Shown: positions 1-42,659 of the stretch, one piece after another
How the letters are laid out: every line of letters begins with the position of its first letter
Position numbering within the stretch: position 1 is the stretch's first letter
Source of the DNA: Candidatus Kapaibacterium sp.
GTDB lineage: Bacteria; Bacteroidota; Ignavibacteria; Kapaibacteriales; Kapaibacteriaceae
DNA length: 42,659 nucleotides
Direction: 5' to 3'
Assembly (NCBI GenBank): GCA_018882895.1
Contig: VERF01000016.1
Location: 1 to 42,659 of the forward strand
Notes under the pieces: generated by a model
What the model was told of the DNA's origin: nothing
Seen by the model: the letters and a program-made list of their open reading frames with translations, nothing else
Database searches by the model: none
Program-made: the position numbers and the translations under genes

Positions 1-985
1 TGCCGGTGGCTTTGTCGTAGTACCTCAGCGTCCAGCGCGTGTTGTTATCCTTGGCCACGACCCTGAAGACGTCGCCCCTTCCGGCCAGGTTGCGTGCGCG
101 CTTAAACTCGATCGTGGAGTACTTCCTACCCCAACTCGTGGTTGGCGGCAACATCTCACACAAGTGATTCCGTCCGTTACCGTTTATGAGTTGGTTCGGC
201 ATGGTCGTGCGCATATGGAACCCGATGACGCCCACGGGCTTGTCGGACGTAATGAGCGACCCCGTGAGGTCGAACGCTGCACGTGTCTGCCCGTCGCCGT
301 GAACCATGTAGACCTCGCCCTCGTCGAGAAAGACGTTAATGCGATCACCGATCTTACGTCCGCCCGACGTTGTCGCATCATTGTTCCCGCTGCCGCGTAA
401 AAGAATCTCAACCTCGGTCGGCTCCTTGGCAATGATTATAAAGCCCCCTGCCCATGGCTTCACTTCCCGAAAATCCCAGTACGCCACGGCGATGTGCTCC
501 GTTCCCCATGAGCGTGTCGGGATGGCAAGGTAGGCGTCGGTCGTCGTCACCTTTGAGTTGATAACGGTCACGCTGACCGGCTTGTCTGATTTGATTCGAA
601 GCCCCTTTAACTGAGGAGCCTCTGCATCGCGGACCTCCATAGACCAGTTGAGTTCTCTGCGATCGCTTAATGTCTTGACCTGATTGGCCTTAACTGCAAA
701 ACGAGTCGACTTGGCGCCCGCATAGTCGTACAACTCAACATTGGCGTCGAACACGGAGGCAACATAGATTTCGAGACTCTCAACCGGAAACGGCAGAATC
801 TCGTTGGGGGGGATTGCGATGAAGAACTCCGTGCCCGCATTGCCGGAATTCATTATCTGGTCGAAGGTGGGGGCTTTGCGCCCTTGGGCATCGGCCTGGC
901 GCGCGGCGAATATGGACAGCGCCACGACAAGCGCGTATCCGAGCTGACGGATTCGACCGGCGAAGATTAGTTCAGACGGCTGCAT
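1..985 (-). CDS. Secreted IgGFc-binding-domain surface protein, N-terminal part (runs off the left edge)
   Basis: The frame is open on the minus strand from an ATG at 985 to the window edge (328 codons seen). A strong SD (GGAGG) lies 4 nt before the ATG. Residues about 15-34 form a hydrophobic signal peptide ending ADAQ, a likely Sec cleavage site. The mature part shows the pattern of the IgGFc-binding N-terminal family: GTEFFIAIPPN near residue 51, a beta-rich region, then AYLAIPTRSWGTEHIAVAYW near 150-170, and a second GTE-like strand set further on. In Bacteroidota such proteins are normally exported and often carry T9SS or gliding-associated C-terminal tails; that end is outside the window. 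It is divergent from the transketolase genes, with 150 bp between. The exact function and ligand are unknown, and the family name comes from a human protein and does not prove IgG binding. Confidence 0.75.
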   Translation of the reverse strand, partial: MQPSELIFAGRIRQLGYALVVALSIFAARQADAQGRKAPTFDQIMNSGNAGTEFFIAIPPNEILPFPVESLEIYVASVFDANVELYDYAGAKSTRFAVKANQVKTLSDRRELNWSMEVRDAEAPQLKGLRIKSDKPVSVTVINSKVTTTDAYLAIPTRSWGTEHIAVAYWDFREVKPWAGGFIIIAKEPTEVEILLRGSGNNDATTSGGRKIGDRINVFLDEGEVYMVHGDGQTRAAFDLTGSLITSDKPVGVIGFHMRTTMPNQLINGNGRNHLCEMLPPTTSWGRKYSTIEFKRARNLAGRGDVFRVVAKDNNTRWTLRYYDKATG

Positions 986-1012
986 AAATCCTCCAAAGTG
1001 ATTGCCAACTTC

Positions 1013-1020
1013 CAAAGCTA
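1013..1020 (-). promoter_or_regulatory. Candidate TAnnTTTG promoter element for the leftward surface-protein gene
   Basis: On the minus strand the sequence reads TAGCTTTG, matching the Bacteroidota -7 consensus TAnnTTTG. It lies about 27 nt before the ATG at 985 and would give a short leader containing the GGAGG SD. I see no convincing TTTG at the expected -33 spacing, so this is only a candidate. Confidence 0.3.
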
Positions 1021-1135
1021 TGTATCGAAACCTAAGCAACAGGGATGCCAAACAGTTTCCTCACATGCTCCCCGTGCATCGGGATTTCGTATTTTCACGG
1101 TCTAGCACGACCTTTTTCCACATGAGTTCAGAGCA

Positions 1136-2035
1136 ATGATGCGTGAAATAAAGGCTTCTCTGGATTTTAATACCGCAACGTTCACAAATGAGCGTCGGGA
1201 TCCCGAGGGCTTTGCCCCAATAGCCAATGAGATTCGCCGCGACATCATCCGCATGCTTGTGCGGGCTGGTTCGGGGCATAGTGGTGGACCGCTGGGCTCT
1301 GCCGACGTGTTTGCCGTTCTGTATTTCGGCGGGTATATGCGCTATAATCCTGCCGATATGCAGGATACGACGCATGATCGCTTCGTTCTGTCAGCTGGGC
1401 ATATGGCGCCTGTGATGTATGCCGCCCTTGCCAACGCCGGCTGCTATCCAAAGCAGGAGCAGGAGACGCTGCGGAAGTATAACACGCGCCTGCAGGGACA
1501 TCCTGGACGTGACATGCACCTTCCGGGTGTCGAAACGTCCTCCGGCTCACTCGGCCAAGGCATTTCCATTGCTGTTGGCATGGCCATGAGCGACCATCTC
1601 TTGGACAAGAATGATCGTCGGGTATTCTCCTTGACCGGTGACGGTGAACTTCAAGAAGGCTCCGTGTGGGAGGCTGCTATGGCTGCTTCGCACTTTGGTC
1701 TCGACAACTTCTGCTGGATCATCGACAATAACGACTGTCAGATCGATGGTCGCGTCCCCGACGTCATGAACGTCTACCCAATCGACGCCAAATGCGAGTC
1801 ATTCGGCTTCGATACCATCGTTGTCGATGGTCACGACTTTGCCGACCTTATGCGCGGTTTCGATCGGTTCCTGGAGAATCAGCGCAACAAGACAGGCAAG
1901 CCAACGGCCATCATCGCAAGAACATACATGGGCCATGGCGTGTCGTTCATGAACGACAAGTTCGAATGGCACGGCAAGCCCCCTTCGAAGGAGCAAGCCG
2001 CTGCCGCTCTTGAAGAGTTGGCGGAAATGCCGTGA
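1136..2035 (+). CDS. Transketolase, N-terminal subunit (thiamine-diphosphate-binding half)
   Basis: This 299-aa protein matches the N-terminal half of a split transketolase, which transfers two-carbon ketol units in the non-oxidative pentose phosphate pathway. Residues 45-57 (GSGHSGGPLGSAD) are the family signature near the start. Residues 168-171 (GDGE), followed by an Asn-Asn near 198, form the diphosphate/Mg-binding motif of thiamine-dependent enzymes. The length is normal for a split subunit; a fused enzyme is about 650 aa. There are two adjacent ATG codons at 1136 and 1139, and the SD is weak. The partner half starts 101 bp downstream, separated by a palindromic repeat element. The active sites of such enzymes form at the interface with the C-terminal half, so both products are needed. 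Confidence 0.93.
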   Translation: MMREIKASLDFNTATFTNERRDPEGFAPIANEIRRDIIRMLVRAGSGHSGGPLGSADVFAVLYFGGYMRYNPADMQDTTHDRFVLSAGHMAPVMYAALANAGCYPKQEQETLRKYNTRLQGHPGRDMHLPGVETSSGSLGQGISIAVGMAMSDHLLDKNDRRVFSLTGDGELQEGSVWEAAMAASHFGLDNFCWIIDNNDCQIDGRVPDVMNVYPIDAKCESFGFDTIVVDGHDFADLMRGFDRFLENQRNKTGKPTAIIARTYMGHGVSFMNDKFEWHGKPPSKEQAAAALEELAEMP

Positions 2036-2042
2036 GAGACCC

Positions 2043-2102
2043 CGTCACCCCGGCATAGGCCGGGGTCCAAGAAGTTGGATTCCCGCTTTCGCGGGAATGA
2101 CG
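2043..2102 (+). repeat. REP/MITE-like palindromic element with two perfect hairpins
   Basis: A 60-bp element flanked by CGTCA and its complement TGACG. It contains two perfect 8-bp stems with 4-nt loops: ACCCCGGC (2047-2054) with GCCGGGGT (2059-2066), and ATTCCCGC (2079-2086) with GCGGGAAT (2091-2098). From memory, closely similar elements are dispersed in many unrelated bacterial genomes. It lies between two genes whose products must work together, and may alter termination or mRNA stability between them. Confidence 0.8.
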
Positions 2103-2110
2103 AACGTGAA

Positions 2111-2136
2111 ACCTGTAACCTGTAACCTGTAACCTG
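2111..2136 (+). repeat. Heptamer tandem repeat (ACCTGTA x3.7) abutting a start codon
   Basis: Three perfect copies of ACCTGTA plus ACCTG fill 2111-2136 and end directly at the ATG at 2137. There is no SD in this stretch. Copy number changes would alter the leader length but not the reading frame of the downstream gene, since an in-frame TAA at 2116 isolates it. Confidence 0.85.
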
Positions 2137-3135
2137 ATGGACCTTCTCGGATCAAAACCCACACGATTTGGCTTTGGCGACGGACTCGTTGATCTTGGCG
2201 AGCGCCACAGCAATGTTGTTGTATTAGGGGGCGACATTACCGGCTCGGTAATGACCTCGCTGTTCAAGGAGAAGTTTCCGGATCGGTTCTTCTCGATCGG
2301 GATCGCCGAGCAGAACGCAACGACCATAGCGACAGGACTTGCGCTGAGTGGGAAGATCCCGTTCTTCGCTTCCTACGGGGCATTCTGTGCGCTTCGCAAT
2401 GCCGATCAGCTGCGCATTTCGGTGTGTTACAATGAGGCGAACGTAAAGATCGGTGGCGGACATGCGGGCATCAGCGTCGGTCCGGACGGGGCCACGCACC
2501 AGGTGCTGGAGGAAGTTGCCTTCCTGCGTACGCTGCCGCACATGACGATGATCGTGCCGGCAGACTACCACGAGGCTCGCAAGGCCACGGTTGCCATGGG
2601 CGAAATGGTTGGTCCTGCCTACATCCGTTTCGGTCGCTCACCGGTACCGATGTTTACAACCGAAAGCACCCCGTTTGAGCTCGGCAAGGCAAATGTCCTG
2701 ATGGATGGAACGGATGTTGCCATCATCGCCAACGGAGCGCTGGTCTGGGAGAGCATTCTCGCCGCTAAGGAGCTGGCAAAGAAGGGCATCTCGGCGCGTG
2801 TGGTGAACGTCCACACGGTAAAGCCATTTGACTTTACTACGGTGACGCAGGCAGCCCGTGAATGCGGCTGCATCGTCACGGCCGAAGAACACCAGGTCCA
2901 CGCGGGCCTCGGCGGAGCGGTTGCCGAGTGCACAGCAAAGAATGCGCCGGTGCCGATCGAGTTTGTGGGCGTCAAAGACTCATTTGGTGGGTCGGGCGAT
3001 CCTGAAGAACTGATGGTGAAGTTCGGACTGACGTGGCGCGAGGTCTATGCCTCGGCGCTGATTGCTATGGAGCGGCGCGATAAGGGCAGTTCGGGCGTGC
3101 GAGCCATTCGCGAGGTCGCAACCTATCAAGGTTGA
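2137..3135 (+). CDS. Transketolase, C-terminal subunit (pyrimidine-binding half)
   Basis: This 332-aa protein is the second half of the split transketolase. It combines the pyrimidine-binding domain with the C-terminal transketolase domain. Glu58 in GIAEQN is the conserved acidic residue that activates the thiamine ring. Other matches are a GGGHAGISVGPDGATHQ loop near residue 107 and the C-terminal run VTAEEHQVHAGLGGAVAE. The start at 2137 is supported by conserved sequence beginning within ten residues (TRFGFGDGLVDLG). There is no SD; a heptamer tandem repeat touches the start codon. It follows its partner subunit in the same direction, so co-transcription is likely unless the intervening hairpins interrupt it. 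Confidence 0.93.
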   Translation: MDLLGSKPTRFGFGDGLVDLGERHSNVVVLGGDITGSVMTSLFKEKFPDRFFSIGIAEQNATTIATGLALSGKIPFFASYGAFCALRNADQLRISVCYNEANVKIGGGHAGISVGPDGATHQVLEEVAFLRTLPHMTMIVPADYHEARKATVAMGEMVGPAYIRFGRSPVPMFTTESTPFELGKANVLMDGTDVAIIANGALVWESILAAKELAKKGISARVVNVHTVKPFDFTTVTQAARECGCIVTAEEHQVHAGLGGAVAECTAKNAPVPIEFVGVKDSFGGSGDPEELMVKFGLTWREVYASALIAMERRDKGSSGVRAIREVATYQG

Positions 3136-3178
3136 TGGCGCCGGCTACGGAAATCACCTCACCTTTCTCCACTCGGCT

Positions 3179-4624
3179 ATGACCACGACGATTGACATCA
3201 CGGATCCCGTGCTGTTGCGCATCGCTGCGCTTGCGCATGAGCGAGGAGTTCGGGCGTTCGTCGTTGGAGGCTACGTCCGCGATTCCTTCATGGGGCGTGC
3301 ACGTACCGACATCGACATCTGCGTCGAGGGCGACGCGATGGCATTCGCCCGTGATGTAGCCGAGCTTTTTCGTTCCAAGACTGTGGAGTACGAACGCTTT
3401 CGCACGGCACTTGTGCCGGTTGGCGATCATCATATCGAGTTCGTTGGAACGCGTCGAGAAGAGTACCGTGCGGACTCAAGAAAGCCAGTCGTTGTTGAGG
3501 GCACGTTTGAAGATGATCTGCGGCGTCGAGACTTCACCGTCAATGCTCTCGCTGCTGATCTGCACCCGGAAAGACTCGGCGAGGTTGTTGACCTCTTTGA
3601 CGGGATCGGGGATATCGGCCGGAAGGTGCTTCGTACGCCCCTTGACCCGACCGTGACGATGAGTGATGATCCTTTGAGGATGATGCGTGCAGCTCGCTTT
3701 GCCTCACAGTTAGATTTCGATCTCCACCCCGCACTGGTCGCCTCCATGACGTCGATGGCCGACCGAATAGCGATCATCTCGCAGGAACGCATCACAGACG
3801 AATTCCTCAAGATCCTTGCCTCGCCTCGACCGAGCATTGGTCTGAAGATCCTGCAGTCCGTGGGCCTGTTGAAGCATGTATTTCCTGAAGTAGCCAATCT
3901 TGCTGGCACCGATCTGGTCGTTGCGGGCTCGCGCGAGTATGGTCACAAGGATGTCTTCCTGCATACGCTGCAGGTGGTTGATAACGTCGCCGCTATGTCG
4001 TCCAACGTCTGGCTACGTTTTGCCACTCTCATGCACGATATCGCCAAGCCCCGTACAAAGAAGTTCATCGAAGGGACGGGCTGGACGTTTCATGGTCATG
4101 AAGAGATTGGCGCTCGATGGCAACAGAAGATCTTCCGACGGCTGCGTCTTCCGATGCAGCACCTTGATTACGTGGAAACCCTCGTACGCCTGCATCAGCG
4201 GCCAATGAAACTCGTCGACGAAGGGGTTACCGACTCGGCGATTCGCCGTCTGGCAGTACAGGCCGGAGATGGCATCTCAGACCTGTTCATGTTGTGCCGA
4301 GCCGACATTACCACGCGCAACCCGGCACGTGCACAGAAGTACTTGCGGAACTATGATGTGGTGGAGGAAAAACTCAACGACGTTCTTGAGCGAGATCGTC
4401 TGCGGTCATTTCAGAGTCCGGTTCGTGGTGAGGAGATCATGGCCGTGACTGGACTCGGGCCGTCGCGCGAAGTGGGCTACATCAAGTGGATGATCGAAGA
4501 GGCGATTCTCGACGGCTTGATCCCGAATGAGGAAGGGGCTGCCCGCGACCTGATGATGAAGAATCTCGAGCAATGGAAACTCGAGGGCCGCACCGCGCAT
4601 TTTGCACGACGAGGTGCACTGTGA
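3179..4624 (+). CDS. tRNA nucleotidyltransferase / poly(A) polymerase family protein with HD domain (CCA-adding type)
   Basis: The 481-aa product is a class II nucleotidyltransferase, probably the enzyme that adds or repairs the CCA end of tRNAs. Visible motifs are GGYVRD (residues 30-35), the catalytic DIDICVE (44-50), RRDFTVNALAAD, and the RNA-binding-head motif DDPLRMMRAARFASQLDF. An HD domain with His286-Asp287 (LMHDIAKP) and a following FHGHEEIGA follows. Start choice: an upstream TTG at 3062 would overlap the transketolase gene by 74 bp and add 39 residues without family character, so I use ATG 3179. No SD is visible. The overall architecture (head, neck, HD) is standard, and CCA-adding cannot be told apart from A-adding or poly(A) activity by eye. 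Confidence 0.88.
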   Translation: MTTTIDITDPVLLRIAALAHERGVRAFVVGGYVRDSFMGRARTDIDICVEGDAMAFARDVAELFRSKTVEYERFRTALVPVGDHHIEFVGTRREEYRADSRKPVVVEGTFEDDLRRRDFTVNALAADLHPERLGEVVDLFDGIGDIGRKVLRTPLDPTVTMSDDPLRMMRAARFASQLDFDLHPALVASMTSMADRIAIISQERITDEFLKILASPRPSIGLKILQSVGLLKHVFPEVANLAGTDLVVAGSREYGHKDVFLHTLQVVDNVAAMSSNVWLRFATLMHDIAKPRTKKFIEGTGWTFHGHEEIGARWQQKIFRRLRLPMQHLDYVETLVRLHQRPMKLVDEGVTDSAIRRLAVQAGDGISDLFMLCRADITTRNPARAQKYLRNYDVVEEKLNDVLERDRLRSFQSPVRGEEIMAVTGLGPSREVGYIKWMIEEAILDGLIPNEEGAARDLMMKNLEQWKLEGRTAHFARRGAL

Positions 4625-4640
4625 GTCCCAGGGAGAAGCC

Positions 4641-5171
4641 GTGATCAAGCCATATGCAGACATTATGCCGACCGTTCACGAGTCGGTCTTCATCGCCGAC
4701 GGGGCCATCGTACTTGGCGATGTGCATATCGGTGAAGACTCGTCAGTGTGGTTCAATACAGTGATCCGTGGCGATGTCCATCAGATTCGAATCGGGAAGC
4801 GAACGAATGTTCAGGATCTTTCGATGCTTCACGTGACCTGTAACAAGCACCCTCTGAGCATTGGTGACGGCGTCACGGTAGGGCACTGTGTGATGCTGCA
4901 TGGATGCACAGTAAACGACTATGCGCTCATCGGCATGAATGCTACCGTCTTGGACGGTGCCGTGATCGGTCATCACTCAATGGTGGCGGCCGGAGCGGTC
5001 GTCAGGGAAGGCTTCATCGTGCCACCTCGAATGCTTGTTGCCGGTGTGCCAGCGAAGATCATTCGCGAGCTCAGTGATGAAGAATGTGCCAAGCTGGAGC
5101 AGAGCGCGCAGAATTACATTGACTACGTTGCCTCTTATCGAAAAAATACGAACGTCAGGACTACCCGATGA
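4641..5171 (+). CDS. Gamma-carbonic-anhydrase-like left-handed beta-helix protein (YrdA/PaaY family)
   Basis: A 176-aa hexapeptide-repeat protein, expected to be a trimer with a metal site between subunits. The candidate metal ligands are His64, His82 and His87 (LHVTC, then TVGHCVMLHGC), with the usual five-residue spacing of the last two. The Arg-Asp of the IRGDVHQI motif and VAGVPAKIIREL near the end are also family-typical. I choose GTG 4641 because an SD (GGGAG) sits 5 nt upstream and the family motif starts right after (IKPYADIMPTV). A TTG at 4602 would overlap the previous gene. Its gene ends in a 4-nt overlap with the next one. Real carbonic anhydrase activity is unproven for many members of this family. 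Confidence 0.88.
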   Translation: MIKPYADIMPTVHESVFIADGAIVLGDVHIGEDSSVWFNTVIRGDVHQIRIGKRTNVQDLSMLHVTCNKHPLSIGDGVTVGHCVMLHGCTVNDYALIGMNATVLDGAVIGHHSMVAAGAVVREGFIVPPRMLVAGVPAKIIRELSDEECAKLEQSAQNYIDYVASYRKNTNVRTTR

Positions 5172-5365
5172 AAAGCAAAGCATCCCTCTCTTCAGCACTC
5201 GTTATCATCCTTCTCAGCTCTTGCGTCTGTCTCGTGCTTACGATTCTGGCTGCCTACATTACCGGTGAGCTGCTCTTTCTATTGGCGGGTGCACTGTTTG
5301 CCATCAGCGGTGGCGCAGGTGTGTGGGTGGTTCGACGTTTGCAACGAACCATCGGTGGCTCGTGA
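5168..5365 (+). CDS. Small two-helix membrane protein, unknown function
   Basis: A 65-aa protein with two hydrophobic segments (about residues 9-30 and 34-54), and a basic RRLQR cluster after the second. It overlaps the upstream gene by 4 nt (ATGA) and the downstream Memo gene by 4 nt (GTGA), so it is translationally coupled on both sides and is very likely real. I do not recognise a family. The tight coupling links it to the Memo-family protein, but there is no functional evidence. Confidence 0.65.
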   Translation: MKSKASLSSALVIILLSSCVCLVLTILAAYITGELLFLLAGALFAISGGAGVWVVRRLQRTIGGS

Positions 5366-6531
5366 TCCTTCCGAGACTGCGTGACGATGTTCAACTATCG
5401 GCGCACGCCGAGGGCGACGAGCACTTTCTTGTGATGCACGATGTGTTCGGCTTTGCCGATGGCCCCATCATGCTCCATGCCGATATGATCGAGGTCCTGT
5501 CTGCATGCGATGGGGTCACCACAACCGAGGAGCTAGCAGAGGCAGCAGGTGTGGATCCCGACGGACCGGAGATTCGCCGAGTAGAACTCTTTGTGCGGCA
5601 GATCGAGGAGATGGGCTTTTTGGAGGGTGAATCGGCAGATCGGCTCGCCGAGTCAGCCCGAATTGAATGGGCAGCACGTCCGACGCGACCGATGGCCTGC
5701 GCCGATGCAACCTATCCATCCGAACCGAAGGCCTTCGAAGAATTCTGCCGTGATGAACTTGGGATTGTTCAGCGGGTAGGGAACGCCCCTTACCAAGCCG
5801 GCAACGAAGACGCGCCTGCTGTCATGGCGCTAATCCCACACATCGACTTCCGTGTAGCGCCGCGGGTGTATGGCGAGGCTTTTAATGCTATTGCCTCAAG
5901 CGATGCCGATCTCGTCGTCATGATCGGCACATCCCATTATTGGTCCGACCACCCCGTAATTGTGGGTAGCAAGCCTTTTGAGACTCCCCTCGGGATACTG
6001 CCGGTTCTTCCTCACGACCTTGGAAACGAGCAGGCCGACCTGGCGCATAAGCCTGAGCATTCATTGGAGTTGCATGCGGTAGCGCTTCGCTATCTATGGC
6101 CTGATCGAGACCTGGCAATCTTGCCTGTCCTAGTTACATCGGACATTTTCTCAGAAGGGGCTTTAGAGACCTGGTCAGATCGAATCCGGTCGGCCGTTGC
6201 GTCAAGTGGACGTAACCCTATCTGGTTGATATCTGGAGACTTAGCGCATGTCGGGCCCAAATTCGGCGACCCATTATCCTCAAAAGACCTCCTCTCAGAG
6301 GCCAGCAAAGCCGACGCGCATCTGATCGAGCATCTCGTGGCCGGTGATCTTGGAGCATATCGGCGGTCGATTGAATCGCTCGACAATCCTTACAGGGTCT
6401 GTGGTCACGCTCCGACGGTGCTTGCTCTGACCTGCAAGCCTCCGACAGGGGGCAGGCAGCTTCGGTATCAGGTGTGGGATGACGTTGAGACAGAAAGTGC
6501 CGTGACTTTCGCATCCGTCGTTTGGCAATGA
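5362..6531 (+). CDS. amrB: Memo-family protein (AmmeMemoRadiSam system protein B) with N-terminal extension
   Basis: The 389-aa product has a C-terminal Memo domain from about residue 150. The four residues that form the metal site in human MEMO1 can be matched: His160 (IPHID), His192 (GTSHY), His296 (GDLAHVG) and Cys347 (VCGHAP). [13 protein letters not shown] is another family motif. About 110 residues precede the domain and begin PRLRDDVQ, and include an L-x-L-x-x-x-DG-like stretch resembling a small PqqD-like fold. Longer bacterial AmrB proteins have a similar extension. GTG 5362 is chosen: it overlaps the upstream stop by 4 nt and has a GGTGG SD-like site. The usual partners, an AMMECR1 protein and a radical SAM protein, are not in the window. 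The biochemical role in bacteria is unsettled. Confidence 0.87.
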
Positions 6532-6552
6532 TGCCCCACTCCCTTATGTTTG
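6521..6552 (+). promoter_or_regulatory. Candidate TTTG / TAnnTTTG promoter for the rplM-rpsI genes
   Basis: TTTG at 6521-6524 and TATGTTTG at 6545-6552 are separated by 20 nt, close to the -33/-7 arrangement described for Bacteroidota sigma factors. A start a few bases downstream would give a leader of about 50 nt carrying the SD at 6593-6600. Whether this lineage uses that promoter consensus is not known to me. Confidence 0.4.
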
Positions 6553-6608
6553 CAAGCTCTGTCAAATCCAACAAGCCAATGATGCCCCATGTGGGGAGGA
6601 AGAAACGT

Positions 6609-7076
6609 ATGAATCAACACGGTAACATCACCCGCTCAGTGCGCAATGAAGATGTGCAGCGCGACTGGCTGGTCGTAGACGCGACTGACTGCACGGTTGG
6701 CCGTCTGGCAACACAGATTGCCACCCTGCTTCGCGGCAAGCACAAGCCCCTTTTTACGCCACATGTCGATTGCGGTGACTTTGTGATCGTGATTAACGCA
6801 GACAAGGTCGTTCTCGAAGGCAAGCGTGCGCAGCAGAAGGAGTACTTCCACAACACGGGTTATCCGGGTGGCGGCCGCATGCGTTCCTTCACGAACATCA
6901 TGCAAAGCAAGCCGGAGGAGATCGTTGAGCTGGCCGTCAAGGGCATGCTTCCAAAGAATTCGCTTGGACGCACCCTTGTAAAGAAGCTCAAGGTGTACAG
7001 CGGAAGCGAGCACCCACATGCAGCGCAGCAGCCTAAGGCATACGAGCTGCCATACCTCCACCTCGGAACGAAGTGA
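6609..7076 (+). CDS. rplM: 50S ribosomal protein L13
   Basis: 155 aa; large-subunit protein that binds 23S rRNA. Family motifs seen include [17 protein letters not shown] near residues 22-38, the [20 protein letters not shown] stretch, the HNTGYPGG turn and MLPKNSLGR. The ATG at 6609 has a good SD (GGGGAGGA, 6593-6600). An earlier TTG at 6522 would overlap the Memo gene and add 29 residues that do not belong to L13. It is followed 14 bp later by rpsI, the usual partner. Confidence 0.97.
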
Positions 7077-7090
7077 AATCGGAGTAAACA

Positions 7091-7479
<389 letters not shown>

Positions 7480-7483
7480 AGAC

Positions 7484-7499
7484 GGCCCTATGGTGGGCC
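7484..7499 (+). terminator. Short GC hairpin after rpsI (possible terminator or attenuator)
   Basis: GGCCC (7484-7488) pairs with GGGCC (7495-7499) across a 6-nt loop, 7 nt after the rpsI stop codon. No run of T follows, so a classical intrinsic terminator is not supported; it may instead be part of the structured leader before rpsB. Confidence 0.35.
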
Positions 7500-7514
7500 A
7501 AGAATTGCAACCAA

Positions 7515-7611
7515 CACGCTTGCGTGGGAATTCCGTCGGTGGAGCCCGAGAGAGATCTCAGGTCCGGCGGTCCGAACCACGCAGAGGTACCATCCACCAC
7601 AATAGAAGAGG
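7515..7611 (+). promoter_or_regulatory. Structured 5' leader of rpsB (candidate ribosomal-protein S2 autoregulatory leader)
   Basis: The 140-bp gap before rpsB is rich in complementary segments: CACGC/GCGTG (7515-7526); an outer stem GGTGGA (7538-7543) with TCCACC (7593-7598); and inside it GAGA/TCTC and GGTCCGG/CCGAACC-like arms. The outer stem ends just before the SD (AGAAGAGG, about 7603-7610). This layout, a closed stem enclosing smaller hairpins directly upstream of the SD, fits ribosomal protein leaders in general. Binding by S2 is inference. Confidence 0.4.
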
Positions 7612-7617
7612 TATATC

Positions 7618-8430
7618 ATGCCAGCAGTAAGCATTGAAGCTCTGCTTGAGTCCGGAGCACACTTCGGGCACCTTACACGTCGCTGGAACCCGGCGATGCG
7701 CAACTTCATCTTTATGGAGCGCAACGGGATCCACATCATTGACCTGCGCAAGACGCAGCTCCTTATCGACATTGCGCGCGACGCAGCACAAGAGATCGCA
7801 TCTCAGGGTCGTGGCGTTCTGTTTGTCGGTACAAAGAATCAGGCGAAGGGTTCAGTTGAGCAAGAGGCCAAGCGCGGAAACTCTAACTATGTTTCGGAGC
7901 GTTGGCTCGGTGGTATGCTCACGAACTTTGCCACCATCCGCAAGTCCATCAAGCGTTTGTCGACCATCGACAAGATGGAGACTGATGGAACATTTGAGAA
8001 GATCACGAAAAAGGAGCGACTCATGCTGAGCCGCGAGCGTGATCGTCTGCGCAAGGTGTTCGGTGGCATTGAGGATATGACGCGCATTCCAGGACTTCTT
8101 GTAGTAGTCGACATCAAGAAGGAACACCTGGCCATTAAGGAAGCAAAGACTCTCGGTATCCCTGTCGTGGGTGTTGTTGATACGAACTCTGATCCAACAC
8201 AGGTGGACTATCCGATTCCAGCAAATGACGATTCAATCAAGTCGATTGAGATCATTTTGAAGGTGCTTGCTGATGCCATCGTGGACGGACGCGAAGTCGC
8301 CCGTGCAAAGACGGCTGATCTTGCCGCTGCCGGAGAAGCTGCCGGTAAGGATGTCGATATGGATGAATCAAAAGTGCGCCGTCAGCTTCGCACGCGTAAG
8401 GGCCCAGGCAAGTCGGATTCGGCCGATTGA
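7618..8430 (+). CDS. rpsB: 30S ribosomal protein S2
   Basis: 270 aa. The start [21 protein letters not shown] is typical, as are the GTKNQAK motif near residue 62, [18 protein letters not shown], and the [20 protein letters not shown] stretch near residue 180. The C-terminal 40 residues form a charged tail somewhat longer than in E. coli (241 aa), common in this phylum. It begins the rpsB-tsf-pyrH-frr block. Confidence 0.97.
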
Positions 8431-8487
8431 TCGCGGGCCACGCAGCTTCATCACCCCAATAACAGAAAATTCGAAGGAAATGAGTAC

Positions 8488-9342
8488 ATGATCACCGCTC
8501 AAACAGTCAAGGAATTGCGCGAAAAGACCGGCGCCGGAATGGCCGACTGCAAGAAGGCACTCGAAGAAGCCGGTGGAGACATGCAGGCCGCCATCGAGTG
8601 GCTCCGCAAGCGCGGCGCCGCCTCGGTAGCGAAGCGTGCCGATCGAGATGCCAACGAAGGTATTGTGCTTTCAAAGACCACGGCTGACGGAAAGGTTGGC
8701 GCTCTAGTCGAAGTGAACTGCGAGACAGACTTCGTTGGTCGCAATGAAGAGTTCGTTGCATTCGCCAATGCAATCTGCGATGCGGTTCTTGCTTCGGACT
8801 TCGCCAGCGAGGATGAGCTCTGGGCTGCTTCATATGACGGGAAGACACTCGGAAATCTCAAGGATGAGATCCTGGCAAAATTCAGTGAAAAGATCGGTCT
8901 GCGTCGCTATGCGCGCGTGGCCACCAACGGCTTCGTTACTGACTATAATCACGCCGGATCGCGGCTTGGAGTACTGATCGAGTTCGACGGTACGTCCGGC
9001 TCCGACGAGCAGAAGCCGCTCATGCGCGATGTTGCCATGCAGATCGCAGCCATGCAGCCCCTTGTCGTCGAACGCTCACAGGTCGACGTCTCGACACTCC
9101 AAAAGGAGATCGAGATCTACAAGCAGCAGGCTCTCCAGGAAGGGAAGAAGGAAGACATCGCCGAGCGCATCGCTCAGGGACGCCTTGGAAAGTTCTACGA
9201 AGAAAACGTGCTTCTTGAGCAGGTCTTCGTTAAGGACTCCAGCAAGAAGGTCACCGACGTCGTTGCCGAGATCTCAAAGGCTGCGGGCTCGGACGTCAAG
9301 GTCGTATCTTTCCTTCGTTACAATTTGGGCGACAAGTTCTAA
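8488..9342 (+). CDS. tsf: Translation elongation factor Ts
   Basis: 284 aa; nucleotide exchange factor for EF-Tu. It opens with the UBA-like domain (VKELREKTGAGMADCKKAL). The conserved TDFVGRN motif at about residues 80-86 contains the Asp-Phe pair that displaces Mg and GDP from EF-Tu. The SD is AAGGAAATGAG before the ATG. It lies 57 bp after rpsB, as in most bacteria. Confidence 0.97.
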   Translation: MITAQTVKELREKTGAGMADCKKALEEAGGDMQAAIEWLRKRGAASVAKRADRDANEGIVLSKTTADGKVGALVEVNCETDFVGRNEEFVAFANAICDAVLASDFASEDELWAASYDGKTLGNLKDEILAKFSEKIGLRRYARVATNGFVTDYNHAGSRLGVLIEFDGTSGSDEQKPLMRDVAMQIAAMQPLVVERSQVDVSTLQKEIEIYKQQALQEGKKEDIAERIAQGRLGKFYEENVLLEQVFVKDSSKKVTDVVAEISKAAGSDVKVVSFLRYNLGDKF

Positions 9343-9363
9343 CAACGGCTCTCAGGGGGCGCA

Positions 9364-10077
9364 ATGACAGTGCTCTACAAGCGCATTCTGCTCAAACTCA
9401 GCGGAGAATCGCTGATGGGCGAGCAACACTACGGCATTGACGCCGTGGCGCTTCGTTCGTTTGCGGAAGACGTCAAAGAGGCCCACGACCTCGGAGTCGA
9501 GATTGGTATTGTGTTCGGAGGCGGAAACATCTACAGAGGGATGCAGGCCGAACAGATGGGTATCGATAAGGTGTCAGGCGACCACATGGGAATGCTTGCC
9601 ACTGTCATCAACTGCATCGCGTTCCAAAATGCACTCGAGCTCCTAGGAGTACCTACACGACTGCAGTCGGCGATCCGAATGGAGCAAGTAGCCGAGGGAT
9701 TCATCCGTCGACGCGCAATGCGACATCTGGAGAAGGGTCGCGTAGTTGTGTTTGGTGCGGGTACCGGTAATCCGTATTTCACGACAGATACAGCCGCCGT
9801 ACTTCGCGCCGTAGAGATCGAAGCTGACGTTGTCATCAAGGGTACACGGGTTGACGGCGTGTACGATAAGGACCCCGAGAAGCATGCCGATGCACGTCGC
9901 TTTGAGATGATCAGCTACAAGGAAACATTGGAGCGAAATCTCCGTGTGATGGACATGACGGCCATTACCATGGCGAGCGAAAACAGCAAGCCGATCCTTG
10001 TCTTCAACATGAATCAAAGAGGCAATCTGCGACGGCTTCTTCTTGGCGAGCCGGTCGCTACTATCGTAAAGGACTGA
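9364..10077 (+). CDS. pyrH: Uridylate kinase (UMP kinase)
   Basis: 237 aa, the normal size of the hexameric bacterial UMP kinase that makes UDP for pyrimidine synthesis. Motifs of the amino-acid-kinase fold are visible: [11 protein letters not shown] at the start, [29 protein letters not shown], and the ATP-site stretch [27 protein letters not shown] lies close before the ATG. Only 3 bp separate it from frr. Confidence 0.97.
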
Positions 10078-10080
10078 ACC

Positions 10081-10641
10081 ATGCCGGTAAAGGATATAGT
10101 CGACAATGCACGGGATCACATGGCCAAAGCCGTCGATCACGTCCAACAGCAGCTGGCTAAGGTCCGCACAGGGCGGGCCTCAGCATCAATGCTGGATAGC
10201 GTGCGAGTAGAGTATTACGGAGAGCCAACACCTATTGGCCAGGTGGCGAGCGTCTCTGTGCCAGAAGCACGATCCATAGTGGTGCAGCCTTGGGATCGCA
10301 CGGTTCTATCTGCAATCGAAAAGGCCATACTCGCTGCGAACCTGGGAATCACACCGCAGAGCGATGGGCAGATCATCCGCATCACGGTTCCGCCCCTTAC
10401 CGAAGAGCGTCGCAAGGACATTGTGAAGCAGTGCAAGAAGATCGCGGAAGAGGGCAAGCTTGCTGTGCGCAATGTGCGACGCGACGCTAACGAAGAGCTG
10501 AAGGTCGCTGAAAAGAAGGAACACTACAGCGAGGATGATCGTAAGCGTGGTGAAGATGAGGTGCAGAAGGCAACCGACAGGTATGTGGCCGATATCGACA
10601 AGATCCTTTCGGTAAAGGAAGTCGAAGTCATGGAGGAATGA
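10081..10641 (+). CDS. frr: Ribosome recycling factor
   Basis: 186 aa, the standard length. It releases ribosomes from mRNA together with EF-G after termination. KVRTGRASASMLDSVRVEYYG is the conserved region joining the helical and beta domains; the C-terminal half has the RRDANEELK-type signature. Its stop codon lies within the SD-to-start region of the next gene, so that gene is probably coupled to it. Confidence 0.97.
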   Translation: MPVKDIVDNARDHMAKAVDHVQQQLAKVRTGRASASMLDSVRVEYYGEPTPIGQVASVSVPEARSIVVQPWDRTVLSAIEKAILAANLGITPQSDGQIIRITVPPLTEERRKDIVKQCKKIAEEGKLAVRNVRRDANEELKVAEKKEHYSEDDRKRGEDEVQKATDRYVADIDKILSVKEVEVMEE

Positions 10642-10643
10642 TC

Positions 10644-11819
10644 ATGACGTCATTCGCACGACTCTTTTCAATAGCAGCACTCCTCATGGGTGCTGTTGTC
10701 GTTTATGCCGGCGGCGTTGATTTCACCGCAATCAGCTCTTGGAGTCAGGCACTAGACTTAGCCAAGAAGGCAAACAAGCCCATCTTTCTTGATGCTTATA
10801 CCGACTGGTGTGGGTGGTGCAAAGTGATGGACACGAAGACATTTGCCGACCCGAAAGTAGCAGCATTCATGAATGAGCACTTCGTGAATGTGAAGATGGA
10901 AATGGAAACGGGTGAGGGCGTGGATGTTGCGATGAAGTATCGTATAAGCTCATTCCCGACTTTCAAAGTGTTCGCTGTTGACGGAACACCCACGTATACC
11001 GTATTTGGATATCAGGATCCGGACAGCTGGTTGAAGACACTTGAGATGATGGTTGACCCTTCGAAGGCACAGATTGCAAAAGGTGTGAGTTCGCAACTTG
11101 ATCTTGCCTGGCCGAGCTGGCATCGTGGAGCCTTTCTAAAGGGCAAGAGTCGAAAGATGCCAGATGCCGGAGTTGTACAGGAGTGGTTCGCTCAGCAACA
11201 GGATAAATACTCGGAGGTTGCTTGGAGCATCGTCATGAAATACAATCTTACCGAAGAGCAAAGCAGTTGGATTCTTGCGCATGAGGCCAATTACCGCGCT
11301 CTTTATGGGACCGAGTTCGACGGCTTCGTGCAGAGGTACGCGCAGGCGACAATTGGCAATGCAATAAAGCAGAAGGATAGGCCCCTCCTTGATAGGGCTA
11401 CGCAGCTGATGGTCAACATAGTACCCGAGCAAGCTGATGCTATTCGTCTCCGTGTACAGGGAATGTATCATCAGTCAAACGGGGAATGGACGGAGCTGAG
11501 CCTGTTGGTCGAACGCGCCTCTCAGTCTGCTAGTACGACGGCAGACATCGTCAATGACTTTGCCTGGAGTATGTATGAAAAGTGCGGTGATAACGCCGCT
11601 CTGCTGAAGGCCGCCGATGCGATGAAGCGTAAGGTTGTCGATCTGGACGTGAGCGACTGGGCATTCGTTGATACCTATGCTGCATTGCTCTACAAGACCG
11701 CACAGCTAGAAGAAGCGGAGCGTCAGGCCCTGCGCGCAATTGCTATGGGGAAGGAGTCGGAAGCTGACGTTACCGAGACGCAGGCACTTCTTGTAAAGAT
11801 CCGGGCAGCGAAGAAGTAA
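10644..11819 (+). CDS. Secreted thioredoxin-fold protein
   Basis: 391 aa. A signal peptide (about 1-22, ending VYAGG) is followed by a thioredoxin-like domain with the redox motif Cys56-Gly-Trp-Cys59 and a cis-Pro candidate at 105 (SSFPTF). This resembles the thioredoxin_7/DUF255-like group. The remaining roughly 250 residues are helical and may be TPR-like, as the end (YAALLYKTAQLEEAERQALRA) suggests. It probably acts in the periplasm on disulfides or as a chaperone. The ATG at 10644 is preferred over 10638 because the GGAGG at 10631-10635 is then properly spaced. It is coupled to frr upstream and overlaps queC by 1 nt, but no functional link to either is evident. Confidence 0.82.
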   Translation: MTSFARLFSIAALLMGAVVVYAGGVDFTAISSWSQALDLAKKANKPIFLDAYTDWCGWCKVMDTKTFADPKVAAFMNEHFVNVKMEMETGEGVDVAMKYRISSFPTFKVFAVDGTPTYTVFGYQDPDSWLKTLEMMVDPSKAQIAKGVSSQLDLAWPSWHRGAFLKGKSRKMPDAGVVQEWFAQQQDKYSEVAWSIVMKYNLTEEQSSWILAHEANYRALYGTEFDGFVQRYAQATIGNAIKQKDRPLLDRATQLMVNIVPEQADAIRLRVQGMYHQSNGEWTELSLLVERASQSASTTADIVNDFAWSMYEKCGDNAALLKAADAMKRKVVDLDVSDWAFVDTYAALLYKTAQLEEAERQALRAIAMGKESEADVTETQALLVKIRAAKK

Positions 11820-12505
11820 TGAGCAAGGCCATTGTACTATTGTCAGGGGGCATGGATAGTTGCGTTACCCTTGCATGTGCAGTTTCTGATGGGCAAGAGG
11901 TCTATGCGCTGCACGTGAACTACGGTCAGCGCACGCAGGAGCGTGAGCTGCGGGCCTTTAACGAGATTTGTGACTTCTACAGCATACCACATCGCCTGGT
12001 CGTAGATATCTCACATTTGGCTGCAATTGGTGGTAGCAGTCTCACCGACAGTCGCATTGATATTCCTGCATCTCCTCTTGCGCAGACTGGCGTCGTGCAT
12101 GATGGTGGTGAGATCCCTTCGACCTACGTTCCCTTTCGAAACGCCAACATTCTTGCCATCGCTACGAGTTGGGCAGAGGTTGTAGCTGCTGAAGCACTCT
12201 ACATCGGGGCCGTTGAGGAGGACTCGAGTGGCTATCCCGACTGCAGAGATGTGTTCTTTCGGGCATTCGAAGAAGTCATAAATGCCGGTACTAAACCTGA
12301 TACTCGTATTCGCATTATCACGCCCCTTATCAGCTTGCGCAAGTCGGATATTGTACGACTCGGCAACCAATTAGGTGCGCCGTTGCAGCTGACCTGGTCA
12401 TGCTATGCCAGGCAGGATGTGGCCTGCGGTGAATGTGATTCATGCCTGCTTCGCCTGCGAGGCTTCGAGGAAGCAGGATGTCCGGATCCCATAGAATACG
12501 CCTAA
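11819..12505 (+). CDS. queC: 7-cyano-7-deazaguanine synthase
   Basis: 228 aa; makes preQ0 from 7-carboxy-7-deazaguanine with ATP and ammonia in queuosine biosynthesis. The PP-loop SGGMDS is at residues 9-14. The C-terminal zinc-binding cysteines appear as C-x7-C-x2-C-x2-C in SCYARQDVACGECDSC. VPFRNANILAIATSWAE is another family stretch. It starts inside the upstream stop (TAATG). No other queuosine gene is in the window. It closes the housekeeping block. Confidence 0.96.
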   Translation: MSKAIVLLSGGMDSCVTLACAVSDGQEVYALHVNYGQRTQERELRAFNEICDFYSIPHRLVVDISHLAAIGGSSLTDSRIDIPASPLAQTGVVHDGGEIPSTYVPFRNANILAIATSWAEVVAAEALYIGAVEEDSSGYPDCRDVFFRAFEEVINAGTKPDTRIRIITPLISLRKSDIVRLGNQLGAPLQLTWSCYARQDVACGECDSCLLRLRGFEEAGCPDPIEYA

Positions 12506-12514
12506 AGGGCTGAA

Positions 12515-12592
12515 CGCATCGATCAACCTGTTGGTCCATGCGACATCACTGCGGAATTAGTCCGCAACCTCCACGACAAGGACGAACGTCGT
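12515..12592 (+). other. Three consecutive hairpins between queC and the fibre locus
   Basis: Shortly after the queC stop there are three inverted repeats in a row: CGCAT/ATGCG (12515-12542), TGCGGA/TCCGCA with a 5-nt loop (12550-12566), and ACGAC/GTCGT (12573-12592). None is followed by a T-run. They may end the queC transcript without a classical terminator or form the leader of the next gene. Confidence 0.4.
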
Positions 12593-12652
12593 AGCACGAA
12601 TAAAGAGTGCCGCCGATAGACTTGCCATGTTCATCATCAAAAGGGATGCATC

Positions 12653-13213
12653 ATGGCACTACACAAACAGATCCTATCGGCACTTGCCCTCGGCATGCTC
12701 GTTTGTCTTTGCTCTATGCGAGCGCAACCGATCATGCGATCGCATGTACTCGGCTCAGGCGGTGCCGTCTTTGCCGGAAACGTCACAGATACGATTCGCC
12801 TCTCAGGAACCGTCGGCCAGACCTTGGCAACGACGCCCGAACCATCGGCATCACAGAGTTTGTGGGAAGGCTTTTGGGTGCCGTGGCGATTTGAAATGAC
12901 TTCAATCGAGGTGTCTGCAGCGGAAGGCGACCGACTCGAAGTCTTCCCGAATCCCTTTACATCGCGCACCACCATTCGACTTCCGAGGAGATTTCTCGGT
13001 GAAGTCAGCATCGTCCTATTCAACCTCGCAGGGGAGAGAGTGCGAACACTCACGGTGGAAGCCGGCGGTACTGATCGCACCGAGGTTCCAATTGATGCAT
13101 ACGATGATCTGGGTGATGGGCTGCCGACGGGTGTCTACATCCTTGAGGTCAGCGGCTCGATGTCTGTTGGCACAGCACTGCGTCTTCATGGCATGATCCA
13201 TCTCGTTCAATAG
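12653..13213 (+). CDS. Small exported protein with T9SS C-terminal sorting tail (copy 1)
   Basis: 186 aa. A signal peptide (about 1-25, ending SMRAQ) is followed by a domain of about 60 residues with the pattern LGSGG...GTVGQT...WEGFWVPW. The C-terminal 90 residues look like a type A T9SS sorting domain: FPNPF at 98-102, then TTIRLPRR, LFNLAGERVRTL and GVYILEVSG. Such tails direct proteins through the outer membrane by type IX secretion. The SD AAGGG is well spaced. It lies 35 bp before a fibre-like gene, and the arrangement recurs at 15623. The function of the short N-terminal domain is unknown; it may anchor or help export the neighbouring fibre. Confidence 0.75.
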   Translation: MALHKQILSALALGMLVCLCSMRAQPIMRSHVLGSGGAVFAGNVTDTIRLSGTVGQTLATTPEPSASQSLWEGFWVPWRFEMTSIEVSAAEGDRLEVFPNPFTSRTTIRLPRRFLGEVSIVLFNLAGERVRTLTVEAGGTDRTEVPIDAYDDLGDGLPTGVYILEVSGSMSVGTALRLHGMIHLVQ

Positions 13214-13248
13214 ACTCATTACCATCACCACATAGAAGGAAACACATT

Positions 13249-15297
13249 ATGAACAGAACGAATCTGACTCGCTTGCGCAACGTCATTCTCGCTCTCGCCA
13301 TGGCCGCTTGTGCGGTCGCATCATATGCGCAGATGCCGCGAAGTATCTCCTATCAGGGACTTTTGACGCAACCAAATGGAGAGCCGATCATTGACGGTAC
13401 ATATGAACTCGTCATTCGGATGTTCAATGTGGAGTCAGGCGGAACGCTCCTCTGGGAAGAAGGTCACACCGTGCAGTTGCAGCGTGGATTATTCAGCGTG
13501 TATCTGGGAGACCAGGTGCCGTTGACGGCAGTCGACATGTCACAGCGACTCTATCTCGAGACGGCCATCGTAGGTGGTCCGGTCTTTCCCCGTGCGCGCC
13601 TGTCAATGGTTCCAATGGCAATGAGATCCATTCTGGCCGATAGTGCAATGGGGCTGACCCAGTCGGCCAATGGTTTCGTTAAGTCACTCAACGGCCAGCA
13701 GGGCAATGTTCAAGTGCGCGCTCGTAACGGAGTTTCTTTAACGCAGGTAGGCGATACGCTTGTGCTGCAGTCAACCGTTCAGCCAACGGGCGTCCAAGCA
13801 CTGATAAGTTCCGAGAACACAATCCGCATCACCGGGTCGACAGGTCCAACCGCCAACATCGACGTGCGAGATGGCTCGATCACAGCGGCCAAGATCGCCG
13901 ATGGTACCATCACGTCTAATGAGTTGGCAAGTGGTAGTGTTACTCTATCGAAGATCGCCGGTGGTGTGATCCCCACATCGCTTCCGCCAACCGGACCAGC
14001 ATCCGGAGATCTAACCGGGAACTACCCAGCCCCCTCGATCGCAAGTGGAGCCATTACGACCACTAAGCTATCAGACAATTCCGTCATCGCATCCAAGCTG
14101 GGCGATGGTGCGGTCAGTGCCCCGAAGATCCTCGACGGCGCAATCAGCACTGCGAAGCTTGCCGACGGTGCCGTATCAAGTCCAAAGTTGTCACTGACCG
14201 GTGTGACGGCGGGTACATATGGCAACGAGCTGAACATACCACAGATCACTGTCGACGATCGCGGTCGGATCCTGCTGATCTCCAACAAGTCTGTTGGCGA
14301 CTTCCCATACATCGTCCCGGCTGGGGGTGATCTTACAGGTACATTCCCGGCGCCGTTCATCAAGATCAATGCCGTAAACACATCCAAGATCCTGGATGCG
14401 GCAGTGACGACATCAAAGCTGGCGCCTCTGGGCGTGACCAATGACAGGATAGCCCCCAACGCGGTCACCACCGAGAAGATCGCAGATGGTACGATCGTGA
14501 CCATGGATCTTGCTCCCGGGACGATTCCGGCAACACTTCCTCCCAATGGTCCGGCAGGGGGCGACTTAACCGGAACGTACCCCAATCCGACAGTTTCGGT
14601 CTCTGCTGCCACGGGTGGACGAATCATCACTGCAATCAGGACAGCTGCCCAGGCAATGAACCCCGACGTTAACACGGCCGGAAACATCGTCGTCCTTGAC
14701 GCCTCGGGACGCCTGCCCGCCTCATTGGTCGCGAACATCGGCGATGTGAAATACTCGTATGCTACAAGTAACCATAATGGATGGTATCGTCTGAACGGGC
14801 AGAACCTCTCTGCGCTTCCGCCCGTAGCTCAGGCTAACGCTGCCATTCTTGGCTTCATGGGGACGCTGCCGGATACCCGGGACCATGTGATCAAACACCG
14901 TGATGAGCTTGGCACGGGCGGTCATGGCTCGGAGGCGGTAGGATCTGTGACTGGAGCCAATGACTACGTAATTTATCAGGAGAATCTGCCCCCTCTCTAC
15001 GGTTACACCGGGTTTGAAGGTGCTCACACGCATAACGTCTTCGACCCGGGGCATACACATACGATAAACTACGGGACGGAGCCCGACGATGCAGGTCCGC
15101 CGGTCAGCTTCGATGAAGTTACCACTGCACCCGGAGCCAATCCCGGTGCCATTGAGCCAGCTACAACTGGTATCATGATTGAGTATGGTGGGGAGCATAT
15201 GCATGAGGTCATCGTCAATGACTGGTCACCCATGTTGCCCGTCAACAACCGTCAGGCTAGCCTTAACCTCAATGCTTTCATATTCTTAGGTTACTAA
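13249..15297 (+). CDS. Exported fibre-like protein with phage tail-collar-like C-terminal tip
   Basis: 682 aa. Signal peptide about 1-28 (ASYAQ). Residues 30-180 form the SYQGLL N-terminal domain seen in many FCB surface proteins. From about 205 to 460 short repeats of the form DGAIxxxKLxDG alternate with PPxGPAxGDLTGxYPxP segments. The last 190 residues resemble phage tail-collar/tail-fibre tips: GWYRLNGQNLS near 510, LPDTRDHVIKH, and an ending LNLNAFIFLGY. Three His-x-His motifs (593/595, 602/604, 650/652) match the metal-binding pattern of trimeric phage fibre tips. No YPNPF tail is present. It follows the small T9SS protein by 35 bp. It is probably a trimeric surface fibre; the target is unknown. 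Confidence 0.78.
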   Translation: MNRTNLTRLRNVILALAMAACAVASYAQMPRSISYQGLLTQPNGEPIIDGTYELVIRMFNVESGGTLLWEEGHTVQLQRGLFSVYLGDQVPLTAVDMSQRLYLETAIVGGPVFPRARLSMVPMAMRSILADSAMGLTQSANGFVKSLNGQQGNVQVRARNGVSLTQVGDTLVLQSTVQPTGVQALISSENTIRITGSTGPTANIDVRDGSITAAKIADGTITSNELASGSVTLSKIAGGVIPTSLPPTGPASGDLTGNYPAPSIASGAITTTKLSDNSVIASKLGDGAVSAPKILDGAISTAKLADGAVSSPKLSLTGVTAGTYGNELNIPQITVDDRGRILLISNKSVGDFPYIVPAGGDLTGTFPAPFIKINAVNTSKILDAAVTTSKLAPLGVTNDRIAPNAVTTEKIADGTIVTMDLAPGTIPATLPPNGPAGGDLTGTYPNPTVSVSAATGGRIITAIRTAAQAMNPDVNTAGNIVVLDASGRLPASLVANIGDVKYSYATSNHNGWYRLNGQNLSALPPVAQANAAILGFMGTLPDTRDHVIKHRDELGTGGHGSEAVGSVTGANDYVIYQENLPPLYGYTGFEGAHTHNVFDPGHTHTINYGTEPDDAGPPVSFDEVTTAPGANPGAIEPATTGIMIEYGGEHMHEVIVNDWSPMLPVNNRQASLNLNAFIFLGY

Positions 15298-15610
15298 TCG
15301 CCAGTCGCCGACACACAGCTCACGCCTCACAAGCCCCCTTACATCTACTCGGCCCGTTCGTCGGTAGAACGTTCGATCCAGATCAGGATCGGCAGGTCTA
15401 CCCTCTGGACGGGCCGTCTCTATTAGCGGCTGGAGATCGATGTTGAGATATTCAGTATTTATACATACATTGCTCCGTCAACAATCGGACAACTGAGTTT
15501 AAGTTATCCACACGCGCCCCCCAAAAAATTCACATCTTGTTGGCGGAAATGCCGTGAAAGGTTTGGAGAAAGGGGGCAGTTGTCATAGATTGTACGTGAT
15601 TCGAAAGGTT
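15298..15610 (+). other. 313-bp intergenic region between the two small-protein/fibre pairs
   Basis: It holds a nested inverted repeat (15350-15416), a GTATTTATAC palindrome near 15461, a TTATCCACA box (15504-15512), a poly-C/poly-A stretch, and a 19-nt copy of sequence from the end of the first transketolase gene (15539-15557). I see no gene or clear consensus promoter. It probably ends one transcript and starts another. Confidence 0.5.
15350..15416 (+). terminator. Large nested hairpin after the collar-fibre gene (candidate terminator or regulatory structure)
   Basis: The outer stem CGGCCCGT (15350-15357) pairs perfectly with ACGGGCCG (15409-15416). Inside, GGTAGA pairs with TCTACC, and GATCC with GGATC. 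An alternative inner pairing CGTTC/GAACG (15355-15371) excludes the outer stem. No T-run follows, so rho-independent termination is uncertain. Confidence 0.45.
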
Positions 15611-15622
15611 ATGGAGCAACGA

Positions 15623-16174
15623 ATGCGGCTTTTTTGTACGCTGTTGCTAGGGGGGCTAATTGTGTTCGTCCACCCGGCAACCTCACAACCTCGACTGACT
15701 TCCTCCGTGATTGGATCCGGAGCGTCACTTCTATCTAAGTCCCCCAATGGGTCTGGAATTTCCAGCACCATTGGCCAGGTTGTGATTTCGGCGCAAGTGC
15801 GCTCGGACAGCACAGCTCTGTATCAGGGCTTCTGGGTTCCGTATCTCTACGGAACTGTAGGTGTTGATGACCGCGAAGAGCAAACTGTTGCAGAGTTCGG
15901 CAACTACCCGAACCCGTTCACTACACACACGACGATCAGGTTTGCAACCCCCGTTGAGGGGCGTCTCACAATTAGGGTCTACAATCTGTTGGGGTCGCTA
16001 GTGCGAACCGTCACGGCCGAAGTGTCGATGGCTGGTTCGCAGGACGTGATGCTGCAGGCTGTTGACGATTACGGGGTGCCGATGCCGGCAGGAACGTACG
16101 TATATGAAGTCGAGGGGACCACGGTCTCCGGCGTACCGTTCCGCAAGTCCCAGACCCTTACCATCATTCGATAA
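15623..16174 (+). CDS. Small exported protein with T9SS C-terminal sorting tail (copy 2)
   Basis: About 183 aa, a paralogue of the protein at 12653. Signal peptide ends near ATSQ (residue 21). The N-terminal domain repeats the pattern VIGSGAS...STIGQV...YQGFWVPY. YPNPF at 95-99 begins the T9SS tail, followed by TTIRFATP, VYNLLGSLVRTV and GTYVYEVEG. The ATG at 15623 has GGAG six nt upstream; ATG 15611 and GTG 15554 are also in frame but less well supported. Its stop codon overlaps the start of the giant fibre gene by 1 nt (TAATG), so the two are probably translated in sequence. This tight link is the best hint that the small protein works with the fibre. Confidence 0.75.
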   Translation: MRLFCTLLLGGLIVFVHPATSQPRLTSSVIGSGASLLSKSPNGSGISSTIGQVVISAQVRSDSTALYQGFWVPYLYGTVGVDDREEQTVAEFGNYPNPFTTHTTIRFATPVEGRLTIRVYNLLGSLVRTVTAEVSMAGSQDVMLQAVDDYGVPMPAGTYVYEVEGTTVSGVPFRKSQTLTIIR

Positions 16175-19100
16175 TGAACACTTCTATGGTCAGAACCATG
16201 AACCGTTTCCTTCGCCCTTGCCTTGCCCTTCTGTTAGTTGTGGGCGTGATGGCTACCGCTGTCACGGCGACTTATGCGCAGATCGAGCGTCAGATAAGCT
16301 ATCAGGGCTTGTTGACGCTGCCCAATGGGTTGCCGCTTGATGACGGCCAATACGACCTCGTCATGCGATTGTATGATGCGCCGGTGGGTGGGAATCTCCT
16401 CTGGGAGGAGACGCAACAGACCATCCTGACGAAGGGGCTGTTCAACGTCTACCTTGGATCGGTCGTCCCGCTCAATGGCGTCGACTTCTTCAATACGCTG
16501 GTCTACCTCGAGACGGCGCTGGCTGGCCAGCCGCCGTTCCCGCGTACGCGTCTGGCCGTCGTGCCGTACGCAATCCGCGCAGAGCGCGCAGGTATAGCCG
16601 ACAGTGTCAGCATCAATGCAGGCGGATTTGTTCGCTCGCTGAATGACGCCGAGGGTAAGGTTGTGATTGCCGGACGTAACGGTATTGCTGTTACTCGCAA
16701 CGGTGATACGATCAGCATTGAGTCGACGATCACGCTGATGGGCATTCAGAACCTATCAAGCCCGCAGTCAACAATCGACATTGGTAATCCAAGCGGTCCG
16801 AACACCACTGTTGACATCCGTGACGGAGCTATCACAGCGATCAAGATCGCCGACAGCACCATTACGACGAACAAGCTTGTTGACAGTGTGATCACGAACA
16901 TCAAGATCGCCGACGGAGCTGTCACCATTGAAAAGATCGCTCCCGGTGTCATCCCAACATCGCTGCCACCGCGCGGCCCAGCCGGTGGCGACCTCACTGG
17001 CACCTATCCGAACCCGACGATCGCTCTTGGTGCTGTGACAGGGCCAAAGATTGCCGACGGTTCGATCTCGACATTGAAGATCGTCGACGGTGCGGTCACA
17101 ACGACTAAGATCCTTGACAACTCCATCACGACGCCGAAGATCGTTGATGGTGCGGTTTCAACGCCTAAGCTCTCTTCCACAGGTGTCTCGGCTGGTACAT
17201 ACGGTGATAACCTAAACATTCCGCGGATCACGGTCGACGATAAGGGTCGTATCACCTTGATCTCGGTTCAGCCGCTTACCAATTTCCCATTTGTCGTGCC
17301 TGCAGGGGGCGACCTAACGGGAACCTATCCCGACCCAATCATCCGCACAAACGCTGTCACATCATCCAAGATCCTCGACTTTAACGTAACAACGTCGAAG
17401 CTTGCCGACGGTGCAGTTACAACGCCGAAGATCGCCATCGGAGCAGTGCGTTCGGAGCAGGTTGCTGACGGATCTCTCACGGTGATCGACCTTGCTCCGG
17501 GAACAATTCCAACGACGCTTCCACCGTCGGGCCCGGCAACAGGCGATCTTTCGGGCTTTTACCCGGCACCGACCTTGTCGACCGCTGCCGGCGCTGGCTC
17601 GAGAATGGTCACGGCGCTGCGGAACAACTTCATTGCTGGAGACGCTAACGTCAATACAGCGAACAACATTGTCATGCTCAACGCGCTGGGTCAGTTCCCG
17701 GCAGCAAACGGCACGTTGATCACGAATCTAAACGTCAACAACGTTGGCTCTGGTGTTTTGGCTGTGCAATTCGGTGGTACGAATTCTTCATCTCCTCTGA
17801 ACAACAACCGGGTGATGGTTTCATCTGGTGGCCGCATCGTTGAGGCTGCGCAGCAGTCAGCCGGACAGTTGCTGATTGGTACCGGAGCAACCACTGCACC
17901 TGCCGTTGGCAACATTGTTGCAGGCACTGGAATGACGGTGACGTATTCTTCGCCGAACATTGTTATCGCATCTACCACACAGCCTGGTACGGCAGCAGAT
18001 CAGACCCTTCGTTGGGATGTTGTTGCTGGTGCATGGGTGCCATCGAGCAACGTTCTTTCCTCGGCTACCGGCAACCTGACTGTTAACGGCAACACGACAC
18101 TTGGAGACGCGGCGCTCGATCAGGTGCGCTTCAACGCTGCAACCGTAGGCATCCCGAACATACCGACGACAACGACCGCCGCCAATGTGCTCATCCGTAA
18201 TGCCACGACTGGAAACGTCGAAGTCTCGACGGCGAATTTCTCGACCTCGACCGTTCCCCTGGCTTCCAACACGGCAGTACGAACGAATGCTGCTGGCCAA
18301 CTTGAGTCCGTCGTTCTCACAAACGGACAACTGCTGATCGGCTCTACTGGTACTACACCTCAGGCAGCCACCGTCACTGGCACCACTAACCGTGTCATCG
18401 TCACCAATGGTCCTGGTTCAATAACACTCAGTCTGCCGCAGGACATTGCGACAACGAGTAACGTAAACTTCAATGCCGTTACCACGGCTAACAATGCTGT
18501 GATTGGCACCGGCCTGCAGGTAGGCGGGGCCGCAACAATTGGCGGCACACTATTGGTAACCGGCGGCACGACTCTCAATAGTTCACTCACGCAGTCGGGC
18601 GGACAAGTTGTCTTTGGCGGCAACGTGGATGCCAACAATGGACTGGATGTGGTCGGTCTCACTACGATGAACGGCGCGCTTACGCAGTCCGGAGGTCAAG
18701 TTACCTTCAGTGGAAATGTTGACGCTTTGGGTGGCCTTGATGTGGCTGGTCTTACGACTATGTCAGGTGCTGTGACGCAGACTATAGGCCAGGTCACTTT
18801 TGGTGGCAATGTTGATGCAAATGCGGGCCTCGATGTGACAGGCCTAACTACGCTTGCTGGCAGTGTTACTCAGTCCGGCGGTACGGTTACTGTTAATGGT
18901 GCAACAACCATCAACAATTTACTCTCGCAATCTGGTGGCCAGGTCACCTTTGGTGGTAACGTCGATGCAAACAATGGCCTTGATGTGCTGGGCGCAAGTC
19001 TCACCGTTGGTGGTGTGAACTTCACGGTCAATCCTGCGAATGGCAACACCTCGATGGCAGGAACACTAAATGCCAATGGCGCGGCAACACTCAATAGTAC

Positions 19101-22100
19101 CCTGGCTGTCACCGGCAGCACTACGTTGAGCGGCAATGTCGTGGCTGGTGATGGAACCGGCGATAACGTCGCCATCAATACGGCCGGCGGCGGCACTCTT
19201 TCGATGAATGGCCTGCCAAACGTCGCAGGTGCGGACGTTCTGATGATCAGCGGTGCGAATGCAGTTTCACGCTTCCCGATCACGGGGCTAATCGGTGCCG
19301 ACGAAGGTTTGACGTATAACGAAGCAGGCAGTGCTAGGGTCCGTCTCGGTTCAACCACCACGACGGCGTCGGCAATGACAGCCAACCGCTTTGTAAATCT
19401 CGGTAACAACGATCTGCGATTTACGACCAATGCAGGTAATTCAACGATCTTGACGCTTGATGGTGATGCGGTCAATTTCGGAGTGGTGATCAACGCTGGT
19501 GGTACGGGAGTCATAGATCATAACGGTGCTTCCCGCTTCACTGGACCAATAACCGCTACCGGAGCTGTTACCCAGTCAGGCGGACAAGTTGTGTTCGGTG
19601 GAAATGTTGATGCCAACAGTGGACTCGATGTTCTAGGAGCCAACCTCACGGTTGGAGGTTCCAACTTCACCGTTATTCCGGCCAGTGGTAATGTTTCCAC
19701 AGCAGGCTCGGTAACGGCCAACGGAGCAGCAATCTTCAATAGCACGATGACCGTTGCTGGTACTTCCACCATGAACGGAAACGTCGTGGCTGGTGACGGC
19801 AACGGCGATAACGTCACGATCAACACTGCCGGTGGTGGCGCACTAACGATGGTTGGACTGCCAGTAGCTGCGGGTGTCGATGTTCTGATGGCCAATGGTG
19901 CCAATATCATCACGCGGACACCAATCAACACGCTCATTAATGCCGATCAGGCATTGACATACAACGAGGGTGGCCTCGGATTTGTTCGACTCGGATCGCC
20001 GAACAACCTCGGTTCGACGATGACGATGAATCGCTTCGTCAATCTTGGAAACTTCGACCTCCGCTTCACGACCAACGGAGGCGCTGTAAACCTCGTGACA
20101 ATGGATGGAGACGCTGTCAACTACGGTGTGGCCATCAATGCGGCCGGTACGGGTTCGATAGCGTTGACCGGTTCGACAATCCATGTTGGTCCATCGACAT
20201 TTACGGGCACGATCACCCAAGGTAGCGGTCAGGTGATCTTCAACGGCAATGTGGACGCAAACGCTGGTCTTGATGTCACGGGGCTTACGACATTGACGGG
20301 TAACGCCACGCAATCCGGCGGAACCGTTACACTGGGCGGCGCAACTACGATCAACAACACGCTGACGCAAACCGGTGCAACTAATCAGGTGTCTTTTGCC
20401 GGCAACGTCGACGCAAACAATGGTCTTGATGTTACCGGCCTCACTACGCTGACCGGTGCAATCACGCAAGGCAGTGGTCAGGTGACATTCAACGGAAACG
20501 TCGATGCGTTTTCTGGACTTGATGTGACGGGTCAGGATCTTACTGTAGGCGGAGCCAATTTCACGGTCAGCCCCCTTTCAGGAAACACAAGCGTCAACGG
20601 TACGCTCACAGTCAATGGCGCCGCAACTCTGAATGGCAATGTAACCATGGGTAATGGTACGAGTGACAACGTCGTCATAGATGTGTCAGGTGGTGCCGGT
20701 ACACTGCGGATGAATGGTCTTGTAGCAGGAGCCGGTACAGACCTGCTGATGATCAATGCGACGAACATCGTGTCGCGTACACCGCTTGCAAATCTCATCG
20801 ATGCTGATCAAGGTGTTACATACAATGAAGCAGGTAGTGCAAGGATGCGACTTGGTTCGACAACGAACGTAGGAGTTCCGTTCGTAACGAATCGGTTCAT
20901 CAACATTGGCAATAACGATCTCACGATCACCACAAATGCAGGTGCACAAAACCTGGTTCTTTTCGATGGTGATGCCACAAATGCGGGAGTGACGGTAACA
21001 CCGTCGGGTACGGGTAGGTTCGTTGTCAATGGTGGAGCCAACCTGAATGGCGCAGTTACAATGACCAATACGGTTACGCAGACGGGTACACTTCAGGTGA
21101 TTTTCGGCGGAAATGTCGATGCCAACAATGGTCTTGATGTGACGGGTCAGAATTTCACCGTGGGGGGCACTCGATTCACAGTAGCGCAAGCTTCAGGTAA
21201 TACGACTATTGGTGGTACAGTAGACGTTACCGGTGCCGCTCAACTTGGGAACACGCTTACGGTTGCTGGTAACTCTACACTGAATGGCAATGTCATTGCT
21301 GGTAACGGCAACGGCGATGACGTTACGATCAACGTCAGCGGAGCTGGTGGTGAGTTAGTGATTAACGGACTGCCGGTAGTTGCTGGCACGGAAGTGCTCA
21401 TGTCGAACGCAGCCAATGTGATCACAAAGACGCCTCTCGTGGCAATAATCGATGCTAATCAGGGTGTCACATACAACGAAGACGGCACCGGAAAGGTCCG
21501 TCTTGGTGGCACCACAAATGCCGTCAACCCATTTGCGGTTGACCGCTTTGTGAATCTCGGAAACTTCGATCTGATGTTTACAACGAGTGCCGGTGCAAAC
21601 AACATCCTTGCTCTCGATGGTGGCGCTCTCAATTACGGAGCGACCATTAATGCCGGTGGCACAGGGTCAATATCACTGAATGGACCTACCAACATCACGG
21701 GTACGACTTCAGTAACAGGCGCCACCACGATCACTGGGACGGTTACGCAGAATGGCGCAGGTCAGGTGACATTCACTGGAAACATCGATGCAAACAACGG
21801 GCTCGATGTTTCGGGTGCTTTCACAGTTGGTGGAAATTCGACGCTCACCGGAAATCTGAACCAGTCAGCAGGTACTGTAACACTTGGAGGTGCGACCACG
21901 ATTGGTGGCGCCACTAACATCAACAACACCCTGATCGTAAGCGGTGCGACCACGCTGTCATCTTCGCTTCGGGTGGATGGCAACACGACACTTGGTGATG
22001 CCGCAGCTGATAACATCACCGTGAACGCGGCAACAGTGACCATGGCAAATCTGCCAACAGCTACGATTGTGAACAAGTTCATCATGAGTGGTACGGGCGG

Positions 22101-25100
22101 GGCTCTGCAGATCCGTGAGATCAACAACATCGTCACCGGTACTGGAACGCCAAATCGTCTTACTCGGTGGGACGCTACGGGTGCCGGCATTCTGGACGCG
22201 AGTCTTTCTGATGACGGTGCTGGTGTATTGTCGCGTTCAGGTAATGTCTCAATCAACCCGGGTGCCGCATTCACACTCTCGACGAACGGTAACTTCTCGG
22301 TCACGGGAGCGACGACACTCACCGGTGCGGCGACAATGAACGGTACGGCGACGATGAACGGTGCGGTCAACATCGGTAATGGTGCGGATGCAGTTGCGGT
22401 GAACGTTACGGGTAGCCAGCTGACTCTTGCCGGTATCGGCACGGCTGTTGGCACAGACGTGCTCATGGCCAATGGTTCGAACGTCGTTACCCGCACACCT
22501 ATAACGACCCTCATCGGAGCCGATCAAGGTCTGTCATACAACGAGGCGGGATCTGCGCGCGTTCGTCTCGGTACAGATGTTCGCGGTCAGAATACCGTCT
22601 CGGGCAATCGGTTTATCGATATCGGTACGACGGCCAAGCTAATCTTTACTACCAACGCAGGAAACGCAGCCGATGACATGCTGACACTCTCAGGGGGCTC
22701 AGTGAACTATGGCCTTGCCCTTCGGTCCAAGGGAACGGGAGCAATCGCCATGAAGGCCGGCGCACTGAATGGAGTCGGTGACGTAACAACCGGAACCCTT
22801 CTGAACCTCACGCCGGCGTCAGGCGCACAGTTCAAGTACTTTGATCCTAATCAAGAGCTGGGCGTCATCCTTGAATCCGGCGCACGTGAAGTGATCATCA
22901 GTGCTGAAGATATCGCCGCAGGGGAAGTCAGTGAGATACGGGTCAAAGGTAGTATGGTAGAGATATCCGGACCGATCTACCAAGCCACGCCGGACCTTGT
23001 GCAGTTCTCTGGCGACGTCGAAATGGCTCGCAAGCTGGACGTAGTTGGCAACTTCGCCGTCAACGGTAACAGATTCATGGTTACCGCCAGCAACGGCAAT
23101 ACGGCCATTCAGGGCAACTTGGCGGTCAACGGAGCAGTAAATCTCGGCGACGGCGTAGGTGCTGATGCCGTCACCGTCAATGTGACAGGCAGTAACCTTA
23201 AGCTCGTAGGCATCGGGACTGTTCCAGGTGCCGATGTACTGATGATTAACGCGACGAATGATGTTTCACGGACTCCGATCACGAACCTCATCGGCGCCGA
23301 TGAAGGCCTCACATACAACGAAGCTGGTTCCGGCAAGGTTAGGTTGGGCGGCACGACCAACACAACGAACCCGCTCACGGGTAATCGTTTTGTAAACCTT
23401 GGTAACAATGATCTGACTTTCACCACAAACAACGGAACTCAGAATGTCATAGTTGTTGATGGGGGCGCAACAAATTCAGGCGTAGCTCTGAATGCCGCTG
23501 GAACCGGTTCGATCGCGTTGTCCGGTACCACAACTGTTGCCGGCAACTCGACATTCACCGGTGCTCTGACGCAAGGTGGCGGCACCGCTACTATCAATGG
23601 TGCGGCTACATTCACCAACAGCATCACGCAGACCGGAACGGGTGCTGTCAACCTTTCTGGTAGCGTTACATCAAATGGCAACCTTGCTGTGAATGGTGCG
23701 ACGACGATCGGTGACGCTGCAGGTGATGCCCTCGTTATCAATGCTGGCAACATAACGGCTAACAACATCCCGGTTGGAACTACGAGTACTTTCGTAACAC
23801 TCAGCGGTACGACGGTACAACAGAGGACGATCAACAACATAGTAACCGGTACAGGTACTCCGAGTCGTATGACGCGTTGGATCACCTCGAGTACAATTGG
23901 TGATGCATCGCTGGACGATAACGGTACAGGAACACTGAGCCGTGCCGTGGGCGACATCGCCATCAATCCAGCTGCAGGAGGCCTGCTGACTACGACGGGC
24001 GGTCTTACGGTATCAGGCGCCACATCACTCGGCTCTACGCTTTCGGTAACTGGTGCTACGACTCTTAATTCGACACTTGCGGTTACGGGCGCCTCGAATT
24101 TGAACGGCACCGTCACCCTGGGTAACGGCGATGCCGATGCCATAACCGTTAACTCTACGGGCGGCCTGTTTGTCAATACCGGCGCCGGTGCTGATCTGAC
24201 CATCACAGAGTCTGCAGTTAGTCGCGCTGGCAACATCGCGATAAACACCGGAGCTACAAACAGCATTACAACCGATGGCAGCTTGATTGTCGACGGTAAC
24301 GCTCAGGTGAAGGGCAACACCACACTGGGCGATGCCTCGACAGATCAGTTGACCGTACTAGGTACCACACTGATCAACACAGGAACGGCAACAGCTTCGA
24401 CGTCGATCGGAAATGCAACCGGAAATTTCACACTCGTCTCGTCAGGACTGAACATCACCTCAGCTGGCGTGATCAGCGATGCCAATAGTGCCGTTGAAGT
24501 AAATGATGATCTCACGGTGTCTGGTGCATCTTCACTACAAGGCTCTCTGCAGGTCACAGGTGCTAGTACACTCAACGGTTCCGTGACACTCGGTAACGGT
24601 GATGCCGATGCGATCACGGTGAACTCTTCTGGTGGAATGGTGATCAATACAGCCGCAGGTGCTGATCTGACGATCACCGAAAGTGCACTCACGCGCAATG
24701 GACAGATTGACATTAACCCAGGTGCGGCAAACAACGTTTCGACAAACGGAAGTCTGGTCGTTGACCGGAATGCTACGATTCGTGGCAACTCCAACATTGG
24801 TGATGCTGCAACAGATGTGATCAGTATCAACGGTCAAACATCGATCAATGGCACTCTTACCCAGTCAGCAGGTCAAGTGATTTTCGGCGGCAATGTCGAT
24901 GCTAACGCAGGGTTGGACGTTCTGGGTACTACGACCATGACAGGAATTGTCAACCAATCTTCGGGTCAGGTAACCTTCGGTGGCAACGTTGATGCCAATG
25001 CCGGGCTTGATGTCGTTGGCACGACTACAATGAACGGTGCTCTTTCCCAGTCAAATGGCCAGGTATTGTTCGGCGGAAATGTTGATGCTAATGCCGGACT

Positions 25101-28100
25101 TGATGTTGTCGGCACAACAACGATGAATGGCGCACTTAACCAGTCAACGGGTCAAGTGACATTCGGCGGTAATGTCGATGCTAACGGTGGGCTGGATGTC
25201 AATGGTGCATCAACATTCACGGGCTCGATGACACAGTCAGGGGGCTCTGTATCCCTCACGGTAAGTGGTGTAGGCAACTCTCTTGCAGTCAATGGTCTGC
25301 CGGCCGGTAGCGTTACCGGCGCAACGCCTGACGACGTCATGCTCATCACGACGGCAACAAATCAGGTCCGCCGCCGTTCGATCGCCGATCTTATTGGTGC
25401 TGAGCAGGGTGTGTCATACAATGAAACGACCACAGACGGCAAGCTTCGCCTAGGCGCCAATGCAATTAATAAGTCGCTGTTTGCGAGCGATCGTTTCATC
25501 AATCAACGTGACTTTGGATTGTCGTTTACCTACACGGACGGTGTTGCTCTTCCACGAACAATGCTTTTCATGGACAATGGCATTGTCAATATGGCTGGTA
25601 CGGTCACGATCAATGGCACCGCTGGGGTGGGTTCCACATCGATCGGCAACGCCTCGAATCTTACAACGCTGACTGGCAGTCAGATAAACCTCCGCGGAAT
25701 TGTTGATCACTCATTGGGAAGTGTCACATTCTCCACGGGGCTCGACAGATTCCTGGTGCAGACAAGTGGTTCCGGTTCGGGTCTAGGAACATCAATCGAA
25801 GTCAACTCTGCCACGGCAGGCATCCTAGCTGTTGCGGATGATGGCACAAACTTGGGAGAGTTGAATGTTGATCCGGGATCGATCGATCTTAACACTACCA
25901 CGGGCGTACGTATCAACTCCCTTAATGAAGGATTCACAAGCATAGGCAATACCACAAATGGCGGTGCGGTATCTATGCTGTCGAGCGGTTCGAATGATGT
26001 CACTGTCAACCCGGGTGGTGATCTCGTTCTAAAGAATATCGACACGGACGCAACACCGACTCAGATGGTAACACTCACAGGTCTGGGCCAAGTCCGTGTA
26101 ACAACTCTCAGTGGCACCGCAGATCAGGGTGTGATATACTCAAGCGGCAAGTATCTGCTTGGCGGTGCTAACAACACACAGGTGCCGTTTACGACGGACC
26201 GCTTCATCAATATCAACAACCGCAATCTCAACTTCACGACCACTGCCGGTACGATTCTAAACCTGAACGGATCCTCAATCACTGCAAATGCAAGCATGGT
26301 GCAATCAGGAGGTACGGTAGCGTTCTCACCAGGTGTCGGAAATCAGTTCCGAGTCACTGGTGCCACAAACATCAACATCGCGGGAACAGATGCGACGTCG
26401 ATCGGTAACACCGGCGCATTGCTGACCCTGCGCGGTTCGAGTGTGGACGTTACGGGGAATGTTTTGGCAAACAGCAATTTGACAGTCACTGGATCAACGA
26501 ATCTTAACGGGGCTGTGAATATTGGTAACGGCGACGCAGACCCTGTAGTGATTAACACCACAGGTGCGTTTTCGCTGGCATCGAACAATCTCAACATTTC
26601 AACTACTGGATCTATCACAGATATCGGTACTGACAACGCAGGAGCAGTATTCATTGATGATGCACTGCTCGTTAGCGGCGCGGCTGGTTTCAATGGCAAT
26701 GTTCGCGTCGGTTCGGCTGGTGCCACGTTCTTCACTGTTGATGCTACCCAGGGTAACGTTTCCACGGAGGCTAACCTTAATGTCAAGGGGAATGTCAAGC
26801 TAGGCGACGCACTAACCGACCTCATTGACGTAATCGGCGTTACTAACGTGACCGGTAACACCACCGTCAAGGGGGCGAACATTCTTCTCGAGACAACGGG
26901 CGCGTCCACAAGCACTGCCTTGACCATGAGTAACAGTGCGACATCCCTTGCTTGGAATGAGGGAACAACTAGCGAACGCGCAATCAGTATGGAAACCGGA
27001 GGCGTCACGCTTTCTTCAAGCACCGGGGCGATCTACACAGAAATCGCCATGACAGATGCAACTATCACTATAGATGGAAATACAACGCTTCCAAAGAACC
27101 TGACAGTCAACGGCAATGTCGCCCTCGGCAATAGTGCGTCGCTTGACGCAGTCACGGTTACGGCGGCGACCACCATCACGGGTGCTGTTGGAATCAATTC
27201 CACCGGCGGTGCCACAACCACCATCGGCAACGCAACCACCGGCGGAGCAGTGTCGATCTCTTCAGCAGGGGTAAATAACATTACTGTGAATCCGGGAGGA
27301 GACCTTGTTCTTCAGAACATAGACGCCGATGCAGTTCCTACCCAGATGCTGACATTGACCGCCACGGGAGCAGTCCGCAGGACGACTCTTTCTGGAACTG
27401 CTGATCAGGGTGTCATCTACACCAACGGCCAGTATCTGCTTGGAGGTGCTACATCAACGCAGGTGCCGTTTACCTCCAACCGTTTCATTAACATCGGCAG
27501 TCAAAATCTGAACTTCACGACATCTGCTGGTACGCTCGTGAACTTGACGGGTTCAACTGTTACTGTTTCGGGTAATGTCACGCAGACATCTGGCGACGTG
27601 AGTTTTACTCCGGGTGCGGGCAAGACGTTCTCCGTGACGGGTGTAACAACAATTGCCGGAGTAACGAACATTAATTCCGGAGCCGCCGCCACAACAAACA
27701 TTGGTACCGGCGCGGGTACGAATACAATCCTTGGTGCGACATTCATCAACGCCACCGGTACAGCAGCGACATCCATTGGTAACACAGGCCTTCTGACGTT
27801 GAAGGGGGCATCGGTTGACGTTACAGGGAATATTCAAGCGAATAATGGTCTTACAGTGACAGGTGCATCAATCCTCAATGGCGCTGCAACAATCGGCAAC
27901 GGGGATGCAGATGCAGTTGCCATTAATACCACGGGAACTTTCACACTAAACTCATCGAACATCAAGATCGACGCAAACGGAAACATCTCGGACAATGTCG
28001 GATCTGTTGAAATTGTGGACGATCTGCGTGTTGCAGGTGCGACCACACTTGAAGGTTCTATTACCCAAACTGGCGGCGCGCAAGTTTCCTTCTCGGGAAA

Positions 28101-30333
28101 TGTTGACGCTACTAGCGGACTGGATGTGACGAATGCGGACCTTACGGTAGGGGGCGCGTCAAAGTTTCAGGTTACAACGTCCGGAAACGTTACTGCAGAT
28201 GGCAACCTCGTGGTAAACTCCAACGCGACGCTGGGAAGTCAGAACACTGGGGCTGGTGACAACGTGACTGTAGACGTTCGTGGTACTACAACCAACGGCG
28301 CACTCACTGTCCGAGGCCTCAATGCCACGGGAACGTTTGCTGATGATGTTCTCCTGATCACCGGTGCGGACATTGTTCGCCGCCGCTCACTTAGCGACCT
28401 TATCGGTGCGGAATATGGCATCACTTACAACGAGGCTGGCAACGGCAAAATGCGCCTCGGTTCAGCCACGAGTGGCTCGACAGCTGCTGAGAACGTTCTT
28501 GGTGCAGATCGATTCATCAACCAAGGAGCCAGTGGCCTGTCATTTACTTGGTTGGATGTTGCAACGACAAGGACGATGCTCAACGCCAAGAATGGCGTTG
28601 TGACAATTACCGGAACATCGAACGTTGATGGTGTCGCCAACTTGAACGGCAATACCAACATCGGTAACGGTGACGGTGATGTGATCACGATCAACACTGC
28701 TGCGGGAACGAACCTTACGCTTGCTGAGACAGGGCTGACACGCACTGGCTCGGACATCGCAATCAACACGGGAGCCGGCAACAAGGTGACCACTAACGGA
28801 AGCTTGGAAGTCGCGGTGAACGCTACGGTGACAGGCAACGCTACAGTTAATGGCACGACAACTCTGAATGGCACATCTGCTCTGAATGGCAACACGGCTA
28901 TCGGAAATGGAGATGGCGATGTGATCACCGTCAACACGGCCGCCGGAACGGACCTGACGCTTGCAGAGACGGGTCTGACACGTACTGGCTCGGACATCGC
29001 CATCAACACGGGAGCCGGCAACAAGGTGACCACAAACGGAAGCTTGGAAGTCGCGGTGAACGCTACGGTGACAGGCAACGCCACAGTTAGTGGATCGACG
29101 AACCTAGGAGACAATGCATCAACAGATAATGTGATCATCACGGCAGCAACATCGATCACCGGAGCAACCACGATAACAGGCACCACGTCGATTAATGCGA
29201 CCGGAACGGGTACGTCATCAGTAGGAAATTCCACGAACGGTGGTGCGGTTACGATCGCGTCGAGTGGAGCCAACAACATCACCTTGAATCCGGGTGGAGA
29301 TCTGGTCTTGCAGAATATTGATCCAGATGCAGTTCCAACCCAGATGATGACGCTCACTTCAGCTGGCGAGGTTCGTAAGACTACGCTTTCGGGCACTGCT
29401 GATCAGGGTGTTAGTTACACCTCAGGAAAGTACCAGCTCGGTTCTTCAACGAATACTGGTGTGCCCCTTACCCAGAATCGTTTTGTCAATGCTTCGGATT
29501 TCACGCTGGACTTCACATTTAACGATGCCGGAACACCACGTTCGATGTTCCGTCTCAACGATGGAGAAGTTGTGGTAACGTCGCCCGCGAATTTCCGCGT
29601 CGTTGGACCGACTTTCATTGCAGGGAACACCCAGATCAATACCGCTGGGGGCGATGGGTCGACCTCAATCGGAAATGCCTCCGGCGCATTCACTTTGACA
29701 TCGAACAATCTCAACATTAGCGCAGTCGGTCTGATCAGCGATGCCGCCGGCGATGTCGAAATCAACGACAACATGAATGTCTCTGGAGCAACGGCACTTA
29801 ACGGAGCAGCCAACATCGGCAATGGTGACGCAGATGCAGTGGCTATCAATACGACTGGTAACTTCTCGATCGCATCGTCGCAGCTGAATGTGTCGACGGC
29901 CGGTACAATCAGGGATGCTGGTTCTGACAATGGCGGCGCCGTCTTCGTAGATGATGCTTTGCTTGTAGCAAACGCTACCACGATCAATGGCCCGACGACC
30001 ATCAACAATAACCTGACTGTCACCGGACAAGTCAAGGGAGCTGGAGTTGAGCGCCTTAACTCAGCTGCTGCGTCGAACAAGTATGCTGAGCGGGTCCGCA
30101 TTAGCGGCAATGCCGACTTCAAATACACGATCACCAATTCACAAGTTGCTGCAAACTCTGTGGTGATCATCACGTTGGAAGATTATACTGGTCCCGGCAT
30201 CCTTTCATACCAGATCAAACGGCCGAAGGACGGTGGGGGTAACGTCATCCCAGGTTCTGTTGACATTTATTTCTCGCAGCCGATCCTGACTGGTGAGTCG
30301 GTTGTCGTGAACGTTATGGTCATCAACGAATGA
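16174..30333 (+). CDS. Giant exported repeat fibre protein (4,719 aa), tail-fibre-like
   Basis: One uninterrupted frame of 14.2 kb. Signal peptide 1-36 (TYAQ). Residues 40-190 are the SYQGLL domain, homologous to that of the 682-aa fibre; 205-470 carry KIxDG repeats and GPAGGDLTGTYPNP segments. From about 630 to 4620 it is a mosaic of beta-rich repeats: a 31-aa unit (GQVxFGGNVDANxGLDVxG), short LxVxGxTTLxG strands, and roughly eleven larger modules marked by LIGADxGLTYNEAG and RFVNLGNNDLTFTTN or by TLSGTADQGV. The last 95 residues are non-repetitive, beta-rich and end VVVNVMVINE. It is rich in Gly, Asn, Thr, Ser and Val and poor in Cys. There is no YPNPF tail and no membrane anchor beyond the signal peptide. 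The sequence resembles phage tail-fibre shafts. It is probably a very long extracellular fibre, likely trimeric. Confidence 0.85.
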   Translation: MNTSMVRTMNRFLRPCLALLLVVGVMATAVTATYAQIERQISYQGLLTLPNGLPLDDGQYDLVMRLYDAPVGGNLLWEETQQTILTKGLFNVYLGSVVPLNGVDFFNTLVYLETALAGQPPFPRTRLAVVPYAIRAERAGIADSVSINAGGFVRSLNDAEGKVVIAGRNGIAVTRNGDTISIESTITLMGIQNLSSPQSTIDIGNPSGPNTTVDIRDGAITAIKIADSTITTNKLVDSVITNIKIADGAVTIEKIAPGVIPTSLPPRGPAGGDLTGTYPNPTIALGAVTGPKIADGSISTLKIVDGAVTTTKILDNSITTPKIVDGAVSTPKLSSTGVSAGTYGDNLNIPRITVDDKGRITLISVQPLTNFPFVVPAGGDLTGTYPDPIIRTNAVTSSKILDFNVTTSKLADGAVTTPKIAIGAVRSEQVADGSLTVIDLAPGTIPTTLPPSGPATGDLSGFYPAPTLSTAAGAGSRMVTALRNNFIAGDANVNTANNIVMLNALGQFPAANGTLITNLNVNNVGSGVLAVQFGGTNSSSPLNNNRVMVSSGGRIVEAAQQSAGQLLIGTGATTAPAVGNIVAGTGMTVTYSSPNIVIASTTQPGTAADQTLRWDVVAGAWVPSSNVLSSATGNLTVNGNTTLGDAALDQVRFNAATVGIPNIPTTTTAANVLIRNATTGNVEVSTANFSTSTVPLASNTAVRTNAAGQLESVVLTNGQLLIGSTGTTPQAATVTGTTNRVIVTNGPGSITLSLPQDIATTSNVNFNAVTTANNAVIGTGLQVGGAATIGGTLLVTGGTTLNSSLTQSGGQVVFGGNVDANNGLDVVGLTTMNGALTQSGGQVTFSGNVDALGGLDVAGLTTMSGAVTQTIGQVTFGGNVDANAGLDVTGLTTLAGSVTQSGGTVTVNGATTINNLLSQSGGQVTFGGNVDANNGLDVLGASLTVGGVNFTVNPANGNTSMAGTLNANGAATLNSTLAVTGSTTLSGNVVAGDGTGDNVAINTAGGGTLSMNGLPNVAGADVLMISGANAVSRFPITGLIGADEGLTYNEAGSARVRLGSTTTTASAMTANRFVNLGNNDLRFTTNAGNSTILTLDGDAVNFGVVINAGGTGVIDHNGASRFTGPITATGAVTQSGGQVVFGGNVDANSGLDVLGANLTVGGSNFTVIPASGNVSTAGSVTANGAAIFNSTMTVAGTSTMNGNVVAGDGNGDNVTINTAGGGALTMVGLPVAAGVDVLMANGANIITRTPINTLINADQALTYNEGGLGFVRLGSPNNLGSTMTMNRFVNLGNFDLRFTTNGGAVNLVTMDGDAVNYGVAINAAGTGSIALTGSTIHVGPSTFTGTITQGSGQVIFNGNVDANAGLDVTGLTTLTGNATQSGGTVTLGGATTINNTLTQTGATNQVSFAGNVDANNGLDVTGLTTLTGAITQGSGQVTFNGNVDAFSGLDVTGQDLTVGGANFTVSPLSGNTSVNGTLTVNGAATLNGNVTMGNGTSDNVVIDVSGGAGTLRMNGLVAGAGTDLLMINATNIVSRTPLANLIDADQGVTYNEAGSARMRLGSTTNVGVPFVTNRFINIGNNDLTITTNAGAQNLVLFDGDATNAGVTVTPSGTGRFVVNGGANLNGAVTMTNTVTQTGTLQVIFGGNVDANNGLDVTGQNFTVGGTRFTVAQASGNTTIGGTVDVTGAAQLGNTLTVAGNSTLNGNVIAGNGNGDDVTINVSGAGGELVINGLPVVAGTEVLMSNAANVITKTPLVAIIDANQGVTYNEDGTGKVRLGGTTNAVNPFAVDRFVNLGNFDLMFTTSAGANNILALDGGALNYGATINAGGTGSISLNGPTNITGTTSVTGATTITGTVTQNGAGQVTFTGNIDANNGLDVSGAFTVGGNSTLTGNLNQSAGTVTLGGATTIGGATNINNTLIVSGATTLSSSLRVDGNTTLGDAAADNITVNAATVTMANLPTATIVNKFIMSGTGGALQIREINNIVTGTGTPNRLTRWDATGAGILDASLSDDGAGVLSRSGNVSINPGAAFTLSTNGNFSVTGATTLTGAATMNGTATMNGAVNIGNGADAVAVNVTGSQLTLAGIGTAVGTDVLMANGSNVVTRTPITTLIGADQGLSYNEAGSARVRLGTDVRGQNTVSGNRFIDIGTTAKLIFTTNAGNAADDMLTLSGGSVNYGLALRSKGTGAIAMKAGALNGVGDVTTGTLLNLTPASGAQFKYFDPNQELGVILESGAREVIISAEDIAAGEVSEIRVKGSMVEISGPIYQATPDLVQFSGDVEMARKLDVVGNFAVNGNRFMVTASNGNTAIQGNLAVNGAVNLGDGVGADAVTVNVTGSNLKLVGIGTVPGADVLMINATNDVSRTPITNLIGADEGLTYNEAGSGKVRLGGTTNTTNPLTGNRFVNLGNNDLTFTTNNGTQNVIVVDGGATNSGVALNAAGTGSIALSGTTTVAGNSTFTGALTQGGGTATINGAATFTNSITQTGTGAVNLSGSVTSNGNLAVNGATTIGDAAGDALVINAGNITANNIPVGTTSTFVTLSGTTVQQRTINNIVTGTGTPSRMTRWITSSTIGDASLDDNGTGTLSRAVGDIAINPAAGGLLTTTGGLTVSGATSLGSTLSVTGATTLNSTLAVTGASNLNGTVTLGNGDADAITVNSTGGLFVNTGAGADLTITESAVSRAGNIAINTGATNSITTDGSLIVDGNAQVKGNTTLGDASTDQLTVLGTTLINTGTATASTSIGNATGNFTLVSSGLNITSAGVISDANSAVEVNDDLTVSGASSLQGSLQVTGASTLNGSVTLGNGDADAITVNSSGGMVINTAAGADLTITESALTRNGQIDINPGAANNVSTNGSLVVDRNATIRGNSNIGDAATDVISINGQTSINGTLTQSAGQVIFGGNVDANAGLDVLGTTTMTGIVNQSSGQVTFGGNVDANAGLDVVGTTTMNGALSQSNGQVLFGGNVDANAGLDVVGTTTMNGALNQSTGQVTFGGNVDANGGLDVNGASTFTGSMTQSGGSVSLTVSGVGNSLAVNGLPAGSVTGATPDDVMLITTATNQVRRRSIADLIGAEQGVSYNETTTDGKLRLGANAINKSLFASDRFINQRDFGLSFTYTDGVALPRTMLFMDNGIVNMAGTVTINGTAGVGSTSIGNASNLTTLTGSQINLRGIVDHSLGSVTFSTGLDRFLVQTSGSGSGLGTSIEVNSATAGILAVADDGTNLGELNVDPGSIDLNTTTGVRINSLNEGFTSIGNTTNGGAVSMLSSGSNDVTVNPGGDLVLKNIDTDATPTQMVTLTGLGQVRVTTLSGTADQGVIYSSGKYLLGGANNTQVPFTTDRFININNRNLNFTTTAGTILNLNGSSITANASMVQSGGTVAFSPGVGNQFRVTGATNINIAGTDATSIGNTGALLTLRGSSVDVTGNVLANSNLTVTGSTNLNGAVNIGNGDADPVVINTTGAFSLASNNLNISTTGSITDIGTDNAGAVFIDDALLVSGAAGFNGNVRVGSAGATFFTVDATQGNVSTEANLNVKGNVKLGDALTDLIDVIGVTNVTGNTTVKGANILLETTGASTSTALTMSNSATSLAWNEGTTSERAISMETGGVTLSSSTGAIYTEIAMTDATITIDGNTTLPKNLTVNGNVALGNSASLDAVTVTAATTITGAVGINSTGGATTTIGNATTGGAVSISSAGVNNITVNPGGDLVLQNIDADAVPTQMLTLTATGAVRRTTLSGTADQGVIYTNGQYLLGGATSTQVPFTSNRFINIGSQNLNFTTSAGTLVNLTGSTVTVSGNVTQTSGDVSFTPGAGKTFSVTGVTTIAGVTNINSGAAATTNIGTGAGTNTILGATFINATGTAATSIGNTGLLTLKGASVDVTGNIQANNGLTVTGASILNGAATIGNGDADAVAINTTGTFTLNSSNIKIDANGNISDNVGSVEIVDDLRVAGATTLEGSITQTGGAQVSFSGNVDATSGLDVTNADLTVGGASKFQVTTSGNVTADGNLVVNSNATLGSQNTGAGDNVTVDVRGTTTNGALTVRGLNATGTFADDVLLITGADIVRRRSLSDLIGAEYGITYNEAGNGKMRLGSATSGSTAAENVLGADRFINQGASGLSFTWLDVATTRTMLNAKNGVVTITGTSNVDGVANLNGNTNIGNGDGDVITINTAAGTNLTLAETGLTRTGSDIAINTGAGNKVTTNGSLEVAVNATVTGNATVNGTTTLNGTSALNGNTAIGNGDGDVITVNTAAGTDLTLAETGLTRTGSDIAINTGAGNKVTTNGSLEVAVNATVTGNATVSGSTNLGDNASTDNVIITAATSITGATTITGTTSINATGTGTSSVGNSTNGGAVTIASSGANNITLNPGGDLVLQNIDPDAVPTQMMTLTSAGEVRKTTLSGTADQGVSYTSGKYQLGSSTNTGVPLTQNRFVNASDFTLDFTFNDAGTPRSMFRLNDGEVVVTSPANFRVVGPTFIAGNTQINTAGGDGSTSIGNASGAFTLTSNNLNISAVGLISDAAGDVEINDNMNVSGATALNGAANIGNGDADAVAINTTGNFSIASSQLNVSTAGTIRDAGSDNGGAVFVDDALLVANATTINGPTTINNNLTVTGQVKGAGVERLNSAAASNKYAERVRISGNADFKYTITNSQVAANSVVIITLEDYTGPGILSYQIKRPKDGGGNVIPGSVDIYFSQPILTGESVVVNVMVINE
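18582..18956 (+). repeat. 93-bp tandem repeats (31-aa unit), first array in the giant gene
   Basis: The segment encoding QSGGQVxFxGNVDAxxGLDV recurs at exact 93-bp steps (landmarks 18613, 18706, 18799), with a diverged copy following. Codons differ between copies while the protein pattern is kept. Confidence 0.8.
24850..25221 (+). repeat. 93-bp tandem repeats (31-aa unit) x4, second array in the giant gene
   Basis: Four copies with the same landmark TTCGG at 24883, 24976, 25069 and 25162, exactly 93 bp apart. The encoded unit is FGGNVDANAGLDVxGTTTM plus about 12 residues ending in the QSxGQV strand. Confidence 0.85.
28642..29095 (+). repeat. 240-bp direct repeat x2 (80-aa module) in the giant gene
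   Basis: Two adjacent copies offset by exactly 240 bp. The stretch encoding GSDIAINTGAGNKVTTNGSL and the following EVAVNATVTGNATV is almost identical in DNA (about 28745-28850 against 28985-29090), so this duplication is recent compared with other repeats in the gene. Confidence 0.85.
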
Positions 30334-30368
30334 TCATGATATTGATGAAGCTCCGGGGGGACACTGAC

Positions 30369-33300
30369 ATGAAGAAAATGAAAACACAAGGTCATACGAC
30401 TATGAAGCGATTCCTTCTTCCATTGGTGATTGCCGTATTAGCAGTTGCCGCGTTTACCGCGCATGGACAAGACATCGGCACTCGAAGTCTGATCCTACGA
30501 GGGCAAAATTTAAACGCGTCATATACTGGTACGCTTCAGGTCCCGCTACTGACAGCACCAAGGACTTATGGTTTGCCGGACGCAAGTGGATTTCTGCTCG
30601 TTTCGCCCAACGCGAACCTTGAGCCGAACAGGATCCTCGTGTCGAACTCCAACGGTCTTGTCGAGACGCTCAATATGAACGTTGGCAAGCTTGTGCTCGG
30701 AACGACTGGGGGCTCGTATGAGCAGTTGACACCAACAGGATTGGGCGGAATCGTTATTACCAATGCTGGAGGCGAACTGCGATTTGACCTGCCAACAGGA
30801 ACGTCCAATGCCCTGCTGAGGTATAACAACGCTACGGGTAAGTGGATGGCCTCAGCCGGTGCAACGCTTGATGGTGCCGGTAACTTTGGCACAACGGCCA
30901 ATCTTACAGTGGATGGAAATACCACACTTGGAAACAATGCTGCCTCAGACCAGGTCACCATTAATGGTAAGACTGTTGTTGACGTTACTGGGCAATCGAT
31001 GACAGTCGCGGGGCTGCCAAGCACGGGAACGTTCACGGATGATGTTCTGCTGATCGCCCCTTCACCTGATAACTCAGTCAAGCGCCGCTCGATGGCGGAT
31101 CTCATTGGTGCAGAGGGAGGCATCACATACAATGAAGCATCGAATGGTCGTATGCGGCTTGGCTCGTCAACGAACGTAGCCAACCCACTCTTGGGAGACC
31201 GTTTCCTTAACCTGAACAATAACGATCTCACGTTCACAACGAACGGCGGAAGCACCGCGCTGGCGACATTTGAAGCCGGGGCGGGTGGTACGAATTATGG
31301 AGTAGCACTCAACTCGGCTGGTTCAGGTTTCGTCTCAATTTCCGGACCAGTGCGGATCAATACGACGGGTTCCGCAGTTACTTCCATTGGCAGTGGCGCG
31401 GGGAATGTCAATGTCTCTGCCAATATCCTAACTATGACTGCTGGATCCGGCCCGACGAATCTGCAGTTCGTAATGAACTCTAATACCGCATCTATTCAGT
31501 CAACCGGCAGTGAACAAACAATCACACTCGATGACGGTGCAAATGAGATCCTTCTCGAGTCCAACGATTTCTCACTCACGGCTTACACGTCTATCTCGAT
31601 CAAGCCAACTCAGATTGATGTTATCGGCAATACGCTGATCAATGGAACGCTGAACGTTAAGAAGAGCACGACGATCGGTGATGGCAACGGCGATAATCTA
31701 TCGATAGACGTCTCCAATGCTGGTGTAAATGGGTCGATGACGATCAAGGGGCTCAACAACGGCTCACTTGCAGATGATGTTCTCATGATTGGCTCCTCTC
31801 CGGCAAACATTGTCAAACGCCGTAGTCTTGCAGATCTGATCCAAGCTGACAATGGAATAACATACAATGAGAGCTCTCTCGGCTACATTCGTCTAGGTTC
31901 ACCGAATGCTACATCGAACGCTCTTACAACCAATCGATACATAAATGTTGGGCCCCAGAATCTGTATTTCACAGCGAATTCAGGGACGGCTTTCCCGCTC
32001 ACGATCGAAGGAGCGCCAAATGCTACCAACTATGGGGTATCACTTGTTGCAGGAACATCGGCGTCAGCAGCGATTTCAATGCTCGGAAATGTGACTGTTG
32101 ACACGCGCAATTCCGGTACGTTCGAGGTGACGTCAGGCGACAACATCGGAACACGCCTGAATATGTCATCGGCTGGAGCTTTGTTGAGTTATGAAGACAA
32201 CGTGTCGAACGCTCAGATAAACTTTGCCCTCGACCCGGGTGAAACGATGCTTTCGCTGAACGCAACAGACGGTGGATTGAATGATGCGCTTCTGGAGGTA
32301 AAGGCTATAGGACTGTTTGCCAGGGGAACGACCAACATCAACATTGCAGGTAATAAGTCAACAACAATCGGTAGCGCCACAGCCGGCGCGTTTAGCGCTC
32401 GCTCGTCAAACACTGTAACTCTTACAGCCGGAACGACACTCACAGCCACGGGTGCCACGGGTGCCACGATGAACGCCACGGCAGGTGCGCTGACGCTGAA
32501 CGCCAATTCGGCCACGGGCAGCGTAGTGGTCAACGCCACGAACGCCGCCGGCGATGTGGACATCAATGCCGGCGATGCCATTACGGTTGACGGAAAGACC
32601 ATCGGACTGACAACGGCCGGCGGTGACGTGACGATCTCGGTCCCGGGTGCAACCTCGGGCAATGACCTGGTTCTGAACGGCATCGATCCAACAACGGCGG
32701 CGGTGAACATGCTGACGCTGGACGGATCGAACAACGTGCGCCGGAAGGCGCTGACGTCGATGGCCGATGAGGGTCTGCAGTATGACGCTACGGACGGCGA
32801 GTTCAAGCTGGGCAATTCCACCGACGGCAACACACCGATCACCTCGTCGCGCTTCGTACGCGTCGATGGTGGCGGAACGCTGACGTTCAACACGGGCACT
32901 CAGAAGATGCTGGAGTTGAATAACAACGGTGCTGTGAATATCAACACAACGGGTAACGGCGCAACATCGATCGGAAGTGCTGCCGCCGGAGCCATCGGTG
33001 TTCAGTCGCAGACCACGATCGGCCTTACAGCCGGAACGACACTCACAGCCACGGGCGCCACGGGTGCTACGATGAACGCCACGGCAGGTGCGCTGACGCT
33101 GAACGCCAACTCGGCCACTGGGGAGGTTGAAATCAATGCTACCAATGGTGCTGGTGTGATTGACATCAATGCCGGTGATGCTGTTACGGTAGACGGCAAG
33201 TCGATCGCCCTGACATCGACAAGTGGAAACACATCTATCAATACAACTGGCACATCATCGACGAATATTGGTAACACAGCAGGCTCAGTAACGATCACTG

Positions 33301-33833
33301 GCACGACGACAATGAAGTCGGCTAGCGAGCTGCGTTTCGAAGACAACGATGGAACGGCCAACTACTCGTCGTTCAAGGCCGGTTCACAAACTGCGAATAT
33401 TCAGTACACGCTACCTACCTCCGTGCCAACAGCCACGAACAACATTTTAAAGGCGACGACAACATCGAATCCTATCACACTGGCTTGGAGCAATCCTAAT
33501 AGTGCCGTTGTTTACGATGTTAACTCACCAGCGACGTGGACTGGGAATCAGGATAACGTAGCACTTCCGACAGACGCTACTGTTATGAGAGTCTCTTCGA
33601 CTGTTGACGTCAACCTAAATGGCTTGAGCCCAACTGGAGTGACTATGGGACGCATCATGGTTCTCGTGAATTCGGGCACCAAGGCCATTACGCTGAAGGA
33701 CAACAACTCGGGTACGGCAAATGCAGGATTCATCCTGCCGGGTGATGCCGACGTCGTACTTGCCGCTGATGGTTCTATCACGTTGATGTATGATGCGACA
33801 TCAGGCGGCTGGCGCGTCCTGTCGGTGAACTAA
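30369..33833 (+). CDS. Exported fibre-like protein sharing modules with the giant fibre (1,154 aa)
   Basis: I use ATG 30369, which follows a GGGGGGA SD-like run; an ATG at 30330 overlaps the giant gene's stop by 4 nt, and ATG 30402 (MKRFLLPL) is also possible. The signal peptide ends near TAHGQ. The protein lacks the SYQGLL domain and instead starts with about 150 residues ending YNNATGKW. It then shares the giant fibre's modules: VKRRSMADLIGAEGGITYNE and two further versions. The C-terminal 110 residues form a distinct cap (GRIMVLVNSGTKAITLKDNN, then ITLMYDATSGGWRVLSVN) like those at the ends of tail-fibre-type proteins. No T9SS tail. It follows the giant gene by 35 bp and is probably in the same operon. 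Confidence 0.8.
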   Translation: MKKMKTQGHTTMKRFLLPLVIAVLAVAAFTAHGQDIGTRSLILRGQNLNASYTGTLQVPLLTAPRTYGLPDASGFLLVSPNANLEPNRILVSNSNGLVETLNMNVGKLVLGTTGGSYEQLTPTGLGGIVITNAGGELRFDLPTGTSNALLRYNNATGKWMASAGATLDGAGNFGTTANLTVDGNTTLGNNAASDQVTINGKTVVDVTGQSMTVAGLPSTGTFTDDVLLIAPSPDNSVKRRSMADLIGAEGGITYNEASNGRMRLGSSTNVANPLLGDRFLNLNNNDLTFTTNGGSTALATFEAGAGGTNYGVALNSAGSGFVSISGPVRINTTGSAVTSIGSGAGNVNVSANILTMTAGSGPTNLQFVMNSNTASIQSTGSEQTITLDDGANEILLESNDFSLTAYTSISIKPTQIDVIGNTLINGTLNVKKSTTIGDGNGDNLSIDVSNAGVNGSMTIKGLNNGSLADDVLMIGSSPANIVKRRSLADLIQADNGITYNESSLGYIRLGSPNATSNALTTNRYINVGPQNLYFTANSGTAFPLTIEGAPNATNYGVSLVAGTSASAAISMLGNVTVDTRNSGTFEVTSGDNIGTRLNMSSAGALLSYEDNVSNAQINFALDPGETMLSLNATDGGLNDALLEVKAIGLFARGTTNINIAGNKSTTIGSATAGAFSARSSNTVTLTAGTTLTATGATGATMNATAGALTLNANSATGSVVVNATNAAGDVDINAGDAITVDGKTIGLTTAGGDVTISVPGATSGNDLVLNGIDPTTAAVNMLTLDGSNNVRRKALTSMADEGLQYDATDGEFKLGNSTDGNTPITSSRFVRVDGGGTLTFNTGTQKMLELNNNGAVNINTTGNGATSIGSAAAGAIGVQSQTTIGLTAGTTLTATGATGATMNATAGALTLNANSATGEVEINATNGAGVIDINAGDAVTVDGKSIALTSTSGNTSINTTGTSSTNIGNTAGSVTITGTTTMKSASELRFEDNDGTANYSSFKAGSQTANIQYTLPTSVPTATNNILKATTTSNPITLAWSNPNSAVVYDVNSPATWTGNQDNVALPTDATVMRVSSTVDVNLNGLSPTGVTMGRIMVLVNSGTKAITLKDNNSGTANAGFILPGDADVVLAADGSITLMYDATSGGWRVLSVN
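32421..33118 (+). repeat. 95-bp direct repeat pair, 603 bp apart
   Basis: 32421-32515 and 33024-33118 differ at only three positions, all silent third-codon changes (Gly, Ala, Asn). The segment encodes LTAGTTLTATGATGATMNA and the following strand. The sequence between the copies is the unrepeated part of a larger module. Confidence 0.9.
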
Positions 33834-33851
33834 GACAGCGGGGAACTTGAA

Positions 33852-36377
33852 ATGAACACGACATCAATCTTGAAGGCTACACACATGAAGCGCGTTCTCA
33901 TTGCCTTGGCAACCCTTGCCTGCATCGGGTCGTCGGTCATGGCTCAGACGTATCGCCCCTTGACTGGCACACGGATGGTCTTGAACTCGGCATTCCCGAC
34001 AGGGGGCTCCTTGACGCTTCAAGCTAATCCGGGTGCGAGCTATACTCTGACGATGCCTTCGTCGGCACCAACCGGAAACTCCTTGTTGGCTAATGGTGCC
34101 GTACCCGGCACGATGGAGTGGAAAGCCCCCTTGGACATCTACCAGTTTACAAATGGCTTGACCGAGTCCGGAACCAGCACTGTTGAACTTGGTGGGACAT
34201 TAACGAAGAATACCACGATCGATGCCGCAACGCATACGTTGACGCTGCAGTCAGGACCTACAGGCATGGTCAATGTAAATGCTGACTTCCAAGTCACAGC
34301 TGACGATGGATCAATCAGCCTGAACGCTCCACAACAGGGCGTCAGCATTCAGGCAGCTACAAATTCGAGGCTTGGTGTTAAGACTGGACCCAACGAATCT
34401 TCCTTGTATCTCGACCCCTCCGGCGCGGAAATACGGATTGAGGATGCGGGGGCAACAAAGGCGAGTATGGCCTTGAGCTATGTTGGGCTCTCGAGTTCAT
34501 ACTCGCTTGAATGCGATGTAGTGGAGATCAGCACTCTCGGAGTAAATACGACCACGATCGGAAATGCTAACACAACCTTTTCTCTGATGTCTGACGGTTT
34601 GAACATTTCAAGTGCAGGTGTCATCAGTGATGCTGGTGGCGACGTGGTCTTGCTCGGCAATGTTGTGTCTTCTGCTCATGACACATACAATCTGGGCTCA
34701 AATCTGGTGCGTTGGCGAGACGTCTTCATTGGCCCATCATCACTCCACATCGGAACAGCATACGGCGCCACAGAGCTCCTTATCGGATACAGTGCGGGCA
34801 CTGGAACTGCATACTTCAATATTGATGCAAGCACAAATGCCTTTACCATTGATGCCGGTGATGGGATAACGGCAGGTCTGGGGCTGACTACCAATGGTTC
34901 CTTGACGGCCAACGGCAACGTGGCTCTTGGTTCAGATGCGAATGACCTTATCGCTGTCAACGGTGTTGTCTCTACCTCGTCATTGGTGTTTGAAGGATCG
35001 ACCGCGGATGCTAATGAGCTCACCCTGAGTATCACGAATCCCACAGCAGATCGCACGATAACATTCCCCAATGCGAGTGGCATTGTTTCTCTCGCGTCGA
35101 CCGATGGCAGCATGACAGTTGATAAGGACCTGACAGTTGGTGAAGATCTAGTTGTAACGGCAACAAGCTCCTTGCAAGGGGCGACCACGATCGGCAACGG
35201 AGATGGTACGGATATTTTGACCATCAATACGGACAATGCGACAGCTAACTTGGTTTTACAAGAACAGCAGATCAGCCGCACAGGTGGTCCAATCACCATC
35301 ACAGGCAGTGATGTCACCAATACCGAATCGTCACTATTAACTCTTGGAGGGGATGCTACCCTTGCTAATACTTCGGGCGGTGATGTGGTGATTACGGCCA
35401 CGAAGCCAGCCGGTCTCGGCGGAAAAGTTTCGATTGAAGCCGACCAGTCGGTGGAGATTGCGAATGACGAAGGTTCTGATGTAGCCTCGCTCAACCTTGA
35501 CGCCAGCACCAACGTCGAATTAATACAGAGCACTAATACTTGGGTTGGTTATCTGCTGATCGACCGAGCCACCAAAGGTGTTGAGCTCTCCTCATCGGAG
35601 TCTCCAAATGATGCTGTTTTAAGTCTCGATGCATCGTCGGGCACGGCATCAATCAGTGCATCAAGTACCGTGAACATCAATGCCGGTACGAACACGGGTG
35701 GAGTGACCATTGGTGGAAGCGCAGCTCAAACAATCGACATTGGTACTGGTGCTGCCGCAAAGACGGTCAGCCTCGGAAGCACGAATACAACAAGCACCAC
35801 CACGCTCAACTCCGGTTCGGGTGGTGTAAAGGTGAACGTCGATAACAACCAGCCAACGAACATCAACACCGGAACGAGCACAGGTGGAGTGACCATCGGT
35901 GGAAGCGCAGCCCAAACCATCGACATTGCTACTGGCGCAGGGAACAAGACGCTCAGCCTTGGAAGCACAGACGGGGCAAGCACCACCAAGCTCAACTCCG
36001 GTTCGGGTGGCGTAAAGGTGAACGTCGATAACAACCAGCCAACGAACATCAACACCGGTACAAGCACGGGTGCTGTTACCATTGGAAACACCAATACGAC
36101 GACTTCGGTCCTCGGAGGGTTGATTGTCTCGGTAAAGTCCGGCGCAGCGCCAATCAACGTTGACAACAACTCAGTGGTCATCGTTACCGGGGGATCGGTT
36201 AACGACGATGTAACTCTTCCTGCTGGAACTACTGGCCGTGTCGTGATCATTCGAAACGCCAGTATCGTCGATATCGATGTGGTCGACGCTGCTATCGCCC
36301 TGGTTCAGACGATCCCCGCCGGGCAGAACAGAACCTACATCTACGATGGAGCGGGTTGGGTGCAGATTGGTGACTGA
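33852..36377 (+). CDS. Exported fibre-like protein with 62-aa repeats (841 aa)
   Basis: Signal peptide ends near SSVMAQ (residue 32); ATG 33885 is an alternative start. The N-terminal part (TYRPLTGTRMVLNSAF, then SLTLQANPGASYTLTMPSSA) is related in style to the opening of the preceding fibre. The middle carries strands such as TTIGNANTTFSL and ISSAGVISDAGGDV that recur in the giant fibre. Near the end lie two perfect-period 62-aa repeats (GGVTIGGSAAQTIDI and NSGSGGVKVNVDNNQPTN) plus a partial third. The last 80 residues form a cap with VVIIRNASIVDIDVVDAA and YIYDGAGWVQIGD. It is 18 bp after the previous gene and is the last member of the apparent operon. Function unknown. Confidence 0.78.
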   Translation: MNTTSILKATHMKRVLIALATLACIGSSVMAQTYRPLTGTRMVLNSAFPTGGSLTLQANPGASYTLTMPSSAPTGNSLLANGAVPGTMEWKAPLDIYQFTNGLTESGTSTVELGGTLTKNTTIDAATHTLTLQSGPTGMVNVNADFQVTADDGSISLNAPQQGVSIQAATNSRLGVKTGPNESSLYLDPSGAEIRIEDAGATKASMALSYVGLSSSYSLECDVVEISTLGVNTTTIGNANTTFSLMSDGLNISSAGVISDAGGDVVLLGNVVSSAHDTYNLGSNLVRWRDVFIGPSSLHIGTAYGATELLIGYSAGTGTAYFNIDASTNAFTIDAGDGITAGLGLTTNGSLTANGNVALGSDANDLIAVNGVVSTSSLVFEGSTADANELTLSITNPTADRTITFPNASGIVSLASTDGSMTVDKDLTVGEDLVVTATSSLQGATTIGNGDGTDILTINTDNATANLVLQEQQISRTGGPITITGSDVTNTESSLLTLGGDATLANTSGGDVVITATKPAGLGGKVSIEADQSVEIANDEGSDVASLNLDASTNVELIQSTNTWVGYLLIDRATKGVELSSSESPNDAVLSLDASSGTASISASSTVNINAGTNTGGVTIGGSAAQTIDIGTGAAAKTVSLGSTNTTSTTTLNSGSGGVKVNVDNNQPTNINTGTSTGGVTIGGSAAQTIDIATGAGNKTLSLGSTDGASTTKLNSGSGGVKVNVDNNQPTNINTGTSTGAVTIGNTNTTTSVLGGLIVSVKSGAAPINVDNNSVVIVTGGSVNDDVTLPAGTTGRVVIIRNASIVDIDVVDAAIALVQTIPAGQNRTYIYDGAGWVQIGD
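35673..36080 (+). repeat. 186-bp tandem repeat (62 aa), two full copies and a partial third
   Basis: Units begin with AACATCAA at 35673, 35859 and 36045, exactly 186 bp apart. The second half of the first two units, encoding NSGSGGVKVNVDNNQPTN, is nearly identical in DNA. Confidence 0.9.
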
Positions 36378-36392
36378 TAACTGATCTGTGAG

Positions 36393-36420
36393 ACTGCATA
36401 CGTATTTATACGTCCGCAGT
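36393..36420 (+). terminator. Hairpin after the 841-aa fibre gene
   Basis: ACTGC (36393-36397) and ACGTAT (36400-36405) pair with ATACGT (36408-36413) and GCAGT (36416-36420), leaving a tiny TT-centred loop and one 2x2 mismatch. It lies 16 bp after the stop codon and is followed by TATCTT rather than a full T-run. A terminator for the fibre operon is the likely reading. Confidence 0.55.
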
Positions 36421-36490
36421 TATCTTGCGCTACACGTGGCAGAAATGAGGAAAAGTTTGGGATTGACCGCGATGTTTTCCACACGAACCC

Positions 36491-36498
36491 TATATTTG
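36491..36498 (+). promoter_or_regulatory. Candidate TAnnTTTG promoter element for the SprB-like adhesin
   Basis: TATATTTG matches the Bacteroidota -7 consensus. A TTG at 36463-36465 lies 25 nt upstream, somewhat too far for the usual -33 element. A GC hairpin (CCCC/GGGG, 36507-36520) follows and would be at the start of the leader. The SD AAGGA lies 7 nt before the ATG. Confidence 0.35.
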
Positions 36499-36576
36499 CT
36501 GTCCGTCCCCTGGGGAGGGGCTTCCAAATCTTCGAACGAAAAAACTGATTTACTTCTTCAACGCAAGGATCGCGTC

Positions 36577-39500
36577 ATGGCGATGTTTCGTACCCTTTTC
36601 ATGCTCTGCGGTATCATGGCCGCAGCCATGTCACTTTCTGCACAAACCACATGGTACGTGCGTGCAAACGGTGCGGCTGGGAACACCGGTCTAGCAGCTA
36701 ACAATGCCTTCCGCCAGATCGAGAATATCACGGCTTTGGCTGACGGGGATGTCATTGATATCGGCGCTGGCGACTTCGCGGGCGCAAACATTGCCGTTAG
36801 TGTGACCATTTCTGGCAGCAATGCCGGATTTGCGGGCTTTACGCAACCCGCCACTAATCTCGGACAGATCACTCTGACGGGCAACGACAAAACGTTGACG
36901 ATCGAGGGCGTACGGTGGTCCGGGGGCGTTGTGCCGGTTTCAGTTACCGGAACGGAGGCGATCGTAACGATCAGCAATTCCAAATTCGACGAGGCTGGGG
37001 CCATCACTGCAACTGCGGCGAATTGGAATGAGCTTTTGATCTCTAGTTCAACCTTTGATGGTGACATCGCCGGGGGGGTCGCTCCGATTGCCAACGCGAT
37101 CGTAGCCACAGGGCTTGACATCTTGAGTGTCTCCGAAAACACCTTCAGCGATTACACCCAGACCGCTGTGATCACCAATGGTGCCAACTCTAGCGTAACG
37201 ATCAAGAACAACGATTTCATCGGCAACAACTCATCAGGTGGAACAAACCAGGCCGCCGTCTCATACGAGGGCTCCTCGGCCACTGGAGCTGTTGCTGACA
37301 TCTTGTACAACCGATTTGACGGAAACAAGAATGGACTGGTGACGAGCGGAACTCTGACGTCGCTTATGGTTGCACGTTATAATATGTTCAGCAACACTGG
37401 AGCTGGATTCTATGCGATTAAGCGTTTGACGGGCAGTGGAACCCTTACGGCTTCATGTAATGCCTACGGCTCTAATGCCGCGGCTTCGACTGTGCGCGGA
37501 CTTCTCGACGGAACAATCTCAGCCCTTCCATACAACTATGCAGGAACAGACCAGTTCCCGGCTACGGTCGGGTTCGAACCCGTCGTGGCAGAACAATGTG
37601 CGGCCGACGGTCCAGTTCGTTCGTCAACCACCGAGGGCGCTGGTACGAGCTACTTCACGATCAGCGAAGCCATTTCGGCATCGGCATCCGGAGCAACGGT
37701 TCGGATCGGTCGGGATGTCTACAACGAGAACCTGTCGATCACCAAGAGGTTGTACCTATTTGCCTACTCAGATCAACCTGCATGGGCGAACAAGACTATT
37801 GATACAGCGGCCGACGGTCGTACGCGCGCCAACTGGGTTGACGTTACGGGTACGGTGACCATTACCTCTGTCGCCGATACAGTTTTGATTAAGGGGCTAA
37901 AATTCCGCCGTCCGGCCACTTCCGGTTCGACAAATGTCAATCTTTTGACATCCAACGCATCAAAGTACACTCTGATTCGCAACTGTTACTTTGATGTTTC
38001 AAGCGGAACGACGTTAACGTCCATTCCGTCGAATGGCGTGATTCATTCGGTTCGCGCCGGCGACCTAATCGTGGAGCAATGCCATGTAACTCGCCCTGGC
38101 TCCGATAAGTTTGCTCGTGCTGTCACGTTCGCCTCGGGCAATGGCTGCCGCGAAGTCAACATCGTCAACAATAATCTCTATGGAACCGTTCAGGTCAGTG
38201 GACTAAGTGCATTGTCGAACGTCTACATCCGCAACAACTACATTGAGAATGCAGGAATTGACGGTATTGCCGTGACGGGGAATTATGCCCGCACGCTGAA
38301 CATTCTGTTCAATACCATCGATCAGTCTCAAGAGAACGGCATCGCATTCAGGAATGGTGCGTCAATCGGCTCCAATCTGGCCAACATCCAGAATAACTTG
38401 ATCACGAATTCCGGCAAGTTAAACGGCTCTAGCAGTTTCGCGGCCATCAACATCGGTTCGTTGACAACCGGCGACAATCATCTCTACACGAACAACCTGC
38501 TTGGTGCTCAGCATGGATCGGCTTTGGCCTTCATCAACGGGCGCAGCACGTTCATTGCCAACGCGTCCTGTAACTGGTGGACTAACATCTCAGAGGACGT
38601 GATCGTGACGCGTCTCGGCGGAGTAGGAACTATCAATTACGACAACGGCACAGATGGATGGCTGAGCAGCAGTGGAAATAGTCGCACAGGTTCGGGAATC
38701 AACGGTTTCGAAGCTACCGGTACTTGTAGTGTCAGGTCGTTCACCATCACTCTGAACACCACGAACATCAGCTGTAACAATGCCAACAACGGCTCAATAG
38801 CTTCAAGCATCAGCCCGGGCACAGTACAGAGTTACCTGTGGTCGAACTCAGCAACAACGAGCTCCATCAGTGGGCTGTCAGCCAATACGTACTCAGTGAC
38901 CATCACGTCTACCACGGGTAATATCCGTTCGAAGACTGATGATGTCTACAATCCAACTGCCATCACTGCAGACGTCAGCAAGACAAACATTACATGCTTC
39001 ACGGCAACTGATGGAACGATCACCGTTAGCAACGCTGCCGGCGGCACTCATGCGGATATTGCTGGAGGCAGCCGCACATTCCACTACAGTTTGAAGCAGT
39101 CGGGAACAGGCACTGTCGTTCGTGCGCCGTCATCAACGAGTGCATTTACCGGGTTGGACGTTGGCGTGTATGAGGTGTTCGTTACAGCACTTGCGACGAC
39201 AAACGGAACGTCTGTCAACCCTGCTTGCGAAACGAAGATCGGCACAACGTACGAGGTCACACGTCCGGCGGCCGTTACGTCGAATATCACCGGAACGGCA
39301 ACGATCTGCACGGCGGGTTCGACCAATCTGTCAATTTCCTTCAATGGCGTTGCGCCATACACATTCAAGATCAATGATGGGGCTTCTCAAAATGCCCCCT
39401 CCAGCCCACATACTGTTACAGTTACGCCAGGTGCTACGACCACTTACACGGTTACTTCGGTAACGGACGCCAACGGCTGTTCTGCGCTGGAAGCGGACCG

Positions 39501-42500
39501 TACGGGCAGTGCGACTGTAACGATCAACATGGTTTCAGCAGGCGTGATCGCAGGATCGCAGACGATCTGCGCCGGCGATAACGCAGCAGCCTTTACCGAG
39601 CCGACGGTGGCATCAGGCACCGGCATTCTGTCGTATCAATGGCAGACGAATACCGATCTCACCACGGCAAACTGGACGAATGTCAGCGGAGCAACGTCGG
39701 CCACCTACGATGAGGGCACACTCTCAAACGATGTCCAGTATCGCCGTATCGTTACGAGCTCGCTCAATAGTGTTCAATGCTCGGCCGTCTCGAACGTGGT
39801 AACGGTGACGGTGAATAATGTGGAACCCGGTATCCACGCTCTGGCGATCGAGGGAAGCCAGACGATCTGCTCTGGTAGTGATCCGGTTGCATTCACATCC
39901 ACAGGCGGTGCAGTCGGAGATGGCGACATTACGTATCAATGGCAGTTGAACACCAACATCGGTTCTCCAAGTTGGAGTAACATCAACGCAGCAACGGGTC
40001 TGACGTATGATGCACCTGTACTTACGGATGATGCGCAGTATCGTCGTGTGGCCACGAGTGCCCTTAACAGCGTTTCCTGTTCGGTAGCGTCGAACGTGCT
40101 CACAGTAACGGTAAACAACCTTTCCGAAGGTGCAATCTCCGGTAACCAGACGATCTGTGAACAGGCTGATCCGGTGGCGTTTACGTCCACAACAGCTGCT
40201 TCGGGTGACGGCCCGATTACGTATCAGTGGCAGCTTAACACGAACATTGGCACCCCTAGCTGGGGTAACATCGATGGTGCAACGCTGGCAACGTACGATG
40301 CTGGCACTTTGACGGCTGATGCCCAATACCGACGCATTGCAACGAGCACACTCAATTCCCTTGCTTGTAGTGCGGTTTCAAATACACTGACCGTTACGGT
40401 TAACAACCTGAATGCTGGCAGCATCACCGGAGAACAGACCATTTGTAACGGTGCAACACCGGCTACAATCGGCAATGGGACTTCTGCAACGGGCGATGGT
40501 ACGATCACGTTCAGGTGGCAGTATAGCCCAAGCGCAATGGATCATGACTGGGCTAATGTTTTAAACGAATCTGCCGCGACATATTCACCGGCTGCAATGT
40601 ATGCATCCATGTATTTCAGACGCGGGGCTACAAGTACGCTCAGCGGTGTGCCATGCACGAAGTACACTGATCCAATCAGGATTACGGTTCAGAGCGTCCC
40701 AACGGCAGGCGTGATCGCCGGAGCGCAGACGATCTGTAACGGTGGCAATCCAGCCGCGTTCACTAGCACAACCAACGGCGATGGCTCGGGAACGATCACG
40801 TATCGCTGGGAATCTTCGACCAACGGCACAACTTGGACGTCGATTAGCGGCGAATCGGCATCGACGTATGACGTGCCGGCAGGTCTGACGACCACGACGC
40901 AGTATCGTCGTACGACGATCAGCACACTCAACAGTGTTGCCTGTGAGTCGGTGCCGACGGCTTCCATCACAGTCACAGTACAGAGCGTCCCAACGGCCGG
41001 CGTGATTGCCGCAGCGCAGACGATCTGTAACGGTGGCAATCCTGCAGCCTTCACAAGCACAACCGACGGCACCGGATCGGGAACGATCACGTATCGCTGG
41101 GAGTCTTCGACGGACGGAACAAATTGGGCTGCGATCAGTGGCGAATCGGCATCGACGTATGACGTGCCTGCAGATCTGACGACCACAACACACTATCGTC
41201 GCACGACGATCAGCACACTCAACAGCGTTGCCTGCGAATCCGTCCCAACAGCTTCCATCACAGTCACGGTTCAGAGCGTTCCAACGGCAGGCGTGATCGC
41301 CGGAGCGCAGACGATCTGTAACGGTGGCAACCCTGCAGCCTTCACAAGCACAACCGACGGCACGGGATCGGGAACGACGATCGCCTATCGCTGGGAGTCA
41401 TCAACGGACGGAACAAATTGGGCTGCGATCAGCGGTGCGACAGGTGCGACCTATGACGCCCCTTCGGGTTTAACAACCACCACGCACTATCGTCGTACGA
41501 CAATCAGCACGCAAAACGGTGTTGCTTGCGAATCCGTCCCTACAGCTTCCATCACAGTCACAGTTCAGAGCGTTCCAACGGCCGGCGCTATTGCCGGAGC
41601 ACAGACGATCTGTAACGGCGGCAATCCTGCAGCATTTTCGAGCACGACCGACGGCACGGGATCGGGAACGATCACGTACCGCTGGGAATCTTCAATCAAC
41701 GGCACAACTTGGACGCCGATCAGCGGCGAGTCGGCATCAACGTATGACGTGCCTGAAGGTCTGACGACCACAACACACTATCGTCGTACAACGATCAGCA
41801 CGCAAAACAGTGTTGCCTGCGAATCCGTCCCGACGGCTTCCATCACAGTCACAGTTCAGAGCGTCCCAACGGCCGGCGTCATCGCCGCAGCCCAGACGAT
41901 CTGTAACGGTGGTGATCCGGCCGCATTCACCAGCACAACTGCTGGAACGGGTGACGGAGACATCACGTATCGCTGGGAGTCTTCAACGAACGGAACAACC
42001 TGGAGTACGATCGGCGGTGCCACGAGTGCAACGTACGATGTCTCATCAGGATTGACGACCACGACACAGTATCGTCGTGTGACGATCAGCACGCTCAACA
42101 GTGTTGCCTGCGAATCCGTCCCGACGGCTTCCATCACAGTCACAGTACAGAGCGTCCCAACGGCCGGCGTGATTGCCGCAGCCCAGACGATCTGTAACGG
42201 CGGCGACCCTGCAGCCTTCACCAGCACAACCGATGGTGCGGGATCGGGAACGATCACGTACCGCTGGGAATCTTCGACCAACGGAACCGATTGGACGCCA
42301 ATCGCCAGCCAAACGGCATCGACATATGATGTGCCGGCAGGTCTGTTGACCACAACACACTATCGTCGCACAACGATCAGCACGCAAAACAGTGTTGCCT
42401 GCGAATCCGTCCCGACGGCTTCAGTGATTGTCACGGTACGCCCACAGTTCACGGCGGGTGCAATCGCAACAACAGGTCAAACGATCTGCTATGCCGGTAC

Positions 42501-42659
42501 AGCTTCGGAAATCGGAAGTCAGACGGCATCCAGCGGTGGCGATGGCACGATCACCTACTCATGGCGCTCGTCTGCCGACAACTACGAAGCAGCAATTGGT
42601 GGTGCAACCTCTGCCACCTACACGCCACCGGCAGGATTGACAACGACAACCAGCTACCG
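36577..42659 (+). CDS. Large SprB-like/beta-helix surface adhesin, N-terminal part (runs off the right edge)
   Basis: The frame is open for 2,027 codons to the window edge. Signal peptide 1-23 (LSAQ). Residues 24-725 look like right-handed beta-helix: the opening TTWYVRANGAAGNTGL and repeated N-rich strands such as VTIKNNDFIGNN and VNIVNNNLYG. Residues about 725-905 contain SprB-type repeats (ISCNNANNGSIA and ITCFTATDGTITV). From residue 986 there are at least ten Ig-like units of about 97 aa marked by GVIAGAQTICNGG and ITYRWESSTNGTTW, each with two conserved Cys. SprB of Flavobacterium is the T9SS-dependent gliding adhesin, so an adhesive, possibly motility-related surface role is plausible. 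The C-terminus, where a sorting tail should lie, is not visible. A preceding hairpin separates it from the fibre operon. Confidence 0.82.
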   Translation, partial: MAMFRTLFMLCGIMAAAMSLSAQTTWYVRANGAAGNTGLAANNAFRQIENITALADGDVIDIGAGDFAGANIAVSVTISGSNAGFAGFTQPATNLGQITLTGNDKTLTIEGVRWSGGVVPVSVTGTEAIVTISNSKFDEAGAITATAANWNELLISSSTFDGDIAGGVAPIANAIVATGLDILSVSENTFSDYTQTAVITNGANSSVTIKNNDFIGNNSSGGTNQAAVSYEGSSATGAVADILYNRFDGNKNGLVTSGTLTSLMVARYNMFSNTGAGFYAIKRLTGSGTLTASCNAYGSNAAASTVRGLLDGTISALPYNYAGTDQFPATVGFEPVVAEQCAADGPVRSSTTEGAGTSYFTISEAISASASGATVRIGRDVYNENLSITKRLYLFAYSDQPAWANKTIDTAADGRTRANWVDVTGTVTITSVADTVLIKGLKFRRPATSGSTNVNLLTSNASKYTLIRNCYFDVSSGTTLTSIPSNGVIHSVRAGDLIVEQCHVTRPGSDKFARAVTFASGNGCREVNIVNNNLYGTVQVSGLSALSNVYIRNNYIENAGIDGIAVTGNYARTLNILFNTIDQSQENGIAFRNGASIGSNLANIQNNLITNSGKLNGSSSFAAINIGSLTTGDNHLYTNNLLGAQHGSALAFINGRSTFIANASCNWWTNISEDVIVTRLGGVGTINYDNGTDGWLSSSGNSRTGSGINGFEATGTCSVRSFTITLNTTNISCNNANNGSIASSISPGTVQSYLWSNSATTSSISGLSANTYSVTITSTTGNIRSKTDDVYNPTAITADVSKTNITCFTATDGTITVSNAAGGTHADIAGGSRTFHYSLKQSGTGTVVRAPSSTSAFTGLDVGVYEVFVTALATTNGTSVNPACETKIGTTYEVTRPAAVTSNITGTATICTAGSTNLSISFNGVAPYTFKINDGASQNAPSSPHTVTVTPGATTTYTVTSVTDANGCSALEADRTGSATVTINMVSAGVIAGSQTICAGDNAAAFTEPTVASGTGILSYQWQTNTDLTTANWTNVSGATSATYDEGTLSNDVQYRRIVTSSLNSVQCSAVSNVVTVTVNNVEPGIHALAIEGSQTICSGSDPVAFTSTGGAVGDGDITYQWQLNTNIGSPSWSNINAATGLTYDAPVLTDDAQYRRVATSALNSVSCSVASNVLTVTVNNLSEGAISGNQTICEQADPVAFTSTTAASGDGPITYQWQLNTNIGTPSWGNIDGATLATYDAGTLTADAQYRRIATSTLNSLACSAVSNTLTVTVNNLNAGSITGEQTICNGATPATIGNGTSATGDGTITFRWQYSPSAMDHDWANVLNESAATYSPAAMYASMYFRRGATSTLSGVPCTKYTDPIRITVQSVPTAGVIAGAQTICNGGNPAAFTSTTNGDGSGTITYRWESSTNGTTWTSISGESASTYDVPAGLTTTTQYRRTTISTLNSVACESVPTASITVTVQSVPTAGVIAAAQTICNGGNPAAFTSTTDGTGSGTITYRWESSTDGTNWAAISGESASTYDVPADLTTTTHYRRTTISTLNSVACESVPTASITVTVQSVPTAGVIAGAQTICNGGNPAAFTSTTDGTGSGTTIAYRWESSTDGTNWAAISGATGATYDAPSGLTTTTHYRRTTISTQNGVACESVPTASITVTVQSVPTAGAIAGAQTICNGGNPAAFSSTTDGTGSGTITYRWESSINGTTWTPISGESASTYDVPEGLTTTTHYRRTTISTQNSVACESVPTASITVTVQSVPTAGVIAAAQTICNGGDPAAFTSTTAGTGDGDITYRWESSTNGTTWSTIGGATSATYDVSSGLTTTTQYRRVTISTLNSVACESVPTASITVTVQSVPTAGVIAAAQTICNGGDPAAFTSTTDGAGSGTITYRWESSTNGTDWTPIASQTASTYDVPAGLLTTTHYRRTTISTQNSVACESVPTASVIVTVRPQFTAGAIATTGQTICYAGTASEIGSQTASSGGDGTITYSWRSSADNYEAAIGGATSATYTPPAGLTTTTSY
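39532..42659 (+). repeat. Tandem Ig-like repeats of about 291 bp in the adhesin gene (10 units plus a partial one)
   Basis: Unit starts: 39532, 39820, 40120, 40408 (diverged, 288-300 bp), then 40699, 40990, 41281, 41575, 41866, 42157 (291 or 294 bp, very similar in DNA) and 42448 (diverged, cut by the window edge). The one 294-bp unit has a single extra codon. Identity rises sharply from 40699 on, suggesting recent expansion or gene conversion. Confidence 0.9.

Follow-up and report, generated by a model that had tools for sequence, protein, structure and literature searches.

Six consecutive genes in the Candidatus Kapaibacterium genome examined here probably form an operon for surface-displayed, trimeric adhesive fibers of the MAT type, whose N-terminal ends would be held or exported by a small partner protein that travels through the T9SS. 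Support for this reading comes from the homology of the fiber N-terminal domain, a phage-like shaft, exchange of the tip at one chromosomal position, the near-exclusive linkage of the partner to fiber genes and the co-diversification of the two, the type-A CTD of that partner, and the presence of the translocon in the genome. A preliminary description of this DNA knew of no named system with this composition. That statement must be withdrawn, because in N-terminal domain and layout the fibers correspond to the Bdellovibrio MAT family (PMC10769870). Searches of the open literature found nothing tying MAT fibers to T9SS or to Kapabacteria. What is new, as far as searched, is the dedicated partner, in which a short GFW head is joined to a T9SS type-A signal.

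Layout and genomic setting of the locus

The window analyzed is one whole contig of 42,659 nt from a 2.57-Mb genome in 131 contigs, and the closest named relatives of this genome are Ignavibacteria and Candidatus Kapaibacterium MAGs, with Kapaibacterium assigned to the Bacteroidota. Within the window, the ORF listing places six closely packed, co-directional genes on the forward strand at positions 12653-36377 (Table 1), with intergenic gaps of 35, 256, -1, -4, and 18 nt in order. The preliminary description correctly recognized that two of these genes encode small T9SS-tailed proteins, both over the TIGR04183 cut-off, and that the other four encode fiber-like proteins. It was also right that every product has a Sec signal peptide, as in all six a hydrophobic stretch precedes a site of cleavage type (A-Q, S-Q, or G-Q). 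The fiber sizes that it gave hold for 682, 4,719, and 841 aa, but its 1,154 aa is counted from an internal ATG in a full frame of 1,167 aa. An internal ATG is the likelier start of P0003, for which the start codon as called is GTG; the end of this gene overlaps the start of P0004 by one base.

Table 1. Genes and protein parts of the locus (window positions)
Feature	Positions	Strand	Basis
P0001, small T9SS partner 1, 186 aa, with signal peptide	12653..13213	+	TIGR04183, 25.1 bits
P0001, GFW head	about 12728-12907	+	
P0001, T9SS type-A CTD	about 12941-13210	+	
P0002, MAT-like fiber 1, 682 aa, with signal peptide	13249..15297	+	Bdello_MAT_N and PHROG tail-fiber matches
P0002, MAT_N-like domain	about 13330-13776	+	
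P0002, phage-tail-fiber-like shaft		+	
P0002, tip, HxH-rich, tail-fiber type	about 14731-15294	+	
P0003, small T9SS partner 2, 206 aa from GTG, with signal peptide	15554..16174	+	TIGR04183, 30.5 bits
P0003, GFW head	about 15692-15865	+	
P0003, T9SS CTD	about 15905-16171	+	
P0004, giant MAT-like fiber, 4,719 aa, with signal peptide	16174..30333	+	Bdello_MAT_N match
P0004, MAT_N-like domain	16279-16743	+	
P0004, very long repetitive shaft		+	
P0004, own C-terminal tip	about 30001-30330	+	
P0005, companion fiber, 1,167 aa: signal peptide, different head, shaft, own tip	30330..33833	+	BLAST stretches with P0004
P0006, companion fiber, 841 aa: signal peptide, repetitive shaft, own tip	33852..36377	+	ORF and signal peptide
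Seventh gene in the same direction, >2,090 aa, truncated at the contig end	36388..42657	+	open frame

The upstream neighbors are housekeeping genes, namely transketolase halves, polyA polymerase, L13, S9, S2, EF-Ts, RRF, DUF255, and QueC, together with an amino-acid-kinase-family protein in the pyrH position. Around the six genes, no phage structural, lysis, or integration gene was found within the window, in agreement with what had been claimed. A promoter and terminator scan of positions 12400-16400 returned matches no more numerous than in shuffles. The genome encodes a T9SS (SprA at 909 bits) and contains 96 CTD matches.

Conserved fiber bases with phage-like shafts and exchanged tips

P0002 and P0004 have 511 aa in common at 54% identity, starting from like N-ends. 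The domain that follows the signal peptide in both proteins has the consensus 'ISYQGLLT.P.G.P..DG.Y.L..RLYD...GG.LLWEE......GLFNVYLG...PL.......YLE......F.PR..L..VP.A' and is, by profile comparison, homologous to the MAT N-terminal domain of Bdellovibrio. The model for that domain (NF053851, Bdello_MAT_N) matches P0002 with an E-value of 3.3e-5, which is below the curated cut-off, and the excised N-domain of P0004 at 8.3e-6. It matches 35 of 36 family members, with a best E-value of 3.7e-11 (43 bits). The match spans roughly the first 75 of 162 positions, and scores of 21-26 bits for the window proteins and at most 43 bits among the relatives scanned leave every individually scanned protein below the curated cut-off of 60 bits. 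P0002 and P0004 are therefore homologs outside the Bdellovibrio MAT_N subfamily.

Residues 1-92 of the mature domain are predicted to fold as an Ig-like beta-sandwich (pLDDT about 90). By HMM match and predicted fold, P0002 and P0004 both carry, immediately behind the signal peptide, the conserved beta-rich domain (about 130 aa) by which MATs are recognized. The best fold matches (E 0.08 for Foldseek against PDB, E 0.001 against BFVD, and Z of at most 6.1 with VIA-align) were not interpreted because all are generic Ig-like sandwiches. No Pfam family was matched among the 36 members, and no solved structure for the domain was found by sequence. A MAT_N domain at L016:1501-2010 also matches the NCBIfam model choice_anch_R (E 8e-5, below cut-off), which suggests at the sequence level that MAT_N and choice-of-anchor domains are linked.

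Beyond the N-domain, P0002 resembles phage proteins. Its shaft matches PHROG tail-fiber families 892, 28766, and 8469, and a tblastn search with the protein found matches in 72 phages, mainly to the shaft. Its tip carries HxH motifs and resembles phage fiber tips, with a weak PDB match to the phage long tail fiber 8kec (E 0.05). No PDB relatives were found for P0004, P0005, or P0006. The N-domain was absent from all 50,697 phage records searched, and its presence in IMG/VR was not confirmed. Because the domain is bacterial and missing from phage records while shaft and tip are phage-like, the fibers are chimeras of a bacterial base with phage-like shafts and tips. No CTD model matched P0002, P0004, P0005, or P0006, and the four fibers thus lack the mark of T9SS substrates.

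Among the companion fibers, P0005 has shaft modules in common with P0004, seen as nine BLAST stretches, the best covering 398 aa at 34% identity (E 6e-42), whereas P0006 has only short stretches with P0004 (best E 5e-6) and none with P0002 or P0005. The earlier view that the fibers share repeat modules with one another therefore holds only in part. The P0006 shaft is similar to companion fibers at L047, another locus in the same genome. Neither protein has a MAT_N domain or any family match, and they are therefore not classed as MAT; they may be further fibers or distal segments. Downstream of 22 of the 82 complete MAT_N genes lies a gene whose head is like that of P0005, a rough count because the head profile also matches within some MAT_N fibers. 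Starting about 11 nt past P0006, the seventh gene contains six 291-bp tandem repeats, with SprB-like repeats (E 0.004, below cut-off) and Ig-like repeats. It may be part of the operon and possibly encodes a further surface protein.

The N-domain query finds matches in 49 of 60 relatives and, over the whole phylum, in 85 of 296 sampled genomes, often several per genome (nine in the window's own); the genomes are for the most part MAGs. Complete MAT_N genes (n = 82) encode proteins of 240 to 4,719 aa with highly varied C-termini. An S74 chaperone lies near the C-terminus of 11 of them, and one MAT_N gene contains collagen repeats. In three relatives the fiber has an S74 domain and then a T9SS CTD of its own (L091:3462-14750, L093:5113-14391, and L118:3417-8888). 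Self-cleavage at S74 would strip the CTD from these fibers, which makes the order of cleavage and export puzzling. Most family members also have a conserved locus (L050:793-1560, L109, L124, L135-L138) encoding a MAT_N-only protein of 240-270 aa, possibly a base without a shaft. At the L050-type locus it is followed by a companion-type fiber head of about 300 aa and then two larger genes.

The small-protein and fiber pair recurs at a fixed chromosomal address. It lies downstream of queC at L166, L167, L170, L171, and L174; it follows frr-queC in genome G014, and in G018 it sits between frr-queC upstream and rpsD downstream. The locus is chromosomal and vertically inherited beside frr-queC in relatives. 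This housekeeping siting bears out the original proposal of a bacterial-encoded, exported fiber locus that reuses tail-fiber sequence and is not a prophage. The order of small T9SS protein, MAT_N fiber, and further fiber is conserved across the family as well, so that neither of the two findings named in the preliminary description as refuting was obtained. The full six-gene order is not conserved.

N-domains encoded at the position beside queC share 54-59% identity with that of P0004, whereas the last 130 residues of P0004, which include its tip, have no match in G014, G012, or G018 and are conserved only in G005, the closest relative, at 76%. A conserved presentation end and a diversified binding end, the combination that characterizes MATs, are thus found at a single position. 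Most relatives have one T9SS/fiber pair, and the second is confined to near relatives; P0001 and P0002 appear to have arisen by duplication of the pair. G008 retains this second pair. In G005 it is lost through a deletion on the reverse strand of contig C3 (L035:15562-16674), which has left a single 370-aa frame running from the partner CTD into the fiber tip, with a stop in what remains of the head. This fused frame is the decay of the duplicated pair.

MAT fibers, which act in prey recognition, have been described in one predator, Bdellovibrio bacteriovorus (Caulton et al. 2024, PMC10769870; NF053851), where the N-domain is expected to bind a yet-unidentified surface element. Like those fibers, the present ones have a signal peptide, a homologous beta-rich domain, a shaft of phage type, exchangeable tips that are S74 domains or otherwise diverse, and several to many paralogs per genome. 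Unlike them, they score below the curated subfamily, reach 4,719 aa, and are encoded with a T9SS type-A partner and companion fibers without MAT_N, in T9SS-bearing Bacteroidota. The spread of the N-domain across the phylum may partly be known already, as the supplementary tables of the MAT paper list other bacteria.

Small T9SS proteins linked to the fibers

P0001 and P0003 are paralogs (33% identity) that both exceed the 23-bit TIGR04183 cut-off and combine the features of type-A T9SS substrates, namely a signal peptide, a CTD, and a translocon in the genome. The predicted fold of the P0003 CTD resembles the solved T9SS CTD of PorU (Z 10.1, 3.3 A over 95), mirolase (Z 9.4, 2.0 A over 76), and the NucA CTD in the translocon (Z 8.8), and the CTDs of PorZ and RemA are also among its best matches. 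The small proteins thus resemble type-A cargo such as PorU, PorZ, NucA, and RemA in signal peptide, CTD sequence, and predicted CTD fold. They differ in that the remainder is a fiber-linked head of about 60 residues with no enzyme domain. This common head, 'VIGSGG...LSGTIGQ.IIG.......QGFWLP', has an invariant G-F-W. Its single-chain fold model was not interpreted because pLDDT is under 50 over most of the head.

Searching 40 genomes with the GFW head alone yielded 56 copies. Of these, 44 adjoin a MAT_N gene transcribed in the same direction, 33 directly before it and 11 directly after, compared with a chance expectation of about 0.1 estimated from gene numbers. Seven of the remaining 12 adjoin fiber genes whose front part falls within a sequence gap or outside the contig, and the others are at contig starts, are the G005 remnant, or lie near a MAT_N match. 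A mirror-tree comparison of partner-head and N-domain distances across the 44 pairs gave a correlation of 0.67, versus 0.47 +/- 0.04 when paralogs were shuffled within genomes, and none of 5,000 shuffles reached the observed value. Judged by these distances, the comparison shows that partner and fiber pairs are inherited as units, and it is not proof of contact, since neighboring genes duplicated as a block diversify in step even when their products do not interact.

Neighborhoods were inspected for 108 MAT_N genes, 27 of which have both neighbors visible and no adjacent CTD gene; the partner is therefore not obligatory everywhere. Where the partner follows the fiber, as at some sister loci, the gene after the partner encodes an outer-membrane beta-barrel (L004, L176, L177, and borderline L179) or, at L182 and L181, an OmpA-family protein. 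To judge from gene content, these outer-membrane genes hint at an outer-membrane anchor. The order of fiber, small T9SS protein, and beta-barrel or OmpA-family protein can be seen at L004:13514-15250, L182:252-3215, and L176:4278-6026.

Proposed mode of display and alternative explanations

The signal peptides imply that Sec would take all products into the periplasm. The small protein of each pair, directed by its type-A CTD, would cross the outer membrane via the T9SS and would then, by the pathway known for type-A cargo, be attached to surface lipopolysaccharide or released (PMC12635249). Its GFW head would hold the N-terminal domain of the neighboring fiber, or escort the fiber out. The long phage-like shaft would stand off the cell, allowing the exchangeable C-terminal tip to bind a surface such as a glycan of another cell, and P0005 and P0006 would act as companion fibers with another head.

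We tentatively suggest that the GFW-headed T9SS protein may act for MAT-type fibers in Bacteroidota as their receptor on the surface or their carrier during export, giving a two-part form of display, and we place our confidence in this a little short of even. In such an arrangement a T9SS-delivered protein might hold or drag out a phage-like trimeric fiber that can reach 4,700 residues and itself lacks a T9SS signal. To our knowledge, the MATs of Bdellovibrio are displayed without a T9SS, and therefore this system need not carry the fibers. The T9SS is a system of the Bacteroidota group, and Bdellovibrio would therefore need a different surface element.

Fibers that are very large, repeat-rich, and charge-poor, with several different ones in one operon, could, instead of being cell-anchored receptor-binding adhesins, be shed or form part of an extracellular matrix or a biofilm sheath, with the small T9SS proteins as accompanying matrix components, and type-A substrates can indeed be released (PMC12635249). 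We nevertheless regard a matrix role as unlikely, because a conserved N-end with exchanged tips and with S74 chaperones in relatives is the signature of receptor-binding fibers, and because outer-membrane proteins are added at sister loci. Little credence is given to the idea that the fibers are direct T9SS cargo and that the small protein is a mere regulator or a coincidental operon neighbor. The three relatives whose fiber itself bears a CTD speak for it, at least two of them with the small partner still adjoining, but the window's four fibers match no CTD model and the partner head is linked almost solely to fiber genes.

The gliding-motility adhesins of the SprB/SprF type are likewise T9SS-dependent giants from the same phylum, and the weak SprB-like repeats of the seventh gene and the SprA translocon in the genome recall them. 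However, SprB is a type B substrate with a dedicated carrier (PMC12635249), whereas here a separate small protein of type A, the PorV-dependent class, adjoins the fiber, and the window, which ends inside the seventh gene, shows no SprF-like gene. That the locus is such a system is very improbable. A prophage or tailocin remnant is scarcely credible, for although the P0002 shaft and tip resemble phage tail fibers in sequence (PHROG 892, 28766, 8469; HxH-rich tips), all products have signal peptides, a MAT_N-like domain not found in the phage records searched is present, the context is housekeeping with no virion, lysis, or integration genes, and the position beside frr-queC is conserved across the family. 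For the sampled relatives, context, synteny, and signal peptides led to rejection of a prophage or tailocin.

A homologous N-domain is present in 85 of 296 sampled genomes of the phylum, and at this locus it is accompanied by a conserved and testable candidate for the MAT surface element, and the conserved T9SS partner makes the anchoring of MAT-type fibers a testable question. The fibers provide a naturally modular set of binding tips. In addition, the pair suggests a way for proteins that lack a T9SS signal to be displayed on the surface of cells that use this system.

Follow-up and report, generated by a model that had tools for sequence, protein, structure and literature searches.

The 4,719-residue product of a single gene on this contig is probably a surface fibre, and its gene is coupled to that of a small predicted T9SS cargo, a coupling that recurs beside related fibre genes in other genomes. 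We slightly favour the reading in which the small cargo serves as escort, as surface socket, or as both, for a fibre without a sorting tail of its own; the linkage of the two genes is observed, while their contact and the export of the fibre are what we infer from it. The parts are of known kind, a MAT-like fibre and a type A cargo, and their near-constant coupling in the organism's own taxonomic family (f1) appears to be new. The window, i.e., the whole stretch of DNA analysed, comprises 42,659 bases and is identical with contig G000:C96. Its relevant features are collected in Table 1.

Table 1 Features of the fibre region in the window (positions in the window; aa, amino acids)
Feature	Position	Strand	Basis
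Second partner, 186 aa, with GFW domain and sorting domain	12653-13213	+	TIGR04183, 25.1 bits (cut-off 23)
Second MAT-like-headed fibre, 682 aa, with tail-fibre-like C-terminus	13249-15297	+	Head 48% identical
Partner, 206 aa, predicted small T9SS cargo: signal peptide, GFW domain, type A sorting domain	15554-16174	+	TIGR04183
GFW domain of partner, VIGSGA...STIGQ...QGFWVP	15686-15841	+	Aligned in 29 partners (profile A2)
Predicted T9SS type A C-terminal sorting domain (CTD) of partner	15905-16117	+	TIGR04183 and fold comparison
Giant fibre gene, 4,719 aa	16174-30333	+	Open reading frame, orthologue, dN/dS
Predicted signal peptide of giant	16174-16278	+	Cleavage ...TATYA/QIERQ, by eye
MAT-like head domain	16279-16698	+	NF053851, 25.5-25.9 bits, below cut-off 60
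Neck, DGAVTxxKI and GDLTGTYPNPTI repeats, tail-fibre type	16774-17613	+	PHROGs, best E 2e-25
Shaft, Thr/Gly/Ala/Asn/Val-rich repeats	17974-29979	+	11 copies of NRFVN-type motif
C-terminal ~117 aa, kept in orthologue, without T9SS family match	29980-30330	+	Alignment and profile search
Downstream fibre, 1,167 aa, different head	30330-33833	+	Start overlaps stop of giant (ATGA)
Downstream fibre, 841 aa, different head	33852-36377	+	Sequence
Start of large Ig-like-repeat protein, 2,090 aa seen, runs off contig	36388-42657	+	Sequence

The giant gene and its product

The giant gene is one open frame of 4,719 codons that runs from ATG to TGA with zero internal stops, in an assembly of 2.57 Mb (131 contigs, completeness estimated at 100%). 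An orthologue of 4,127 aa with the same small neighbour was found on CANHFG010000003.1, another MAG (the same as G005:C3). The two proteins are 70% identical across 3,650 aligned residues and are separated by indels of about 20-250 residues within the repeats, where whole repeat blocks have been gained or lost. In four out of five stretches, dN/dS (NG86) was 0.06-0.09, with dN of 0.10-0.26 across the five and dS of 1.55-2.48 in the four (the fifth gave no computable dS); with dS so close to saturation, these ratios are only rough. Relatives, too, have long open frames that carry this head, of up to 4,476 aa. The orthologue in genome G008 is broken by a run of N and counts neither way, and an 826-aa "short version" from that genome was dropped because its sequence stops at a stretch of N. 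The repeats of the giant gene are divergent: a search for DNA repeats of at least 60 nt (20-nt seed) returned one family of 217 nt in two copies at 87%, and the six tandem-repeat entries are headed by a 93-nt unit in 3.9 copies at 68% match. The orthologue and the indicated purifying selection appear to rule out an assembly chimera and, as far as sequence tells, the frame is real and not a product of chance, which confirms the single 4,719-residue gene of the earlier note.

The composition of the predicted protein (Thr 15%, Gly 14%, Ala 10%, Asn 10%, Val 9%, one Cys) is of the beta-fibre type, and the Gln at position +1 of its predicted cleavage site fits the Bacteroidetes Q-rule (PMC5837995). 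Matches of the first 600 aa to PHROGs tail-fibre families are due to the neck repeats, and most shaft pieces had no PHROGs match at all. Besides numerous short units, the shaft contains a longer module marked by the NRFVN-type motif. No Pfam family matched the protein at E ≤ 0.1, no T9SS family matched either the whole protein (E ≤ 0.1) or its last 150 aa (E ≤ 1), and sequence searches of the PDB with head and tip returned nothing useful. Signal peptide, composition and neck matches thus agree with the earlier description of an exported, beta-rich, repetitive and tail-fibre-like protein, and the profile searches with its statement that there is no T9SS tail. The same note saw no evident anchor. 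This holds for the fibre protein itself but overlooked the T9SS-tagged gene that ends at the start of the fibre gene. Three candidate identities were rejected: a fibre with its own T9SS tail, on the profile searches just given; a lipoprotein, as the only Cys sits in the signal peptide and no lipobox was seen by eye; and a trimeric autotransporter, given the empty Pfam search. The fibre, presumably trimeric, could plausibly span hundreds of nanometres, roughly 240-330 nm if each residue adds about 0.05-0.07 nm as in T4 fibres.

Directly after the signal peptide, the giant carries a beta-rich domain of ~130 aa, which is a feature of MAT fibres. As the score of this head against NF053851 (Bdello_MAT_N; E ~1e-5, 7e-6) stays below the curated cut-off, we call it MAT-like and not a MAT member. 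Five of the nine heads in the genome match NF053851 at E ≤ 0.001, and the head family is present in 37 of the 40 genomes searched, our own included. Its closest named relatives are in CANHFG010000003.1, an Ignavibacteria MAG (89% over 200 aa), and in MAG UBA10438 (88%). The head model, built from five sequences (mean pLDDT 53.6, pTM 0.43), is beta-rich, with pLDDT of 68-84 at residues 11-50 and 71-90 and lower values elsewhere. With this model, Foldseek gave a best E of 0.049 and zero matches at E ≤ 0.001, and a VIA fold search gave a best Z of 7.0, which may reflect merely a common arrangement.

The small partner protein

The stop codon of the partner gene overlaps the start of the giant gene (TAATG). 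Its frame opens with GTG; judged by eye, translation more probably begins at an internal ATG, around 15611 or 15623, and a signal peptide follows. The central domain, termed GFW, has the consensus VxGSGG...LxGTxGQxxIG...QGFWxP in 29 aligned partners and is carried, as such or as a variant, by 47 of 51. It gave only chance-level matches against Pfam (best E 0.052), and this part of the structure model is unreliable (pLDDT ~30).

The tail of the partner scores 30.5 bits against TIGR04183 (cut-off 23), resembles the C-terminus of PorU (E 8.6e-10) and stays slightly under the cut-off of Pfam PF18962 (25.7 versus 27 bits). Its predicted fold compares with two CTDs from translocon-bound structures, those of NucA (8glk_D; Z 8.2, 74 residues, 2.4 Å) and RemA (8gl6_D; Z 8.0), as well as with PorU (Z 9.1) and PorZ (Z 8.1), a match that lacks specificity, since further Ig-like folds reach similar Z scores (up to 9.5 for 8jmw_A). 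Consistent with a type A cargo, the partner thus combines a signal peptide, a sorting domain above cut-off and a CTD-like fold in a genome that encodes SprA (908.9 bits, cut-off 200) and PorV (266.1 bits, cut-off 250) and has 92 TIGR04183 places, 79 of them above cut-off. It differs from such cargoes in that only ~70 aa (GFW domain and linker) would be left after removal of the tail (by eye), and in that its gene is wedded to a tail-less fibre. The partner is therefore predicted to be a sorting-domain cargo, which would be exported and attached by sortase. Among the eight partners in the genome, four exceed the TIGR04183 cut-off (30.5, 25.1, 25.2 and 28.6 bits), two score below it (17.5 and 14.1 bits) and two, on C93 and C79, have no match at E ≤ 0.1; hence, not every partner is proven to be a type A cargo.

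Just upstream of the giant's pair, the same arrangement is seen again, with the 186-aa partner preceding the 682-aa fibre. In genome G005 (L177:2563-3846), the counterparts of this sister pair look broken and fused, and the giant and its own partner look intact (both by eye).

Recurrence of the pairing

Pairing was scanned for 112 head genes, nine from our own genome and the others from 100 loci of relatives. The latter were chosen from 105 head places in a match list of 37 genomes, with the weakest rows excluded; one overlapping duplicate and four others were left out. Sorting domains were recognised with a CTD profile for which 20 CTDs of our own genome, none next to a head gene, served as the training set, and partners were limited to 400 aa. 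For missing flanks, 22 fibre genes and two short heads were set aside.

In f1, a small CTD gene adjoins 33 of the 38 fibre genes with full context, lying upstream of the fibre in 24 cases and downstream in nine. As a rough guide based on the CTD density of our own genome, a random gene would have any same-strand CTD neighbour in about 3% of cases. Short head-only proteins of 240-271 aa (G000:C78, L015:793-1560 and orthologues), which occur in 19 of the 23 f1 genomes, provide a natural control: none of the 17 has such a neighbour. The contrast between fibres and short heads yields a Fisher p of 4e-10, which is indicative only because the genomes are related. The five exceptions comprise three tandem-array members (G013, G017) whose array includes a partnered fibre, one G008 gene interrupted by N, and the fibre on C93, whose neighbour is homologous to the partner on C82 and has too low a tail score. 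A further member of the G013 array, missed by the overlap filter, lacks a partner directly next to it; counting it would give 33 of 39.

Outside f1, the rest of the order shows pairing at 18 out of 32 fibre genes, so the link is not universal. In G030 alone, eight of nine fully resolved fibres have no partner. One gene counted as partnerless (G039:C32) actually adjoins a GFW-CTD gene of 460 aa, above the size limit. Some partnerless fibres in this group seem S74-like or coiled-coil tipped (by eye).

The GFW domain was also searched for on its own. Profile A2, seeded with 29 of the 51 partners, finds 60 places in 26 of the 40 genomes, our own included; these places contain the seeds because the profile was built from partners that had all been selected beside heads. 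By coordinates, 46 of the 60 adjoin a head gene, a count based on 139 head places from which at least two rows are absent (another place on G037:C110 and a further piece of one G033 gene). In eight of the 14 non-adjacent places (L171-L176, L178, L179), the gene immediately upstream was judged by eye to be that of a fibre, with its head lost beyond the contig end or past a gap of N. Three more are at contig edges (L168-L170), one is the broken partner (L177), and two, which lack a sorting domain, are one gene away from a fibre. Fibre-length heads (>300 aa) occur without any GFW match in eight of the 40 genomes. The reverse was found once, in G003, where a truncated head stands beside the GFW gene. 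Across the phylum, 11 of 118 genomes match at E ≤ 1e-5. Two of these (G074 and G094) lie outside the order and took no part in profile building, and both have the pair, with the fibre first in G074 and the partner first in G094.

Finally, head and partner distances correlate with r = 0.79 over 47 pairs, compared with at most 0.16 in 2,000 full permutations and at most 0.66 in 2,000 permutations that swapped partners within genomes. This co-divergence could follow from linkage alone. The pairing of fibre and partner is not a matter of chance. A GFW-CTD gene beside a head gene offers a genomic handle on giant fibre operons that are broken in short-read assemblies.

Proposed mechanism and alternatives

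Export and attachment, unexplained in the earlier note, gain a candidate explanation from the pairing: a T9SS-tailed partner is coupled to the fibre, the same arrangement recurs, and four giants of one more distant relative (G033) carry a T9SS-like tail themselves. Both proteins would reach the periplasm via Sec, the type A domain would take the partner to the SprA/PorV translocon, and the GFW domain would bind the head of the fibre. In this proposal, the fibre would lack an outer-membrane sorting signal because its coupled partner supplies the signal in trans. The partner could either escort the fibre out of the cell or, attached first by sortase, form a surface socket for a fibre exported by another route. 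Based on the MAT literature, the N-terminal head would be cell-proximal and the C-terminus would form the outer tip. In its most specific form, a two-partner branch of the T9SS in which tail-less MAT-headed giants hitch-hike through SprA on a GFW-CTD protein that later becomes their surface-fixed socket, the idea is tentative and rather less probable than the general role. One partner may serve several fibres, as genes resembling the two fibres downstream of the giant, which have another type of head, follow the partnered ones on C35, C82 and C93 (by eye).

Linkage alone is what is observed, and the small protein might accordingly be a separate T9SS cargo, e.g., an adhesin or cap, that shares the operon and never touches the fibre. 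The adjoining OmpA-type or beta-barrel gene at two further loci (class D, see below) indicates that these operons carry several envelope proteins and fits such independence. We nevertheless consider it unlikely, as the GFW domain is tied to heads whichever of the two genes comes first, also in distant families, the resolved short head proteins have no partner, and the GFW domain diverges in step with the head.

The fibre might instead bear a T9SS signal of unrecognised type in its C-terminal ~117 residues, with the partner at most helping in anchoring. This is improbable. In its favour, the orthologue has kept this C-terminus conserved, and T9SS-dependent secretion of peptidases without an obvious CTD has been reported in F. 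columnare (PMC9936825). Moreover, four giants of relative G033 (3,092-4,476 aa) end in a CTD-like domain (17.9-34.1 bits) and have a small CTD neighbour as well. Against this stand the empty search of the last 150 aa for T9SS families and the CTD profile, which stays below 15 bits for all 30 f1 fibres with a complete, N-free end (17 of the 49 fibre genes run off the contig, and two of the 32 complete ones contain N). The G033 tails indicate that the head family can probably be T9SS cargo, with the tag probably on the fibre or on a partner. Against TIGR04183, one of five G033 fibre ends exceeds the cut-off (23.9 bits), three score below it and one has no match. G033 has 12 head matches, with loci L077, L083, L085, L110 and L172.

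Slightly more doubtful still is an outer-membrane route other than the T9SS, with the partner perhaps holding the fibre outside. To our knowledge, Bdellovibrio displays its MAT fibres on the surface without a T9SS, and several fibres in other families have no partner here. These MAT fibres do reach the cell surface, and their N-domain, which according to Caulton et al. 2024 (PMC10769870) has no PDB homologue, is proposed there to bind a surface element that is still unidentified. An alternative route was, however, not identified in our analysis.

A phage tail fibre of a prophage or its remnant, as the PHROGs matches might suggest, is very improbable given the signal peptide, the coupling to a T9SS cargo, the breadth of the head family, the housekeeping genes upstream (ribosomal proteins, tsf, pyrH, frr, queC; by eye), the housekeeping and envelope genes in place of phage structural genes around the giant in the window (by eye), and a viral-contig scan with the 682-aa sister fibre that found none; a prophage was rejected on these surroundings and on the empty scan.

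Relation to known systems

Cargoes of the T9SS as a rule carry a C-terminal export signal of their own, and a CTD on cargoes is described as required (PMC11285876). A GH9 enzyme without CTD that was found extracellularly was ascribed to vesicles (PMC6247017). The F. columnare peptidases, which appear to need the T9SS and have no obvious CTD, are a precedent for the T9SS dependence that our reading would give the fibre. They are enzymes of ~300-720 aa, and the portion of PMC9936825 available to us mentions no CTD-bearing partner and proposes no partner mechanism for them. Literature on T9SS piggyback, CTD-less cargo and giant proteins, for the most part in the form of listings, likewise did not yield a CTD-bearing partner for a CTD-less fibre.

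Among giant adhesins, SprB (6,497 aa; PMC9251779) is similar in needing a dedicated second protein, SprF, for its anchorage, as type B CTD proteins do with PorP-like anchors (PMC9143113). There, however, the adhesin has its own sorting domain and is held by an outer-membrane barrel, whereas here the partner carries that domain. Trimeric autotransporters (T5c) are comparable as long fibres, but the C-terminal YadA anchor barrel is absent from the giant, as judged from its lack of Pfam matches. One fibre of G033 (L172) has YadA-head-like GGG repeats (by eye).

A close likeness is with the MAT fibres of Bdellovibrio (PMC10769870), which have a signal peptide, a beta-rich N-domain of ~130 aa, a shaft and exchangeable C-terminal tips, and whose profile gives a weak but consistent match to heads of our genome. 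MAT fibres are typically ~1,000 aa long, compared with up to 4,719 aa here; our heads score under 60 bits, and our fibres are paired with a T9SS cargo. If our proposal is true, the GFW domain would supply a surface element of the sort that is still missing in work on MAT fibres. As the domain is small and recurs beside these fibres, two short constructs would be enough for a direct test both of export without an own CTD and of how the MAT N-domain is held (PMC10769870).

Further genes and loci

The class D loci (L013:13307-16280 and L009:12514-14250) comprise a long fibre, a GFW-CTD protein with an extra middle domain and then an outer-membrane protein with OmpA domain or beta-barrel, a possible third component. 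The loci on C82 and C93 (L011, L012), as well as those on C51 and C36 (L013, L014), look by eye as if entire fibre loci, flanking genes included, had been duplicated as paralogues.

Downstream of the giant, the C-terminus of the 1,167-aa fibre (33381-33830) scores above the cut-off for PF25692 (Phage_depo_C), a beta-sandwich of phage depolymerases. The Ig-like-repeat gene at the end of the window contains six tandem copies of a 291-nt unit (82% match), and a similar protein on C51 ends with a weak sorting-domain match of 20.7 bits (cut-off 23).
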